This document shows, piece after piece, positions 1-64,000 of a DNA stretch of 64,000 bases (its first letter is position 1; each line of letters begins with the position of its first letter). The DNA lies in NCBI RefSeq assembly GCF_021183825.1, contig NZ_CP089211.1:1364001-1428000 (forward strand), written 5' to 3'. A model generated the notes under the pieces. That model was not told where the DNA came from, made no database searches, and was given only the letters and a program-made list of their open reading frames with translations. The stretch is from Sinomicrobium kalidii. Its GTDB lineage: Bacteria > Bacteroidota > Bacteroidia > Flavobacteriales > Flavobacteriaceae. A program made the position numbers and the translations under genes.

Positions 1-756
1 GTAGAAGTGCCGGGTTTCTTCCAGGCTCTCCTCCTGCAGTACCTCCTCTCCTCTCTTATAGGTTTCCTTTATTACAAATTCTCCGCAGCTGAAAGCATTG
101 ATAAGCTCCATGGCTGCACTTTCCATTTTATAAAGCTCGATTTCGGCCTTGACCTTCAGTGTTTTCTGGGCTTCCAGTTCTTTTTGCCGGGCTTCCGCCA
201 GTTGCTGTTCAATACGGCGTTGTTCGTCCAGCTGCCTTTCCAGTGCCTTTTGTTTGGCAATAAGGGCTTCCTGTTCTTTTTTCAATGCTTCCTGTTTTTC
301 GGCCAGGGTCACTTTTTTGTCTTCCCCGGCCACCTTCTTGTCACTGTAATCATCCTCTTTTGCTTCGTCAGGTGCCGATGCGGGTACCGGGTCTGTATCG
401 GCAGTACACCGGTCCAGGGTAGTTATGGTTTCACTGAGGTATTCCCTGGCCTTTTTCACATAAAAACGCCCGGTGTCCCAGTCTTCCGGGTCTATGGCCT
501 TTTCCAGGCTTTCCCTTACGTCGTACATGATGTTGTTTATTTTGGTACAATCGCAGCTCTCCATTTGTTCTTCGGCTTTTTCCAGGGCTTGCAGCGACCT
601 TTTGGCATAATAACGCTGATGGTCAAAATTATTGGCCTCAAGCGACTTTCCGCTGTGCGAAAAGGCATAGGTTATCGAGGAATAGAGTGTGGTACAATCG
701 GCAAAAACAAAAACAGAAGACATCAGAAAAAACAAACACAATACATTATGTCTCAT
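1..756 (-). CDS. Exported coiled-coil protein of unknown function (C-terminus outside window)
   Basis: The reading frame runs off the left edge; 252 residues are visible. It starts MRHNVLCLFFLMSSVFVFA, a clear signal peptide with cleavage expected before DCTTLYSS, so the product is exported. Residues 20-120 are a mostly helical domain (SLEANNFDHQRYYAKRSL, then several Cys-Asp/Lys pairs), and residues about 140-215 are a Lys/Glu/Gln-rich coiled coil (runs of EKQEALKKEQEAL type). The start lies 52 bp downstream of the SprF-like gene on the same strand, so it is probably the last visible gene of the adhesin/SprF transcript. I recognise no named family. Its position suggests a periplasmic or envelope partner of the SprB/SprF pair, but that is inference only. 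Confidence 0.75.
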   Translation of the reverse strand, partial: MRHNVLCLFFLMSSVFVFADCTTLYSSITYAFSHSGKSLEANNFDHQRYYAKRSLQALEKAEEQMESCDCTKINNIMYDVRESLEKAIDPEDWDTGRFYVKKAREYLSETITTLDRCTADTDPVPASAPDEAKEDDYSDKKVAGEDKKVTLAEKQEALKKEQEALIAKQKALERQLDEQRRIEQQLAEARQKELEAQKTLKVKAEIELYKMESAAMELINAFSCGEFVIKETYKRGEEVLQEESLEETRHFY

Positions 757-808
757 GGAAATTATAAGTTTAGGGTTATGAAATATCAATATTCAGAGGG
801 ATACAACG

Positions 809-1762
809 TTACCAGCCACCGTCTTTAAGTGTACACCTGCATTCTCCTATGCCCTGGAAGATATCCAGCCCCAGGGTAATCATATGCGTTCCGCTGTTAT
901 AGCCCAGGATGGAATTGAGCGATACCTGGTAGGAATACGCCGCATAGAAGTTGCTTATTTTCACCCCGGCCATGGGCCCGATATTGAGCGGGTCGAGTAC
1001 CTGGTCATTGAGAAAGCGATAGGAGATCCCGGCCCAGTAATAATCTTCAAAATCGTATTTCCTGACCTTGATATTGAAATCGGTACTGGAACGCCCGTCA
1101 CTTTCAAACCACTGGAAGTAGACCGAAGGTTCTATTTCAAAATCGCTCTTTTTGTGCTTGCGGAACCTGTAACCGGTATACACCGAATAGTTCCGCAATA
1201 TGTTGGGTTCCGTTATGGCAAAATCATCCGTACGCTTATTGAGCAGGTTGGACGCATTGATGCTCATGTAAAACCTCCTGAAGCGATACAGGACCCCGAC
1301 ATCAAAATTGTGGTTGTTCACCAGCCGGTTGTCGGTTATTCCGGGATCGCCGTTCTCAAAGTCGGAAATATCTATCTTGAACTGGTTAAAATTATAGGAG
1401 ATGCCCAGGGAGAGGAAATTGTTCTCATAGGCATCTATGGTAAGGTGGTGGGCATAAGACAACCTCCCTCCGTATTGCCGCGTATAGCCATTCTTATCGT
1501 TAAATACCGTGATCCCGACCCCGGAGCGCATCCCCAGGCGCACATCACCGGAAAGGGACTGCGTATTGGGGGAATCTTTTATTCCGACCCACTGGGTAAC
1601 ACCGTTGGCGCGTACCCGGATGTATTCGCCTATACCCGCATAGGTGGGGGATATTGCAAATTCACTGTCTGCCAGGTATTGCGTATATACCGGGAGGGCG
1701 AGTTCCTGGGCATGGATTTTCGCCATAAAGAGAATAGCCAGTATGCATAGATTTTTTTTCAT
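809..1762 (-). CDS. sprF: PorP/SprF-family T9SS outer-membrane protein
   Basis: This 317-residue protein starts MKKNLCILAILFMAKIHAQ (signal peptide, cleavage before ELALPVYTQYL). The start at 1762 is chosen because the longer frame upstream lacks signal-peptide character. The body is a beta-barrel with the PorP/SprF pattern: an N-terminal P-Y-T-QYL...F-ISP-YAG segment, then alternating amphipathic strands (LSLGISYNFNQF, FDVGVLYRFRRFYMSINASNLL) and a C-terminal strand. In Flavobacterium, SprF is needed specifically for secretion of the adhesin SprB, and PorP/SprF paralogues sit next to type B T9SS substrates. Here the gene directly follows the giant SprB-like gene, as expected. The symbol is given by family and context; orthology to F. 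johnsoniae sprF as opposed to a paralogue is not proven. Confidence 0.87.
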   Translation of the reverse strand: MKKNLCILAILFMAKIHAQELALPVYTQYLADSEFAISPTYAGIGEYIRVRANGVTQWVGIKDSPNTQSLSGDVRLGMRSGVGITVFNDKNGYTRQYGGRLSYAHHLTIDAYENNFLSLGISYNFNQFKIDISDFENGDPGITDNRLVNNHNFDVGVLYRFRRFYMSINASNLLNKRTDDFAITEPNILRNYSVYTGYRFRKHKKSDFEIEPSVYFQWFESDGRSSTDFNIKVRKYDFEDYYWAGISYRFLNDQVLDPLNIGPMAGVKISNFYAAYSYQVSLNSILGYNSGTHMITLGLDIFQGIGECRCTLKDGGW

Positions 1763-1895
1763 GTGCTCACATTTTTGGACTGAAAAGCCAGCTTTTCCGT
1801 ATTTTCCTGCCAAAACCTCCGGAAAGGCTTGAAATCCGGACGGGAACAGGCCATCAGACCTATTTGTTTGATTCCAAGTTTTAATGATTTGTTTT

Positions 1896-1972
1896 AAGCC
1901 GGCCTGCCCGCTGTGCCGATACACCCCAAACTGCGCAAAGGGGCGGATCAACTTTCTACGGGCAGGCAGCTT
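1896..1972 (-). terminator. Long hairpin between the giant adhesin gene and the sprF-like gene
   Basis: On the + strand CCTGCCCG (1903-1910) pairs with CGGGCAGG (1959-1966), and an outer AAGC/GCTT extends the stem. On the minus strand the structure comes just after the adhesin stop codon and before the sprF start. It could be a processing site or a partial terminator that lowers sprF expression relative to the adhesin. No long T tract follows on the minus strand, so full termination is doubtful. Confidence 0.4.
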
Positions 1973-1986
1973 TTCTTTATCCTAAT

Positions 1987-4900
1987 CTATCTGTAAAGTG
2001 TAAAGTGACCTACAAATTCCCTGTTGTCATTCTCTCCGTTCAGCTTCAGGGTATACCAGTAATCTCCCGTGGGCAACAGCGTTCCGTTGTAGATTCCGTC
2101 CCAATCCACTCCCTGGGGCAGTTTGGCCAGTTCCCGGCCATACCTGTCGTATATGATGACAATCATATCGGGATAACCTTCGGAATTGCGTATCTTCCAG
2201 GTATCGTCATAACCGTCACCGTTAGGTGTAAACACATTGGGAATCTCTATATCGATAAATTCCATGCTTATGGAAGCCGTAGCCGTACAGCCGTTGGCAT
2301 CGATCACTGTCATGGTATAGACGGCAGAATGGTTGATATAATAGGTGTTTTTATTACCCAGGTTCGTTTCACCCACATAGTAGGTATACCCGCCGACACC
2401 TCCGGTTGCAACGGCCGTTATCTGGTTGAGATTGTTCACTTCAAGGCTCAGTTGTAACGGTTCTATATCTTCAATAACAAAGGATACCGGTCTTGTACAG
2501 CCATTGGCATGTAACACTTCTACGGTATGCGTACCCGGAGCAAGGTTACCGAAGGTATTGTCCAGTTGCCCGGGACCTCCGTCAAGTTTATAGAGCACAT
2601 CATCAGCCACAGCCTGGTTCACATTTACAGTAACCGTATTGGTCGACAGCGCGCCTTCACAACCATAGGCGATATCCACTTCGGGCTGAATAATTACGGG
2701 ATCTTCCAATTCCACAGTGGTTATATATTCACAACCGTTGGCGTCCCTCACATAAATGGTATGGGTCCTTCCTCCTGACAGGTCGGTGAACAGGAAACGA
2801 TCGTTTACGAAATTATTCCTGTTATTGAGACTTGTTGCATACGGAGGCACACCGCCCGAAACACTTATCTCAATGGAGGCATCCCCGTCACCTTCACAAA
2901 TCTCCTCAGTGGTACTCACCACCCCAACATTTATGGGTTGTGCAGGTTCTTCGATCTCCGCTTCCGTAGTTACGGTACAGCCGGCTTCGTCCCGTGCCAC
3001 AATGGTGTATGTGCCTGCGGCCAGCGAATTGAACACATTGGACGACTGATATTCGTCGATCCCGAGGATGGCGTATTCTATAGCCCCTACTCCTCCGGTA
3101 GCCTGCACGGTAATCGTGCCAGTTTCTTCCCCGTAGCAGTCTACATGGGTTATACTTTCGGCCATTACCTGTTCCAGCGGTTCTATTTCCTCAATTTCAA
3201 AGTCCACACTTTTTCTGCATCCGTTGGTATGGATCACTTCTATCGTATGTGAGCCCGGGGTAAGGTTTGTGAAAGTTTTCCCGGTACGCGGCGTACCGCC
3301 GTCCAGGGAATAAGTGACGCTGGTCACTTCGTCCGGATCAGCGATTTCCACGGTGACTTCGTTTTCAAAAGAACTGTTTAAACAGTTGCCGTAAATAATT
3401 TCCGCCGTCGGGGTTATATCCACACCTTCCGGTATGGTTATGGATGCATAGGTCTCACAATCATTATCGTCCTTTACAAAAACCACATAGGTTTCTCCTC
3501 CGGCAAGACCGGTATACTCCAGTTTGCCCTGCTCATAATTGCTCCTGTTGTTCAGACTGGTGTAATACGCTCCGGTACCACCTGTAACAACTGCTGTTAT
3601 GGAGGCATTTTCATCGCCTTTACATATTTCTTCGGTATAACTCAGCGTGACTTCGAGCGCGTCCGGTTCCGTAATGGTCACCTCGAATTGCTCATAACAA
3701 CCTGCACTGTCCTGCGCAACGATAGTATAAGTTCCTGCCGCAAGACCGTCGAACTCACCTCCTTCGTGGAACTGGTTCAGGTTGGGGGAAATGGCATATT
3801 TAACCGTTCCCGTACCTCCCGTGGCCGTAAGGGTGATCCTTCCGTTACTGTCTCCGTGGCAAAGTACATTTATGGTATCTATATCTATCACCAGGGGGTC
3901 CGGTTCTGTTACTTCCACCGAGGCGGAAATTTGTTCACAGTCATCACTTTCCACCTGAACGTAATACGTCCCGGCCACAAGGTTTGTAAATACCCCTGTA
4001 GTATTCTGACTTCCGGCAACTGGGTCCTGGTTTTCATCCAGCAACGTATAGCTGTAATTACCCAGTCCCCCGGTAGCCGAGGCACGGATCGTTCCCGTGT
4101 TATCCCCGTTACAGTTAACACTGGCCGCGGAAAGATCGAGTGCTATGGCTATATCCTGCACTTCCTCAATGGTGACTTCATTACTTTTTACAGGTTCACA
4201 GTCGTTAGCATCCTTTACGTAGAAGGAATAGGTTCCCGGGCCTACGGTAAAGGTATCCTCGGTTTCATAGGGGCCTGCGATATCCGCACTGTAGGTGTAC
4301 GGACCGCCCGTACCGCCCGTGGCCGAGACCCGGATCACGGCATCGTCCTCACAGCTGATACCCTGTTCTATTTCTAGGGTGGCCACTATGGGGTCGGGTT
4401 CAGTTATGGTTATCGTGTTTGTAGTGAATGTACAACCCCAGTCGTCTTCCACGGTTATGGAATAGATACCGGCTCCGATACCCCCAAATGCAGGGCTACC
4501 GTAAGCATCTGTTGTACTTTCTATGGTCGTACCGTCCGATGCATACCGGTTAAGCCTGTACTGGTAGTTACCGGAACCTCCGGTTACATTCACTGCGGTC
4601 AATTCCACATTGGTATCACTTATACATTGCAATCCGGTGCCGGGATCGGCCGTAATATCCGCATCGATATCCCCGGGTTCTTCGAGGTTGACGTCATCCA
4701 TCTGTACCATACATCCGCCCGCATCTTTTACCCATACCTGGTATACGTTAGGGGTAAGGCCAGTAAATTCCCGCGTATTTACAAAATCGCTTTCTACCGG
4801 TGCAGGATCAGCTACCGGGGCCACATAATAGGTATGGCCACCCCAGCCCCCGGATGCGGAAATGTATATGGTTCCCGTAGGACTTACACAGGTAATTGGT

Positions 4901-7900
4901 GTTACCGTGACCTCGGTTTCGTCTTCTATATCCCCTCCTATGGGTTCGGCAATACCAAACGCCTTTGTCCGTGTACAGTTAGGGACATCAATCTGCCTTA
5001 TTTCCACAAAATAGCTTCCGCCTCCGAGATTTACGGGAGGCGTTGCCCCGTTGGTCGTATTATGAGTTCCTGCGCGCCCTGTAGACGTACTGTCGGCCGC
5101 GTGGAATATTTCCCATTCGAATATTCCGGAATACGATGTACCGGTCATTTCAAAAGTTACACTGCCGCTTTCCGTACCCGGACAAATTACGTCACTGAGC
5201 ACCACGGCATCTATACCGAAACCTTCCGGTTCGGGCACTGTATACGTTACCGGTAATATACATCCCGTATCCCTGTGCCTTACCATAAACACATAAGAGC
5301 CGGGGGCAAGATCGTCGATCGTAGTACCGTAAGGCTGCCAGGTATTGGTTGACGGATCACCGTCACCATTGTCCAGGCTCCATTCTATCCTGTTGGTGTT
5401 CCCGGTTGTGGTGGTGACCCTGAGGGATGCATCCGCCCCGGTATCACAGGTAGCATCGGTTGCGGTTACCGTGGCCTCTATCAGTTCATCAAAAGGTTGT
5501 ATAACTGCGGATGCCGTTCCCGTACATCCTTCGTTGTCATACACATTGATCGTAAAGCTGCCTCCGTCGTGTACGGCCCATATCAATTCCGGTGAGGTTC
5601 CGGACTGTACGGTATTTCCCGAGGCATCTTCAATAAATTCATAAGTGACATAAGTACCTGTTCCTCCGGTGATCTGTGCTGCATCTATGGTAATGGACGC
5701 TTCATCCGGATTATTCCCGGAGGTACAGCCAAATTCAGTAACCGTGACCGCTGCTGCCGGAATTACGATCGGGTCCGGCTGTTCTATGATCACATCGGTG
5801 ACTTCCGTGAAACATTCATTACTTCCGGTGGCCGTTACGGTATAGTTCCCCGGCGGGAGGTTTTCAAACCCGTTTCCGTCGGGCATAAGAGCCGCTCCTG
5901 CCGGCATGGGGTTAAGCGTATATGTCAGCGGGTTGATACCGTTATCCACAGGAATAATACGTATTACCCCGTCTTCGGCACCGTTACAGCTTACATCCGT
6001 TGTATTTACCGTAAAATCAGGGGTGACAGGTTCGACTACGGTAATGGTATCGTTCACTTCACATTCCCCGACAGCCCAAACGGAATTTCCGCTTCTTAGG
6101 TCGTATACGGTGACTTCGTACTCGCCCGTTCCCGCCACGGTAAATGTAAAGGGATTTCCGGTGAGGGCGGCCCTCGGAATCGTGGCATCTCCCGTAACTT
6201 CATATTCGTAGTTGCCGGAACCGCCCGAAGCGGTGATGGTAATTTCGGCATCGGGTGCAGACGAACAATCCAGAGGGTCGGTCAGTTGCACCCCGGCTTC
6301 GAACAACGGATAGATCTCCACGGTCTCGGGCCCGGCCGTACATCCGTTGCTATCGATGATCATGATTTCATAAGTCCCCGGGACAAGATTGTTAAAGTTC
6401 CCTCCGTTGGATACGTAACTCGCACCTCCGTCCACGGAATAGTCATAGTCTCCCGAGCCGCCCGAAGCGGTTACTTCGAGTGAAAAAGGGGATTGACAAT
6501 TATATGTAATAATCGATGTTATTTCGGGGGCTTCGGAAACCCCTATCACTTCACTTCCCAGGTCTTCCGGGCAACCGTACTGGTCTGCCACAGCTATGTC
6601 CACCACAACAGGCTGCGAAGGATCAACAACTTTGTTATAAGCGATCTTTATCGGATTTTCCGTACTTACGATATCTTCCGTAAGATTGGGGCCCGAAAGC
6701 GTGTAGGTATAGCCTCCCCATCCGCCGGTTATTCCGTTGATCCGGACAAAGCCGGGCGCATTACAGGTAATGGCTTCACTCTCCGTGCCCGTAATGGTAA
6801 TAGGCCTCGCTTCCTGTATAAGTACATTCTGACTGGCCCCGTAACAGGCATCGGTACCACCTCCATCTACCTCGGTCACTACCAGATAGTATTCACCGGG
6901 AGCAAGATCGGTGATGTTGATATCCATCGGTGGGTTATAGGCTACAGCACCGCCACTGTTTTGTACGGAATTATCGTTAATATCGAATAATTCCCAGCGC
7001 AACTGGTTTTCATGAACGCCGTCTTTATCGTCTACGGTAAAGGTTATTTCCCCGTTTTCTTCCCCGAAACATGCCGGGGTTCTCTCATACGTCACTTCGG
7101 TATCTATAATATCGTACTCATCGTAGATATCGACATCATTCACACGGACACACCCCGTATCGTCCCTTACATAAAAAGAGTAGGTCCTTCCGGGGATAAG
7201 TCCGGTAAAGACATGGGTGTCCGGCGGGTTATTGGGCGATACCCAATCTCCGGCAGCCGGACTTGCCGTACCTTCCATGGCGGCAAAAGTATAGGGCGGC
7301 ACACCATCGGTTCCCTCTACCGTAACCTGAAAGTCACAGCCCACTACCTCGGCCTCTGCATCTATGACCAGGCTTACCGGAGGGTATGGCACTTCAAAGG
7401 GTTCGTCAAAATCAATGCGACACACCTCATCGCCATTGCCATCGACGGTATGCATGGAGGGATAGAGCCGCGTTCCGGAAGGGTATCCCCTGAATTCCGG
7501 ATCGGTACTCCACGTTACGCCATTATCTACACTAAATTCTACGGTCAACCCGGGATATGACGGATATCCCGTGAAACGCACACCGTATTCATTCGGGTCC
7601 ACATTATCACAATCGGCAGGCAGTATGGCTTCCAGATCGGCGGTAAGCTCGTCCGGTTCCACCACATCCACGGTTTCGCCGTCTTCACAGCCATACCTGT
7701 CGGTGACGGTTACCGTATAGGTTCCTCCCTCAAGGTTGGTGAACAATTTTGTGGTATTGGCAAAATTGGGCAGGGATTCTATAACAACACCGTTTTCGTC
7801 TTCAATTTCTATGGTGTACAATCCTTCCCCGGAATTTATGGTTACCGTAATGGTACCGGTTTCACCGAAACACATCGGGTCATCGGGGGTGACATCCACA

Positions 7901-10900
7901 TCGAGCGACGGCGCCTGGTCAATGGTCACGGTTTCCAGGTATTCGCAATACTCGTCATCTCCGTTATTATCTCTTATATGTACATCGTAATCGCCCTGAT
8001 TTCCGGGAGTCACTTCAAAGGTATTTGCAGCGGAAAAATCAGCGGGGGTTACCGGATCTCCGGCGGACACAAAGGCATAAACATAATTCCCGTCACCTCC
8101 TGAAGCTTCTACCGCGATGGTACCGGCTTCACAATTAATATCGGTGGGGGTTACCACTGCCGTAAGTTCTTCATTTATCACCACGGTCTCCGGATCGCCC
8201 TTACATCCTGCGGCATCTTTTACCTCAACGATATAAGTGCCCGAAGGCAGTTCGGTAAAATAATAGGATTCGGCCGTGGGCGGATTCGGGGTTTCCCAGG
8301 GGCCTCCGTTTATCCGGAACTGGTATTCTCCGTTACCGCTGTTTACCTCCATAATAATCTGCCCGTTGTTATCCCCTGCATAGCAATTGGTAGGGGTTGC
8401 GGTAAATTCGAGGGCTACCGGGGCATCTATTTCAATATCGGTACTGGTTTCACATAAATTGTCGTCACGTACCAATATGGTATATGTTCCTGCCGAAAGA
8501 TCACTGAATTGTGCAGATGCTCCTTCGTCACTCCAGGTCGTCCCTCCGTCTATACTGAACCGGTAGGGCGATACGCCTCCTTCGGCCTGAACGGTAATTC
8601 CCGCTCCCGTATTACACGTGGCTTCCTCGGTGACATCTGCGGTGACGGTTATGGCTTCCGGAACGGTTACGGTCTCCGTAAAATCCATTTCACATTCCCC
8701 TTCGGCATAACGTACCCATAGGGTAACTTCATTGGTAGCCGTATCTATGGGAACCACAACAGAGCGGGGTGAAGTGGTACCGGTTTGCCAGGTAGCCCCG
8801 CCATCCACGCTGTATTCGTAACCGGCAGCGGTATCGTAGTTCTCAACTGCAAAGGCGACGGTAGTTTCGGCATCGCTGTTACAGAAGGCATCTGCCACAT
8901 TGGTGACCCTTGCCTCAAAAGCCTTGCCGTCTTCTATACTTACCGGAATGTCCACCGACCCGGGGCATTGCTTCGGCACCTGGTACACGACAATATCGTC
9001 CAGTGCAAGATCATTACCATTGATCACTGCGGAATTGGTACGGATCACGATATCCAGTTCGGTATTATTTCCGGGGTTCAGGGGAATCTCGAAATTGTGC
9101 CAGTCGTCGTCCCTGGGGATATCTGAAGTGGTATGTTCTGCAATTACATTATCACTGTCGTCCACGAGCTGTATCACAAGGTTCGGATCGCCGAGCCCGG
9201 GATTGGTACCCGACCTGAGCAGGTTGAGCCCCCAGAGGGAAACGGTTACATCCCTGTCGGGAATAATGTCACGGGCCGTCCTTCTGTAAACAATTCCACC
9301 CACACCTACGGCATCTCCGACATTGATAACGAGCATACGACCATCGGCATCACCCGTATGATCGGATGGTGAAAGCCAGGTTCCGAAAGGGTTTTCTATG
9401 TGATTGGTTACAGCATACTCACCGTCATTTACGGCATTATCGGCATTAGTGGGACAGTTGTTCGCAGCTCCCGTTTGCGGTTCATAACAGTATGAATTAC
9501 TGATATAAGGCGTGGAAACCGTAGCTCCCGCACCAAAGGTCTCTACCATTAAGGTGCTGGGCGGCGGCGGGTCCTGGGAAATATAATTCACCGTAATGGT
9601 ATGATTGCCGGGAGTAATTCCCGCAAACACATTTGATGTACTATCGGGTGCATTCACCACACCATCAATAGCATACCAGTAGTCATAACCGGGGTCCTGG
9701 TTGTCCAGGTTTACGGTAGCTTCGGCGTTGCCTTCGCAATCATAGTCGCCAATATCCACGGTAGCCGTGGGGGGTGTAAGCGGTTCGGGCACTTCCACTT
9801 CCATTGTGTAAACACATCCGTTGGCATCCCGTATGTATACATTGTGATCTCCGGGAGGAAGGTATCCCGTATTATCATTACCGTAGGTAATTCCTCCGTC
9901 GAAACTGTATTCGTAGGGCGGTGTTCCGCCTTCGGCATTTACCACCCGGGTCTGTCCGCCTGCGCTGGCATCGCATTCCACCGTTTCACTTACTCCTGAA
10001 GTGGCAGTGAGCGGGCCATCGGGCTGGGTAATTGTTATGTTGTGGGTTTCACCGTCACAGGTATTGTTCCCCCTGGACTGTGTTACCGTAAGTGTGTAAT
10101 TTCCGGGGGGAAGGTTTTCAAAATTATCGCCTGTCTGATGTGTTGCGGTAATATCGCTTCCGTTCCCATCCTCCAGCAGATAGGTAAAAGTAAAACCGTT
10201 GGCAGGCGTATAGTTTACCGTAATTCGTCCGTCGTTTTCCCCGAAACAGGAAACATCTTCTTTTTCCACCTCGTAATCCAGGGGCGGATAATTTTCCATA
10301 ACTACCGCACCCGAATAGGCCTGGCAACCGTTGGCATCTGTTACCACAAACATATATTCTCCTCCGGCAGCTACATCAAAGACCTGTTCCGTCTGGTAAT
10401 CGTCCGGGTATTCCGGGTTCTGCAGTGTTCCGTCTATTCTGTAGATGGCATAGCGGTGCGGGGTATTTCCGCCTGATGAATGCACCTGGATCTTCCCTGT
10501 GCTGCTACAGCTTATGTGTTGTTGTACACTGGCGGTCAGTTCAATATCATCCAGTCCTTCCACTTCCACCGTTTCTTCATAAAAACAACCGTCATCGGTA
10601 CGCACCTCAACCCTGAATATCCTCGGGTCTTCAATACCGTCGTATATATAACGGTTTTCGTCCGTTGCTCCGGATTCGGCAAATATGACACTCCCCGTCT
10701 GGTTGGTGATCAGGTAATAGTATTGCGGGTCTGCATTTTCCACTTTTATATCTATGGTCCCCGGTCCGCAGGATGTTACGGGATCAACCGCTATGTCCAC
10801 ATTCAAGTTCCGCTCCTGTATAACCAGGTTATCCAAACGGAACACACATCCGCCGTCTACATCCAGCTGCCGGATCTCCACTTCGTATATTCCGGGAGTG

Positions 10901-13248
10901 TCAACATCATAGTTGTTGTTCCCGTCTGTCCAGGGCGCTACTTCCACACCGTCTTTCAGCCAGCGGTATTCATAACCGGCCGGAACGTTGTCTACCGTAA
11001 TGTTCCCGTCATTGCCGCAAATGATATTTTCGGTTACGGCCTGCGGGTCCAGGTCATTGGTATACACATTAAAATAGAACCTGGAAAAACAACCGCCCTG
11101 GTAAGAAACTACCATCCGGTATTGTCCGCTTCCGTCTTCGCCTATTTCATAATCCGGTCCTGTGGCCACGGCATTCCATGTACAGGCAGAACTTTTATTG
11201 GCACAAACGGCATCGCGGTCGGCCGGTCCGCAATCGGCATTTTCATCCAGTTTTTCCCAGCGGATCTCGTCCACATCCACAATTCCGGTATTGATCAGCC
11301 TCCTGTCATTGGCACCGCAGAGAAAAAACTTCGGCAGGTTACTCCCGTCATCGGTACAGGTTTCTATCACATCGGCTTCGGGGAGTAGCGGATTGTCCTG
11401 TATATCCCCGTGAAGCACCACATTTATAACCTCGTTCAGGTCCGGGCAGGTAGAGTCGTCCCCGGTCTCCTTGGCCACGGTATACGTTCCCGGGGTGGTC
11501 ACGGTAATGCTTTGGGTATTTCCTACCACGGTGCCATCGCTGTTGGTCCAGGTATAGGTTTCGAAGCCTCCTCCTGCGGTCAGGGTCAGTTCCCCGGAAC
11601 ACAGTACCTCTTCCCTTTCGAAGGTACAGGTGGCGGTATTGGCCAGGATATTGACCGGCACCTGTTCGCCCAGATAGCAGTTATCTATACCGTTCAGGCT
11701 GGGATCGTCTGAGATCACTTCTCCGCTTTCTTCCCCGGTATATGTGCCGAAGGCCTGGTTACGTATGATATGCGAACAGGCCGCGGTAAAATCTTCACAA
11801 TTTGTGGAAACGCTTACCTGGATATCTATCCATCCGGCCGGATCTCCGGCTTCCACCAAATTGTCCGGAACGGTGAAGAGGATTTCCCCTTCATCTTCAT
11901 CATGGGTCCAGGTTACACCGTTACTGGCACTGATGTTGACATCGGCCCTGGCATTCAGGGGCAAAATGTCCCGGATGCTAAAATCGAGCGCATCGTCATT
12001 TCCGATATTCTCAAATTCAATATGGTATATGATGGTTTCACCCAGTTCGACTTCTTCGTCGGATATATCATTTCCGTTTTCGTCACGGATGTACTTTACC
12101 AATCGTACATCGGGCATCACCACTTCGGCACTGAAGGCACTGAAAAAGGGATAATACGCATCCTGCGAAGTATTGAAACGCATGGTGGCCTGCGTTTCAT
12201 CGTTATCGAGCATATTGGTAATATCAATAATAGCGGCATCATAGCCCAGGGTATTCCTGCTATCGGGCTCCCTGTCCATAAACTCCACATCATTTATGGA
12301 AATCCTGCCGTTAAAAAAATTATTGACAGGGTTGAGATTATCGCCTATGTACTGAAAATTACCGTCACTTCCGGCATCCAGTAGAAAATGATCGTTATTT
12401 ATACCCTTATCGCCTTCGAGGGAAAGAGTCATCAGGTTGGCACGAACGGGTCCTGCCGGGTTTGTCCGGAAACCGGATACCGGCACGTCTACACTGGATG
12501 CACCTCCGCTGGTAATTGCGGCAAAACCGTCAAAAGAAGTGATAAACCTGGCCGGAAGGGCCCGGTCTTCATACACAAAAAAGATGGTCCAGCCTGCCGA
12601 CCCTCCGCCGAAATAATATTTATCGCCCTGCCCTGCCCTGATATTGGCCAGTGTATATTCGCCTTCGGCATCATTGAGTGCTGTAATGTATTGGGTAATG
12701 TCGGCATAACAGACATAGGGGCCGTTGTCTTCATCAAAACCCGGCGAATTGTAACCGTCATACACCACTTCCCCGCTGATATCCGTATATCCTGCGGCTC
12801 CCGGAAGGCGCAATTTCACCTGGTCAATGGCTTCCCTGCTGTTGTCGTTATCGGAATTGGACGGATAAGTCCCGGCCCAATAAAGCCCCGCATACAGTAT
12901 CTTATAACACCCGTTGCTGTCCGTAATGGTCAGTGACGCCCGGCTGGAACTGAAGGTGGAATTGTCATTGTCAACATCGATATAACGCATATCCTCACTG
13001 TCATTATTGCTCCAACCGTCATAAGGATCATTAGGTCGTTCCCCCCAGCCATCATCCCTGTTCAGGATATTGTTGGAGATCATGGTCATGTTTCCTCTCA
13101 CCCTGTTTTCGTACCGGACTTCAAAAGGCTCTAAGAATTGCCCGTAGGTTAAGGACGTTCCGGCAAACAGCACATACACTACAAGGACAAGCGACCTGAA
13201 AGCTGTACTATTTTTCATCATATAACTTTTTATTATTTGAGTTTTCAC
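1987..13248 (-). CDS. sprB: Giant SprB-like gliding adhesin with type B T9SS sorting domain
   Basis: The protein has 3,753 residues. The N-terminus has a signal peptide ending about residue 37 (hydrophobic run LVLVVYVLFAG, then LTYG-Q). Residues about 60-380 are a non-repeat N-terminal domain, followed near 385-480 by a DUF11-like segment (VRLVKYIRDENGNDI, GETIIYHIEFEN). Most of the rest is dozens of SprB-type repeats of about 80 residues with the signature ATGGxGxYxYSxDGGxxxxxxxxFxxLxxGxYTxxVxDxxGC. A jelly-roll-like insertion interrupts them near residues 1230-1425. The last 90 residues (IPNVFTPNGDGYDD..., ending GHFTLYR) are the gliding-motility-associated C-terminal / type B T9SS sorting domain. 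Such adhesins are secreted by T9SS and propelled along the surface. An alternative start lies 10 codons inside (13218). The symbol is by architecture; true orthology to sprB cannot be settled here. Confidence 0.9.
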   Translation of the reverse strand: MKTQIIKSYMMKNSTAFRSLVLVVYVLFAGTSLTYGQFLEPFEVRYENRVRGNMTMISNNILNRDDGWGERPNDPYDGWSNNDSEDMRYIDVDNDNSTFSSSRASLTITDSNGCYKILYAGLYWAGTYPSNSDNDNSREAIDQVKLRLPGAAGYTDISGEVVYDGYNSPGFDEDNGPYVCYADITQYITALNDAEGEYTLANIRAGQGDKYYFGGGSAGWTIFFVYEDRALPARFITSFDGFAAITSGGASSVDVPVSGFRTNPAGPVRANLMTLSLEGDKGINNDHFLLDAGSDGNFQYIGDNLNPVNNFFNGRISINDVEFMDREPDSRNTLGYDAAIIDITNMLDNDETQATMRFNTSQDAYYPFFSAFSAEVVMPDVRLVKYIRDENGNDISDEEVELGETIIYHIEFENIGNDDALDFSIRDILPLNARADVNISASNGVTWTHDEDEGEILFTVPDNLVEAGDPAGWIDIQVSVSTNCEDFTAACSHIIRNQAFGTYTGEESGEVISDDPSLNGIDNCYLGEQVPVNILANTATCTFEREEVLCSGELTLTAGGGFETYTWTNSDGTVVGNTQSITVTTPGTYTVAKETGDDSTCPDLNEVINVVLHGDIQDNPLLPEADVIETCTDDGSNLPKFFLCGANDRRLINTGIVDVDEIRWEKLDENADCGPADRDAVCANKSSACTWNAVATGPDYEIGEDGSGQYRMVVSYQGGCFSRFYFNVYTNDLDPQAVTENIICGNDGNITVDNVPAGYEYRWLKDGVEVAPWTDGNNNYDVDTPGIYEVEIRQLDVDGGCVFRLDNLVIQERNLNVDIAVDPVTSCGPGTIDIKVENADPQYYYLITNQTGSVIFAESGATDENRYIYDGIEDPRIFRVEVRTDDGCFYEETVEVEGLDDIELTASVQQHISCSSTGKIQVHSSGGNTPHRYAIYRIDGTLQNPEYPDDYQTEQVFDVAAGGEYMFVVTDANGCQAYSGAVVMENYPPLDYEVEKEDVSCFGENDGRITVNYTPANGFTFTYLLEDGNGSDITATHQTGDNFENLPPGNYTLTVTQSRGNNTCDGETHNITITQPDGPLTATSGVSETVECDASAGGQTRVVNAEGGTPPYEYSFDGGITYGNDNTGYLPPGDHNVYIRDANGCVYTMEVEVPEPLTPPTATVDIGDYDCEGNAEATVNLDNQDPGYDYWYAIDGVVNAPDSTSNVFAGITPGNHTITVNYISQDPPPPSTLMVETFGAGATVSTPYISNSYCYEPQTGAANNCPTNADNAVNDGEYAVTNHIENPFGTWLSPSDHTGDADGRMLVINVGDAVGVGGIVYRRTARDIIPDRDVTVSLWGLNLLRSGTNPGLGDPNLVIQLVDDSDNVIAEHTTSDIPRDDDWHNFEIPLNPGNNTELDIVIRTNSAVINGNDLALDDIVVYQVPKQCPGSVDIPVSIEDGKAFEARVTNVADAFCNSDAETTVAFAVENYDTAAGYEYSVDGGATWQTGTTSPRSVVVPIDTATNEVTLWVRYAEGECEMDFTETVTVPEAITVTADVTEEATCNTGAGITVQAEGGVSPYRFSIDGGTTWSDEGASAQFSDLSAGTYTILVRDDNLCETSTDIEIDAPVALEFTATPTNCYAGDNNGQIIMEVNSGNGEYQFRINGGPWETPNPPTAESYYFTELPSGTYIVEVKDAAGCKGDPETVVINEELTAVVTPTDINCEAGTIAVEASGGDGNYVYAFVSAGDPVTPADFSAANTFEVTPGNQGDYDVHIRDNNGDDEYCEYLETVTIDQAPSLDVDVTPDDPMCFGETGTITVTINSGEGLYTIEIEDENGVVIESLPNFANTTKLFTNLEGGTYTVTVTDRYGCEDGETVDVVEPDELTADLEAILPADCDNVDPNEYGVRFTGYPSYPGLTVEFSVDNGVTWSTDPEFRGYPSGTRLYPSMHTVDGNGDEVCRIDFDEPFEVPYPPVSLVIDAEAEVVGCDFQVTVEGTDGVPPYTFAAMEGTASPAAGDWVSPNNPPDTHVFTGLIPGRTYSFYVRDDTGCVRVNDVDIYDEYDIIDTEVTYERTPACFGEENGEITFTVDDKDGVHENQLRWELFDINDNSVQNSGGAVAYNPPMDINITDLAPGEYYLVVTEVDGGGTDACYGASQNVLIQEARPITITGTESEAITCNAPGFVRINGITGGWGGYTYTLSGPNLTEDIVSTENPIKIAYNKVVDPSQPVVVDIAVADQYGCPEDLGSEVIGVSEAPEITSIITYNCQSPFSLEVTASGGSGDYDYSVDGGASYVSNGGNFNNLVPGTYEIMIIDSNGCTAGPETVEIYPLFEAGVQLTDPLDCSSAPDAEITITASGGSGNYEYEVTGDATIPRAALTGNPFTFTVAGTGEYEVTVYDLRSGNSVWAVGECEVNDTITVVEPVTPDFTVNTTDVSCNGAEDGVIRIIPVDNGINPLTYTLNPMPAGAALMPDGNGFENLPPGNYTVTATGSNECFTEVTDVIIEQPDPIVIPAAAVTVTEFGCTSGNNPDEASITIDAAQITGGTGTYVTYEFIEDASGNTVQSGTSPELIWAVHDGGSFTINVYDNEGCTGTASAVIQPFDELIEATVTATDATCDTGADASLRVTTTTGNTNRIEWSLDNGDGDPSTNTWQPYGTTIDDLAPGSYVFMVRHRDTGCILPVTYTVPEPEGFGIDAVVLSDVICPGTESGSVTFEMTGTSYSGIFEWEIFHAADSTSTGRAGTHNTTNGATPPVNLGGGSYFVEIRQIDVPNCTRTKAFGIAEPIGGDIEDETEVTVTPITCVSPTGTIYISASGGWGGHTYYVAPVADPAPVESDFVNTREFTGLTPNVYQVWVKDAGGCMVQMDDVNLEEPGDIDADITADPGTGLQCISDTNVELTAVNVTGGSGNYQYRLNRYASDGTTIESTTDAYGSPAFGGIGAGIYSITVEDDWGCTFTTNTITITEPDPIVATLEIEQGISCEDDAVIRVSATGGTGGPYTYSADIAGPYETEDTFTVGPGTYSFYVKDANDCEPVKSNEVTIEEVQDIAIALDLSAASVNCNGDNTGTIRASATGGLGNYSYTLLDENQDPVAGSQNTTGVFTNLVAGTYYVQVESDDCEQISASVEVTEPDPLVIDIDTINVLCHGDSNGRITLTATGGTGTVKYAISPNLNQFHEGGEFDGLAAGTYTIVAQDSAGCYEQFEVTITEPDALEVTLSYTEEICKGDENASITAVVTGGTGAYYTSLNNRSNYEQGKLEYTGLAGGETYVVFVKDDNDCETYASITIPEGVDITPTAEIIYGNCLNSSFENEVTVEIADPDEVTSVTYSLDGGTPRTGKTFTNLTPGSHTIEVIHTNGCRKSVDFEIEEIEPLEQVMAESITHVDCYGEETGTITVQATGGVGAIEYAILGIDEYQSSNVFNSLAAGTYTIVARDEAGCTVTTEAEIEEPAQPINVGVVSTTEEICEGDGDASIEISVSGGVPPYATSLNNRNNFVNDRFLFTDLSGGRTHTIYVRDANGCEYITTVELEDPVIIQPEVDIAYGCEGALSTNTVTVNVNQAVADDVLYKLDGGPGQLDNTFGNLAPGTHTVEVLHANGCTRPVSFVIEDIEPLQLSLEVNNLNQITAVATGGVGGYTYYVGETNLGNKNTYYINHSAVYTMTVIDANGCTATASISMEFIDIEIPNVFTPNGDGYDDTWKIRNSEGYPDMIVIIYDRYGRELAKLPQGVDWDGIYNGTLLPTGDYWYTLKLNGENDNREFVGHFTLYR

Positions 13249-13351
13249 CTGTTTCTTTTTCGAATGGGAAGTTTCTGACCGGAATGTTCGGCATTTCCGT
13301 CCACCCGCTGTAACTTCCGGGGCTTCCTGAATTCACTGTTCCCAACAAAAC

Positions 13352-13374
13352 GCTTTAAACCACATATTTAAAGC
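13352..13374 (-). terminator. Hairpin between the PorP-fusion gene and the giant adhesin gene
   Basis: GCTTTAAA (13352-13359) and TTTAAAGC (13367-13374) form a perfect 8-bp stem with a 7-nt loop; on the minus strand it is followed by GTTTTG. It lies between the stop of the PorP/SPOR gene and the start of the adhesin. It is AT-rich and therefore at best a weak terminator or a partial-attenuation element. Confidence 0.35.
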
Positions 13375-13416
13375 AAAAGCAATGTTTAGCTGAACGGATA
13401 ATGGGGGCTTCATTTG

Positions 13417-15639
13417 CTATTCTATTTTTATGATTATCGCTTTGGAATACATGACGTCTACCGGGGTATTTCCCTGACGTCCGGGTTTCATTTTCGGAAT
13501 ATGCCCGATAACCCTCCGGGCTTCTTCTTCCAGTTTGTCATGCGGCGCCCTTATGCGGATTACGGCGACCTCTCCGTCGGCCCCTACTTTAAATTCCACA
13601 TAAATACCCTGAATGCCCGACAGTCCCAGGCCCGTGGCTACCGATGCCCTGAACCTGCGCTGTATGACCTTGTCTATACCGTTGGCCAGGCACCCTTTGC
13701 GCTCTTCGTTATTCCTGAGATTTTCACAGCCCGGGAAAACAGGCACCGATTCTATAATATCCACCGGGATATAGGCATTCCGTACCGAGGATTTTATTTC
13801 GCCCCTGGCAAGCGGGAGATCGAGGGCGATATCCTCCTCCGCCGGGACACTGTCCGTTATTGTTTCGGAACTAATTTCCGGCACTGCAATGCTGTCAGTC
13901 AACAGGCCGGCAAACGGTTTTTCGGTTTCGCTTCTGGCCAGCGCCGTTTGTGCATTTTTCACCCTGAACACCCATACGCCGTCATTATTCAGTTCCCTGG
14001 CATGTTTTTTCCGCCTGTTAATGGCTTCTTCCCAGGTATCGTATTGTTTCACATACACATAATTGAGACCGTTCGCCGGATTCTTGAAATATCCTGCTCT
14101 TACCCGCTTTCGCCTCAGGGTACTGATATAATTTTCCAGGTTCGATTCATTCCTGAACACATTGGCTATGATATAATACCCGTCCTGCACATTGACCAGC
14201 GTAGCTGTCTGCGTACGGATGTTTTCCTGTTTTGCCGCAGCTTCAAAAAGCAGGTCTTCGATATCCGGTTCATCATTTTGTACAACGGGGGTTTCCTTAA
14301 CCGGTTCCGGGGGAGTAACCGTCTCTTCTTCATCCGTTTTCTCTTCAGAAAGTGTCGTGCGTATTTCCTCTTCGGCCTTACGGGCCTGTTCAATGGAATC
14401 CTGAATTTGTTTTCTGCGTGCTGCGGTAAGCCGGGTTTCGTCCAGTTGCTGATGCTGCAATCCGCTTTTCTTCTGCGCGGTATCCAGGCTGTCCTGCTCC
14501 TCCTGTGCAACGCGTTCTGTTTCAGGTGTTTTTCCGGGAACAACAGCCGGAACAGCCGACGGACTTGTTTCCGGGAGTGCGGCAGCAACTTTGGTTTCCG
14601 GGGTTTCCGTTTCCTCTTTTTCCTGTGCTTTTTCTTCCGCCGGTTCCGGTGTGCGGGACTTTACGGTAGGGCGTCTTTTCCTCGGGCGGCTGTAATACCG
14701 CGGTTGGTCGGAAGGAGTGAATGCATAGGACAGGCCAAATTCATGCGTAGTCCCGAAATTGGCTATATTTTCGCTCAACCCCTTTTCCACCGTATAACCG
14801 AGAGAAAGGTGACGGGTAAGGTTAAACCCGATGCCTGCGGCAGCTCCGTAAAGATCGTCATACCCTACCTGCAACCAGCCCAGTCTCGGGAAATTGACAA
14901 TAAGACTGGCCGAAGGGAAAAAATCCGCTTCTGTTTTTCTTCCCCTTACCATCGTGGTCATTTCCCCGTCTTCGAAAATGCCGGACAGCATTTCCATCTT
15001 CAGGGTATGCATTACATGTGCCGAAAACCGCTTTTCGGAGGCCCCTTCTATATAGGAGTCGTAATTTGTGAGATTGAAATTGACTATGTTTTCTGCAAAC
15101 ACGCCTATATTAAAACTGCGGAAAGTGAGGTTTATTCCGGGGTGAAATGCTATAAGCGAGCTGTTTTCCATGTCCTGCAGCGCGGGATCTTCAATATCGG
15201 AGGCAAAGACATTTCCCCAGTTGATCCCGCTGCGGTAATAGGATACATTGACCCCGAGTGTCAGGATGCTGTATTCCGCCAACCGGACGCCATAGGCATA
15301 ATTGGCCAGCAGCCCGAAATTATCGATAACCCCCAGGCTCTGCTGGAACAACCCGAGACCAAAACCCGTTGTTTCGTTGATCTTTCCGGAATAGTCGGCC
15401 AGGTACACCTCCGGGGAATTGTCGTATTCCGCCCATTGGTTGCGGTGATGAAAACTGACGTAAGTGCCGGAAGGACCGAGAGCCGAGAAGGCCGGATGTA
15501 CCAGGTAGCGGTTGTACCTCAACAGGTTCTGAGACGGTATCTCGAATGAAAGTACAGGGCCGGCCTGCTCGCTCTCCTGACTGAAACAACAGAGAGAAAA
15601 CAATAACACTAAAAATATTTGGGGTAGTTTTTTAAACAT
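13417..15639 (-). CDS. PorP/SprF barrel fused to SPOR-like and TonB-C-like domains
   Basis: The protein has 740 residues. The signal peptide is about residues 1-20 (FLVLLFSLCCFSQ). Residues about 25-310 are a PorP/SprF-type T9SS barrel (LLRYNRYLVHPAFSALG, GLGLFQQSLGVIDNFG). Residues 310-475 form a Pro/Glu/Lys-rich linker. Residues about 485-560 resemble a SPOR peptidoglycan-binding repeat (GYYIIANVFRNESNLENYI, NYVYVKQYDTWEEAI). Residues about 630-740 resemble a TonB C-terminal domain (VPVFPGCENL, VEFKVGADGEV, PKMKPGRQG). It starts 4 bp after the stop of the upstream T9SS substrate, so the two are translationally linked. A plausible role is docking that substrate at the outer membrane while holding on to the cell wall. 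The domains are recognised by eye; the whole-chain role is inferred. Confidence 0.85.
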   Translation of the reverse strand: MFKKLPQIFLVLLFSLCCFSQESEQAGPVLSFEIPSQNLLRYNRYLVHPAFSALGPSGTYVSFHHRNQWAEYDNSPEVYLADYSGKINETTGFGLGLFQQSLGVIDNFGLLANYAYGVRLAEYSILTLGVNVSYYRSGINWGNVFASDIEDPALQDMENSSLIAFHPGINLTFRSFNIGVFAENIVNFNLTNYDSYIEGASEKRFSAHVMHTLKMEMLSGIFEDGEMTTMVRGRKTEADFFPSASLIVNFPRLGWLQVGYDDLYGAAAGIGFNLTRHLSLGYTVEKGLSENIANFGTTHEFGLSYAFTPSDQPRYYSRPRKRRPTVKSRTPEPAEEKAQEKEETETPETKVAAALPETSPSAVPAVVPGKTPETERVAQEEQDSLDTAQKKSGLQHQQLDETRLTAARRKQIQDSIEQARKAEEEIRTTLSEEKTDEEETVTPPEPVKETPVVQNDEPDIEDLLFEAAAKQENIRTQTATLVNVQDGYYIIANVFRNESNLENYISTLRRKRVRAGYFKNPANGLNYVYVKQYDTWEEAINRRKKHARELNNDGVWVFRVKNAQTALARSETEKPFAGLLTDSIAVPEISSETITDSVPAEEDIALDLPLARGEIKSSVRNAYIPVDIIESVPVFPGCENLRNNEERKGCLANGIDKVIQRRFRASVATGLGLSGIQGIYVEFKVGADGEVAVIRIRAPHDKLEEEARRVIGHIPKMKPGRQGNTPVDVMYSKAIIIKIE

Positions 15640-15643
15640 ATTT

Positions 15644-17845
15644 TTAGCGTATTAGGGTTATGGTTCCCTGGCGGACCACCTCCTTCCCTTCCTTTACTAT
15701 CCTGTAATAGAACACCGGTTTGTTAAAGGAGTAGGTCAGGGTGGATTCGGGCCAGTTATTCTGATATTCGGTGGTCCGGAGCACTACTTTACCGGCAGGG
15801 CTGTAAATCGTAACCTCCACATCGGGATTAAAAGCATAGATGTTGGGCAATACCCATTGGTCGTTTATACCGTCGTTATTGGGGCTTACAACATTCGGTA
15901 TGATGTAACCGTCCTGGTATTCCACGGTAAATTCGAGAACCACCTCACAATCAACCATATAGGCCCGGAGGGTGATGTCGCCTTCTTCACTTACCGTTAC
16001 GGATTCGCTGTCCGAAAGCAATGTCCCCCGGGCATCATACCAGGAATAGGTATCGCCCCCGGAAGCCGTTATGGTCCTGGAGGTCCCTTCGGGTATGATG
16101 ATCCTTTCGGAAGCGTCCACTGTGATGACCGATTCGTCAAAAGGTTGAATAATAAGTTCGTTGGAAAACACCGTACACCCGTAGGCAGATACGCCCAGCC
16201 TGTACGTTCCTTCTTCCTCGATGTCCAGTGTGGTGGAGTTCTCCGATATTTTTTCCCCGTCCTTATACCAGGCATAGGTATAATCGGTATTATTGGTATT
16301 GGTAGTAATATTAATGGTTATCGCCCCGCCGCAAAGCACATCGTCCGAAGCTTCTATGGTCACCGTTTCCTCCAGGGCCAGCTTTAGGTCTATTTCGTTG
16401 GAGAGCATATCATTATCTTCATAAGTAGCCTTGAGGGTGTACACGCCATTTTCCGACGGATCGTTTATGGCAAGGGAAGTCCCGGTCCTGCCGTCCAGGT
16501 AATTACCGTTTCTGTACCATTGGTAATTGAACGCATCCCTGTATTCGTCATAAACATCCAGGGAAGTCCCGCCCGTTTCGGCGTATATTCCGCTGAGTTG
16601 AAGGGTGGCCGAAGCGCTCTCGCAGGAATTGTAGTTTTCATCGGCCGCAATGGTAATGGTAAAACTTTCCGGGCGGGCCACATTTACTTCCGGCGAAAAA
16701 GCCTCGACGGCACAGCCGGAAGTCTGTGTCACCTTTACTTTATATACCCCGGGCTCACTCACGGTAAGTACATTCGTATTCCCGGACAGCGGCACATTGT
16801 CCTTATACCAGGTGTATTCCGGGCTGTTGGCCGTTGTAGATGCGGTAATGGTCACCGTTTCGCCCGGCAGGAGCAAAACATCGCTGCCCGCATCCGTACT
16901 CACGGAAATATCCGGGGCTGAAACCTGTACGGTATTGGACTGTGCTATACACCCGCTCTGGGTTTCCACCTGCACCTGGTATTCCCCTTCGGGAGTTGAA
17001 GTGTCGAGTGTCAATTCCGGCATATAACCGGGACTGCCCACCTGCGCCCCGTCTTTATACCAGGTATAAGTGTAATCGGTATTATCTGTATCTGCGGTAA
17101 GTGCAGCGTTATCTCCCGGACAGACTTCCATCGTCGGGAGGTCGTTATTTATCGTTACTTCAAGCGATTCCCCCACGGTTACGGTTACCATATTGGAAGC
17201 CGTATCCGAAGAACAATACTGGCCGTAATCCACTACGGCATAGTATGTCCCGGCTTCGGAAACCATTAACGAAGCCCCGTTCTCACCGGGGATCTCCATA
17301 CCATCCTTATACCATATGTAGGCATTTTCATCCGGAAAGTTGTATACCGAAAGCTCGTAGTCCCCGCCTCCGCAGAGTTCCACGTTGCCAACCACGCCCC
17401 CGTTTATTACATTAATAGTGAGCGACTGATTGACACTCCGGTAATACGCCGGAAACCCGTCACTCGGCGAACTGAATTTCTCCGGACTTGTGCTGCGCAC
17501 TCTCACCCGGTACGCATCCCCCGCCGTGGTATCCGGAAAACCAAATTCGAAATCGAAATCAAAGGTGGCATTCATATCATTCACCCTTGCCAGTTCCGTA
17601 CTGTTGGCAAAATTTCCGCCGGCATCCGAAAGTTCCAGGACAAATTCGTTATCTGCATTGACCAGGGGTGGGTCCCAGGAAAATGATACTTTATAGGTAT
17701 TAAACCCGGAAGACGCACATGGGTTTACAAACTGCAGTTCGGGTTTTTTCAGGGTCTGTGCTGTTAAAAAACACCACCCCCCGGCCACGTAAAGCAGCAC
17801 AAACAGCATGTATCGTATACTCAGGTGTGGTAGTTTTCTATTCAT
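15644..17845 (-). CDS. Ig/PKD-repeat surface protein with type B T9SS sorting domain
   Basis: The protein has 733 residues, starting MNRKLPHLSIRYMLFVLL with a signal peptide ending near TAQ-TLKK. A start 13 codons upstream is open but spoils the signal peptide. Residues about 30-130 are fibronectin-like (VNPCASSGFNTYKVSFSWDPP). From 140 to 640 come repeated Ig/PKD-like modules of about 85 residues with the hallmark YxWYKDGxxI...L.V.E.GxYxVxVxxxxGC. The last 90 residues (YIIPNVVSPNNDGINDQW..., ending QGTITLIR) are a type B sorting domain for T9SS export. It is the first gene of the minus-strand adhesin operon; the PorP fusion follows by 4 bp. Its promoter region carries a three-palindrome array (18127-18184). 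Likely a secreted or surface-attached adhesin; the ligand is unknown. Confidence 0.87.
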   Translation of the reverse strand: MNRKLPHLSIRYMLFVLLYVAGGWCFLTAQTLKKPELQFVNPCASSGFNTYKVSFSWDPPLVNADNEFVLELSDAGGNFANSTELARVNDMNATFDFDFEFGFPDTTAGDAYRVRVRSTSPEKFSSPSDGFPAYYRSVNQSLTINVINGGVVGNVELCGGGDYELSVYNFPDENAYIWYKDGMEIPGENGASLMVSEAGTYYAVVDYGQYCSSDTASNMVTVTVGESLEVTINNDLPTMEVCPGDNAALTADTDNTDYTYTWYKDGAQVGSPGYMPELTLDTSTPEGEYQVQVETQSGCIAQSNTVQVSAPDISVSTDAGSDVLLLPGETVTITASTTANSPEYTWYKDNVPLSGNTNVLTVSEPGVYKVKVTQTSGCAVEAFSPEVNVARPESFTITIAADENYNSCESASATLQLSGIYAETGGTSLDVYDEYRDAFNYQWYRNGNYLDGRTGTSLAINDPSENGVYTLKATYEDNDMLSNEIDLKLALEETVTIEASDDVLCGGAITINITTNTNNTDYTYAWYKDGEKISENSTTLDIEEEGTYRLGVSAYGCTVFSNELIIQPFDESVITVDASERIIIPEGTSRTITASGGDTYSWYDARGTLLSDSESVTVSEEGDITLRAYMVDCEVVLEFTVEYQDGYIIPNVVSPNNDGINDQWVLPNIYAFNPDVEVTIYSPAGKVVLRTTEYQNNWPESTLTYSFNKPVFYYRIVKEGKEVVRQGTITLIR

Positions 17846-18084
17846 AGGCACAATTTGGGCTTTTCGGGGCTGCGAACCCTGCACAAGATTTCAAACAGGG
17901 CAGTGTTCTTATCCCCGGGATTAAAAAGCGGGTAATAAAACCCGGTAGGTCTAATATGTCTGGAAAAATTCATACCTGTAAACCAAAGCAACACAAGAAC
18001 CTACCGGGACAAGCTACCAACAACTTGATTAACCCTTATTACTACAAAATACAACTAATGAAAGGCGTTGTTTTTTTGCTGTTG

Positions 18085-18184
18085 TAAAAGTATTGGTAGC
18101 CCGGGAAGTTTTAACTGTAATCCTTATAGAACTATTTCTAACCGGGAGTAGAACTTATTCTATAAGACTGTAGAACTCATTCTA
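18085..18184 (-). promoter_or_regulatory. Promoter with triple TAGAAYNNRTTCTA array (array A)
   Basis: Three 14-bp palindromes, TAGAACTATTTCTA (18127-18140), TAGAACTTATTCTA (18149-18162) and TAGAACTCATTCTA (18171-18184), are each separated by 8 bp, giving a 22-bp pitch. On the minus strand a -7-like box TACTTTTA (18085-18092) follows after 34 nt. The predicted start near 18077 would give a leader of about 230 nt to the T9SS-adhesin operon. Same architecture as arrays at 19.85, 34.85 and 37.75 kb. Confidence 0.65.
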
Positions 18185-18223
18185 ACACAATCGCAATGCA
18201 CTGTATTTATACCAAATACAGTC

Positions 18224-18560
18224 GGATCAATCCTAAAAGTTGTGGATATTGTCGGGGTTCAGACCGTAGGGCACAAGAGGTACGACTTGCGATTTATGAT
18301 ATAGTTCTTTTTTGTTACAGGGTTGTTAATTGAGTTATTGAATTCATGCGTGATGCCTAAATAACTGAAATACAATTTCACGGCGTAGTTTGGTTTTTTG
18401 TAAATGAAGGCAGGCAGGAAACCGGAAACGATCCCGGGTTTACGATATATCAGCCTCACATATAACATTCAACCAAAAAAGATTCGTGTATCCGTGGCAA
18501 AACCAAAACCGGAAACTTACAACAAACGAAAAACCCCACAACCTTTGCCCCTGATCCACA
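18224..18560 (-). repeat. Dispersed intergenic repeat, copy A
   Basis: Read on the minus strand this stretch matches 36243-36709 (+ strand) over nearly its whole length, for example TTTTGGTTTTGCCACG, ATATATCG, CCCGGGATCGTTTCCG, TTTCCTGCCTGCC, TTATTTAGGCATCACGCATG, TCCACAACTTT and AGGATTGATCC. Copy A is shorter than copy B because of internal indels. Ends read TGGATCAGG...GGATTGATCC, a short inverted-repeat tendency (TGGATCA). There is no transposase; it may be a MITE-like or other non-autonomous repeat. Confidence 0.75.
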
Positions 18561-18772
18561 CAATCTTTAAATGTTAGCAAAAATAATGATCAGCTTATTG
18601 GTATCCCCGGAAAAAACCGGGTCAAAACAACTGATACATACAAAAAACCATTTTCCGGGATTTTTAAGGTAGCCTGCCGGAAAGAATATACACGAATATA
18701 CAGGACAACATAAAAAATAAGGAAGATAAACCGAATATTACTATGCGTAACTAAAAAGTAGTTACGGATATT

Positions 18773-18974
18773 TCATGGCTTTCTTTTCCTGAAGAAAAAG
18801 GTGAACAGAAACAGTCCGAACAACAGCATAAAAATTTCGCCCATACCTATTGCTTCCCAAAATCTGTAAGTTATAATCAGGAATATTCCTCCCCGTACTT
18901 ATAATAGCAAGTACAGACACCGTTAAAGAAAAGATGCGTATCAAGGCTCCTGCAAAAACAACTATATACCTCAT
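18773..18974 (-). pseudogene. Possible frameshifted small membrane protein
   Basis: From an ATG at 18974 the first frame reads MRYIVVFAGALIRIFSL and continues hydrophobic to about residue 28. A one-base shift near 18895 then gives a second hydrophobic segment (GIFLIITYRFWEAIGMGE, then FMLLFGLFLFTFFF) ending RKRKP-stop. The 202-bp length is one base off a multiple of three, consistent with a single indel. Joined, this is a protein of about 67 residues with two membrane helices and a positive tail. No family is recognised. It could also be chance in AT-rich DNA between repeats. Confidence 0.3.
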
Positions 18975-19444
18975 ACAATTCAAATCAGCTTCCCGGAGAC
19001 AAGCCCAAGGGATATTCAAAAAATACAAAACATTGATTTATTCCCGGGGCAGGCAACACAACACCACAAACACCCGCCACCGGGAAAGCAATCAATACTT
19101 AAACGGTGTTCACTGAACACCAAGAAGGCAAAAGGTAAAGTATTCCGATCCGGTAATTCACAAGAATATCCCTGAAACCGTACCCGACCCTGCCTGCTTT
19201 ACCTCCTTCTTTACTGACAGAAGAACAGAAACGATATTGCAAGGCCATATCTAAATTTCTCTTTTTACATTTAACTGCACCTCAACAGTAACCCCCGGGA
19301 TAATACCGCTTGAACCCTGTTCCGACAGCAATCCGGGGGCGACTGAAAGGCTAAAGAATCACAAAATGTTTATCACGACAGTGCGGTAATTCACAACAGA
19401 TGACAAGATGATCCGAATTCTCTATGCTCATATTGCCCTCCCTG
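18975..19444. other. 470-bp intergenic stretch with one strong palindrome
   Basis: No credible coding frame was found. The only striking element is a perfect 8+1+8 palindrome, GGTGTTCA-C-TGAACACC, at 19105-19121, which looks like an operator but has no obvious promoter beside it. Confidence 0.5.
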
Positions 19445-19759
19445 TCAAAACCAGCTCCTTTTACCTGCCTGATAGGTTTGATAAAACGCTTCATCAGACC
19501 TGGTCAGGTAAATTATACCTTCAACGAGCCCTATCAGCCCGCCGAAGCCGAACGTCACTGCTGTAAAAACAAGCTGTACGATCCCTTCTTTTATATAACC
19601 TAAAACAAATTTATGTATTCCAAGAAAGCCCACGAATATGGCCAGGACCCCGATCAATATCCTTTTACTGCCGTTTTCCGGCAGCAATACTCCCCGGGAT
19701 GCGGCTCCACACTCCCCCCTTTCGGGGGGATCTGTCATTCCCTTGTTTGTCGAACTCAT
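19445..19759 (-). CDS. TM2-domain membrane protein
   Basis: The protein has 104 residues. An N-terminal polar stretch (about 1-32) is followed by KRILIGVLAIFVGFLGIHKFVLGY (positively charged entry, helix 1, then the G-x-H-x-F-x-L-G-Y motif of TM2 proteins), then a second helix, VFTAVTFGFGGLIGLVEGI, and a short tail. TM2 proteins are small two-helix membrane proteins; the bacterial function is generally unknown. The gene stands alone and its promoter region (19814-19891) carries two of the TAGAAYNNRTTCTA palindromes that also precede the adhesin operon, a small membrane protein and a sensor kinase, so it may be co-regulated with them. Confidence 0.85.
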   Translation of the reverse strand: MSSTNKGMTDPPERGECGAASRGVLLPENGSKRILIGVLAIFVGFLGIHKFVLGYIKEGIVQLVFTAVTFGFGGLIGLVEGIIYLTRSDEAFYQTYQAGKRSWF

Positions 19760-19813
19760 GGACTAAAAACTGTATTTTTCATAACACTGTAAAATGTTTT
19801 GATCAAGACGCTG

Positions 19814-19891
19814 CGAAGATATGTCACAACAACACTTTCAACATAAAAAACAAGGTAGAACAAGTTCGAATACTGCTTAGAACTTGTTCTA
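19814..19891 (-). promoter_or_regulatory. Promoter with double TAGAAYNNRTTCTA array (array B)
   Basis: TAGAACAAGTTCGA (19856-19869) and TAGAACTTGTTCTA (19878-19891) have 8 bp between them (22-bp pitch). On the minus strand the -7-like box TATCTTCG (19814-19821) follows after exactly 34 nt; the predicted start near 19806 is about 47 nt before the TM2 start codon. No -7 box at matching distance is seen on the + strand, so the array points to the TM2 gene and not to the divergent CI-like gene. Confidence 0.65.
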
Positions 19892-20152
19892 TAATTTTCT
19901 TTGTGAATCTCCCAAAAACCTGAAATGTCACGAAAAGGAGCATCGCTGAATATTACGTGAAACACCTGGAAATCAGCACCTGGAAAGCACAGAAATATAC
20001 TTTACCCCCCTGTTTTCACAAAAAAAATGATTAAATTTGAATGATTTTTAGCTGTTGATCTTATAATGCCATGAAATAATTATTCACCAGAGATCGCAGT
20101 AGAACAGATTTAGCCCCTACCTGCTGAGCTGTTTAAAATTAAAAGCTACCCC

Positions 20153-20884
20153 ATGAAAAGAACACCACAGACCGCAGATCTGGATGGAGGAGGTGTCGTT
20201 TTGGAAATACCTGCCGTATTAAAACGTCTCAAGAAACATCTGGACATCAGAACCAATGCAGAATTATCGAGTATATTGGACGTAAAGCCCAATACCATTT
20301 CCACCTGGAAAAAAAGGAACACTCTCGATTACCCACGTGTACTCGCCCTGTGCAAAACATACAGCATAGATATACACCAGCTCTTTTTTAACAGGCCGGG
20401 AACAGATACACCATTCCCGGGCAGGAAAGACAAAAAAGGGTTTAGTGTAGTTACGAGGGATACTTATTTTCAGTATGTTTCACAATGCAATAAAGAAAGT
20501 TTTGTCGGGAGCCTGCCAAAGTTCCACTTTCCTTTTATTTCGGGAAACAATATCAGGGCTTTTCAGGTTGTAGGGTCCGCCATGGCACCCGTATTAAAAG
20601 ACAGTGACTTTGTTGTAGGGGAATATGTCGACGCCGACACAACCGATATGGTAAACGGAAACATCTATGTTCTGGTGAGTAATGTACGGGGAATTTATAT
20701 TTGCAGGATCCGGAAAGACCCCAAAGACAATAAGGTTATACACTTGATAAGAGATAACGAAACTAAAAATACATTGTCGGAAGTAAAAATGATGGCCGAC
20801 GAGATCATAGAACTCTGGGAGGTAATATCTGTATTTTCACTGGACCTGATAGGGAATAACAAAACAAAAAATTCTGACCATTAA
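20153..20884 (+). CDS. CI-like HTH regulator with S24-type C-terminal domain lacking catalytic residues
   Basis: The protein has 243 residues. Residues about 18-80 form a phage CI-repressor-type helix-turn-helix (VLKRLKKHLDIRTNAELSSIL, then VKPNTISTWKKRNTLDYPRVL). Residues about 135-225 fit the LexA/CI S24 peptidase fold (FQVVGSAMAPVLKDSDFVVGEY, NGNIYVLV). In active S24 proteins the nucleophile sits in a GDSM motif; here it reads GSAM, so Ser is replaced by Ala, and the usual partner Lys appears to be replaced (IYICRIRK). Autocleavage is therefore unlikely and the domain may serve for dimerisation or ligand sensing. The gene stands alone, divergent from the TM2 gene. It is a candidate, though unproven, binder of the palindrome arrays in this window. 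Confidence 0.85.
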   Translation: MKRTPQTADLDGGGVVLEIPAVLKRLKKHLDIRTNAELSSILDVKPNTISTWKKRNTLDYPRVLALCKTYSIDIHQLFFNRPGTDTPFPGRKDKKGFSVVTRDTYFQYVSQCNKESFVGSLPKFHFPFISGNNIRAFQVVGSAMAPVLKDSDFVVGEYVDADTTDMVNGNIYVLVSNVRGIYICRIRKDPKDNKVIHLIRDNETKNTLSEVKMMADEIIELWEVISVFSLDLIGNNKTKNSDH

Positions 20885-20925
20885 TATGCCTTATTTCTTT
20901 ATCGGTGTATTTCTTCCCCGTACGT

Positions 20926-21180
20926 CTAGTTTTCCCCGCCCTTTTGCCGTATCTTTTTTTGCAGTTCTTCAAACTGGTTTTCCGCTTCGCTGTCTTCAAA
21001 CGGGGAACGTTCACTCGAAAGGTCCATATCGTCCCAGTGCTCTTCCATCCAGTATTTGATTTCCCCTTCGGAAGCGGGGTCATTCACTATTGCCGCAAGC
21101 TGTTCAAATTCTTCCCGGGATATGGTATTTTCCCGGAATTTCTCCAAAAGTACTTCTATCAATGCTCTATGTCGATTCAT
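20926..21180 (-). CDS. Small FecR-N-like (anti-sigma cytoplasmic domain) protein
   Basis: The protein has 84 residues, all helical and charged: MNRHRALIEVLLEKFREN, TISREEFEQLAAIV, EGEIKYWMEEHW. This matches the short cytoplasmic N-terminal helical region of FecR-type anti-sigma factors of Bacteroidetes (LL-x-K-y...T-x-E-E...L...M-x-x-x-W), but the membrane helix and periplasmic FecR domain are absent. A paralogue lies at 26275-26493 (shared LL.K...TI(S/T)R.E..QL and IK..M(E/D)EHW). It follows the alpha-oxoamine synthase gene by 61 bp on the same strand. A cytoplasmic sigma-factor-binding role is an inference from the similarity. Confidence 0.7.
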   Translation of the reverse strand: MNRHRALIEVLLEKFRENTISREEFEQLAAIVNDPASEGEIKYWMEEHWDDMDLSSERSPFEDSEAENQFEELQKKIRQKGGEN

Positions 21181-21241
21181 AGCTTCGTGAATTTAATAAG
21201 AAAGTCGTATGTTTTGTCGGGCCACATTTAAAGTTTCCTTT

Positions 21242-23671
21242 TTATTTTTCCCGCATGGCTCCCATCAACTCCATCGAAAAATTGTCCTTGGCCTGGATAT
21301 AGGCTACTTTCGGGATAACCTTTGCCCCTATTTTTCTTTTTTCAAAAGCGGCCGTCAACCCGAAATCTATCCTTTGAAATCCGAGATTCCCCGCCCGTTT
21401 TACGGTCTGATACAACATCTGTCTGTATAACTGGTACTCCCGAGCATATTTATAATTCATTCCGATAAATGCGGGAACATACGTATGCCTGCCATTCCTG
21501 TAACAAAACATTACCCCCAAAGGTACGCCATCTTTTTGTTTATTGTATTTCTTTTTCAAGGAAAGCACCATAAATTCCCAGGACGGATGCCCCGACATGG
21601 TCTTAAAAAGTTTTTCCGGAAAAGAGAACATATTAAGACCATAATTGTTGTTTCTCACATTTTCGAAAAGGCGCATATAAACAGCTATCTCGTTTGTGGT
21701 GGCCGTTTTCCTGAAATCCACCTCAAAGAATTTTTCATAGGGCGCGACTTCCTTCCTGAAATGTTTCCTGGACCGGGAAGAAAGTGAAGCTACGTAAGCT
21801 TCGGTCCCTTTCCAGGACAAGTCTTCCACAACACAGGAATCGGGCATGGCCATTTTTATGAACCCCAGGTTGTGGAATACCCGGTTGAGTTGTTCTCCGT
21901 CAACAAAATCGCGGAGCACCAACATGGAAGTATCCTTTTTCTGATCTACTGTTTCCAGCTTTTCCAAAAGCTGTCTTACGGCTTCACGCCATTGCGGATG
22001 TGTGGTGTCCAGGTAGCAATGTTGCCCTTCGGTAAACAAGGAACCCATACTCAGCACCCGGGAGGTGAGATGATAGGGCTCCTGCTTTCGCTTTTCCTCC
22101 AGCTTCACGGAAACGGATGTGGGGGCCAGCATGTCTTCTTTCCAAAGCGCAAGGGTGAAAAATGTGGCCAGTACCGGTTTACCGTTTTTATCCCTGATCA
22201 TAAAATAATAAAAGGACCAGTTGTGTTCGGGTTTCATATTTCCGCAAAACGCTTTTTCCAGGAACATGAGGCCATCCCAGTCATAAACACCCTTACCGGC
22301 AAACAGTGCGTTCCACTCCTTTTTGTTGACCCCCGCGACGGTGGTTTCCATTTGCATATCCAACGCTACACCCCTGCCCGTTCCGTCCGGGTTTTCCCCG
22401 GCCTCGTTCAACGGCATACGAAATGCCCTTCTTACCCTGTTGAGTGAAGTATGCGTCTCTTCCAGGGCCTTTGGATAATGGTATATCAGAGCGTCCGCCA
22501 GGTGTTTCATATCTTCCTCCTCGTTGTGCCTGGAGATGGTAATCCGTATTCCCGTATTTTTTACCGGGGCCCCGGGATATATGCCCAGGTTAACAAAAAG
22601 CCCTTCCCGCATCAGCCGCCTTACCAGTTTATAACCCGTTACGGGCATACCGGTACCGATATAGAATACCGGGCAATCATTACGCTCTACCAGGGGAAGT
22701 TCTGTTTTTTCCAGCAACCCGTTAAAATAACTGATCTTATGTAACAATTCGGCCTGTAAGCTGTAAATCTCCGGAGACAAATGAATATCTGCCGAAGCAA
22801 CAGCAGCGGCCACGGATGCAGGTTCCAGTTGTGCTGAGAAGGTCAGCGGCCCGCCAAAATTCCGGATTTTCCGGTACATTTTCACATCCGGGCATACCAG
22901 TACCGCCCCGCTGGCGCCGAATGTCTTGCTCAGCGTACCGAACAGGAGCGTATTTTCCGGAAGTTCCTTCAGCATGTGCAATACATAGCCCGTACCATTC
23001 TTTCCTATCCAGCTCATACCGTGTACATCGTCAAAATATAAATGCAACTGTGGGTATTTATTGCACAGTTCCCGCAGTCCCGCTATGGGGGAGCAGTCCC
23101 CGTACATGGAATACACCCCATCGGCCATAAACCATATTCTCCGGCATTTTGAAGACAGGTCGCGGATCTTCTTTTCCAGCATGTCGAGATTATTGTGCCG
23201 GATCATTTCTACCGGTACCCCGCGTACTTTTAAAAGCTGAGTTGCATTTTGTACACTCCAGTGTACCTGGTGATCCAGGATCACACCGTCTTCATCCCTC
23301 ACGGCAGTAGGAATTACCCCAATATGCCCCAATGTGCTGTTTTTGGTAATCACCACGGGGTAGCCATACATCCTGCGGATCTTTTCCTCCAGTTCACGGT
23401 ATAACGGATGGGATATATAGGTCCTGGAAAGCGGAAACTGCGTACCGAAGTTGAAGATGGCGCAGGCCGCGGCATGTTTGAGACGGGAATCCTGTTCCAG
23501 GCCAAGGTAGCCCGTAGTACCAAAATGCAGGAGGTCTTTACCGTCTATTCTTATTTTCCTTCCGCCAAAACTGTCACCCTCGGCATAGAGGTGAAGCACT
23601 CCCGCCTTTGTGGCATCGGTAAAAACCCCGTCCACGGTATCCAGAAAATTATTGTGTTTGATTTTTGCCAT
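21242..23671 (-). CDS. Alpha-oxoamine synthase / GNAT-type acyltransferase fusion
   Basis: The protein has 809 residues; the start at 23671 (MAKIKHNN) is chosen because AGAAGGGA sits just upstream. Residues about 10-410 are a PLP-dependent alpha-oxoamine synthase: DHQVHWSVQNA (stacking His), DDVHGMSWIGKNGTG, and GTLSKTFGASG with the PLP lysine, plus a C-terminal Arg-rich TGIRITISR motif. Residues about 450-809 resemble a large GNAT/FemAB-like acyltransferase (SRSRKHFRKEVAPYEKFFEVDF, GVMFCYRNGRHTYVPAFIG, IDFGLTAAFEKRKIGAKV). Family members condense an amino acid with acyl-CoA or acyl-ACP (serine palmitoyltransferase, KBL, BioF, cysteate acyltransferase). A fused acyltransferase suggests making and then N-acylating an oxoamine lipid such as a sphingolipid or sulfonolipid; the substrate is not readable from sequence. 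Confidence 0.88.
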   Translation of the reverse strand: MAKIKHNNFLDTVDGVFTDATKAGVLHLYAEGDSFGGRKIRIDGKDLLHFGTTGYLGLEQDSRLKHAAACAIFNFGTQFPLSRTYISHPLYRELEEKIRRMYGYPVVITKNSTLGHIGVIPTAVRDEDGVILDHQVHWSVQNATQLLKVRGVPVEMIRHNNLDMLEKKIRDLSSKCRRIWFMADGVYSMYGDCSPIAGLRELCNKYPQLHLYFDDVHGMSWIGKNGTGYVLHMLKELPENTLLFGTLSKTFGASGAVLVCPDVKMYRKIRNFGGPLTFSAQLEPASVAAAVASADIHLSPEIYSLQAELLHKISYFNGLLEKTELPLVERNDCPVFYIGTGMPVTGYKLVRRLMREGLFVNLGIYPGAPVKNTGIRITISRHNEEEDMKHLADALIYHYPKALEETHTSLNRVRRAFRMPLNEAGENPDGTGRGVALDMQMETTVAGVNKKEWNALFAGKGVYDWDGLMFLEKAFCGNMKPEHNWSFYYFMIRDKNGKPVLATFFTLALWKEDMLAPTSVSVKLEEKRKQEPYHLTSRVLSMGSLFTEGQHCYLDTTHPQWREAVRQLLEKLETVDQKKDTSMLVLRDFVDGEQLNRVFHNLGFIKMAMPDSCVVEDLSWKGTEAYVASLSSRSRKHFRKEVAPYEKFFEVDFRKTATTNEIAVYMRLFENVRNNNYGLNMFSFPEKLFKTMSGHPSWEFMVLSLKKKYNKQKDGVPLGVMFCYRNGRHTYVPAFIGMNYKYAREYQLYRQMLYQTVKRAGNLGFQRIDFGLTAAFEKRKIGAKVIPKVAYIQAKDNFSMELMGAMREK

Positions 23672-23797
23672 TCCCTTCTCTTTCCGGTGAAACAAGAAAT
23701 AAAGTACTATTCGGGTTTTCCGGTCTTTCAGTATTTACAACAAACTAAAAAATTTAACCCGATCCGGCACATAGATTTTATCCGGTTACTTAAAAAA

Positions 23798-23863
23798 ATC
23801 CTTCTCAGATAAGAAAAAATCCCTCTCAGATAAGTTTTGAGTTCGAATTGTACGTTACTATTC
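23798..23863 (+). promoter_or_regulatory. Promoter with 21-bp-pitch direct repeat pair (site 1)
   Basis: ATCCTTCTCAGATAAG (23798-23813) and ATCCCTCTCAGATAAG (23819-23834) are direct repeats offset by exactly 21 bp. A -7-like TACTATTC (23856-23863) follows 21 nt later, pointing to the STAS-like gene at 23934. Same layout as sites at 25551 and 25839. Two half-sites in tandem, two helical turns apart and close to the core promoter, is the classic arrangement for AraC-family activators. Confidence 0.65.
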
Positions 23864-23933
23864 CACCGGGTAACAATTAATTGCCCGTATACATGAATTT
23901 TGTTAAATTGCCAGGGAATATACCCCTCAGATT

Positions 23934-24341
23934 ATGATGTACTCAAAAGATTTTGATCGTAACATACCTTTTTTCGAAAATGAGTATGCCAAATTCTGGG
24001 TTGACCAGAATATTCTCTTTTATGTATATAAAACAGATATAATAGTAAACCTGGAAGCGGCAAAAAAGATTGTCGCCGACAGGATTGCATTTCAAAAGGA
24101 GAAAAGCTATCCGGTATTTTGTGACATCCGCGGTATTAAGGATGTCAATAAAACAGCCAGGGATTACCTTGCCATTGAAGGATCTACTCTCACCAAGGCG
24201 GTTTCCATATTGGTCGACCCTCCCATAAGCCGTGCCATTCTGGATTTTTACCTAAAAATGAGCAAACCCCTTATTCCTACGGAAGTATTTACAGAAAGGC
24301 ATGAAGCCATTCAGTTTTTAACACCTTATATAACATTATAA
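23934..24341 (+). CDS. STAS/SpoIIAA-like small protein (DUF7793-type)
   Basis: The protein has 135 residues. The pattern (YAKFWVDQNILFYVYKTDIIVNLEAA, then YPVFCDIRGIKDVNKTARDYLA, AVSILVDPPISRAILDFYL, FTERHEAIQFL) has the alternating strand/helix order of STAS-like proteins common in Bacteroidetes, where they often sit beside AraC-type regulators, as here. The function is unknown, possibly stress- or density-related signalling. A second ATG directly follows the first (23937), so either could be used. The promoter carries a 21-bp-pitch direct repeat pair, suggesting control by the PAS-AraC protein encoded just downstream. Confidence 0.8.
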   Translation: MMYSKDFDRNIPFFENEYAKFWVDQNILFYVYKTDIIVNLEAAKKIVADRIAFQKEKSYPVFCDIRGIKDVNKTARDYLAIEGSTLTKAVSILVDPPISRAILDFYLKMSKPLIPTEVFTERHEAIQFLTPYITL

Positions 24342-24541
24342 TGGAAAACAGGGAGATACGAAATTGCACAAACAACTTACATTATGTAACTTAGCTGGTA
24401 CCCCCTACTTCTTGATAAAATCGTCATATTGCTTATGCAAGCTATAATTATTCTTAAAACGACATTGGATGAACAGGTGATTTTCGACACATAAGCTGTT
24501 GGATTCATCCTTTTTGGCAACCTTAAACCTACCCCGGATTT

Positions 24542-25510
24542 ATGGATAAGGATCACAACAAAAAAAGAATAAAAAGTATAAACCGGATGCTTCTTGAAGT
24601 GGCCAGTGGAAACTTTTCATACCGCATTGAGAGGTCTGACCAGAATGACGAGTTGGAAGCACTTGTGGTATTGGCCAATATGATGACCGAAGAACTCGGA
24701 GAATCTGTTCGTCACCAAACCTATCTGAATTATAACGAGTCGTACAAGCACATCGCCCAGATGACTTTTGTACTTGACAATAATTTTCATATTTGCAGTC
24801 TCAATTCCCTGGCCTCTGATCTTCTTCTTTTCGACAAAGAAGAAATGCAGGGCAAGTCCCTGGACAACTTTCTTACGGAGGAATCCAGGCCTGTTTGGGA
24901 AGATTTCAGATCCTGTTTCTCCCAAAAGGGAGAATACAATCATACCCTGGAACTGTCTTTCAAGGCAAAGGAATTTTTCATCGTTCCGGCCGTTTGTTCA
25001 ATATCCACGCTTCTCAATGCTAACAACCAGGGTTGTATGCTCGTTACTGCCATAGAAACGATATTGCGAAGCGAAGAAACCGAAAATGAGCTACGTCGGA
25101 AAATAGAAGGACACAAAAATGCCGGCAATCAGGCTTCCGGCAATACACTCCGAATTGCCCTCAGTGAATCGGACCTTAAAAAAATAGGAGAAGTTCGCGA
25201 ATATATTAGCAGCAACCTGGAAGAACCCAATTTTTCCATAAAGGAACTGGCCCATACTCTTGGCACAAATGAGTTTAAACTGAAATATGGCTTCAAACAG
25301 CTTTACGGCACTACAATATTCCGGTATTTACAGGATGAACGATTACGCAAGGCCAGCCTGCTCGTTCAACATTCCAGGCTTCCGTTGAAAAATATTGCAG
25401 AAATGACAGGTTTTAAAACTGCACCGCATTTTTCGCGGGTATTCAAGGAAAAATACGGTTATTCGCCAAGCGAGTTCCGTAAACAAATCCTCGGAAAGAA
25501 AAGCAAATGA
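24542..25510 (+). CDS. PAS-domain AraC-family transcriptional regulator
   Basis: The protein has 322 residues. Residues about 10-45 look like the end of a HAMP module (RMLLEVASGNFSYRI...DELEAL) with no membrane helix. Residues about 65-175 are a PAS sensor (MTFVLDNNFHICSLNSLASDLL, GKSLDNFLTEES). Residues about 210-320 are an AraC HTH domain (VREYISSNLEEPNFSIKELA, FKLKYGFKQLYGTTIFRYL, IAEMTGFKTAPHFSRVFKEKYGYSPSEFRKQ). It is preceded by the STAS-like gene (200 bp gap) and followed by two more copies of the direct-repeat promoter. It is the natural candidate to bind the CTCAGATAAG repeats. No repeat pair is seen in front of its own start. Confidence 0.9.
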   Translation: MDKDHNKKRIKSINRMLLEVASGNFSYRIERSDQNDELEALVVLANMMTEELGESVRHQTYLNYNESYKHIAQMTFVLDNNFHICSLNSLASDLLLFDKEEMQGKSLDNFLTEESRPVWEDFRSCFSQKGEYNHTLELSFKAKEFFIVPAVCSISTLLNANNQGCMLVTAIETILRSEETENELRRKIEGHKNAGNQASGNTLRIALSESDLKKIGEVREYISSNLEEPNFSIKELAHTLGTNEFKLKYGFKQLYGTTIFRYLQDERLRKASLLVQHSRLPLKNIAEMTGFKTAPHFSRVFKEKYGYSPSEFRKQILGKKSK

Positions 25511-25550
25511 AAAGTCGTCCTGTTTAACTTTTTAAACAAAGGGACAAAAA

Positions 25551-25615
25551 ATCCCTTTCAGATAAGCCCCGCTCCTTCTGAGACAAGTTTTTGCATATTT
25601 ATTTCACTATCTTCG
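25551..25615 (+). promoter_or_regulatory. Promoter with 21-bp-pitch direct repeat pair (site 2)
   Basis: ATCCCTTTCAGATAAG (25551-25566) and CTCCTTCTGAGACAAG (25572-25587), offset 21 bp, are followed after exactly 20 nt by TATCTTCG (25608-25615), a good -7 box. No protein gene follows; the next strong element is the hairpin at 25727-25787. Confidence 0.65.
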
Positions 25616-25621
25616 GGCTCC

Positions 25622-25800
25622 TGGTTCAGGAAAGTGGAGTGTAGGCTACTGCTTTCCGTTTTAGCGCCGATGGTTCATTTAAAATAAATACGGGAGATAT
25701 TTCGTGTACCAATCTCTCTACCCCAGAAACCGTGAGCAGGTAAATTCATATCGTCAGTTCTCAAAATTACCGACAGGCTCACGGTTTTCATTTTATTCCT
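25622..25800 (+). ncRNA. Candidate small RNA ending in a CCGTGAGC hairpin
   Basis: Transcription from the -7 box at 25608 would start near 25622. AAACCGTGAGC (25727-25737) pairs perfectly with GCTCACGGTTT (25777-25787), followed by TTCATTTTATT, resembling an intrinsic terminator with a 39-nt loop. There is no convincing open frame with a ribosome binding site in between. The stem core CCGTGAG...CTCACGG recurs in the second unit at 26146-26212. Length about 170 nt if real. Confidence 0.4.
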
Positions 25801-25838
25801 TTTCTCCCTGAAGTTTCAAAGAACGTTGTTATAAAAAA

Positions 25839-25903
25839 ATCCCTCTGGGATAAGTTTTTATACATTACAGATAAGCTTTCGCCATCCATACTTGTTATTT
25901 TTA
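25839..25903 (+). promoter_or_regulatory. Promoter with 21-bp-pitch direct repeat pair (site 3)
   Basis: ATCCCTCTGGGATAAG (25839-25854) and ATACATTACAGATAAG (25860-25875), offset 21 bp, are followed after exactly 20 nt by TATTTTTA (25896-25903). The predicted transcript would start near 25910 and run into the small reading frame at 25923 and the hairpins at 26013-26082 and 26146-26212. Confidence 0.6.
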
Positions 25904-25922
25904 CGTAACCTTTTTAAAGGAT

Positions 25923-26048
25923 ATGCCTACAAAATATGGCTGTTATAAACAAAAGTATCGGCAGCGCATATATAACAACATCACGATCAGTATTTATATT
26001 GTAGTTAAAAAACCGGCCCGGACGGAATTGAAGATCAAACATCTGTAA
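25923..26048 (+). CDS. Possible 41-residue basic peptide
   Basis: The short frame starts MPTKYGCYKQKYRQRIYNN and ends in a Lys-rich tail (ELKIKHL). It is preceded by AAAGGA at a good distance and lies just after the predicted start of the site 3 promoter. The composition is strongly basic and Tyr-rich with a central ITISIYIVV strand. No family is recognised. The hairpin CCGGCCCGGA/TCCGGACCGG (26013-26082) overlaps its end, so the transcript may work as RNA, with the frame incidental. Confidence 0.25.
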   Translation: MPTKYGCYKQKYRQRIYNNITISIYIVVKKPARTELKIKHL

Positions 26049-26145
26049 TGGAAAAAGAAAATCATCCCGTTATCCGGACCGGAGCTTTTACACTTATGGA
26101 AAAACCATACCCAGGTATCATTTCTTCCCTTGCCCGTGTGTTTAT

Positions 26146-26212
26146 AGCCGTGAGTTTGCCTCTATACCGAAGATCGTTATCGCGCAGTTAGCTGTCTTCA
26201 TAGCTCACGGCT
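26146..26212 (+). ncRNA. Second CCGTGAG hairpin, downstream of site 3
   Basis: AGCCGTGAG (26146-26154) pairs with CTCACGGCT (26204-26212) over a loop of about 49 nt. The stem core matches that of the candidate small RNA at 25727-25787, and both lie downstream of the same kind of AraC-like promoter. An upstream stem at 26013-26022/26073-26082 belongs to the same predicted transcript. Confidence 0.35.
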
Positions 26213-26274
26213 GGCAGGGAGGAAATTATAAGGAGCCCTGATCATTTTTACGCTCTGATTTGTATCCACCCCAT

Positions 26275-26493
26275 TTAATTCAAAGAAAACAAATCTGTAC
26301 AGGAATCATCGTCTTCATTCAACTGGTCATGTTGCTTTAAAATTTCTTTCCAATGTTCATCCATCAAATGTTTTATTTGATGTTCTCCTTCAGGCCGTTC
26401 CATATATCCCCTGAGTTGTTTTATTTCCGCCCTTGTTATTGTACCGTTCCGCAGCTTATTCAGAAGCTTTCCCAGATATTCTTCACCTTTCAT
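26275..26493 (-). CDS. Second small FecR-N-like protein
   Basis: The protein has 72 residues from the start at 26493 (MKGEEYLGKLLNKLRNG), chosen because ACAGGAT lies just upstream and the length then aligns with the paralogue at 20926; a start at 26526 is also open. Motifs TITRAEIKQLRGYM and HQIKHLMDEHWKEIL match the cytoplasmic helical start of FecR-type anti-sigma factors; an acidic tail follows in place of a membrane helix. It lies 756 bp downstream of the ECF sigma gene on the same strand, separated from it by a predicted terminator. It may bind a sigma factor without membrane signalling; this is inferred. Confidence 0.65.
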   Translation of the reverse strand: MKGEEYLGKLLNKLRNGTITRAEIKQLRGYMERPEGEHQIKHLMDEHWKEILKQHDQLNEDDDSCTDLFSLN

Positions 26494-26984
26494 AATCCTG
26501 TTTTTGTTGAAATGAAACCAATCCATAGACTATCTATTATGATATTATATCTTCTATTATAAGTACACCACTTGTGAATAAAAGTCCTGCTTTATCGGTA
26601 TTTTTTTCATTGATTTAGTTACGATCTGTATTACGGCAGTTTTGATTGAGCCTTTAAAACCTTCCGGAAAACATGATACCTCAGCCTTCATAAAACACTT
26701 ATAATCAGAAATAAAACAATGAAATTATGAGAAGTTTTGAGAGAGAAGAAAAATGAAAAAGACCTTAATATTGATCAGGATCAAGGGTTGTGGGGTAAAG
26801 TTGGATTTGAGATATGAGATGTAAGACCTATGATTTATGACTATAAGATGCAGGAATTAAATCGTTAGATGTATTTAGACATTGTTTTACCGGGATTCCG
26901 GATGTCTTGAAAATTTTTATACCTCTGCACAGTCTACAACATTCGGGCGTGATCCCTTAATCGTAAAATTCGGAAGAGCCCCAA

Positions 26985-27166
26985 ATAAAAAAACACGGAA
27001 CCTTAAAAAAGTCCGTGTTAACACTTAGAAATACCACCCTAATCCAAATAATGTAATATGAGAACAAGTAATAATGAGCTTTTACTATGCTAAAAGATTC
27101 CGGTGGAAACATCGGTGTCTATAACGTATACACCTGTATAGCAATCCGGTCCCAAGAAAAAACAGA
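26985..27166 (-). ncRNA. Candidate small RNA with own -7 box and terminator
   Basis: On the minus strand a perfect -7 box TAAGTTTG (27173-27180) is preceded by the palindrome ACCGG-N7-CCGGT near 27193-27210. About 150 nt on, AACACGGA (26992-26999) and TCCGTGTT (27012-27019) form an 8-bp hairpin followed on the minus strand by seven T, a typical intrinsic terminator. No ribosome-site-linked frame fits between them. The unit sits between the ECF sigma gene and the FecR-N-like gene. The terminator could instead serve read-through from the sigma gene. Confidence 0.4.
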
Positions 27167-27249
27167 GATACACAAACTTACCCGATTGCACTACCGGATT
27201 AGAACCGGTGGTTTTCAATGATATTCAACATATTTTTACAACCTTCGGG

Positions 27250-27843
27250 TCAATGTATAAAAAGTACCAGCAATAGCAGTAAATTGTTTTCCAAATGCGG
27301 TCTCAAACGGGTTTTAATAGTGTCCATAATTTTCCACAGATGGTTTTTTACTGTTTTGGGAGTTATCCCCAAAATATCGGCAATCTCCGTATTGGTTCTG
27401 CCTTCTTCCCTGGACATGATATAAATGGTCTTTTTTTGCGGGGAAAGTTCATCCACAATCCGGTTTACGATGCGTTTATATTCGGCCAGCAGCATCCTGG
27501 TCTCAATCTGTTCATATTGGGTAGAAGCATTTTTCCATACTTCCTCCCGGGCCGACTCTCTCCGGAACGTATCACGCATGTGATTATAAGTAAGGTTCCT
27601 TGCGATCGTAAACACAAACGTGGTGAAAGTAAGGGGTTTAATGGTTTTCCTTTTTTGCCAGATCTTAATGAAAACCTCCTGAACCATTTCATCTGCCACA
27701 TAATCTGATTTGGCATATGAAAACACAAAATAATAAAGTCTTTTCCGGAGGAGATAAAAAACTTTTCTGAATGCCTCCTGATCACCATCTTTGAGAGACT
27801 CAACAAGTTCTGTATCTATTTTTTGAGAGCTTAGCTTATTCAC
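27250..27843 (-). CDS. ECF-type RNA polymerase sigma factor
   Basis: The protein has 197 residues. Region 2 is residues about 20-90 (DQEAFRKVFYLLRKRLYYFVFSY, DEMVQEVFIKIWQKR, FTIARNLTYNHMRD). Region 4 is about 125-180 (IVDELSPQKKTIYIMSREEG, TNTEIADILGITPKTVKNHL). It ends in a hydrophobic tail (LLLLLVLFIH) often found in this Bacteroidetes ECF subgroup. Such factors usually pair with a membrane FecR anti-sigma and a SusCD-type outer-membrane system; neither is adjacent here. The only related partners in the window are two truncated FecR-N-like proteins. Directs RNA polymerase to an unknown regulon. Confidence 0.92.
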   Translation of the reverse strand: MNKLSSQKIDTELVESLKDGDQEAFRKVFYLLRKRLYYFVFSYAKSDYVADEMVQEVFIKIWQKRKTIKPLTFTTFVFTIARNLTYNHMRDTFRRESAREEVWKNASTQYEQIETRMLLAEYKRIVNRIVDELSPQKKTIYIMSREEGRTNTEIADILGITPKTVKNHLWKIMDTIKTRLRPHLENNLLLLLVLFIH

Positions 27844-28017
27844 CTGTCTGGTATTCTGAAGATTAATTAGGATAAATATACAATTATTTGTCTTTGAAAG
27901 ACAATATCATCACGGAATCTTAAAATTCCGGAGATCCTTTCAGGATTATGGAAGAATGAAAGCAACAATTACGCTATATTTTCCGAAATCCTTGAGAATG
28001 GTCGGTCGTATTTAATG

Positions 28018-28041
28018 TCCGGGTAACTCCCGGATTTTTTT
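28018..28041 (+). terminator. Strong intrinsic terminator with no upstream gene on its strand
   Basis: TCCGGG-TAACT-CCCGGA (28018-28034) is followed by seven T. It is oriented to stop + strand transcription, yet no + strand gene lies between 26.5 kb and here, so it may end a small RNA starting after about 27850. The rest of the 27844-28299 gap holds only a palindrome at 28192-28206 (CGGTGT-TGT-ACACCG) upstream of the next regulator. Confidence 0.75.
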
Positions 28042-28299
28042 GGAAATCGTCATCCGGATGGCCCTGACCCGGAGAACTTTTATTTAGCCTAACGGTTTTA
28101 TATCCCATTACCAAGTACCACCCTGTCGGGTTCTTTTTTGCTTTGGAGCAGGGATATGCTCCATTTTATGTATATTTACGTTCAGTTTTCCCGGTGTTGT
28201 ACACCGTCGCGGTGTTCGGAAGCCATAACAAACATATAAACATTTCGTTTAACAAACAAATTTCACAGACATTTTTTACACTAAAAGTTTATATTCGGT

Positions 28300-28716
28300 A
28301 TGGACAGGTCTTTAATGCTCGATCAAATAAAACACCACTATCGCTTTAAAAGGGATGTTGACCTGGCACGGCACCTGGGCATAAAACCACAGGCCCTGTC
28401 GAACTGGAGGAAACGCAATTCGTTTGATGCGGAACTTATTTACACCAAATGTGACGAACTCAATTCTTCCTGGTTGCTCAACGGAGAAGGGCCCATGCTC
28501 CGGAAAGACCTGGAAACCCCGTTACCGGTCCACGAAGCGGGCAGTACTTATGTACTCCGGGAAAAGATCAATGCCATGGAAGGACAGATCGAAGCTTTGA
28601 AACAGGCCAACGAAGCGCTCCGGGAAACCAACAGCACTTTGCGGGATACCCGGGAAATATATAAAAAAAGGATCGAGGAACTGGAATCGGGAAAAACCGG
28701 TCCCGATCGTCCTTAA
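28300..28716 (+). CDS. CI-like HTH protein with C-terminal coiled coil
   Basis: The protein has 138 residues. Residues about 5-65 are a phage CI-repressor-type HTH (KHHYRFKRDVDLARHLGI, PQALSNWRKRNSFDAELIY, LNSSWLLNGEGPML). Residues about 85-130 form a heptad-like coiled coil rich in Glu, Lys and Asn (REKINAMEGQIEALKQAN). There is no S24 domain, so it is not an autocleaving repressor; the coiled coil probably gives dimerisation. A 15-bp palindrome (28192-28206) about 95 bp upstream could be its own operator. Its HTH is similar in kind to that of the regulator at 20153. The GNAT gene follows 81 bp downstream on the same strand. Confidence 0.85.
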   Translation: MDRSLMLDQIKHHYRFKRDVDLARHLGIKPQALSNWRKRNSFDAELIYTKCDELNSSWLLNGEGPMLRKDLETPLPVHEAGSTYVLREKINAMEGQIEALKQANEALRETNSTLRDTREIYKKRIEELESGKTGPDRP

Positions 28717-28797
28717 CAAAGTCAACTCCCTCTGGGCATTTAAAATGAAACAAAACGTAAATTCAGGGATATTCTATTCATTCCTCTCAGATTTCTT

Positions 28798-29250
28798 ATG
28801 AAAATAGTCACGACAGGCCCGGAAAACCGCGATTTTATAGCTTTGGTCCGACACCTTGATGCAGATCTGGCCGTAAGGGACGGCGAAGAACACGCCTTTT
28901 ATGCCCGGTACAACAAAACAAATGGTATTGAACAGGTGGTTATGGCTTATACCGGTAACAAACCGTTGGCCTGTGGTGCCATAAAGGCATATGCCCCGGG
29001 AATTGCCGAAATAAAGCGGATGTATACTGCTCCGGAAAGCAGGGGAAAAGGTATCGCTTCTTTGGTATTGAGGGAACTGGAACGCCGGGCCGCAGCATTA
29101 TCATATACGAAATGTATTCTCGAAACCGGTAAAAAACAGCCCGAAGCCATCCGGCTTTATGAAAAAAACGGCTACAGGATCATCCCGAATTACGGTCCGT
29201 ATAAAGGTGTGGAAAACAGCTTGTGTTTTGAAAAATTGCTGAAGCCATAA
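28798..29250 (+). CDS. GNAT-family N-acetyltransferase
   Basis: The protein has 150 residues. The acetyl-CoA binding motif A is IAEIKRMYTAPESRGKGIAS (R-G-K-G loop), followed by a long helix (LVLRELERRAAAL), motif B (LETGKKQPEAIRLYEKNGYR) and the C-terminal strand. Upstream, residues 1-60 give the first strands (DFIALVRHLDADLAVRDGEEHAFY). It transfers an acetyl group to an amine; the substrate is unknown. This subgroup of single-domain GNATs with LYEKNGY is common. The gene may share a transcript with the preceding CI-like regulator. Confidence 0.9.
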   Translation: MKIVTTGPENRDFIALVRHLDADLAVRDGEEHAFYARYNKTNGIEQVVMAYTGNKPLACGAIKAYAPGIAEIKRMYTAPESRGKGIASLVLRELERRAAALSYTKCILETGKKQPEAIRLYEKNGYRIIPNYGPYKGVENSLCFEKLLKP

Positions 29251-29382
29251 CAAACAAACCCCTTTCCTCCCCTGGAAACATTCGGTTTACAAGGGTTGAC
29301 AGGGGTTGTGTGCTAAAAACAATAGTATATGTAATAAGATTCGGGGTGAATCCTTTTATGTTGATGGAAGAAAAAGGAATAG

Positions 29383-29577
29383 TTATCCCCTGATCCCATC
29401 TAAAAAATCGCTTAAAAATTCTTCTACGGCTCCGATAGCGGCCTGCATATGGGCATTGACAATATCTACTATCCCGTTGAGTACTTCAAGAACGGCTCCC
29501 AGATCCAAACCTCCGTTGATCTGGTGCAGTTCGTTTTCGTTCAGTTCTTCTACACCATATTTTTCCAAATGCTTCAT
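29383..29577 (-). CDS. Double-glycine leader peptide, bacteriocin-like (1)
   Basis: The peptide has 64 residues. The leader MKHLEKYGVEELNENELHQI ends in NGG at residues 21-23, the classical double-glycine site cut by C39 peptidase-ABC exporters. The rest (41 residues, starting LDLGAVLEVLNGIV) is hydrophobic and helical with acidic residues. A paralogue lies at 29738-29944 with nearly the same leader. No C39 transporter or immunity gene was recognised nearby, so export would rely on a transporter elsewhere. It may be a class II-type bacteriocin or a signalling peptide; the assignment rests on the leader. Confidence 0.75.
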   Translation of the reverse strand: MKHLEKYGVEELNENELHQINGGLDLGAVLEVLNGIVDIVNAHMQAAIGAVEEFLSDFLDGIRG

Positions 29578-29651
29578 GATAATAAATAATAAGGGTTTAA
29601 CGTGTGTTTACAATCCCGGAACCGGTGAATACCGGGCGGGGAAAAGAAAAG

Positions 29652-29698
29652 AGCCATACGGAGAATCCCTCAGGTAAAGGCTAACGCTCCATACGGCT
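29652..29698. terminator. Bidirectional-looking hairpin between the two leader-peptide genes
   Basis: AGCCATACGGAG (29652-29663) and CTCCATACGGCT (29687-29698) form a 12-bp stem with two wobble pairs; T-rich tracts follow on both strands (CTTTTCTTTT on the minus strand). It probably ends the transcript of the second peptide gene. Confidence 0.65.
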
Positions 29699-29737
29699 TT
29701 TTCATCTTTCGGAGATATCTGATAAACAGCAGTCAGC

Positions 29738-29944
29738 CTACAGATCAACTACTCCGGTGATCACACCAAGAGCAAGCTCTACTACGCTTCCTACTACAGA
29801 AACGATTCCGCCTACAACACCTGTAACGGTACCGAGAACTCCGGTTACCAGATCAATAACTCCACCGAGGTCTACACCTCCGTTAACTTCCTGTAATTCA
29901 ACATTGTTCAGTTCCTGAACGCCGTAGTTTTCCAGATTTTTCAT
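29738..29944 (-). CDS. Double-glycine leader peptide, bacteriocin-like (2)
   Basis: The peptide has 68 residues. The leader MKNLENYGVQELNNVELQEV ends NGG (residues 21-23). The mature part (about 45 residues) is extremely rich in Gly and Val (VDLGGVIDLVTGVLGTV, VVGGIVSVVGSVV, LGVITGVVDL), a glycine-zipper pattern typical of membrane-inserting bacteriocins. Leader identity with the neighbouring 64-residue peptide is high, while the mature parts differ, as in two-peptide or divergent bacteriocin pairs. A hairpin terminator follows. No dedicated exporter is visible in the window. Confidence 0.78.
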   Translation of the reverse strand: MKNLENYGVQELNNVELQEVNGGVDLGGVIDLVTGVLGTVTGVVGGIVSVVGSVVELALGVITGVVDL

Positions 29945-30150
29945 AATTAAAACATATTTAGGTTAAACAAAAGATTTAAGACATTAAATTGTATGGCTAA
30001 TACAACCGGGGGCTCCCGTTTTGCAGTGCTAAGATAAAGTCGCTCTCTGAATAAACCTTGCAGTTTAAGGGTTTTATTCAAAAAAATGTCGGTTTAGGAA
30101 TAAAAAAAGAAGGAATTTACTTCAAAACATAACAGGTGCGCCGCCGGTTT

Positions 30151-30573
30151 TCAGTTTTTTTCGACAACAACTTTTTCTTCCAGGGGGAAATAGTCGCCCC
30201 GGAGGTTTACACGGGTCGTATCGAACGGAAAGGCATCCTTATAAACGCGGTTGGCCAATGGCTGATGGGCGTAGATCAGGGCTGCCGTTACCCTTTCCTG
30301 GTCTTCCTTTTTCACCGGGGTACAGCTATAACATATCCCTTCTCCCGGTTTGAGCTTTCGCTTCCACAACGACCGTTTTTCATGGCTTTTTACGCGTTCA
30401 TGGATGTTGTCTGCTTTTCCTACATAGATCAGTGCTTTCATGGTTACGGTGCCCCGGGTATGGTCGTGGTAGTAACTTTGTACTACAAACACCCCGGAAT
30501 ACGCAGGAAGTCCGCGGCCGTCCCGCTCCCTCCAGTAGCCCTTGAATTCCAGGTCAAACGTTTTTTTAGTCAT
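30151..30573 (-). CDS. GIY-YIG-like nuclease-fold protein
   Basis: The protein has 140 residues. The GIY-YIG order is visible with variation: YSGVFVVQSY stands for the first motif, LIYVGKADNIHERVKSH gives YVG and the conserved Arg, and EDQERVTAALIYAHQPLANRV supplies the conserved Glu and Asn. Thus the catalytic Arg and Glu are kept. Family members are small endonucleases in repair, mobile elements or unknown roles. It is a stand-alone gene, with nothing next to it to fix the role. Confidence 0.75.
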   Translation of the reverse strand: MTKKTFDLEFKGYWRERDGRGLPAYSGVFVVQSYYHDHTRGTVTMKALIYVGKADNIHERVKSHEKRSLWKRKLKPGEGICYSCTPVKKEDQERVTAALIYAHQPLANRVYKDAFPFDTTRVNLRGDYFPLEEKVVVEKN

Positions 30574-30819
30574 GGGGTATTAGGTTTTTCGGGTTTAACC
30601 TCCAAACCTAAAACCATTGCCCCGCATTTCCTTACGGATTTCCACAAAAGGGGGGAAAGAAAAAGGCTGCCTTTAAACAAGTTTTGCAATTCCATTGTTG
30701 CTTAATCATCCGGCCGGACCGGTCCCCCATATATCCAAAAGCAGATACACCGGTGCCGGAAAGCAACACGGACCACTTGTTTCAAAGACAGCCATTAACC
30801 GCTTTTTGAATCACAAAAC

Positions 30820-31485
30820 CTATATCAACCTCAGGTCTTTAAGGATTGTAATGAGATGAATCGTAGTATTCGCATTAAAATCCTCTTTCAATTCTTTCAG
30901 TCTTTTTTCAATAGAGCTTTTACTGCTGGGTGCAATACCGTCTTTTTTAAAACGCTCTTCTATTTCTTCCTGTGTAAACCCGTTGGCCAGAAGTTTAAGC
31001 AGGGCCAGTTCGTACTCGCGAAGCGTAAGAAAATTTCTGTGTTGTACTGCGGCCTCTACCTGGGCGGAAAGATAGTTGTTACCCCCGTATACCGTCCTGA
31101 TGGCTTTTTCAAGATAGAACAGGCCGTTCCGGCCCTTACAGGCATAACCGTGTATTTGACCGGTATCCCACAAGGCCCTTACGGTTTGCGGGTGATCTTC
31201 TACAGAATATACTATGATTCGCAATTCCGGGAATTCACCGGCAACAACTGAAATAAGCTCCTGTCCAGAAGTCAGTTTTTCCGCCCGGTGATCGGGTTTA
31301 AAAGACAGGTCGCAGATCAACAGGTCGAAAGGGGAACCGTCCAATGCGGCGCGTCTTGCTTTCAGGTAAGCGTCGTCACAGTAGGACGCATGAAATACCT
31401 CCGGCCTTCCCAGCTTTTGCAAAACAGCAGACATTCCCCTGTTTATACTGTCAATATCCTCGGCAACTAAAATTTTCTTAAACAT
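30820..31485 (-). CDS. Response regulator, NarL/LuxR-like
   Basis: The protein has 222 residues from MFKKILVAED (31485); a longer frame upstream overlaps the kinase gene and is not needed. Residues 1-130 form a receiver domain (ILVAEDIDSINRGM, FDLLICDLSFKP with the acceptor Asp, RIIVYSVEDHPQ, GYACKGRNG). Residues about 150-222 form the DNA-binding helical domain (FLTLREYELALLKLLANGFTQEEI, SSIEKRLKELKEDF), a divergent LuxR-type HTH. The gene lies 10 bp after the TPR histidine kinase, forming a two-component pair. Target genes are unknown. Confidence 0.88.
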   Translation of the reverse strand: MFKKILVAEDIDSINRGMSAVLQKLGRPEVFHASYCDDAYLKARRAALDGSPFDLLICDLSFKPDHRAEKLTSGQELISVVAGEFPELRIIVYSVEDHPQTVRALWDTGQIHGYACKGRNGLFYLEKAIRTVYGGNNYLSAQVEAAVQHRNFLTLREYELALLKLLANGFTQEEIEERFKKDGIAPSSKSSIEKRLKELKEDFNANTTIHLITILKDLRLI

Positions 31486-31495
31486 ACGCAAAAGA

Positions 31496-33424
31496 TTAGC
31501 ACGGCAACTGAATTTCAGCTCTAAAGCCTTTTTCAGTATCAAAGGTAATGCTTCCTTTTACGAATAAAATACGGTTTTCCGTATTCCGGAGCCCGTTGCC
31601 GTATTTTAACTTTCCCGAAGGTATGCCCACACCATTGTCTGAGTACGTGATTTGCAGTGTTTTAGGTGTTTTGGCGAAGGTTATGGCCACAAGTGTGGCC
31701 CCGCTGTATTTTTTCATATTGGTCATTAATTCCTGCAACACCCGGTACAGGACGATCTTCTTTTCTGCGGAAATTTCCTGCCAGGGGATGTCTTCCAGGC
31801 CCAGGATGACGATCTTGGCCGTTCCCTCAGGATAACTGCCCAGCATTGACGCCAGCTCTTCCTCAAACCTGTTGCCGGTATCAATGCTGGTATTTTCCCG
31901 GGAAATATCCCTGGTAAGGGTATAGATATTTTCCAGTTTGTCGAGGATCTCCTTATTGGAATTATCCTCTCCCAGTTGTGCCATAACATTATACACACCG
32001 TTGGCCAGCTCGTCGTGTACGCGCTTGGAAAGGCGGATCTCGGTATTGTATATGGCTTCCTGTTTTTCCCTTGAAATCTTTGCCTGCGCCCTGGTGCGTT
32101 GCAGCGCATACCACAAATACGAGATCACGGCCAGCCCGATGACAACCGTAAACAGGATCAGGTTTTCCGTTTTCTTCTTTTTTAACAAAAGCTCCGCCTT
32201 TTCCTTTTCGGTCTTATATTTTAGTTTTTGTTGTTCTTCCCTGACATAATCGAATTTTATTTTGGCAAAAGCGTTTTTCACCCTGAGCTGGGCAATACCA
32301 AGACTGTCACTCAGCACGGCATAGCGTTTGGCGTATTCCTGACTTTCCGAAGGACCGGCAAGGTATACAAGTTTTTCCAGCGCCTTTATCTGACCTTCCG
32401 GATTTTTGTATTGTGTAGAAACCTCCAGGTATTTTTTTGCGTACGCAACAGCCCGGGCATTAGCTATCGGCTCAAAAAAGTCGGAAAGGTGGGCATAACT
32501 GGCCTGCAATCCTTCCATATCATTCTTTTCCAGTCTCATTTTTAATGCTTCCTCAAGCGCGCTGCGAACATCCGTCTCCGGGTTCTGCAACCATTTGGTA
32601 TAAGCCAGATTATCAATAATCCTCGCCCTGAGAATCGTATTTTTAGCGGATACTTCATCGAGAATCCCCGTCAGTATCCCGACAGCCGAATCAAATTCGC
32701 TCTTGTCCCTTTTAACATTGGCAATATTGTTTAAAATAATAATGCTGTCTTTTGCTGAAGACACAAACCTTAACGCGTTTTTATATTCTTCTATGGCATA
32801 ATCATATAATTTCTGTTTTCTATAGCTTATTGCTATACGATTATAAGCACTGGATAAATAAAGAGAGTCTTTCTTACCATCCAGATAACTCAAACTCTCC
32901 GTAGCATTTTCCTGACTACCGGAATAATCGCCCAAATGTCCCAGGGCTATTGCCATCTCCACCAGGCGCCTCCCTACCTGGGAGCTGTCCCCGACAGCCA
33001 GATAGAATTTTTTTGATTCAATGGCATTTCTAAAGCTTTCTTCCGGGTTCTTCAAATAACTGAAGATTCTGCTCTTCCTGTAGTATCCCTTGGCAAGATA
33101 TAGCGTATCTGACTGAAGTCCGGAGAATTTAATAAGCTCGTCGGCGTAATACAGGGAACTGTCGTATTGCCCCAGGGTATTGTGAAGGTATATTTTCTGG
33201 GACAGTATTTTTAATAACAGCGGATCGCGATGATCCGCAACCCGGGTTAAGGCCCGGTTCATCAAAAGCAATTTTTCATCCTTGTCCCGGGTATCTTCAC
33301 CGGAACGCCGGTAAAAGTAGGCTGCGGAATCCTTCGCTTTTCCCGTTGTCCCCTGCAGGGGCATCCCCTGACGGTCACAGCCGGCTAAAACGATAAAGAA
33401 CAGTACTAAAAAACTGAATTTCAT
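31496..33424 (-). CDS. TPR-repeat sensor histidine kinase (lipoprotein signal)
   Basis: The protein has 642 residues. The N-terminus MKFSFLVLFFIVLAGC gives a lipobox-like site. Residues about 30-380 carry tetratricopeptide-type helical repeats (Y-S-A-Y-N-R-I-A-I-S-Y-R pattern). One membrane helix is near residues 400-425 (LILFTVVIGLAVISYLWYAL). The phosphoacceptor is His470 in KRVHDELANGVYN, the HisKA_3/NarX type. The HATPase domain at about 540-642 has N-box QELMTNMKKYS and DNGVGIPSG. It phosphorylates the regulator encoded 10 bp downstream. A lipobox together with an internal membrane helix suggests outer-leaflet-anchored TPRs in the periplasm, but the Cys may simply be part of a signal anchor. 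Confidence 0.9.
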   Translation of the reverse strand: MKFSFLVLFFIVLAGCDRQGMPLQGTTGKAKDSAAYFYRRSGEDTRDKDEKLLLMNRALTRVADHRDPLLLKILSQKIYLHNTLGQYDSSLYYADELIKFSGLQSDTLYLAKGYYRKSRIFSYLKNPEESFRNAIESKKFYLAVGDSSQVGRRLVEMAIALGHLGDYSGSQENATESLSYLDGKKDSLYLSSAYNRIAISYRKQKLYDYAIEEYKNALRFVSSAKDSIIILNNIANVKRDKSEFDSAVGILTGILDEVSAKNTILRARIIDNLAYTKWLQNPETDVRSALEEALKMRLEKNDMEGLQASYAHLSDFFEPIANARAVAYAKKYLEVSTQYKNPEGQIKALEKLVYLAGPSESQEYAKRYAVLSDSLGIAQLRVKNAFAKIKFDYVREEQQKLKYKTEKEKAELLLKKKKTENLILFTVVIGLAVISYLWYALQRTRAQAKISREKQEAIYNTEIRLSKRVHDELANGVYNVMAQLGEDNSNKEILDKLENIYTLTRDISRENTSIDTGNRFEEELASMLGSYPEGTAKIVILGLEDIPWQEISAEKKIVLYRVLQELMTNMKKYSGATLVAITFAKTPKTLQITYSDNGVGIPSGKLKYGNGLRNTENRILFVKGSITFDTEKGFRAEIQLPC

Positions 33425-33455
33425 GGGGTGTTTTTGATCCGTTCCCCAAATTACT

Positions 33456-33487
33456 AAAAAATAAAAAGCCGCGAACGGTTTCGCGGC
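33456..33487 (-). terminator. Strong intrinsic terminator after the small lipoprotein gene
   Basis: GCCGCGAA (33468-33475) and TTCGCGGC (33480-33487) form an 8-bp stem with a 4-nt loop. On the minus strand it is followed by a T-rich tract (TTTTTATTTTTT). It separates the lipoprotein gene from the sensor kinase start at 33424. Confidence 0.85.
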
Positions 33488-33510
33488 CTTTATTCCTAAA
33501 AAATCAGTAC

Positions 33511-33672
33511 CTAGTCTTCCGGTTCTTCAGGTGGAATTATATCTCCGTCTTCCCCTTCTGTTGCCTGTGTTTCATAAAGCGATTCATTTTCGGCCACGTC
33601 GTCATAAGTGCACGATGACAGGGACAGGCTGTTTACAACAAGGACTATAAGTATAAAAAGTAGCTTTTTCAT
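33511..33672 (-). CDS. Small acidic lipoprotein (53 residues)
   Basis: The protein starts MKKLLFILIVLVVNSLSL and has the lipobox LSSC (Cys21), then a short acidic tail (CTYDDVAENESLYE... ending PPEEPED). This is a complete lipoprotein signal with a mature part of 33 residues. It has its own strong terminator just downstream. No family is known; similar tiny lipoproteins are frequent and poorly annotated in flavobacteria. It lies upstream of the TPR kinase in the same direction and downstream of a highly structured non-coding stretch. Confidence 0.72.
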   Translation of the reverse strand: MKKLLFILIVLVVNSLSLSSCTYDDVAENESLYETQATEGEDGDIIPPEEPED

Positions 33673-33709
33673 GTGTGAATAAAATTTTGATTAAACAAAT
33701 GGGATGGCT

Positions 33710-33995
33710 TTCCGGGTATAAGCACCCGGAAGTCTTCTCGGGACGGGCAAACCCGTGGGCCCCGAACTGGTCGGTAAAAGGGAGTACTCCTTGTTTTTCG
33801 GGAAGTGAAAATCCTTATGCGGCGGCCTTTAGCTGCTTCCCGACAACTATCGGTCACTGCAATTGTGGATTTCCGTAAAAACGGGGCCTTATCTTTTGCT
33901 ATGTTAGCTACGCCGAACAAAGCCCCGTTCTGTCAGCGAAATAAGAACACGATTGTCAAAAGGTCACAGACAGAGACAAGACATCTTTTTGACAA
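33710..33995. other. Highly structured intergenic region (six hairpins)
   Basis: No credible gene lies between 33673 and 34065. In order: TTCCGGGT/ACCCGGAA (33710-33731); TCGGG-ACGGG/CCCGT...CCCGA (33738-33765); GGAGTACTCC (33781-33790); TCGGGAAG/CTTCCCGA with inner GCGGC/GCTGC (33798-33843); AACGGGGC/GCCCCGTT (33880-33929); TTGTCAAAA/TTTTGACAA (33953-33995). It may be a structured RNA, a leader of either flanking gene, or the remains of a mobile element. Confidence 0.5.
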
Positions 33996-34065
33996 TTCGC
34001 GGACACCGCCCCACCACAACATAACTAACTAATAATCAAAACATCACATCTAAAACACATTCGAA

Positions 34066-34590
34066 ATGGAAAAATGGATTCAAAAACTTATGGAGTCCGT
34101 ATTTGACAAAACCGCTAAAAAATCAATGGAAACCTCTATAAGCGGAAAGTCAAAATACCTCTCACAAAAAATCGAGGAAGACTTCGGTTTTGCGCTAAGC
34201 GACAGGAATATCAACAGGTATTACAAAGGATATATCACCCGTGAAAAAAAGAAGATAAAACCCAATAAGGCCACACTTAACGCCCTTGCCGGGTATATTG
34301 GCTATTGTAATTTTGAAGATTTTATCCGAAAGAACGAAACCGGGGAGGAAGAGGTCATACGAAAGTTTTCCGCGCAGACAAGCAGGCTTTACAGGCAACT
34401 GGTAATCAGCTTTGTGGTAAATATTATTCTTATAGGCGGACTGCTCTTTTTTATTTCGAAGTACTACAAAAAGAACTGTATGATCTGGATAGACGACCAC
34501 TACGAGAAAATACGGTGCTCCGGCCTTGAACTGGAAACGGGACTCAATCAACAGGTCCTGGAGAAATTTAAAAAAAATAGCGATCACTGA
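34066..34590 (+). CDS. Membrane protein of unknown family, frame broken at A8 tract
   Basis: The frame yields 174 residues. Residues 1-100 are charged and helical (KYLSQKIEEDFGFALSDRNI, RYYKGYITREKKKIKPNKATL, GYCNFEDFIRKNETG), suggesting a DNA- or protein-binding helical domain. One membrane helix lies at about residues 112-130 (LVISFVVNIILIGGLLFFI). The frame ends ...KFKKNSDH just after eight consecutive A (34570-34577). Reading one base later at this run joins it to a well-formed continuation ending at 34774, giving a 235-residue protein. So the gene is frameshifted, phase-variable, or carries a sequencing indel. The orientation predicted is an N-terminal cytoplasmic regulatory part and a C-terminal outside part. 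Confidence 0.65.
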   Translation: MEKWIQKLMESVFDKTAKKSMETSISGKSKYLSQKIEEDFGFALSDRNINRYYKGYITREKKKIKPNKATLNALAGYIGYCNFEDFIRKNETGEEEVIRKFSAQTSRLYRQLVISFVVNIILIGGLLFFISKYYKKNCMIWIDDHYEKIRCSGLELETGLNQQVLEKFKKNSDH

Positions 34591-34774
34591 TACCACTTCC
34601 TTCTTCAGGGGAGACCGGGCAGTCTTATGGTATACCGTGATCGACGGTGAAATCGAGTTTTTTACATTTCCGTGGATACACCCCGTAAGCAAAAAGGCGC
34701 TAAAGCCGGTAACTCCTTATATTTCAGAAATGTACATTCCGGAGGCACGGCACATCAAAATTGAAGAACGCTAA
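34577..34774 (+). pseudogene. Out-of-frame continuation of the preceding gene
   Basis: Read in the frame one base after the A8 tract, residues IAITDTTSFFRGDRAVLWYT, then GEIEFFTFPWIHPVS and EMYIPEARHIKIEER follow without interruption to a stop at 34774. The composition is that of a soluble globular domain and not a chance frame. It follows directly from the sequence before the tract (VLEKFKK), so it is the original C-terminus of the gene at 34066. Confidence 0.6.
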
Positions 34775-34831
34775 GGCGGTTGCCCCGGCCCATGGCAATC
34801 CCGGATACGGTTTTTGCACGGCAACAGGACA

Positions 34832-34909
34832 TAGAATTTATTCTACGGACTGTTCGAATTAGTTCTATGCCCCGGAGAAAGGCCCCCAGGGGAAAATAGC
34901 CTAATTTCA
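34832..34909 (+). promoter_or_regulatory. Promoter with double TAGAAYNNRTTCTA array (array C)
   Basis: TAGAATTTATTCTA (34832-34845) and TCGAATTAGTTCTA (34854-34867), 8 bp apart (22-bp pitch), are followed 34 nt later by the -7-like TAATTTCA (34902-34909). The predicted start near 34917 is about 42 nt before the small membrane protein at 34959. Confidence 0.65.
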
Positions 34910-34958
34910 CAGCACTTAAAAATCCGGAAAAGATTGTGGAAACCTTATTTTTTTATCG

Positions 34959-35144
34959 ATGAGAAAAATACTGACTCTGGCAGGAGTTGTTATATCCATC
35001 TATTCCATAACAACTATTCTGGGGTATGTCTTTGAATATCGCACCATAGCAACTAACGGAACAGGCTATGTGTGGGGAAATTTTATTTTGTTGCTCATAG
35101 GCTTTGTACTGATACTCTATGCCAGGGGTATTGCAGACAAATAG
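34959..35144 (+). CDS. Small two-helix membrane protein
   Basis: The protein has 61 residues: MRKILTLAGVVISIYSITTI forms helix 1, a short polar loop (EYRTIATNGTGYVWG) follows, then helix 2 (FILLLIGFVLILY) and the tail ARGIADK. No family is recognised. The gene is real in appearance: it has its own promoter with a double palindrome array (array C) at a fixed distance, and good start context. Since the same array drives an adhesin operon, a TM2 protein and a sensor kinase, it may belong to an envelope-related regulon. Confidence 0.65.
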   Translation: MRKILTLAGVVISIYSITTILGYVFEYRTIATNGTGYVWGNFILLLIGFVLILYARGIADK

Positions 35145-35239
35145 CCGTAACAAGGCCCTGACACAACGTATAAAAAACGAATTGCAAACAACCAACCGTT
35201 GATTCCTGAAGTCCCGGAGCAGGCTTTTGGGAAATTTGG

Positions 35240-35319
35240 CCGCCCTGCGAACCCCGTTTAATGCAGGGACAAACTCCGGGATATTCGGGAATTACTTACA
35301 GGGCGGAAAACCCTGTTTT
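35240..35319 (+). promoter_or_regulatory. Possible attenuator in the parA leader
   Basis: CCGCCCTG (35240-35247) can pair with CAGGGCGG (35299-35306), while CCCTGC can instead pair with GCAGGG (35263-35268), and ACAGGG (35298-35303) can pair with CCCTGT (35311-35316) followed by T4. The stems are mutually exclusive, like terminator and antiterminator. It lies just before the ParA start codon. Confidence 0.35.
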
Positions 35320-35337
35320 ACTTAAACACATTATTAT

Positions 35338-36117
35338 ATGGGTAAGATCATAGCTATTGCAAATCAGAAAGGCGGGGTGGGGAAAACCACCACCTCGGTA
35401 AACCTGGCAGCTTCACTTGGGGTTCTGGAAAAAAAGGTATTACTTATAGACGCAGATCCCCAGGCCAACGCCACTTCCGGACTGGGAATTTCGGTAGATG
35501 ATGTGGATACGGGTACCTATCAGCTACTGGAACACACCGTGAAAGCAAAAGACGCCATTATCCGGACCGGGTCGCCTAACGTAGACCTGATCCCGGCCCA
35601 CATAGACCTTGTAGCCATAGAAATAGAACTGGTGGATAAGGAAAGAAGAGAGTACATGTTTAAAGGAGCCCTCGACGGGGTTGAAGACCGGTATGATTAC
35701 ATTCTCATAGATTGTGCACCGTCCCTGGGATTGCTTACGCTGAACGCACTTATTGCATCACACTCCGTTATCATTCCCATTCAGTGTGAATACTTTGCGC
35801 TGGAAGGCCTCGGGAAACTGCTTTCCACCATTAAAAGCGTGCAGAGATCACATAATCCCCAACTGGATATTGAAGGAATGCTGCTCACCATGTACGATTC
35901 CAGGCTCCGGTTATCCAACCAGGTGGTGGAAGAAGTACGCCAACATTTCAGCGACATGATCTTCGACACCATTGTGCAACGCAACATACGGCTCAGTGAA
36001 GCCCCGAGTTACGGCGAAAGTATTATCAATTACGATGCCACCAGTAAAGGTGCAGCAAGCTACCTGAGCCTGGCTCACGAAATTATCAGTAACAACATCA
36101 CGGCAGCACAACAGTAA
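35338..36117 (+). CDS. parA: ParA/Soj-type chromosome partitioning ATPase
   Basis: The protein has 259 residues, the normal length of chromosomal Soj. The deviant Walker A is KGGVGKTTTSVNLAA (residues about 10-24) with the ParA signature lysine; Walker A' is IDADPQANATSGLG; Walker B is YILIDCAPSLGLLTLNAL; and QRNIRLSEAPSYGESI is the conserved C-terminal motif. In flavobacteria parA is usually followed by parB; here 592 bp without a gene and a dispersed repeat follow, then genes on the other strand, so no parB partner is adjacent. It drives ATP-dependent positioning of ParB-bound origins. The leader contains mutually exclusive hairpins. Confidence 0.93.
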   Translation: MGKIIAIANQKGGVGKTTTSVNLAASLGVLEKKVLLIDADPQANATSGLGISVDDVDTGTYQLLEHTVKAKDAIIRTGSPNVDLIPAHIDLVAIEIELVDKERREYMFKGALDGVEDRYDYILIDCAPSLGLLTLNALIASHSVIIPIQCEYFALEGLGKLLSTIKSVQRSHNPQLDIEGMLLTMYDSRLRLSNQVVEEVRQHFSDMIFDTIVQRNIRLSEAPSYGESIINYDATSKGAASYLSLAHEIISNNITAAQQ

Positions 36118-36242
36118 AGGCACCCCGCAATTCTTTTCACTTCTGAAACACGGCACAAAACAGCCCTGTTTTGTTCGGAGGCCCTGTACCTAACTCTCAA
36201 AACGCAGCGCATCGGGGAACAAACCCATCTGGCGGGATTAAA

Positions 36243-36709
36243 ATGGATCAGGATCAAATCAAAGATTGTTGGGGTTTTTCGCTTGTTGTAAGTTTCCCGT
36301 TTTGGTTTTGCCACGAATACACGAATGTTTTTTGAATTGAATGTTGTATATGAGGCCGATATATCGCGAACCCGGGATCGTTTCCGATTTCCTGCCTGCC
36401 CTCATTTACAAAAAAACAAACCACGCTGTATTGAAAGGTACAGCGGTTTTGGGAGGCTGTGACATTGTATTTTAGTTTTTTGGTTATTCAGTTATTTAGG
36501 CATCACGCATGAACTCAATAACCTGTCGTTAACCTGTTAACCCAACAACAAGACTATAATTTTGCTGCAATAAATGCCCTTTAATCGAGGCCAATACGAA
36601 CACTGTAACAAAAAGGAACTATTTTATCAACACAAGTCATACCTCTTATGTCCTGCTGTCTTAGTCTGAACGAACCCCAGCAATGTCCACAACTTTCAGG
36701 ATTGATCCA
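36243..36709 (+). repeat. Dispersed intergenic repeat, copy B
   Basis: The stretch matches 18224-18560 in inverted orientation over most of its length, and includes extra segments absent from copy A (for instance CTGTATTGAAAGGTACAGCG at 36428-36447). A piece of that extra segment recurs at 61868-61900. Ends read TGGATCAGGATC and CAGGATTGATCCA. It fills almost the whole gap after parA and stops at the next gene. Confidence 0.75.
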
Positions 36710-37108
36710 TTAAAATTCCGTAGGAAGAAGCAGGGTACGGCCTATAAAATAAAAACACATGGAAAACCCGGGAGTTACAGGCACATGCACATTGGCGGGA
36801 ACCCTGATCTTTTTCAGAAGCTCCCTGCTCCTTTTGCAGTATTCTATCCAGCAATCGTTATTGCGCCCCCTGCAAAGTCGTATAACTATAAACTCGTCTT
36901 CCCTTGACAATGCAAATGCCCGCATGGCCATATCCAGGAAAAGCTTGTGCTCTTCAAAAAGGGACATCGCATATTTTATACCATCGGTATAATAAAACGG
37001 AAAATCGGGATGCAGGTTTAATCCGCCCGAACTCTTAAAGTTCTCTATCTTCTCCCGGACAACCTTACTTTTACTTTCTTCTTTTATATAATGTGCCAAT
37101 ACCTCCAT
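36710..37108 (-). CDS. Hypothetical protein in a two-gene unit
   Basis: The protein has 132 residues, starting MEVLAHYIKEESKSKVVREK. Recognisable features: a helical start, FPFYYTDGIKYAMSLFEEHKLF in the middle, a strand-rich core (DEFIVIRLCRGRNNDCWIEYC) and a hydrophobic end (PGFSMCFYFIGRTLLL). No family is recognised. It starts 4 bp after the stop of the 101-residue protein upstream, so the two are probably co-translated. Its end abuts the dispersed repeat copy B, and its last residues may have been altered by that. Confidence 0.5.
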   Translation of the reverse strand: MEVLAHYIKEESKSKVVREKIENFKSSGGLNLHPDFPFYYTDGIKYAMSLFEEHKLFLDMAMRAFALSREDEFIVIRLCRGRNNDCWIEYCKRSRELLKKIRVPANVHVPVTPGFSMCFYFIGRTLLLPTEF

Positions 37109-37112
37109 AAAT

Positions 37113-37418
37113 TCAAACGAGTTTTACCCTGCAAACGGAAACCATGTTATTGTGAAAATCTATTTCCAGGTAAATTTTGTAAGGCAGGCTTTTTATGTCC
37201 CGCACAAAATATTTCCATTGATCCACATGGTAATGATTGTATTCGTCGCCCAGAAGTTCCACGACTTCCTCCTTCGACTTTGACAGCAACACCCCGCCTT
37301 CCAGGATGTTTTTCAGGTGAGATATGCGTTGCTCCCTCCTGTTTTTCCACAATGAACTTTCAAATGAGCAGTGTTTGACTCGCAATAAAAGCATGACATA
37401 TTTGCAAAATACTGACAT
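37113..37418 (-). CDS. Hypothetical protein with BamE/SmpA-like domain pattern
   Basis: The protein has 101 residues. After a basic helical start (RVKHCSFESSLWKNRREQRIS) comes HLKNILEGGVLLSKSKEEVVELLGDE, then WKYFVRDI and YKIYLEIDFHNNMVSVCRVKL. This matches the helix-strand layout of small proteins with a BamE/SmpA-like fold (L-x-G-x-S-x-x-E-V-x-x-L-L-G), here without signal peptide or lipobox. Function unknown. It is first in a two-gene minus-strand unit, the second gene being 4 bp downstream. Confidence 0.6.
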   Translation of the reverse strand: MSVFCKYVMLLLRVKHCSFESSLWKNRREQRISHLKNILEGGVLLSKSKEEVVELLGDEYNHYHVDQWKYFVRDIKSLPYKIYLEIDFHNNMVSVCRVKLV

Positions 37419-37711
37419 CTCTTAATTTTTTCTGTTTATTGAAGTCCTGTTGTTCACACTAAAAAAAATTACTCAATCCTCTGTTCCTGTTGTGTATTTT
37501 CGTCTTGCTGTCCCGGGATAGTGCCGGGAAAAGAAAACCGGACAGAACAGTTTTTCCCATATTCGCAGTTCACAAGTTCGTTTTAAGCCCCCCGGCAAAA
37601 GGATCTCTTCCGGAGGGGCTTATCTAAACACTTGATTATGATATTAGGAAACGCTGTATTAACGTCGATATAAAAGTAGCAGCTATCTTTATTCTCCCAT
37701 AAAAAAAGACG

Positions 37712-37810
37712 TAGAACTAATGCCTTTCCCATGTAGAATAAATTCATTTTAAATGTAGAATAAGTTCTAAATATCGCGGGTGATTATTATTATTTTTTTT
37801 CGTATACTTG
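37712..37810 (+). promoter_or_regulatory. Promoter with triple TAGAAYNNRTTCTA array (array D)
   Basis: TAGAACTAATGCCT (37712-37725), TAGAATAAATTCAT (37734-37747) and TAGAATAAGTTCTA (37756-37769) stand at 22-bp pitch; the proximal copy is the best match. TATACTTG (37803-37810) follows after 33 nt. The predicted start near 37818 leaves a leader of about 155 nt before the propeller kinase. The rest of the 37419-37972 gap has no gene. Confidence 0.65.
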
Positions 37811-37972
37811 TAGGCCTCAAATCATAATTATTATAACTTACATTTAATCAGGATTTTATGACTGTTTTATAGGATTTAAAGAGCATAAAACAGATGTTTT
37901 ACCATACCTGATAAGCAAAATCTTAAAGCCCGCAAATTTCACATAATCTCTTAGAATTCCCCTCTGATTCTA

Positions 37973-40900
37973 ATGCGACTTACGTTGATCATCCTTTTTA
38001 ATCTGTCCCACCTGATATCCTATTGCTGCCAAATCCGCAATCATCCCGACCAAGAGTATGGTATCAGCTGGTATACCGATAGTGACGGATTACCACAGAA
38101 CAGCGTAAAACAAATATTCAGAGACACCTATGGCTTTATCTGGTTGCTCACCCAAAACGGTCTGGTGCGTTATGACGGAAGAAACTTCAGGGTGTTTAAT
38201 TCCGAAAATACCGCCATACACAACAACCGCATGACCTTTGCCGAAGGAAATCCGGGAAGGGACAGCATTTTTGTCCACAATGATTTTGACGAAATGCTCC
38301 TGATCTCCAAAAGAACTGCTAAATCGTTTAACAACAAACCTTCTTCCTCCGCTTTATTACCCGCAATTCCGGGCCCGCCGGATATCAGGGGACAGTGTTA
38401 CACCATACCCGCATCGGGCAACACCGCCTATTCGGTGGGCAATGATACCGTAGTTTATCACACGCCCGAAAAGGTTGTATACAAACTGCGCTTTCCTCAC
38501 AACGAGCCCCGGCATTTCTTTACCATCGGCAATACCTTATACTACCTGGAAAATAACGGGCGTTATGCCACGATACACAACGGCAGGGTCTTTCTCAGAG
38601 AGACAGAAGTTCCGAAAGAGGACATTACAGGCATTATTCACAACAGGATCGCCGGGCAAACCTTTGTACACACACAAAAAGACCTGTACGTACTTCAAAA
38701 AAGCACTTACGGGATCCATCTGAAATGCATACTGAAAGATTTCGATTTCAGTGCTGAAAACAGCATCCTATCCGTCTATTACGACCCGTTTTTGCAACAC
38801 ATTTACCTGGGAAGTGCCACCAGGGGCATGAGTATTATAAAAAAATACGATTTCAGGAGCATCAATATCCCCGGAACGAGCAGGGTACAGTACGCGCTTA
38901 CAAAATACAGTCCGGACAAGGTGCTCACGGCCACGGGGGCGCTTATTGACCTAAGCACTATTTCCGGAAAAAAATTAAATATCCCCCGGAAGAGTGACAA
39001 ATACAGTGTGATTACAGACCGGAAAGGAGACATCTGGACCAAAGACAGGAACATACTGTACCGGTTCAAAAAAGAAACGGCATATCGGGAATACGAACAG
39101 TGGAAACTTCCGCATAAGATCGAACAACTGTATAAGGGTAAGGATAACCGGATATGGATTGCCGTGCACCTCAATGACGAAAAGCGGCTTGCTTCCAAAG
39201 GGGCCCTCTATTATATCGACCCTTCCCGCCCCGGCAGTGCTCCGAAAAACTACAAAACACTGGATTTCAACGTGTGCTATATGCTGCAAACCACCAACAA
39301 TACCTTGTGGCTGGGAAGTTTCAAGGGATTGTATAAAATGGATTTACGGAGCAAAGAAACCGGCCGGATCACAGGGCTCTACACCAAGCACATAAAAAGC
39401 CTTTACGCTTCAGATCCGCAGGAGATCTGGATCACCACCTCCACAAACGGTATATTTTTGTACAAGGACGGTACACTTACCGGTTTCCCGGCAGACCGGA
39501 AGGGATATATGCTTTCCTCGCACTGTATCGTAGAAGATAATCTGGGTTACCTATGGATAACCACAAGTAAAGGCCTGTTCCAGGTGTCCAAAAAGAAAAT
39601 GCTGGATTACGCGTCGGGCCGGATGAAACAGGTCTATTATCATTATTACAATAAAAACTCCGGGTTTCTGTCTAACGAATTCAACGGGGGCTGCGAACCC
39701 TGCGGCATTAAACTGGACAACGGCTACCTCGCATTCCCTTCCCTGAACGGAATTGTTGTATTTAACCCCGCAGAGATAAAGCCCAACCTTCCCAACAAAA
39801 CCATTTATATCGACGAGGTCCGCAGCAGTGACCACATCCTGCCCGTAGACCGGGACACCCTGGTCCTCAAACGCGATTTCGGCCGGGTGCATATTTCGCT
39901 GGCCACTCCTTATTTTGACAATCCGTACAACCTGAACATGGAATTCAAACTGGAGGAAGAAAACAATAAAAACTGGGAATATGTGGAAAACGGAAAAACC
40001 ATAACCTTTTCCCAGCTGCCTCCGGGAAAACACACCCTCATCATACGAAAAATGAACAGTTTCTACTCGCATTATATCCATAAGCGAATAACACTTATCG
40101 TCCCTCCCTATTTTTGGGAAACCGACTGGTTTTATGTGCTTTTATGCCTCTCTGTCCCGGTGATCATATTTTACAGTATAAAACTGCGCATAAAATACGT
40201 ACGTTATAAAAACGCCCTTCTGAAAAGGAAAATCATCGAAAACACACGCCAGCTGCGCAATACCATAAGCACCCTGAGGGTTACCAAAGACAAACTGAAA
40301 CAACACACCGCCATACAGGAGAAGCTCATAGCTTCCATAAGCCATGATATTCGCAGTCCCCTGCGTTTTATGGTCGATACCGGCGAATACCTCTATGCCA
40401 ATTACGATACGGGCAATAAAAAGATGATCCGCGAAGGCATCCGGTCCATGTACAACGCATCGGTGAAAATACACGAATTCATAAGCGAACTTCTCGATTA
40501 CAGCAAGGCACGCATTTACGAAGGTAAGCAGAACACGCCCCAGGAAAGCTACGACCTGCAAAAACTGGTCCTGGAAAAAATAAGCCTGTTTACGGAAATC
40601 GCCAACTCACAAAGAACGGGGATATACAATTATGTGCCCTACAATTTTACGATCGCGGTAAACAAACACCTGCTGTCCATCATTATACACAACCTCCTGG
40701 ACAATGCGGTAAAGCATACCCATAACGGTAAAATAACCCTGTATTCCTTTACACGCGAGCGAAAGACCCATATTGTCATAGAAGATACCGGTAAAGGAAT
40801 TCCCCAAAAACAACTGCGGTATTACCAATCCCTTATAAATCCGAACGAAGAAGAAGACACAACAGCCCACATCAGTCCCAACAACAGCCTGGGGATCAAA

Positions 40901-41005
40901 ATTATCCTGGACCTGCTCATTATACTCAACGGAAAGATTGACATTAAAAGTACGGTCAACAAAGGTACCAGGATCACGCTTATCTTTCCCTCCGAGGCCA
41001 GTTGA
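37973..41005 (+). CDS. Propeller (Reg_prop/Y_Y_Y) sensor histidine kinase
   Basis: The protein has 1,010 residues. The signal sequence is about 1-20. Residues about 35-630 carry Reg_prop beta-propeller repeats (GLPQNSVKQIFRDTYGFIWL, NTLWLGSFKGLYKMD, LGYLWITTSKGLF). Residues about 640-715 are a Y_Y_Y domain (YFDNPYNLNMEFKLEE, LPPGKHTLIIRK). One membrane helix is near 725-745, then a HisKA domain with the phosphoacceptor His791 in ASISHDIRSPLRFMV, and an HATPase domain (IHNLLDNAVKHTHNG, IEDTGKGIP). The C-terminus has no receiver or AraC domain, unlike hybrid HTCS proteins, so it needs a separate regulator, none adjacent. Periplasmic sensing of an unknown ligand; transcription probably under array D. 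Confidence 0.92.
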   Translation: MRLTLIILFNLSHLISYCCQIRNHPDQEYGISWYTDSDGLPQNSVKQIFRDTYGFIWLLTQNGLVRYDGRNFRVFNSENTAIHNNRMTFAEGNPGRDSIFVHNDFDEMLLISKRTAKSFNNKPSSSALLPAIPGPPDIRGQCYTIPASGNTAYSVGNDTVVYHTPEKVVYKLRFPHNEPRHFFTIGNTLYYLENNGRYATIHNGRVFLRETEVPKEDITGIIHNRIAGQTFVHTQKDLYVLQKSTYGIHLKCILKDFDFSAENSILSVYYDPFLQHIYLGSATRGMSIIKKYDFRSINIPGTSRVQYALTKYSPDKVLTATGALIDLSTISGKKLNIPRKSDKYSVITDRKGDIWTKDRNILYRFKKETAYREYEQWKLPHKIEQLYKGKDNRIWIAVHLNDEKRLASKGALYYIDPSRPGSAPKNYKTLDFNVCYMLQTTNNTLWLGSFKGLYKMDLRSKETGRITGLYTKHIKSLYASDPQEIWITTSTNGIFLYKDGTLTGFPADRKGYMLSSHCIVEDNLGYLWITTSKGLFQVSKKKMLDYASGRMKQVYYHYYNKNSGFLSNEFNGGCEPCGIKLDNGYLAFPSLNGIVVFNPAEIKPNLPNKTIYIDEVRSSDHILPVDRDTLVLKRDFGRVHISLATPYFDNPYNLNMEFKLEEENNKNWEYVENGKTITFSQLPPGKHTLIIRKMNSFYSHYIHKRITLIVPPYFWETDWFYVLLCLSVPVIIFYSIKLRIKYVRYKNALLKRKIIENTRQLRNTISTLRVTKDKLKQHTAIQEKLIASISHDIRSPLRFMVDTGEYLYANYDTGNKKMIREGIRSMYNASVKIHEFISELLDYSKARIYEGKQNTPQESYDLQKLVLEKISLFTEIANSQRTGIYNYVPYNFTIAVNKHLLSIIIHNLLDNAVKHTHNGKITLYSFTRERKTHIVIEDTGKGIPQKQLRYYQSLINPNEEEDTTAHISPNNSLGIKIILDLLIILNGKIDIKSTVNKGTRITLIFPSEAS

Positions 41006-41271
41006 TCTTCATTCCCGGGTATTCCCGCCTGTTTTCTTACTTTTAATGCAAGCTCAATCTGTTTTTGAATAATAATCGGCAACTTGTCTTAACGCTGTCA
41101 GGAGCGTAGTCGAATGGCCCCGGGGTAAACGGTTATGTTTTTTTAAACTCCCCCTGCATTTAAAAACGATGGTTTGAAACCCTGTTTTACCAGGCAGGCC
41201 GAAAATTGTCCGGGTATCTCCATTAAGTTCCCGCAAAAAATTACTGCCGTAACAGACCAGTGAATACAAAA

Positions 41272-41306
41272 AACAACGCTTCCCTTGGGGGAAGGGAAGC
41301 GTTGTT
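41272..41306 (-). terminator. Strong terminator downstream of gldN
   Basis: AACAACGCTTCCC (41272-41284) pairs perfectly with GGGAAGCGTTGTT (41294-41306); on the minus strand it is followed by TTTTTTG. It closes the gldKLMN transcript, 70 bp after the gldN stop. The rest of 41006-41375 holds no gene. Confidence 0.9.
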
Positions 41307-41375
41307 ACAGTAAGCGTAAGTAACTATAATGTTCAAGATAACATTACGGGGGTGATGAAAACCTTAATTTTTTTA

Positions 41376-42275
41376 TCAGTTTGTCCAGATATCTTCCTCA
41401 AAACCTCTTATTTCCTCTTTTATTCTCCGGCCTTCCAGCAACTGAAACAAGGAATTATCCGCAATATAGTCCTTGATCTCCCTGTCGCCGTGTACATTAT
41501 CTTCCTTATAAATAGTAGCGTGGAACCTTCTCGTATTCAAAAGCGTGTCAAAAGACAGGGGTGCGGCAGAGTTTTTATTATTGAATGCCTTCGCTTCATG
41601 GAGTATTTGCCTCGCGCTGGGATACCACACCCAGAATAACTCCACAAGGTTGGAACCGTCGCTCACCCCCGAGTCAATAAAATTAACATCGGGCGCCACC
41701 GGTGCTATGGCCAGTAAACGGTATTTCAACTCTCCCTGGCGCTTGTCAAAATACCATACCCCTTTGATACGGTATTCGACAATGTCTGCCGCAGTAATAT
41801 CTCTTTTGTCAATATACTGGGGAGACACCTGTTCCCCGGCGTTCAGTTGTTCATAACCCAGGTCTGTAGTATCAATCTTTGAAAGTGTGGCTTCCAGGTC
41901 TTTAAATTCCCTTTTTTCCGTAAAATAAGAGTCCACGTAAATGTCTGTAAGCACACTATCCTTAATAGCGGTTACCAGAACGTCGTACAATGACTTCCTG
42001 TTGGATTCCCTTATGGGTTCTATGGGATAGTAAAGCGAAAAGTTCACTCTTTCGTCGAGATCTATGACCTCCCAGGTCATTTTAGACCACATTACGTCAC
42101 GGTCGTCTACATAGCCGTAGTCCATGGGGGCATCGTTGTCTGCTTCCTTTTGTCGCTCTGTTTTAACTCCGATTTCTTCCGGCTTTTTTGCATTGAGCAG
42201 GTTAGCCTGTCCGAAGGAGAAATGGGAACATATACCAAAGAGCAAGGAAAGTGGGATAGTAACTCTCCAATTCAT
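41376..42275 (-). CDS. gldN: T9SS/gliding motility protein GldN
   Basis: The protein has 299 residues with a signal peptide (MNWRVTIPLSLLFGICSHFSFGQ). The body contains the GldN/PorN pattern DDRDVMWSKMTWEVIDLDERVN and NFSLYYPIEP, then a strand-rich C-terminus (VEYRIKGVWYFDKRQGELKYRLLAIAPV, LFWVWYPSARQILHEA). GldN is periplasmic and joins GldK in the ring-shaped complex under the outer membrane that the GldLM motor drives. It is the last gene of gldKLMN, 128 bp after gldM, and ends at a strong terminator. Confidence 0.95.
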   Translation of the reverse strand: MNWRVTIPLSLLFGICSHFSFGQANLLNAKKPEEIGVKTERQKEADNDAPMDYGYVDDRDVMWSKMTWEVIDLDERVNFSLYYPIEPIRESNRKSLYDVLVTAIKDSVLTDIYVDSYFTEKREFKDLEATLSKIDTTDLGYEQLNAGEQVSPQYIDKRDITAADIVEYRIKGVWYFDKRQGELKYRLLAIAPVAPDVNFIDSGVSDGSNLVELFWVWYPSARQILHEAKAFNNKNSAAPLSFDTLLNTRRFHATIYKEDNVHGDREIKDYIADNSLFQLLEGRRIKEEIRGFEEDIWTN

Positions 42276-42403
42276 AATTTATACATGTTTTTATGATTTA
42301 AGAAACAATAGTATCATACTGTGCAAGCTACAGCAGGTAACCCGGCTTGCACAGTTGATTTAAACGGTCATTCGAAAATTCAGCGTTCTGAATCCGACCC
42401 GTA

Positions 42404-43969
42404 TTAATTGGTAAGTTGAATAATTACCGGCGATACTTTTTTCAACCTGTAACCTGTATTCCCGGTAATATACGCTTCTATGTCAAATATCTGGACGGCA
42501 TCGCCTCTCCGGGCTCTTTTCAATGCATTTCTTGCCGCTCCGTCCAGCTTGTTACCGCGAACGGCAACCGTAGGTTGTCCGGGAACCTTGAATTTGAATC
42601 CTCGTATACCAAGACTGAGGTCAAAGTCAAAGTCTTCCAGTACGGCACCCACTGTAGATATTTCCAGGCTGGACCTTGGCATACTCACTTCTCCGGATTC
42701 GCCCCGTATGGTTCCCGAAGGTCGCGGTACGTCCTTGATACGGAATTCAGAGGTCGTGCTGATGCGTTGTCCGTCCGGCAGAGTACCGCTTGCCGTAATA
42801 TTTACGGTCCTTCCGGTACCGGGACGCATCACATATCTGCTCCCCGAAGCCCTGGACAGGCCGGCAGCAGAAGCGGAAACCTTATTGTCCGGAATACCAG
42901 GAATGGAAATAGTCATGGGATTGGCCACACCCCGATAAACCACATTCATCTTATCGGCGGAGATCACTGCTGCATTAGGTTTGGTAATGGTAGCAAAAGA
43001 AGAGGACACCGGAACTTCTATCGGTTCCTCGTTCTGCATGAATATCAGTTTACCTTCCAGTTTGTGGTCTCCGGGGCTTCCCGCACTCACATTGAGCTTT
43101 ACTTTTCCTCCTTCCAGCGTATAGTCCTCTTCGGTCAATTTCTTTCCGTCGAGATAAAGTTCTATTTCACTGGGTTTGGTAGTGGCGTCGGTCCTTCCCA
43201 GGACAACGGAACCGTTAAAAGTCTCACCCTGGTAATAGGCAGATTTCGGCTGTTCCAGCAAGGTGGTATAATTGGTCATGGAAACCTCACTGCTGAGTTC
43301 TTCTCCCAGCATGGCTCCGAACACATCGCTCTCCGTTGTTTTTATATCAGATTGTATCTGCGTAATCTTGGTGAGGGAGGCCACTAACGGAAATCCTTCG
43401 AAATTGTAATTCAGCCAGTCCATTTCCTGGCCCTGCCTGTTTTCAACTTTTCCATCTTCTCCGGTGGAGAACCTTCCTGCCACCGAGCTTTTTATTTCAT
43501 TGAAATTATCGCCCAGCAGCTCAATTACGGTTTCCCTGTAATTGTTGATCTTGTCTACGAACTCCTGTCCTTCATCCGTATACTTTCCGCCGCCCTTAAA
43601 GAATTTCTTATCCAGGAAGTTCGATCGGTCCATCTTTTCATAATCCCTCTCATCGTTAAGGGTTTCGGTCATCTCGGTTTTCAACTCCTCAAGGTAGTTA
43701 TAAAATCCGGATGAGGCTTCTTTTATCTGGCTAGCCTTATCCAATACCGGTTCATACCTGTCGGGTTTTTCGGTTGCAAGCCTGGCCAGCCCTTCAAGGG
43801 CCATCGTATTGTCTGCCGTAGCTTTGGTATTGGACGCTTCCAGTTTTTCATTCAGCGAGCCAAATGCCGATAATACCTCTTTCCCCATATTTATGGCCAG
43901 CATGGCTATAAATACCAGATACATGAGGTTTATCATTTTTTGACGTGGTGATAAGCTATTTCCTGCCAT
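42404..43969 (-). CDS. gldM: T9SS/gliding motor protein GldM
   Basis: The protein has 521 residues. The N-terminus MAGNSLSPRQKMINLMYLVFIAMLAINMGKE contains the single membrane helix of GldM/PorM; residues 40-225 are the helical periplasmic D1 region, and 225-521 the Ig-like D2-D4 domains (SYYQGETF..., PNAAVISADKMNVVYRGVANP). It spans from the inner membrane through the periplasm and, with GldL, turns proton flow into motion, driving secretion and gliding. It follows gldL by 36 bp. Normal length; no missing region seen. Confidence 0.96.
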   Translation of the reverse strand: MAGNSLSPRQKMINLMYLVFIAMLAINMGKEVLSAFGSLNEKLEASNTKATADNTMALEGLARLATEKPDRYEPVLDKASQIKEASSGFYNYLEELKTEMTETLNDERDYEKMDRSNFLDKKFFKGGGKYTDEGQEFVDKINNYRETVIELLGDNFNEIKSSVAGRFSTGEDGKVENRQGQEMDWLNYNFEGFPLVASLTKITQIQSDIKTTESDVFGAMLGEELSSEVSMTNYTTLLEQPKSAYYQGETFNGSVVLGRTDATTKPSEIELYLDGKKLTEEDYTLEGGKVKLNVSAGSPGDHKLEGKLIFMQNEEPIEVPVSSSFATITKPNAAVISADKMNVVYRGVANPMTISIPGIPDNKVSASAAGLSRASGSRYVMRPGTGRTVNITASGTLPDGQRISTTSEFRIKDVPRPSGTIRGESGEVSMPRSSLEISTVGAVLEDFDFDLSLGIRGFKFKVPGQPTVAVRGNKLDGAARNALKRARRGDAVQIFDIEAYITGNTGYRLKKVSPVIIQLTN

Positions 43970-44005
43970 TGCTAATTAGTTTTGATTTTTGGTTGTTACT
44001 ACTAA

Positions 44006-44659
44006 TTAGTGCTTGTTCATAGCTGACAGCATACCTCCGTAAACATTGTTCAGTGATGAGAGGTTAGAAGTAAGGGACTCCATTTGTTCTTTGAGCCTTC
44101 CGGCATTATTAGCTACTTCTTCATTGATAGCTGCCTGCCTTCCGCCACTTTCCAGTTGCACTTTATACAGGCTGTTGAGCGATTCCATCTGCGCAGCGGC
44201 CACGGAAAGTTCTTCACTGTACTTTTTGGTAGAGGAGATCGCATCTACGGTGGGCGCCATATTTCTTGCAGCCCCCTCAAAATTGCGAATGCTATGCCCC
44301 AGGCTGCTCATTAACTCTCCGTCTATCTTGGCTTCTTTGAGCAGGCCGTCCAGTTTTTTGGAGAGCAGTCCTTCAGCTTCCGTCGCTTCTTCCTGGACCC
44401 TTTTTTCTTTCTTTCTGGCTTCACCATCGCTGAGTTCCGGATAGACCAGCGTCCAGTCCAGATCATCATCTACCGGTTCAAATGCTGAAATGGCAAATAT
44501 CAGTGCTTCGGATATAAGCCCTATGGCCAGGAGTACGGTCCCGTCGAGGAAACCTATTTCCCAGTGATTAAGTTTAAACAACGCCCCCAGGATCACAATA
44601 GACGCACCGAGGCTGTAGGCCATATTAAACAGCTTCTTATTAGATTTAGATCTTGCCAT
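44006..44659 (-). CDS. gldL: T9SS/gliding motor protein GldL
   Basis: The protein has 217 residues. Two membrane helices lie at about 12-28 (NMAYSLGASIVILGALF) and 38-58 (FLDGTVLLAIGLISEALIFAI), with the buried Glu51 in helix 2 that corresponds to the proton-path Glu of GldL/PorL, and Lys29 after helix 1. The rest is a cytoplasmic coiled coil (residues 75-217). It forms the inner-membrane motor with GldM. It lies between gldK (58 bp gap) and gldM (36 bp gap). Confidence 0.95.
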   Translation of the reverse strand: MARSKSNKKLFNMAYSLGASIVILGALFKLNHWEIGFLDGTVLLAIGLISEALIFAISAFEPVDDDLDWTLVYPELSDGEARKKEKRVQEEATEAEGLLSKKLDGLLKEAKIDGELMSSLGHSIRNFEGAARNMAPTVDAISSTKKYSEELSVAAAQMESLNSLYKVQLESGGRQAAINEEVANNAGRLKEQMESLTSNLSSLNNVYGGMLSAMNKH

Positions 44660-44717
44660 AATGGTAATAGTTGATTTGTGTTATAATAGTTTAAAATTAC
44701 TCCAGTAGGTTGTTTAC

Positions 44718-46070
44718 TTACCTCCCGATCTCACTGGTACCCATATAATCCTGCACGGTGCGGAAACCTATGTAGCTTCGGGCAGAATCCTGGTATTCGA
44801 AATCACGCGTACTGACCTGTAAAAAATAGGCCACATCTTTCCATGAGCCTCCGCGGATCACTTTCCTCTTGTTCCTTTCATCATATGCATTGGGGTTCAT
44901 TGTCGAGGCGTAATCGTACGAATTGGGGTCATAAGCCGAATTGGTCCATTCAGAAACATTACCTGCCATGTTATAGAGCCCGTAGTCATTGGCTTCATAA
45001 GACTTGGCTTCGACGGTATAGAGCGCATCGTCTGCGGCATAATCTCCCCTGTTGGGTTTGAAGTTTGCCAGGAAACACCCTCTTTCATCAATAAGGTAAG
45101 GCCCTCCCCAGGGGTATGTTCCCGACTCCAGTCCGCCGCGGGCGGCGTATTCCCATTCTGCTTCAATGGGCAGCCGGAACTGATTTACAAAACCTTTGCC
45201 CCTGGACTTCTGGAAATCGTTCTTGTACTTGGTCCTCCAGTTGCAAAAAGCCTTGGCCTGCTTCCAGGACACTCCCACTACCGGGTATTCACTATAGGCA
45301 TCATGCCAGAAATAGTCGTTGTGCATGGGCTCGTTATAGGAATAATAAAAATCCTTGATCCATACCGTAGTATCCGGATAGATCATTAATTCTTCGGTTT
45401 TCAGGAAGTCTTTCCTGCTGCCTTTTTTCATTTTGGCTGCAGCCTGAATGTCCATCCAGGTATATTTATATTTTAACTGGGTAACGTCTATGGTGCGGTA
45501 TCCGTTGTAGGATTCCTCCATGGAAAGGTACATGGAGTCCATAACTTCGCTATAATACTCGTCCGGGTACTTGGAAGTGTCCCAGATAAGTTTTGGCTTC
45601 TTGTTGAGCATTCTCCCTTCAAAGCCGGTCTCTCCCATACCGCCGTAATTTTCGAGCATGTATTTGTCATAAGCGGAAAGTTTGGAAGTATCGGCATCGT
45701 CAAAAGCGTATTCCCCGATACCGCCGTCGTCCGGGGTAAGTCCTTCGTAATCGGCAAGAATGGCCAGTTTTGTCCGCACAATGGAATCTTTCACCCATTC
45801 CACGAACTGACGGTACTCACTATTGGTGATCTCGGTCTCGTCCATGTAAAACGATCGCACCGTAACGGTCTTTGTGGGCGCATTCATTCCTCCTGCAACA
45901 TCTGCTTCCGATTTCCCCATGATAAAAGAGCCTCCGGGGACCAGGGTCATTCCGTATGGTTTTTCCGGATGCCACCGTTTTCCGCCTACTCCAACCAGCT
46001 CTCCCTTATCCTTTTTACCGCAACTATAAAGAAATAATCCCAGGGTTATAACAAACAATAGCTTTTTCAT
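44718..46070 (-). CDS. gldK: T9SS/gliding lipoprotein GldK (sulfatase-modifying-factor fold)
   Basis: The protein has 450 residues. The lipobox is LFLYSC (Cys17). Residues 40-450 have the formylglycine-generating-enzyme/SUMF1 fold: PGGSFIMGKSEAD, EITNSEYRQFVEW, YPVVGVSWKQAKAFCNWR, RLPIEAEWEYAARGG, MAGNVSEWTNSAYDP, IRGGSWKDVAYF. In GldK/PorK the fold is structural and not enzymatic. It is anchored in the outer membrane and forms the periplasmic ring with GldN. First gene of the gldKLMN block; an arginase-fold gene lies 115 bp upstream in the same direction, as often in flavobacteria. Confidence 0.95.
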   Translation of the reverse strand: MKKLLFVITLGLFLYSCGKKDKGELVGVGGKRWHPEKPYGMTLVPGGSFIMGKSEADVAGGMNAPTKTVTVRSFYMDETEITNSEYRQFVEWVKDSIVRTKLAILADYEGLTPDDGGIGEYAFDDADTSKLSAYDKYMLENYGGMGETGFEGRMLNKKPKLIWDTSKYPDEYYSEVMDSMYLSMEESYNGYRTIDVTQLKYKYTWMDIQAAAKMKKGSRKDFLKTEELMIYPDTTVWIKDFYYSYNEPMHNDYFWHDAYSEYPVVGVSWKQAKAFCNWRTKYKNDFQKSRGKGFVNQFRLPIEAEWEYAARGGLESGTYPWGGPYLIDERGCFLANFKPNRGDYAADDALYTVEAKSYEANDYGLYNMAGNVSEWTNSAYDPNSYDYASTMNPNAYDERNKRKVIRGGSWKDVAYFLQVSTRDFEYQDSARSYIGFRTVQDYMGTSEIGR

Positions 46071-46185
46071 TCGTTTTTCGGTTAATTATAGTTTAAAAAA
46101 TGCAAGCATACCTGCTTCAATATCCGGAACAAGGTTATTTGGCCAGATGTTTTTTTCATTTTTAAGACACCCCTTCACCGGAGTT

Positions 46186-47346
46186 TTATCCTATCGCTGT
46201 CTTTTTGTATGCCTTCCACCAACGCTCGGGAATGACTTCATTACAGGCGTCTAAATAATCTTTATGGGTGCATGGTAATAACGTATGTCTTTTTAATTTA
46301 TTATTCATCTCACCAATAATTGGCACTTCTATCCACCACCTGCCGGATATATCACTTTTGTAAAAACACAGTTCCTGATCGTCCATGGGAACAATGTATT
46401 TTTCATAATTCTGCACTCCCGTAAACGGGTAATCCTTTTTCCTGAAATTGTATCCCTCCATAAAATACCAGAGGATCTGTGCCGTAAGCCGGGCATTCAT
46501 TCCCGTATTCCGGTTTTCATAGACTCCGAACACGGAAACCTTGTCACTGATCCCCGCATAGCGTGCAATGGCACATATTTCACGCCCGTCAAACCCGTTG
46601 GGATACGTTCCGGACGGACTATCGAGATCGCTTGCCCGCACAGAGGTCATATCCAGGCTTACCACATCGGCATCCCGGAACACAGGCTCAGCAATGGTTA
46701 TATCTTCGGCTACCGCGCCAAGGCGGTAGGCATCAAAAAAAAGCTTGTCCATGAGGTCTATCTCTTCCTGGGCATTGAAATAGGTCTGATAGCCCAGGTT
46801 ACAGAAATTGAAAAGGTTGTTGGGCTGTTCAACAATGATCTTGCTCATATAGGAATTGGAAGATATGAGTTCTTCGGACGAGCCGAAATCGAACTTACTG
46901 TCCACCGCAACGAGATTGACCATTTGTTCCAGTTTATCGAAGGCGCGGTACGTGGCATACGTAATATCCTGGCTTCCGCCTATTATTACGGGTACTACAC
47001 CGTGCTTTACCAGATATTCCACTACGGTTTTTACTGCAAAGTAGGTATCTTCCACGGTTTCTCCCGGTTCAATATCTCCGATATCTGCTATATTACTGCT
47101 CCAGTTTCCCGTAAAAAGCTGATACAGCTGGACCCTTATTTCGGAAAGATCGGGTCTTTCTTTTGCCGGTATCGAAGCATTTCTGGTCTCGTTGACCCCC
47201 ATGATTGCCAGTTGCACATTGTCCAGTTCGGGAAACCCGTCCTTTTCGGAATGAATATACATATACTGCCCTATAGTTTGCCTGGACAACAGTTGATTAT
47301 GTGCCAAGACCACGGTACTCACCGGAGACAAAAACTCAAAATCCAT
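46186..47346 (-). CDS. Arginase/formimidoylglutamase-fold protein lacking metal ligands
   Basis: The protein has 386 residues. The ureohydrolase order is visible: VVPVIIGGSQDITYATYRAF (usual GGDHS), VNLVAVDSKFDFGSS (usual DAHxD), and DADVVSLDMTSVRASDLDSPSGTYPNGFDG (usual DxDxxDP). Most manganese ligands (His, several Asp) are thus replaced, so hydrolase activity is unlikely. Databases tend to name such genes formimidoylglutamase; I would not. It sits directly before gldK and after topA, all on the minus strand. A structural or regulatory role connected with gliding/T9SS is possible but unproven. Confidence 0.8.
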   Translation of the reverse strand: MDFEFLSPVSTVVLAHNQLLSRQTIGQYMYIHSEKDGFPELDNVQLAIMGVNETRNASIPAKERPDLSEIRVQLYQLFTGNWSSNIADIGDIEPGETVEDTYFAVKTVVEYLVKHGVVPVIIGGSQDITYATYRAFDKLEQMVNLVAVDSKFDFGSSEELISSNSYMSKIIVEQPNNLFNFCNLGYQTYFNAQEEIDLMDKLFFDAYRLGAVAEDITIAEPVFRDADVVSLDMTSVRASDLDSPSGTYPNGFDGREICAIARYAGISDKVSVFGVYENRNTGMNARLTAQILWYFMEGYNFRKKDYPFTGVQNYEKYIVPMDDQELCFYKSDISGRWWIEVPIIGEMNNKLKRHTLLPCTHKDYLDACNEVIPERWWKAYKKTAIG

Positions 47347-47500
47347 ACGGTTCGTTAATTTCGAAGGTTGGTTTTATACGGTTGATACTATTTTGTTTGC
47401 GCTCTAATAAATTTGCCCTTGCAGGTGGGAACGGAACACTGTTTCTTTCAAAAACCGGCACCGGAACTGCTACTGATTAGAAACGCGTGTACAATGTCAT

Positions 47501-49978
47501 TTATTTCCTGCTTTTTTTGGCTTTTTTCTTTTTGGGCGTTTTCTTGTCCAGGATATCCTTTACCTCTTCCAGGCTCAGTTTTGCAGCATCCACTTCTTTC
47601 GGCAGCTCTACCTTGGTCTTTCCCTTAATGATATTGTGCCTTCCCCAGCGGGCCTTTTCTATCCTGATCCCCTCTTCTGCCCATTCCTGCACCAGTTTCT
47701 CCGCTTCCTTTTTCAGCTTGTCTTCTATCAATGTTTCGATATCCGAATCCGAAAGGTTATCGAAGTCATATTTCTTGTTCACATTGATAAACATCCCGTC
47801 CCATTTGATAAAGGGACCGAAACGTCCTTTACCCTTGGTCACTTCTTTTCCTTTATAGGTAGCAATGGGAGCATCCGCTTTTTGCTTGGCCTTGATGAGT
47901 TCTACAGCCCGTTCCAGGGTTACGTCAAACACATCTTCCCCTTTTCCGAGAGATATAAAGGCATTGTTATAGCGTACATAAGGACCATACCTGCCTACAT
48001 TGACCTCTACCGCTTTCCCTTCGTATTCACCCAGGGCGCGCGGCAGTTCAAATAATTCCAGGGCCTCTTTCAGCGATATACTGTCTATGGTCTGTTCGGG
48101 CAGCAGACTGGCAAATTTCGGTTTCTCTTCTTCGTCTGCCACACCTATCTGCACCATAGGGCCAAAACGGCCGAGACGCACACTCACCTGCCTTCCTGTT
48201 TCAGGATCGGTCCCCAGGATACGCTCCCCGGTCTCACGGTCGGCATTTTCCTCTACATCTTTTACCTGCGGATGGAAATCCTTGTAAAAAGCCTTCATCA
48301 TCAGGGTCCAGTCTTCCTGTCCCGAAGCTATATCATCAAAATTCTGTTCCACCCTGGCGGTAAAATTATAGTCCAGGATGTTCTCGAAGTGGTTCACCAG
48401 GAAATCATTGACGATCATCCCGATATCCGTAGGAACAAGTTTTCCTTTGTCCGAACCTGTGATCTCCGAAAGGGTCTTCTCCTCCACCTGTGCTTTCATG
48501 AGGGTGAACTGGAGGTATTTCCGTTCCGTTCCTTCTATGCTGCCCTTTTCGATATAGCCCCGGTTCTGAATGGTGGATATTGTAGGTGCATAGGTAGACG
48601 GCCGGCCGATACCCAGTTCTTCCAGTTTTTTCACCAGCGAAGCTTCCGTATACCGGTAAGGCGCCCTTGAAAATCGCTGGGTGGCTGTCATATACTTATT
48701 AAACACCGTATCCCCTACGGAAAGTGCGGGCAGCAGCCCTGCCTGTTCTTCATCTTCTTCGTCTGTTCCTTCTATATATACTTTCAGAAAACCGTCAAAT
48801 TTCAGCACTTCCCCATTGGCCGTAAACTGTTCTTTATGCGTATTTGCCGCGATCTTCACTACAGTCCGTTCAAGCTGGGCATCGCTCATCTGCGAAGCGA
48901 TCGTACGCTTCCATATCAGGTCGTAAAGCCGGGCCTGGTCTCTTTCCACGGGTACGGAATGCCTTGAAATATCTGTGGGCCGGATGGCTTCGTGTGCTTC
49001 CTGCGCCCCTTTGGCTTTCTGTGAAAAATTCCTGGATTTGCTGTATTTGGTTCCGAATTCCTTTTCTATCTCCGTTTTTGCCGCCGCTACGGCTTCCGGC
49101 GAGAGGTTAACGCTGTCTGTCCTCATATATGTAATGAGCCCGGCCTCGTAGAGCCGCTGTGCCATGTTCATGGTTTTGCTCACAGAGAAATACAACTTCC
49201 TGGAAGCCTCTTGCTGCAAGGTAGAAGTGGTAAAAGGAGGTGCCGGGGTTTTCTTTGCGGGTTTGGTTTCCAGGTTGGCCACCCTGAAGTCCGCTCCTAT
49301 ATTGTTTTCCAGGAATTTCCTGGCTTCCTCTTTCGTGGCAAATGCTTTGGGCAGCTTGGCCTTAAAGGCCTTCCCTTCTTCTGTCCTGAACTCTGCAACC
49401 ACACGGAAGGAGACTTCCGGGGTGAAATTGTTTATTTCACGCTCGCGCTCCACAATAAGTCTAACGGCAACGGACTGCACCCTTCCTGCAGAAAGGCCGC
49501 TTTTGATCTTTTTCCAGAGAATGGGCGAAAGTTCATACCCCACCAAACGGTCCAGGACACGCCTGGCCTGCTGAGCATTCACCAGGTTGTAATCTATCCC
49601 CCTGGGGTTCTCTATGGCTTTTAAAATGGCATTCTTGGTGATGGCATTAAACACAATACGCTTCACCTTGGAACGGTCGAGTTTCAACTGTTCGGCCAGG
49701 TGCCAGGCAATAGCTTCCCCTTCCCGGTCTTCATCACTGGCCAGCCACACCATATCGGCTTTCAGAGCAAGGTCTTTCAGGTTTTTTACAACATCCTTCT
49801 TGTCTTTGGAAACAATGTATTTCGGCTTGAAATCCTTGTCCACATCCACCCCCAGCTCCCTGGAAGGCAGATCGGAAATATGCCCGTAACTGGATGCCAC
49901 CTTGTAGTCCTTTCCGAGGAATTTCTCTATTGTCTTTGCCTTGGCAGGCGATTCTACAATCACTAAATTCTTTGCCAT
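47501..49978 (-). CDS. topA: DNA topoisomerase I
   Basis: The protein has 825 residues from MAKNLVIVESPAKAKTIEKF (start at 49978; the longer upstream frame is not homologous-looking). The TOPRIM domain is residues 1-120 (KNLVIVESPAKAKTI, WLASDEDREGEAIAWHL). The active-site Tyr is near residue 284 in LITYMRTDSVNLS. Further toprim-linked topoisomerase blocks follow (GRPSTYAPTISTIQNRGY) and several C-terminal topoisomerase repeats (ILGTDPETGRQVSVRLGRFG, GRYGPYVRYNN, KGRFGPFIKWDG); the tail is Lys-rich (PKKKKAKKSRK). It relaxes negative supercoils. It stands upstream of the arginase-fold gene, divergent from miaB. Confidence 0.96.
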   Translation of the reverse strand: MAKNLVIVESPAKAKTIEKFLGKDYKVASSYGHISDLPSRELGVDVDKDFKPKYIVSKDKKDVVKNLKDLALKADMVWLASDEDREGEAIAWHLAEQLKLDRSKVKRIVFNAITKNAILKAIENPRGIDYNLVNAQQARRVLDRLVGYELSPILWKKIKSGLSAGRVQSVAVRLIVEREREINNFTPEVSFRVVAEFRTEEGKAFKAKLPKAFATKEEARKFLENNIGADFRVANLETKPAKKTPAPPFTTSTLQQEASRKLYFSVSKTMNMAQRLYEAGLITYMRTDSVNLSPEAVAAAKTEIEKEFGTKYSKSRNFSQKAKGAQEAHEAIRPTDISRHSVPVERDQARLYDLIWKRTIASQMSDAQLERTVVKIAANTHKEQFTANGEVLKFDGFLKVYIEGTDEEDEEQAGLLPALSVGDTVFNKYMTATQRFSRAPYRYTEASLVKKLEELGIGRPSTYAPTISTIQNRGYIEKGSIEGTERKYLQFTLMKAQVEEKTLSEITGSDKGKLVPTDIGMIVNDFLVNHFENILDYNFTARVEQNFDDIASGQEDWTLMMKAFYKDFHPQVKDVEENADRETGERILGTDPETGRQVSVRLGRFGPMVQIGVADEEEKPKFASLLPEQTIDSISLKEALELFELPRALGEYEGKAVEVNVGRYGPYVRYNNAFISLGKGEDVFDVTLERAVELIKAKQKADAPIATYKGKEVTKGKGRFGPFIKWDGMFINVNKKYDFDNLSDSDIETLIEDKLKKEAEKLVQEWAEEGIRIEKARWGRHNIIKGKTKVELPKEVDAAKLSLEEVKDILDKKTPKKKKAKKSRK

Positions 49979-50215
49979 AAACCCGTTTTTAAGAATACAA
50001 AAGTATATTAAAAAATATTTATAGGAGTATCCCGGCGTTTTTTTGACCAAAAAACAAGCGGCATTTCCCTGCCAAATTGTCACTGAGTTTATAAATAATC
50101 CTATCTTTGCACCATAGTTATTTCGAATTGAAATTTAATATAGTTCCCGGGAACATCGGCCAAAGCCTGTGTCCGGGAAACGAAAACCATCGCCCAATAA
50201 CGGAGTTGAGTCCAT

Positions 50216-51688
50216 ATGGAAAAAATAATTGACGAAAAGAAACAGGGAGAAAGTCTGGTCCTGGACGCGCAAAAAAGTCCGGAACAAGCAATAGGGAATG
50301 AAAAGGACGGCCGGAAACTGTATATTGAAAGTTACGGATGCCAAATGAATTTTTCCGATAGTGAAATCGTGGCTTCCATTCTGGCCGGTGAAGGGTTCAA
50401 TACCACCCAACAGGTGGAGGAAGCCGACCTCGTATTGATAAATACCTGCTCTATACGGGAAAAAGCCGAACAGACCGTGCGCAAAAGACTGGAAAAGTTT
50501 AACGCGGTGAAAAGGATAAACCCGCAAATGAAAGTCGGTGTGCTCGGATGCATGGCAGAGCGGCTCAAGAGCAAATTCCTGGAAGAGGAAAAGATCGTGG
50601 ACATGGTTGTCGGCCCCGATGCCTATAAAGACCTGCCCAATCTCGTACAGGAGATCAATGAAGGGCGCAATGCCGTTAATGTTATTTTATCCAAGGAAGA
50701 AACCTACGGGGACGTCGCTCCCGTACGCCTCAACAGCAACGGGGTCACTGCTTTTGTTTCCATTACCAGGGGGTGCGACAATATGTGCACTTTTTGTGTA
50801 GTCCCTTTTACGAGGGGGCGGGAACGAAGCCGCGATCCGCAATCCATTATCAAGGAAGTAAACGAGTTGTGGGAAAAAGGATATAAAGAAATTACCCTGC
50901 TCGGACAGAATGTGGACAGTTACCTTTGGTACGGAGGCGGACTCAAAAAGGATTTTGAGAGTGCTACCGAGATACAAAAGGCTACTGCGGTCAACTTTGC
51001 AGGGCTGCTGGCCATGGTTGCCGAGGCCCGGCCCGGAATGCGGATACGCTTTTCCACTTCCAACCCGCAGGACATGACCCTGGATGTCATAGAAACCATG
51101 GCCAGGTACCCGAACATATGCAAATACATCCACCTTCCCGTACAAAGCGGGAGCAACAGGATACTCAAGGCCATGAACCGCCTGCACACCCGCGAAGAGT
51201 ATTTTGAACTCATAGACAACATCCGGAAGATCATTCCCGACTGTGCCATTTCCCACGACATGATCGCGGGATTCCCTACGGAAACAGAGGAAGACCACAG
51301 GGATACCCTGTCGCTCATGGAATATGTGAAGTACGATTTCGGTTTCATGTTTGCCTATTCCGAGCGCCCGGGCACCATGGCCGCCAGGAAAATGGAAGAT
51401 GACGTACCGGAGGATGTCAAGAAAAGAAGGCTTACGGAGATCATCAACCTGCAGCAAAAACACGGATTGTACAGGACGCAGCAACACCTTGGCAAAACAG
51501 AAGAAGTGCTTGTCGAAGGGACTTCCAAAAAAAGTAACGCCCACTGGATGGGACGCAACACCCAAAATACCGTAGTGGTCTTTCCGAAAGAACATTACAA
51601 GGTGGGAGATTTTGTAAATGTCAAAATAACCGATTGTACTCCCGCTACCCTTATCGGGGAAGCGACAGGTTCTTCTGCCCATGCCTGA
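50216..51688 (+). CDS. miaB: tRNA-2-methylthio-N6-dimethylallyladenosine synthase MiaB
   Basis: The protein has 490 residues. The N-terminal MTTase domain has [13 protein letters not shown] (Cys42), a second Cys in [14 protein letters not shown] and a third in [12 protein letters not shown], binding the auxiliary Fe-S cluster. The radical SAM motif is [21 protein letters not shown] (Cys187, Cys191, Cys194). The TRAM domain forms the C-terminus ([30 protein letters not shown]). It methylthiolates i6A37 in tRNA. First gene of the plus-strand run leading to lptE and secG. Length is slightly above average because of a 35-residue N-terminal extension. Confidence 0.97.
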
Positions 51689-51786
51689 AACGGGAAGATT
51701 GACTTGTGAAATGACAACAAAATTTAAGTGATAAATCATTCGACATCCCGCATACATTCCCCGGGATGAGGGATTTGAATTCAACT

Positions 51787-53100
51787 ATGGAAAACATACA
51801 AGCCATAAAGCAGCGATTCGGCATCATAGGTAACGACGTGAAACTGAACCGTGCCCTGGAAAAAGCCATACAGGTAGCACCCACCGACATTTCCGTACTG
51901 GTTACCGGCGAGAGCGGGGTCGGGAAAGAAAGCTTCCCCAAGATCATTCATTCGCTGTCGCACCGGAAACACGGTAAGTTTATCGCGGTTAACTGTGGCG
52001 CCATACCGGAAGGCACTATAGACAGCGAACTTTTCGGGCACGAAAAAGGTTCGTTCACCGGGGCTACACAGACCAGGAGCGGCTATTTCGAAGAAGCAGA
52101 CGGCGGTACCATTTTCCTTGACGAAGTGGGAGAACTCCCGCTCACCACACAGGTGCGGCTGCTCCGGGTCCTGGAAAACGGAGAATTTATAAAGGTGGGG
52201 GCTTCCAAAGTACTGAAAACCAATGTACGTATCGTAGCGGCTACCAATGTAAACATGTTTGAGGCTATTGAAAGGGAAAAATTCAGGGAAGACCTCTATT
52301 ACCGTTTGAGCACCGTGGAGATACATCTTCCCCCTTTGAGGGAAAGAAAAGATGATATTCACCTGCTGTTCCGGAAATTCGCTTCCGATTTTGCCCAGAA
52401 ATACAAGATGCCGGCCATACGCCTGGAAGATAATGCCGTCCAGCTCCTGCTAAAATATCGCTGGGCGGGGAATGTTCGTCAGTTGCGCAATGTTGCCGAA
52501 CAGATCTCCGTATTGGAGCAGGACAGGAGCATTTCTGCAGAAACCCTTACGGGCTACCTGCCCGGAGCCGGAAAAAACCTTCCCGCCGTTATCAGTGAAA
52601 AGAAATCAAGGGGCGATTTCAGCAGTGAACGTGAAATCCTTTACAAGATATTGTTCGACATGAAGAGCGATCTCAACGACCTTAAAAAACTCACACTGGA
52701 ACTCATGCAATCCGGCAGCAGCCAGAAAGTACGGGAAGAAAACCAGAACCTCATTCAAAAAATATACGGAAAGTCCGGAAACGAAAGCGAGTATGACGCA
52801 CCGGCCAAAAGTTCCGAGACAAGGGCAGACAGTTACCGGGATATTGAAGATTACGAAGAAAGCGATGCCCTGGAAGTATTGCCCGTCCCCCAGCAATCCA
52901 TGGCAGGGGAAAAGAGTGAAGACAAGTATCACTTTGCAGAAGAGATCGAGGAAGAAGAAACCCTTTCCCTCCAGGACAAGGAACTGGAACTCATAAAAAA
53001 GGCCCTGGAACGCAACCACGGAAAGCGAAAGGCCGCCGCCGCCGAACTCGGCATTTCCGAAAGGACCCTGTACCGGAAAATAAAACAATACGATCTTTAA
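51787..53100 (+). CDS. Sigma-54-interaction AAA+ regulator with Fis-type HTH
   Basis: The protein has 437 residues from MENIQAIKQRFG (51787; an ATG 7 codons earlier is also open). Residues 12-250 are a sigma-54 activator ATPase: VLVTGESGVGKESF (Walker A), FGHEKGSFTGATQ (GAFTGA loop, here GSFTGA), GGTIFLDEVGELPL (Walker B), LRERKDDIHLL, and YRWAGNVRQLRN. A long acidic linker (about 290-385) and a Fis-type HTH (NHGKRKAAAAELGISERTLYRKI) follow. There is no receiver or other sensor domain at the N-terminus. It would activate RpoN-dependent promoters. A candidate -24/-12 promoter lies 2 kb downstream before groES. Confidence 0.93.
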   Translation: MENIQAIKQRFGIIGNDVKLNRALEKAIQVAPTDISVLVTGESGVGKESFPKIIHSLSHRKHGKFIAVNCGAIPEGTIDSELFGHEKGSFTGATQTRSGYFEEADGGTIFLDEVGELPLTTQVRLLRVLENGEFIKVGASKVLKTNVRIVAATNVNMFEAIEREKFREDLYYRLSTVEIHLPPLRERKDDIHLLFRKFASDFAQKYKMPAIRLEDNAVQLLLKYRWAGNVRQLRNVAEQISVLEQDRSISAETLTGYLPGAGKNLPAVISEKKSRGDFSSEREILYKILFDMKSDLNDLKKLTLELMQSGSSQKVREENQNLIQKIYGKSGNESEYDAPAKSSETRADSYRDIEDYEESDALEVLPVPQQSMAGEKSEDKYHFAEEIEEEETLSLQDKELELIKKALERNHGKRKAAAAELGISERTLYRKIKQYDL

Positions 53101-53170
53101 CAGGATCATAAGCGTCACAGCGTCTGAAAAACATACCTTTGCCCCGGAACATCGAACAACACGTAACCCA

Positions 53171-53686
53171 ATGAAAATAGTAAAGCTAACACATATCAGA
53201 TACGTCCTTGTTTTCCTGGCGTTGATCACCGTACAAAGTTGTGGAGTATACAATTTCACCGGAGGCGATGTGGGAAGTGCACAGACCTTCCAGGTCAATT
53301 CCTTCCGCAACGAAGCCCCGTTGATAGAACCCGGACTGGACAGGGATTTCACCCTCGCCCTTCAGGACCTTGTTATGAACCAGACCAGCCTGGACCTCGT
53401 GCCTTCCAACGGAGACCTCGTATATGAGGGAGAGATCACGGAATATCGTGTTGCTCCCATGACGGCTACCGCAGAGCAGACCGCGGCCCAGAACAGGCTT
53501 ACCATAGGTGTCCGGGTACGGTTTACCAATCACACCAAGGAAGAAGACGATTTTGAACGGACGTTCTCCTTCTTCTACGATTTTGGTGCCAACGAACAGT
53601 TAAGTACCGTAAAAAGCGCGGCACACCAGGAGATCTTTGAAAGGATCACCCAGGATATATTTAATGCCTCGCTGGCCAATTGGTAA
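53171..53686 (+). CDS. lptE: LPS-assembly lipoprotein LptE-like
   Basis: The protein has 171 residues. The lipobox LITVQSC (Cys24) follows MKIVKLTHIRYVLVFLA; then GVYNFTGGDVG and VNSFRNEAPLIEPGLDRDFTLALQDLV, with strands (DLVYEGEITEYRVAPM, RLTIGVRVRFTNH) and a terminal helix (HQEIFERITQDIFNASLANW). This matches Bacteroidetes LptE, which plugs LptD in the outer membrane. The miaB / AAA+ regulator / lptE / conserved protein / secG order is typical for Flavobacteriia. Confidence 0.9.
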   Translation: MKIVKLTHIRYVLVFLALITVQSCGVYNFTGGDVGSAQTFQVNSFRNEAPLIEPGLDRDFTLALQDLVMNQTSLDLVPSNGDLVYEGEITEYRVAPMTATAEQTAAQNRLTIGVRVRFTNHTKEEDDFERTFSFFYDFGANEQLSTVKSAAHQEIFERITQDIFNASLANW

Positions 53687-53737
53687 AGGCCGGGCATTAC
53701 ATTTATTTGCCGGAATTTTGAACATCAAATGCTTTTA

Positions 53738-54610
53738 ATGACCGTTTCAGACTACATACACCTTTTACAAAACCCTGAAGACATCCGTCTGGAGGAAACC
53801 ACATCCCTGGAACAGGTCATCGAGGAATATCCTTTTTTTCAATCGGCCAGGGCCATGTACCTCAAGGGGCTGAAAAACCTCAACAGCTTTAAGTACAATG
53901 ACACCCTGAAAAAAACGGCGGCACACACCACCGACAGGGCTATTCTGTTCGATCTCATCACTTCGGCCGAATTCACACAAAACCACACCGCATCCGTTAT
54001 TGCCGGACACCGGGTAAACGTGAAAAACATAGAGGTAAATGCCCAGGAGATCAGCATAAAAGACCGGAAACTCATAGAGCAGACCCACATAGGCAGCGAA
54101 CAGGAAGCCGAGACCATCCTCAACCCGTCTACCTTTATACCGGCGGAAACAGAACGGCAGAGTGAGGAAGAACAACAATTAAAAATGGGCGAGCCCCTGA
54201 ATTTCGGACCGGAAGAAAAACATTCTTTTGCCGAATGGCTAAAGCTTTCCTCCTATGCGCCCGTGAAGAGGGAAGAAAAAGACCCGCCGAAAGAAAAGGA
54301 GAAAAAAACAGCGCCGCCACCGGACCAAAACAGGAAATTCAAACTGATTGACAAATTTATCAAGACCAATCCGAAAATAGTTCCGAAAGCGGATCGCAAC
54401 AAGGAAGTTCCGGCGGTCAACCTTGCCAAAAAAGGGCAGATGGAAAAAGCAGAGCTCATGACAGAGACGCTTGCCAAGGTATACCTGGAACAAAAGCGGT
54501 ACAAAAATGCCATACAGGCCTATAAAATATTAAGTTTGAAATATCCGGAAAAAAGTGGTTTCTTTGCAGACCAGATCAAAGCCGTAAAAAAATTACAGCA
54601 AAATAACTGA
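53738..54610 (+). CDS. Conserved hypothetical protein with C-terminal TPR-like helices
   Basis: The protein has 290 residues from MTVSDYIHLLQNPE (53738; a start 3 codons earlier is open). The N-terminal part (EQVIEEYPFFQSARAMYLKGLKN, NDTLKKTAAHTTDRAILFDLI) is helical, the middle (about 110-215) is polar and low in complexity (PKEKEKKTAPPPDQN), and the end shows a TPR-like helix pair (TETLAKVYLEQKRYKNAIQAYKIL, YPEKSGFFADQI). Conserved between lptE and secG in flavobacteria. Function unknown; no signal peptide, so it is cytoplasmic or membrane-peripheral. Confidence 0.85.
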   Translation: MTVSDYIHLLQNPEDIRLEETTSLEQVIEEYPFFQSARAMYLKGLKNLNSFKYNDTLKKTAAHTTDRAILFDLITSAEFTQNHTASVIAGHRVNVKNIEVNAQEISIKDRKLIEQTHIGSEQEAETILNPSTFIPAETERQSEEEQQLKMGEPLNFGPEEKHSFAEWLKLSSYAPVKREEKDPPKEKEKKTAPPPDQNRKFKLIDKFIKTNPKIVPKADRNKEVPAVNLAKKGQMEKAELMTETLAKVYLEQKRYKNAIQAYKILSLKYPEKSGFFADQIKAVKKLQQNN

Positions 54611-54699
54611 TTGGTTTTCTGATGGCCTCCGGGGGGATTGAAAGCACAACATCCCGGGACCGGAAGAGCAAAATACATATTAATAAATATAACATAACA

Positions 54700-55056
54700 A
54701 TGAGTACGTTTTCTATCTTTTTAGTGCTGATTATCATCGTGGCATTCTTACTGATTCTGGTCATCATGGTACAGAATCCGAAGGGCGGCGGACTTTCTTC
54801 GTCCTTTGGTGGAGGCGGCGGCCAGGTAGTAGGCGGTGTAAAAAAGACCGGAGATTTCCTTGACAAAAGTACCTGGACCCTGGCTACCATTCTTATCGCC
54901 CTCATATTACTGTCCAACCTCACACTGAAGAACAACAGTGCTTCTGCCGAAGATTCCAAACTGCTGGACGAACAGCGGACAGAAAGGGAAACCACGGCAC
55001 CGCAGCAAACAGACACCCCGGCTTCCCCTGTGGACACCACCGGAGCAGAACAGTAA
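54700..55056 (+). CDS. secG: Preprotein translocase subunit SecG
   Basis: The protein has 118 residues from MSTFSIFLVLIIIVAFLLIL (54700; the longer upstream frame has no signal or conserved pattern). Helix 1 is followed by the SecG motif VIMVQNPKGGGLSSSFGGGG, then helix 2 (TWTLATILIALILLSNL) and an acidic tail with Thr/Pro repeats. Part of the SecYEG channel in the inner membrane, stimulating translocation. The tail is longer than in proteobacteria, as usual in Bacteroidetes. A strong terminator follows the gene. Confidence 0.95.
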   Translation: MSTFSIFLVLIIIVAFLLILVIMVQNPKGGGLSSSFGGGGGQVVGGVKKTGDFLDKSTWTLATILIALILLSNLTLKNNSASAEDSKLLDEQRTERETTAPQQTDTPASPVDTTGAEQ

Positions 55057-55080
55057 ACCTGCTAAAAAACATACAATAAA

Positions 55081-55113
55081 AAATGCCAGCTTGTCATAAG
55101 CTGGCATTTTTGT
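55081..55113 (+). terminator. Intrinsic terminator after secG
   Basis: AAATGCCAGCTT (55081-55092) pairs with AAGCTGGCATTT (55098-55109), with five T at the end. It ends the miaB-secG run before the groES promoter. Confidence 0.9.
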
Positions 55114-55160
55114 TTACAAAATTGTCAGTTTACCTTCCTTTTTGGCCAACTCAAACACGT

Positions 55161-55176
55161 TGGCACAATTTCTGCC
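55161..55176 (+). promoter_or_regulatory. Possible sigma-54 (-24/-12) promoter of groESL
   Basis: TGGCAC-N6-TGCC: the GG (55162-55163) and GC (55174-55175) are exactly 10 nt apart, as in the consensus TGGCACR-N4-TTGCW, with one mismatch in the -12 element. The predicted start near 55187 is about 48 nt before groES. No CIRCE element (TTAGCACTC-N9-GAGTGCTAA) is present. Confidence 0.4.
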
Positions 55177-55234
55177 TGATTCTGCTTAGTTCAAAAACTA
55201 AATTTAATCCTATAAAACAATTAAAAACAATAAG

Positions 55235-55513
55235 ATGGCTAAAGTAAACATTAAACCGCTTGCCGACAGGGTTCTGATAGAACCTGTGGCTGCAGAAACA
55301 ACAACTGCGTCCGGAATTATCATCCCCGATTCTGCCAAGGAAAAACCCCAGAAAGGTGTTGTTGTTGCAGTTGGTCCCGGCACCAAGGACGAACCGTTAA
55401 CTGTAAAAGTTGGTGATACTGTGCTTTACGGAAAATATTCGGGTACGGAACTCAAACTTGAAGGGACGGATTACCTGATGATGCGCGAAAGTGATATCCT
55501 GGCTGTCCTGTAG
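55235..55513 (+). CDS. groES: Co-chaperonin GroES
   Basis: The protein has 92 residues of standard length. The start [17 protein letters not shown], the mobile loop ([20 protein letters not shown]) and [27 protein letters not shown] match GroES. It caps the GroEL barrel. groEL follows 63 bp downstream. A possible sigma-54-type promoter lies in front. Confidence 0.97.
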
Positions 55514-55564
55514 CCGGCACTCCCCGATCAATCCTGACTTTAAACTTAGAAACATTCAATTTAA

Positions 55565-57211
<1,647 letters not shown>

Positions 57212-57250
57212 TCGCTTCCGCGGGGAAAAATAAATTTCCTAACATGATAA

Positions 57251-57287
57251 AAATCCGGAGTGCAGCAATTGCATTCCGGATTTTTTT
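57251..57287 (+). terminator. Intrinsic terminator after groEL
   Basis: AATCCGGAGTGCA pairs with TGCATTCCGGATT (one wobble), followed by seven T (57281-57287). Confidence 0.9.
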
Positions 57288-57329
57288 ATTGAATTTAAAT
57301 ATCGGGGTTTTTAATTTCTATATAACTCT

Positions 57330-57410
57330 TTGTGAAATCTCCGTGCAACCTTTGTGAGTCTCCGTGTAATAACGTAATGAATGCAGGCCGTTACACAGGA
57401 ACCACGGAGA
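57330..57410. repeat. Intergenic CTCCGTG repeat with inverted partner
   Basis: CTTTGTGAAATCTCCGTGCA and CTTTGTGAGTCTCCGTGTAA are tandem near-copies; CCACGGAGAACAC follows about 45 bp later in inverted orientation (CTCCGTG/CACGGAG). The 57288-57556 gap has no gene. The motif resembles short intergenic repeats seen in flavobacterial genomes. Confidence 0.5.
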
Positions 57411-57556
57411 ACACACTAAAAAGCACGAGGTCAGGACTTTTGAAATGGCCTGTTCATTTTATAAAGCATACGCGTTCTAAAATGTTGATTATGATCCGAA
57501 AATAATATCGAATCTATATCTCAATTTAAATATTTACGCTTTTATGAAAAATGCAA

Positions 57557-57928
57557 CTATTTTAAAAAATCTTCCCTCGCCGGGCTAAATACATCGATAA
57601 GCATCCCGTCTTCAAGGCATTCGGCCCCGTGAGGGACATTGGAAGCAATAAAAAAACCATCTCCTTCCCGGAGGATCTTGTCTTTTCCCTCTACGGTTAT
57701 TTTAAAAACACCGGAAGCCACATAAGTTGCCTGTGAATGATAATGGTTATGCACATATCCCACAGCGCCTTTTTCGAATTTCACCTTTACCATCATGATC
57801 CGGTCGTCATAGCCTACGAACTGACGTTCTATGCCGTTGTCCACCTTTTCCCAGGCCGTTCCGGCCGATGTAAAGAACACTTCACTTTTACGTTCTGACG
57901 CTTTCATCGCAATTCTATTTTTATCCAT
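57557..57928 (-). CDS. Cupin-domain protein
   Basis: The protein has 123 residues with a single conserved beta-barrel cupin: motif 1 GAVGYVHNHYHSQATYVASG (His-x-His plus Glu position replaced by Gln-Ala-Thr-Tyr) and motif 2 GDGFFIASNVPHGAECLEDG. The His residues suggest metal binding. An inner start at 57907 is possible. Such small cupins often act on sugar-acid or pectin metabolites (KdgF-like), but the context does not tell: the copper ATPase is upstream (64 bp), perhaps in the same transcript. Confidence 0.8.
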   Translation of the reverse strand: MDKNRIAMKASERKSEVFFTSAGTAWEKVDNGIERQFVGYDDRIMMVKVKFEKGAVGYVHNHYHSQATYVASGVFKITVEGKDKILREGDGFFIASNVPHGAECLEDGMLIDVFSPAREDFLK

Positions 57929-57991
57929 CTGTTTCCAAAACTAAGGAATAAACAGTGAAACAGGAGGCTACATTCCCGGAAAAAGACAGTT

Positions 57992-60577
57992 CTATTCGAT
58001 TTTCGCAGTCCGCAGCCGAAGCGAATTGGCAATCACCGATACCGAACTGAAACTCATGGCCAGGGCGGCGATCATCGGGGAAAGTAACAGTCCGAAAAAC
58101 GGGTACAGCACTCCGGCCGCCACAGGAATCCCCAGGGTGTTATAGGCCAGTGCAAAAAACAGGTTTTCCTTTATATTCCGCATCACCTTATGACTCAGCA
58201 TCCGCGCCTTGGCTATACCCCGCAGATCGCCTTTCACCAGGGTTATCTCCGCACTTTCTATCGCTACATCGGTTCCCGTACCCATAGCTATACCTATATC
58301 GGCCTGTGCCAGTGCGGGGGCGTCGTTAATACCATCACCCGCCATTGCCACTTTTTTGCCGGAGGCCTGTAAGTATTTTACTTCCTTTTGCTTGTCTTCC
58401 GGTAACATCTGGGCTTTAAAACCGTTCAGGTTCAGGGTTTCACTTACAGCCCTGGCCGTATCTTCATTATCTCCGGTCAGCATCACCACTTCGAGTCCTT
58501 CATCCTGTAATTTCCTAATGGCATCCCTGCTGGTTTCCTTGATCTTGTCTGAAATCACCACAAAACCGAGGACCTTGCCGTCTTCCGAAAGATAGGACAC
58601 GGTTTTGCCCTGTTGTTGTTCTTCCTTCACCTTTTTTTTCACCTCCGAAGGGATTTCCGTACCTACCTGTTCCATCAGTTTTTCATTACCAAGGGCTAAT
58701 AAGACCTTGTTGCCCTGTTCCAGTTTTGTTTGAGCCCCATGGCCGTGGGGCTCCACATGGGCAATGACCCCTTTTCCGGTGACAGATTCGAAATCCGTTA
58801 CCGGGCCGGGTGTTATTCCTTTTTCTTCAGCATACCGCATAGTGGCCTGCGCCAGGGGGTGTTCGCTGTGATTGTTCAGGGAAACTGTTTTCCGCAAGAC
58901 ATTACTTTCATCCGGTTCTCCTGTTGCTACTACCTTTTCCACCGACGGTTTTCCCTCGGTGACCGTCCCCGTCTTATCGATTATGACCACATCGATTTTA
59001 TTCATACGTTCCAACGCCTCTGCATTCTTGATCAATACCCCCGACTGCGCCCCTTTGCCCACACCTACCATCACCGACATGGGCGTTGCCAGCCCCAGTG
59101 CACACGGACAGGCAATAATAAGTACAGCTATGGCATTTACGAAGGCAAATACATAAGCGGGCTGTGGCCCGTAAACAGCCCAGACAATAAAAGTAATTAC
59201 AGCAATCAACACTACAATAGGTACAAAATATCCCGATATACGGTCTGCCAGTTTCTGTATGGGCGCCCTGGACCTGCTGGCCGTATTTACCATTTCTATA
59301 ATTTGCGAAAGCAGCGTTTCCGAACCTACTTTTTCGGCTATCATTACAAAGCTGCTGTTCCCGTTTATGGTCCCCGAACTTACCTTGTCGCCTGCTTTTT
59401 TATCTACCGGAATCGGTTCACCCGATATCATGGATTCGTCAACAGCGCTTCCCCCCTCTTTAACAACACCGTCCACCGGAATTTTTTCGCCCGGCCTTAC
59501 TTTTAAGAGATCCCCTTTGTTTACTGATTCCACATTAACCACCTGTTCCTTTCCGTTCACTATTTTCGTAGCGTTATTAGGGGCCAGCTTCAATAATTCC
59601 TTTATAGAAGAATTGGTTTTTCCGTGGGCCCTGGCTTCCAGTAACTGTCCCAGCAAGACCAATGTCAATATCACCGTTGCCGCTTCAAAATATACGTAAA
59701 CCGTTCCGCTGTGGGATTTGAACTGATCGGGAAATACCCCGGGAAATAACAGTCCCGCCAGACTAAACAACCAGGCCACCCCGGCACCGATACCGATTAA
59801 TGTAAACATGTTTAAATTCCAGGTCACTACCGACCGGTATGCCCTTTCGAAAAACATCCAGGTGGCATAGAACACTACAGGAAGCGAAAGCGCAAACTGT
59901 ACCCAATTCCAGTATTTCCACGGCATCAGCTTTGCCAATGGGTCGCCGGGCAACATTTCGGACATGGCAATTAAAAACACGGGAAGCGTAAAAACCACGG
60001 CAATCTTAAATTTCCGGAGCAGTTTTTTATAGGTTTCGTCCTCTTCTTCCTCATCTGCTTCCACCGGCACCAGGTCCATACCGCATATAGGGCAGGAACC
60101 GGGCTCGTCCTTCACCACTTCAGGGTGCATGGGGCAGGTATATTTTGTCTTTTTCTTTGCCAGTGAAGGTGCTTCCACCAGGTCCATTCCGCAAACCGGA
60201 CAACTGCCGGGCTTATCATATGTTTTGTCTCCTTCACAATGCATGGGGCAATAATAAACCCCGCTTCCGCTGCCCGATGTTTTTTCGTCTGCTTTCCGGT
60301 GATGTAAGGTATGACTGTCCTTTCCGGAACTGCAGCAACTACGGTTTTCATGACCTTTATCATGCCGGGGGAGCTCTATTCCATAGTGCCCTCCGTCGTC
60401 TTCAAAAGCCTTTTGTAATTTTTCCAGGGAAACGTGATTATCCATCTCCACCTCTGCTTCTTCCTTTTCCAGGTCAACGATCACCCCGGTAACGCCTTCT
60501 ACTTTCTGCAAAATGCCTTCCACATGGTTTTTGCACCCCGTGCAGGACATTCCCGTTATTTTATACGTATGTTTCAT
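57992..60577 (-). CDS. copA: Copper-exporting P1B-type ATPase
   Basis: The protein has 861 residues. Residues 1-65 form an HMA domain with [11 protein letters not shown]. Residues about 105-180 hold two heavy-metal-binding segments ([20 protein letters not shown], then CGMDLV; and [20 protein letters not shown]). Then P-type ATPase parts: [14 protein letters not shown] (TGE-like actuator), [16 protein letters not shown] (Cu-binding CPC), [12 protein letters not shown] (phosphorylated Asp), a SEHPLAQ motif, and [18 protein letters not shown]. It pumps Cu(I) out of the cytoplasm. The regulator with HMA-AraC architecture lies upstream, and DUF3347/CusB genes further on, forming a copper-resistance block. 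Confidence 0.95.
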
Positions 60578-60676
60578 GGTATACTGAATTTACACAACAA
60601 AGTTCCGGTATAAAAGCCCGGGCCGTATTATACAATTTTGGAAAAAGGTTATATAATTTACGTTTTTTTTAAAGAT

Positions 60677-61231
60677 TGATAGTAGATTGAACGAGATTGA
60701 TTGATAAAAAACATATCAGGCTTGCTCAGCTCACGAGCTCCCGGTTTTATTACTTAACTTAGCCTTTTACACATAGAGGCTAATATTTTTAAGAGTTCTC
60801 CGCATTCTTTATATATATCCGTGACATCATCCTTTTTAAGAATACCGGACTCCATATTAATAAGTCAAGCCATGCTTCCGTTTCATCCGTCTCTTCCACA
60901 ACAATGGACAACTTACTATAAAATTCCCTTTTAGACCTGCCTCTCAGCGCAACCCTGTAGTTAACATACATGGAAGTCCCCGATTTAACTATCTGATAGT
61001 TGATCGCCTTCCCCCGGGGTGTTACCGGTATTTCCTCCGAAAGCTCAAGTATATTTAAAGTAAACCTTTTTAGCCGTTCTCTTATTTATATTTTATCCAG
61101 TTTGATTTTTCCACATTATGGCATAAAAGAAAGATCCTACTTCATTTGTACATTACTCCACCCCATTTGTCCCAAATCTATCTTATTCAACCTGATTCAA
61201 TCTACTATCAATCCCGTTCAATCTACTATCA
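60677..61231. repeat. Inverted repeats flanking the four-helix-bundle pseudogene
   Basis: TGATAGTAGATTGAACG (60677-60693) is repeated exactly in inverted orientation as CGTTCAATCTACTATCA (61215-61231); a further copy TTCAATCTACTATCAATC lies at 61196-61213. The decayed gene lies in between. The layout (about 555 bp with inverted ends around a four-helix-bundle gene) resembles intervening-sequence-like elements. Confidence 0.65.
60754..61116 (-). pseudogene. Four-helix-bundle (23S IVS-type) protein, frameshifted
   Basis: The core frame reads RERLKRFTLNILELSEEIPV, KAINYQIVKSGTSMYVNYRV, KREFYSKLSIVVEETDETEA and WLDLL, the four-helix-bundle pattern (usual G-Q-L-L-R-S-G-T-S-x-x-A-N-Y). After WLDLL a one-base shift is needed to reach MESGILKKDDVTDIYKECGE and LLKILASMCKRLS, the normal ending (stop 60754). 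At the start, another shift near 61083 is needed to join VEKSNWIKYK. So the gene is disrupted twice. Such proteins are linked to rRNA intervening sequences and retroelements; the exact role is unclear. Confidence 0.7.
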
Positions 61232-61237
61232 GCCCTA

Positions 61238-61801
61238 CTACAACTCTTCCAAAGGCTTTCGTTTCCGCTCCCCGAGCCGTTTAAAATGTGAAGGCGTCAG
61301 TCCGGTCACTTTTTTAAACTGACTGCTCAGATGGGCCACACTGGAATAATGCAGCTGATAGGCGATCTCACTCAGCGACGATTCATCATAAACCAGCAGT
61401 TCCTTGACGCGTTCTATCTTCTGTGCTATGTAATATTTTTCGATTGTCGTCCCTTCTATCTGGGTGAACAGGTTACTGATATAGGTATAATCGTGATGCA
61501 GTTTTTCGCTCAGGTAATCCGACAGATTCACCCTTGGTATCTCTTCCTTGGACTCATGCACAAGTGCTACAATAAGGTTCTTTATTTTTTCAATAATTCT
61601 GCTCCTCTTATCGTCAATCAGGGTAAAACCATACACTTTTAATGCCGCTTCTATTTCCTTCTTTTGATCCCCGGCAATTTCCCCGGACAACTCCACTTCT
61701 CCCAGTTCTACCGAGACAGGTTGCAATCCCAGCTTTTCCAGTTCCGCCCGCACGATCATCTTACAGCGGCTGCAGACCATATTTTTGATGTACAGTTTCA
61801 T
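61238..61801 (-). CDS. HMA-like domain + AraC-type HTH regulator
   Basis: The protein has 187 residues. Residues 1-70 resemble an HMA metal-binding domain (KLYIKNMVCSRCKMIVRAEL with CxxC, then VSVELGEVELSGE). Residues 75-187 form an AraC HTH (NLSDYLSEKLHHDYTYISNLF, EGTTIEKYYIAQKIERVKELL, SLSEIAYQLHYSSVAHLSSQF, KKVTGLTPSHFKRLGE). It senses metal by the CxxC and probably controls the copper genes around it. A combination repeatedly found in Bacteroidetes copper clusters. An adjacent repeat pair (61196-61231) lies beyond its stop. Confidence 0.87.
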   Translation of the reverse strand: MKLYIKNMVCSRCKMIVRAELEKLGLQPVSVELGEVELSGEIAGDQKKEIEAALKVYGFTLIDDKRSRIIEKIKNLIVALVHESKEEIPRVNLSDYLSEKLHHDYTYISNLFTQIEGTTIEKYYIAQKIERVKELLVYDESSLSEIAYQLHYSSVAHLSSQFKKVTGLTPSHFKRLGERKRKPLEEL

Positions 61802-61867
61802 CCCTGACGTTAAGGTTTAATATATGGGTAGTTAGATTTGAGACATAGGAACACGCTGTGAACTAAA

Positions 61868-62040
61868 CCACTCTGCACTGAAAGGTGCAAAGGTTTTCCT
61901 TACCGGGGACTAAAAGCCCCCCTTTTTAGAAAGCAATAAAATCACCAAGTTATTAGGTAGATTGAGTTATTTAGTCAACACACAATAACTCAATAACTTC
62001 ATAACTCAATAACCTGGATTATAATTTTTTCGCACTACTA
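61868..62040. repeat. Diverged third copy of dispersed repeat
   Basis: CTGCACTGAAAGGTGCAAAG (61873-61892) matches CTGTATTGAAAGGTACAGCG of copy B (36428-36447), and the ACTCAATAACCT/GATTATAATTTT part near 62007-62031 matches 36512-36554. The gap 61802-62147 also has the perfect palindrome CCCGATAGATATCGGG region (62055-62075). No gene in it. Confidence 0.45.
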
Positions 62041-62147
62041 AAGTACTGCTATAACCCCGATTATCCCGATAGATATCGGGATCGGGAGCAGGGTTTGATA
62101 TCCTAAACTGATACCAATCAAATAATCTCAAATCCAACTACTCAAAT

Positions 62148-62714
62148 CTAGTTCAATCTTTCTTTTACTTCTCCGCAATCCAGCATTTTATCTCCAAAAT
62201 ACGGGTTACGTATTTCTTCTTCGGAAGATAACCAGTACCCTCCTTCGAAATCGAATGCCATGGGGCAGTACTGTTTGTAAACCGTACCGGAGGCTATCTG
62301 TCCGTCTACCATTTTAGCAAACTCGCCAGACAGTCCGGAAAAGGCCTGACGTTGTTTTTCCACATCGTCTGCAGCCTCTATTTTTTTGGCAAAATCTGTC
62401 GCTTTTTCTCCGTTTTCCACTTCGGCAAGTGCTTTTATCAGCATTCCCGCGCCGTTCTTTGCTTCTTTGGCATCGGTATTGACCAGGGCGGTTTTTACAT
62501 GGATGTAATGTCCGTAGGCATTATTTATTTTATCGTCTTTAAACGTAATGCTGCCTGCCGTTTCCTTATGACGTGTTTTCTTTTCATGTGAGGAATGGTC
62601 TTCGTGGTTTCGTTCCACGGTCTTGATGGTTTCTTTCTTCTTCTCCTGTTTACAGGAATAAACACCGGTCATGGTGGCCAGGGCCAGTGTTGCGATAACT
62701 AATCTGTTTTTCAT
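62148..62714 (-). CDS. DUF3347 lipoprotein
   Basis: The protein has 188 residues. The lipobox VYSC (Cys21) follows MKNRLVIATLALATMTG. A His/Lys/Glu-rich linker (HEDHSSHEKKTRHKETAG) precedes the DUF3347 domain (INNAYGHYIHVKTALVNTDAKE, YKQYCPMAFDFEGGYWLSSE, IRNPYFGDKMLDCGEV). The YCPMA and DCGEV cysteines, with histidines, could bind copper. The same domain ends the neighbouring CusB-like adaptor, 29 bp upstream. Likely a periplasmic/outer-membrane copper-binding protein. Confidence 0.87.
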   Translation of the reverse strand: MKNRLVIATLALATMTGVYSCKQEKKKETIKTVERNHEDHSSHEKKTRHKETAGSITFKDDKINNAYGHYIHVKTALVNTDAKEAKNGAGMLIKALAEVENGEKATDFAKKIEAADDVEKQRQAFSGLSGEFAKMVDGQIASGTVYKQYCPMAFDFEGGYWLSSEEEIRNPYFGDKMLDCGEVKERLN

Positions 62715-62743
62715 TTCTATTGAATTTAACGGTTATTCCACAT

Positions 62744-64000
62744 TTATTTTATTTCACTTGTTACTTCCCCGCACTTCAGCATTTTATTTCCAAAATACGG
62801 ATTGCGTATATCATCGGACAGGCTTAACCAGTTCGCTCCTTTATCCGAATCGGCCATCGGACAGTGTTGTACATATAAAGTTACGGAAAACGGTCCGAAA
62901 GCATTGGCCATCCGGATCATGGTTTCCGAAAATGGTTTAAAATACTGCCTCATTGCCTTAATGTCCGTAGCCTTGTTCATGCTTTCCGCATTTTCGTTCA
63001 GTTCATTCCGAACAACCATCCAGTGCTTGTGAGCAGCTCCTTCGAAAAGGGACATGTCTACAGATGTAACAGCAGATTTTACGGATTCCAGGCGCTGTTG
63101 AGCGATAGTCTTATCATCATTGACCAATGCATTTTTCAGCTTCATATAGGCTTTCATTACCTTTTCCACGGCGGCTTTGCCCTCTTCGGAAATTTTCATT
63201 TTAACAGGGGGATTACCATTAGTGTTATTTTCCGGAGCAGTTCCGTGATGATGACCTGTACCGGCATCTCCTCCTTCCGGGTTCATCATGCTGGGTTTTC
63301 CTGCCAGTTGTGCTGCCGCATCGACAGTAAAAGCACCGTTCACTACAATTTCATCTCCTTCCCGAAGCCCTGATTTTACAACATAGGCATTCCCCAGGGA
63401 CGGGCCAAGTGTGATTTCACGAAGTTTAAACCCTACCTTATTTCCTGTCGTCTCCTTCACATATACCACCGAACGCTCGCCTGTCCACAGTACTGCAGTC
63501 TCCGGTATGGCGATCTCTTCCTGTGCTGCCGAACCGGGCATGATCTGTATTTCCCCGGAAGCAAACATCCCGGGTTTTAACCTTTCGTCCTTATTCGAAA
63601 TTTCCACCCGGGCGGTAGCTACCCTGGTCTGTGCATTTATTAACGGGTCTATAAACGAAATAACTCCCTCAAATGTTTCTCCCGGCAGGGATGCTATCGT
63701 GTAATTCACTTTACTGCCTTCTTTTATCCAAACCATTTCACTCTCATAGATATCGAAAAGTACCCACACCCGGGTAAGGTCGGCTATTTCGTAAAGCGGC
63801 ATGCCCCGCTCCACATAGTCGCCCGGTTCCACTTTCTTTTCAATAACGATACCGTTGACATCCGCTCCTATAGGGAAATGCTGTATGGTACTCTGGTTAC
63901 TGATAATCGTATTGATCCGTGACTCACCGATCTTCCAGTTGCGCAGCTTTTGTTTTGCCGCTTCAAACAGTTCGGGCTGGGCGTCTTTTATGGCATAAGC
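62744..64000 (-). CDS. CusB-like RND efflux adaptor with C-terminal DUF3347 (N-terminus outside window)
   Basis: 418 residues are visible; the 5' end lies beyond the right edge. The membrane-fusion-protein part (FPIGADVNGIVIEKKVEPGDYVERG, LTRVWVLFDIYESEMVWIKEG, FEGVISFIDPLINAQTRVATARV, GLREGDEIVVNGAFTVDAAAQL) is followed by a His-rich linker (GTGHHHGTAPEN) and a DUF3347 domain (VQHCPMADSDKGANWLSLSD, IRNPYFGNKMLKCGEV). It links a CusA-type pump to an outer-membrane channel for Cu/Ag export. The fused DUF3347 matches the separate gene next to it. Confidence 0.92.
   Translation of the reverse strand, partial: AYAIKDAQPELFEAAKQKLRNWKIGESRINTIISNQSTIQHFPIGADVNGIVIEKKVEPGDYVERGMPLYEIADLTRVWVLFDIYESEMVWIKEGSKVNYTIASLPGETFEGVISFIDPLINAQTRVATARVEISNKDERLKPGMFASGEIQIMPGSAAQEEIAIPETAVLWTGERSVVYVKETTGNKVGFKLREITLGPSLGNAYVVKSGLREGDEIVVNGAFTVDAAAQLAGKPSMMNPEGGDAGTGHHHGTAPENNTNGNPPVKMKISEEGKAAVEKVMKAYMKLKNALVNDDKTIAQQRLESVKSAVTSVDMSLFEGAAHKHWMVVRNELNENAESMNKATDIKAMRQYFKPFSETMIRMANAFGPFSVTLYVQHCPMADSDKGANWLSLSDDIRNPYFGNKMLKCGEVTSEIK

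Follow-up and report, generated by a model that had tools for sequence, protein, structure and literature searches.

A conserved set of 22-bp-phased palindrome arrays at Sinomicrobium promoters and its candidate response regulator

To our knowledge, the switching-on of giant T9SS adhesins has been little studied. The window analysed here, a 64,000-nucleotide stretch of the Sinomicrobium kalidii genome, encodes such an adhesin, and the original prediction had pointed to arrays of a 14-bp palindrome, one of them reading toward the adhesin genes, as the mark of a regulon. Which protein reads these arrays, and to what effect? Our answer is that they probably serve as activator operators in a two-component circuit of Sinomicrobium, formed by the sensor kinase encoded at 37973 and by RR227, a response regulator encoded nearby (Table 1). 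The arrays, their geometry, conservation, target set and co-occurrence with genes were all read from sequence. No published account of such an array regulon in Sinomicrobium was found in the open-licence literature searched.

Table 1. Features of the window and of the adjoining genome (window positions unless marked "genome")
Feature	Position	Strand	Remarks
PorP/SprF protein	809..1951	-	behind giant adhesin
3753-aa giant adhesin, SprB-repeat / CHU_C	1987..13248	-	same strand as array A genes
PorP/SprF protein	13417..15639	-	4-nt gap to Ig/CHU_C gene; C-terminal TonB_C match below cutoff
Ig/CHU_C T9SS-substrate gene	15644..17884	-	first gene behind array A
-7-like box TACTTTTA	18085..18092	-	34 nt past array A
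Array A, three 14-bp palindromes, 22-bp pitch	18127..18184	-	reads leftward into SprB-like adhesin genes; orthologous arrays in 5/6 Sinomicrobium genomes
TM2-domain protein	19445..19759	-	
-7-like box TATCTTCG	19814..19821	-	34 nt past array B
Array B, two palindromes	19856..19891	-	reads leftward to TM2 gene
-7-like box TAAATTTG	20032..20039	+	before R1
R1, CI-like regulator (PF07022)	20153..20884	+	candidate binder of the original prediction, judged unlikely
Array C, two palindromes	34832..34867	+	
-7-like box TAATTTCA, 4/6 consensus bases	34902..34909	+	34 nt past array C; identical in 4/4 genomes with the 61-aa gene
61-aa protein gene	34959..35144	+	membrane protein by reading of sequence; no Pfam match
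Candidate array-controlled small RNA	37573..37665	-	43 nt without a difference among four genomes, followed by a hairpin of changing sequence
-7-like box TACTTTTA, leftward	37671..37678	-	33 nt past distal edge of array D
Array D, three palindromes, of which two are degenerate	37712..37769		boxes on both sides
-7-like box TATACTTG	37803..37810	+	33 nt past array D, toward kinase
Propeller sensor histidine kinase	37973..41005	+	proposed RR227 partner
RR227, NarL/FixJ response regulator	genome 1359280-1359960 (L018:5280-5963)		about 4 kb outside window
R2, CI-like regulator (PF07022)	genome 1360584-1361294		array E before R2, ECF sigma gene behind

Copies, pitch and distribution of the arrays

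All ten predicted copies were located at their places, but an exact match to TAGAAYNNRTTCTA was found in only five; the copies at 18127, 19856 and 34854 carry one mismatch, that at 37734 two and that at 37712 three. The palindrome comprises 14-bp inverted heptads, TAGAAYN / NRTTCTA, the heptad split being our own reading of it. The predicted 22-bp pitch held throughout the four window arrays. Among adjacent pairs in the window with at most three mismatches in total, five occurred at pitch 22 and none at any of the remaining pitches between 15 and 40; the corresponding control yielded one match in 300 first-order Markov windows. Single copies with up to two mismatches were not significantly enriched (11 in the window against a shuffle mean of 8.2), and a looser two-copy core pattern at three mismatches gave eight matches against 3.7 expected from the control. 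The signal resides in near-exact copies at exact pitch.

The four arrays are real and belong to a set that reaches beyond the window. A genome-wide scan (5,364,211 bp, one contig) for the two-copy pattern with up to three mismatches gave seven places, representing six arrays, and none with the reversed control; the additional arrays lie at 1360291, which is 3.7 kb before the window, and at 4660165. Six Sinomicrobium genomes (G000–G005) were compared, and 27 arrays falling into six orthologous promoter groups were found in five of them, the window's own included, in support of the proposed regulon; the sixth, G004 (a MAG, 96% complete), contained no array. Exceptions to the 22-bp centre spacing are found in G003, where array A has its third copy at 23 bp, and at position 4787366, where a degenerate second copy lies at 21 bp. 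The expected location outside genes largely held: 25 of the 27 arrays are clear of ATG-started ORFs of at least 120 aa, the two that overlap one being group D in G002 (175-aa ORF) and group E in G005 (121-aa ORF). Outside the genus, one array was found in three of 394 family genomes at two mismatches, and six of 34 genomes had one array each at three mismatches, where the reversed control gave one match, in G028, among 40 genomes. The array stretch of G006 (L055), compared with 22 query proteins, returned a single weak kinase match (28%). In G028 a 22-bp pair with a 6/6 box was also seen beside a regulator; this came from seven loci scanned without a control and was not counted.

Judged by the genes behind the arrays, the predicted target set is the SprB-like adhesin operon, the TM2 protein, the 61-aa membrane protein, the propeller kinase beside gldLMN, the operon of a CI-like regulator and an ECF sigma factor, and a 490-aa protein. 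The genes from Ig/CHU_C through the giant adhesin presumably form one operon. The following genes were accompanied by an array in each genome that holds them: the 490-aa gene in 3/3, the kinase in 5/5, the 61-aa gene in 4/4 and R2 in 5/5, as well as the CHU_C gene in 5/5 genomes where it was found. On its leftward side array D is turned toward a conserved candidate small RNA; a search of the window against Rfam at the gathering score gave no matches.

Promoter geometry

The −7-like boxes lie 34, 34, 34 and 33 nt past the proximal edges of arrays A, B, C and D, and all four proximal copies, read in the promoter direction, end in GTTCTA, just as had been described. Within the Sinomicrobium set, at least five of the six bases of TAnnTTTG were found at 33/34 nt from an array edge in 23 of the 27 arrays, and the same score was reached by at most four arrays at offset pairs without 33 and 34; at least four of the six bases were present on at least one side in all 27. 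Among 28 promoters no information peak was evident at the place expected for a −33 element (0.32 bits per column or less), and in four of them a TTG started between 26 and 20 nt ahead of the box. The array promoters show a weak TT at −28/−27; next to the proximal site, the promoter element upstream of the box is poor. Since no −33 signal is visible, the sequences suggest activator-dependent promoters. The fixed promoter geometry originally described is supported, and so, indirectly, is the phased dimeric activator envisaged with it.

Candidate binding proteins and competing explanations

Neither of the two binders first put forward, R1 and a NarL-type regulator at 30820, was supported, and RR227 and R2, both encoded just outside the window, were judged better. 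The protein at 30820 gave no GerE match and was rejected; it lies near array C in four of the array genomes and was not found in three stretches (L049–L051) of the fifth, array-bearing G002. We favour RR227 as the candidate binder. It contains Response_reg and GerE domains, its orthologs score 86–95% in the four array-bearing relatives, and in G004, where no ortholog was found, the best match is at 31%. A large protein search (E 1e-40) returned four proteins at 85–95%, two of them named Sinomicrobium, and beyond those none above 49% among the 82 matches listed. The recognition helix KKSTVSTHKMRIFKKL is identical in 5/5. In the two genomes where these occur, G000 and G003, the nearest paralog of RR227 (42%) adjoins the nearest paralog of the kinase (35–36%). 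Of the solved chains, NarL scored best (73.8 bits), followed by VraR and then EvgA (60.9 bits); the NarL recognition helix, TVKVHVKHMLKKM, differs from that of RR227, a point against this candidate, and the corresponding helix of EvgA reads TVSTYKSRLMEKL, a point we counted in its favour.

Against RR227, array E lies downstream of its gene, before R2, and no array was found in front of the RR227 gene itself. Array D does stand before the kinase proposed as its partner. The HisKA match of this kinase is weak, and NarL-type regulators pair more often with HisKA_3 kinases, a further point against the proposed circuit. G004 also lacks the kinase (E 1e-100), the 61-aa gene and the 490-aa gene; given these losses and a MAG that is 96% complete, the lack of arrays there does not discriminate between RR227, R2 and other lost genes. 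A conserved block before the paralogous kinase contains a palindrome, TAGAATTAAAACTA, and visual inspection suggests another whose centre is 22 bp from it. The block has no box at 33/34 nt, and a longer form of TAGAATTAAAACTA occurs nowhere else in the six genomes; we rejected it as an operator for its wrong geometry and want of further copies.

That the arrays are chance occurrences or a spreading repeat is scarcely credible: single palindromes do occur at roughly chance frequency, but the pitch statistics speak against it, as do the reversed-pattern control, with no match in G000–G005, and the orthologous positions of the arrays despite diverged flanks. Binding by a repressor, or by a protein encoded elsewhere, is improbable: 23 of the 27 arrays stop 33/34 nt short of a good −7 box and leave it free, and the missing −33 signal fits activation. 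R1 is a very unlikely binder. Array B starts 269–301 bp before it in all five array genomes, but its ortholog is kept in array-less G004, the box of array B points away from R1, and a separate −7-like box (TAMATTTG) precedes R1 in five of the six genomes, G004 included and G001 not.

R2 could instead bind the arrays, including array E before its own gene, and, jointly with the ECF sigma factor, activate the regulon; we regard this as rather unlikely. An exact array E palindrome lies 284–301 bp before R2 in all five genomes with R2, G004 has no ortholog, and a protein search found five proteins at 69–100% (its own genome and four named Sinomicrobium), the next being at 45%. The ability of CI-type proteins, such as phage 186 CI, to assemble into higher oligomers on phased operators was also counted in favour of R2. 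Against it, paralogs in array-less G004 have almost the same recognition region (VRPNTISTWKKRN, VKPNTISTWKRRN, VRANTISTWKKRN), and upstream of the R3 paralog stands another conserved element, in which AACGATTTTT-like repeats follow one another at about 21 bp. Of 35 CI-like genes, R1 and R2 adjoin arrays in 5/5 array genomes each; within 600 bp upstream of all 25 others (24 further paralogs and R1 of G004) arrays are absent. We had expected the operator wherever the same recognition helix occurs, and G004 and the other paralogs are without arrays. Upstream of CI-like homologs outside the genus (700 bp; 25 of 26 loci, L155 left out), a single site at two mismatches was found in 3/25 loci, and a motif-free loose scan of 25 loci gave AT-rich palindrome pairs in 13, one (L139) at 22 bp and none TAGAAY-like. 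The R2 family profile had no match among PDB chains at E 0.01.

Comparison with known systems and the proposed circuit

Among the targets of BvgA is fha, a large adhesin, a likeness to the Sinomicrobium adhesin target; bvgAS is positively autoregulated, with an array before the regulator's own gene, unlike the candidate regulator gene RR227, which has no array of its own. At Bordetella Pfha and Pptx (PMC7250471), BvgA, a NarL/FixJ regulator as is RR227 (here a candidate only), binds as head-to-head dimers with centres 22 bp apart on one face, the proximal site lying beside a poor −35; the 14-bp inverted heptads of the Pfha primary site, TAAGAAATTTCCTA, compare with TAGAAYNNRTTCTA here. The differences are that Sinomicrobium belongs to another phylum, that its promoter class has a −7 TAnnTTTG and a proximal centre near −53, and that most of its copies are recognisable, whereas the other BvgA sites are weak (PMC7250471). 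The enterobacterial RcsAB box (TAAGAATATTCCTA) is likewise a 14-bp palindrome of similar letters read by the NarL/FixJ family, but PMC12388358 describes 13-bp intervals in one promoter, not a 22-bp array. CI-type repressors (PF07022) share their HTH domain with R1 and R2, and binding of this type to the arrays is rated less likely than that of RR227. In Flavobacterium psychrophilum, remFG-sprCDBF is also a SprB adhesin operon under dedicated control; there the promoters are of sigma-54 and SM5 (TAnnTTGY) type (PMC9723704), in contrast to the TAnnTTTG-type promoter with arrays here. PorXY-SigP of Porphyromonas gingivalis also ties a two-component system and an ECF sigma factor to T9SS genes.

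The binder, its phosphorylation, the activation and the operon structure are what we infer for the circuit. The kinase at 37973 would phosphorylate RR227, which would occupy the 14-bp palindromes as head-to-head dimers whose subunits each contact one heptad. Two or three dimers, spaced 22 bp apart along a single face of the DNA with the proximal one centred near −53, would recruit RNA polymerase to sigma-A-type promoters with a −7 box and without a recognisable −33 box. The SprB-like adhesin operon, TM2 and the 61-aa and 490-aa proteins would thereby be switched on, array D would give the kinase positive feedback, and the R2/ECF-sigma operon would form a second tier.

More tentatively, BvgA-style 22-bp-phased head-to-head response-regulator arrays may have arisen separately in Bacteroidota, as a genus-specific autoregulated switch for an SprB-type giant adhesin and its sensor kinase, for the CI-like/ECF-sigma operon as a second tier and, via a two-way array, for a small RNA, with a promoter logic unlike the one at the sprB operon in F. 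psychrophilum. The genome yields the operator, the promoter geometry, the targets, the kinase and a candidate regulator together, all of them open to test. If true, a phased 22-bp array on a TAnnTTTG promoter would show how activators engage the unusual RNA polymerase of Bacteroidota.

Palindrome arrays in S. kalidii and its relatives

All ten palindromes that the original prediction had placed in the window were recovered, five of them matching exactly and the other five differing at 1 to 3 positions. Among pitches of 15–40 bp, five neighbouring pairs in the window were set at 22 bp and none at any other value, and a control of 300 Markov windows gave one hit; the pitch is the significant part of the palindrome signal. 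A search of the whole 5.36-Mb genome for the two-copy pattern resulted in six arrays (A to F), and the reversed pattern had no match genome-wide. Exact single copies numbered 13, eight inside the six arrays and five outside; the site at 2347489, together with the ORF that it precedes, is a possible further regulon member.

Arrays, features linked to them and other loci noted in the analysis
Feature	Location	Strand	Observation
Arrays A–D	window		two-copy pattern, 3 mismatches
Array A	window		behind it: CHU_C/Ig protein; PorP protein with below-cutoff TonB_C match; 3753-aa SprB-repeat adhesin; second PorP/SprF protein
Array D	window		heads propeller kinase, beside gldN, gldM and gldL
Array E	genome 1360291, 3.7 kb before window		two-copy pattern, 3 mismatches; heads R2 (CI-like) and ECF sigma
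Array F	genome 4660165		two-copy pattern, 3 mismatches
Candidate small RNA, leftward from array D	window 37573-37665	(-)	43-nt block without change across four genomes, followed by hairpin
Exact palindromes	genome 529865, 1825089, 4670168		no second copy
Exact palindrome	genome 4787366		degenerate second copy at 21 bp
Exact palindrome	genome 2347489 (L023:10489-10502)		second copy absent; TACTTTTG box at 34 nt; precedes ORF for TPR/AraC-like regulator (by reading of translation)
R1, CI-like (PF07022) regulator	window 20153-20884		
138-aa PF07022 HTH protein	window 28300-28716	(+)	62% match also in array-less MAG
Response-regulator-like protein	window 30820-31542	(-)	weak match; C-terminal part without match to any Pfam model
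ORF where relatives have second gldN-like gene beside RR227	L018:3992-4894	(-)	gldN-like gene of relatives 68-70% identical to window gldN (41376-42275)
Conserved palindromes before paralogous propeller kinase	L193:4730-4775; equivalent in L194		22 bp apart by eye; no box at 33/34 nt
AACGATTTTT-like repeats before R3, a further CI-like paralog	L087, L094-L098		six genomes; spacing about 21 bp

Four of the five same-genus relatives carried arrays, namely S. oceani (G001), S. sp. N-1-3-6 / S. soli (G002), S. pectinilyticum (G003) and S. weinanense (G005); in the fifth, a 3.0-Mb, 96% complete MAG (G004), no array was detected at 3 mismatches. Outside Sinomicrobium, 6 of 34 genomes had one match each at 3 mismatches, and a family-wide sample of 397 genomes screened at 2 mismatches gave matches in 3/3 Sinomicrobium (window genome included) and 3/394 others. 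The fetched stretches of the five array genomes contained 27 arrays of at least two copies, which sort into six orthologous groups: five arrays each in A, B, D and E, four in C and three in F. The arrays follow their genes across Sinomicrobium: an array accompanies the propeller kinase gene in all five genomes having it, the 61-aa gene in 4/4 and the 490-aa gene in 3/3, the S. oceani copy of the last containing an in-frame stop. Array B is present in five genomes, and TM2 was seen only in S. kalidii, S. pectinilyticum and S. weinanense.

Promoter geometry and a candidate small RNA

Measured from the array edge with both sides scored, at least five of the six fixed positions of TAnnTTTG were matched at 33 or 34 nt in 23 of the 27 arrays and at least four in all 27, arrays of one group sharing descent so that the independent cases are nearer six than 27. 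Adjacent offset pairs within 0–104 that excluded 33 and 34 reached at most 4/27. A -33/-7 spacing is usual for promoters of this kind; no -33 signal was seen among 28 box-aligned promoters (the 27 arrays and the single site at 2347489), where TTG starting at -26 to -20 occurred in 4/28 with a weak TT at -28/-27. In this alignment orientation and offset were picked by best box score, which makes the sharpness of the box partly a matter of construction, the 27-array offset count being the controlled one. Since the flavobacterial box is placed at -12 to -5 (PMC9723704), the centre of the proximal palindrome would lie near -53. The GTTCTA ending of proximal copies is not universal, as group E differs in all five genomes, its proximal copy being degenerate (2–3 changes) and ending in ..TACTA.

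Judging from strand and gaps, we infer that the four genes behind array A would form one operon. Array B faces TM2 and away from R1, and a TAMATTTG box precedes R1 in five of six genomes. Array D has a TAMTTTTA box on its left in 5/5 aligned genomes, at 33/34 nt in S. kalidii, G002 and G003, where the script-called array edge permits a direct count. In four genomes this left-hand box is followed by the block of 43 identical nucleotides and then by the hairpin, which differs in stem sequence between species. The four folds gave z of -3.8, -4.4, -2.9 and -2.5; among 200 shuffles, 0, 0, 2 and 1 folded equally well. Among the five aligned genomes G002 is without the shared block and hairpin, and no terminator U-run is evident. 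This left-facing element may be a small RNA of the regulon.

CI-like regulators in the genus

CI-like (PF07022) regulators are expanded in Sinomicrobium, with 5 to 9 matches per genome (L086-L107), some covering only the LexA-like C-terminal part or only the HTH; most other genomes searched had 0 or 1. The AACGATTTTT-like repeats are perhaps the operator of the R3 paralog itself.

The candidate binder of the arrays

Three regulators near the arrays were of interest: R1, R2 and RR227, a NarL/FixJ response regulator about 4 kb outside the window and the proposed partner of the propeller kinase. NarL-type regulators pair more often with HisKA_3 kinases, and phage 186 CI is the comparison for a CI-type binder. 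R1 was rejected, being retained in the array-less MAG. Each of the five array genomes encodes both R2 and RR227; for neither was an ortholog found in the MAG. A gldN-like gene flanks RR227 in the four array-bearing relatives; in the MAG a gldN-like gene directly adjoins R1, and RR227, R2, the sigma, the adhesin genes and TM2 were all absent from the stretches fetched of that genome. The whole block is apparently lacking there as a unit, and the MAG therefore does not discriminate between RR227 and R2.

We infer that RR227 is the preferred candidate, because the form of the operator is that known for NarL/FixJ regulators of the BvgA kind (Bordetella; PMC7250471) and the RcsB kind (PMC12388358), and because the paralog closest to RR227 sits next to the one closest to the array-bearing kinase. 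CI-like paralogs with nearly the recognition helix of R2 are found in a genome, and beside genes, that lack arrays, which also favors RR227; R2 is the less likely binder but keeps a minor share of the probability as a rival. Counting against RR227 are its closest solved relative, which is NarL and not EvgA, and the lack of an array in front of its gene. In Bordetella, bvgAS is autoregulated and fha is an adhesin gene.

The proposed binding mode is already known from Bordetella (PMC7250471), and a Bacteroidota regulon of the BvgA-like array kind was not found in the open-licence literature searched.
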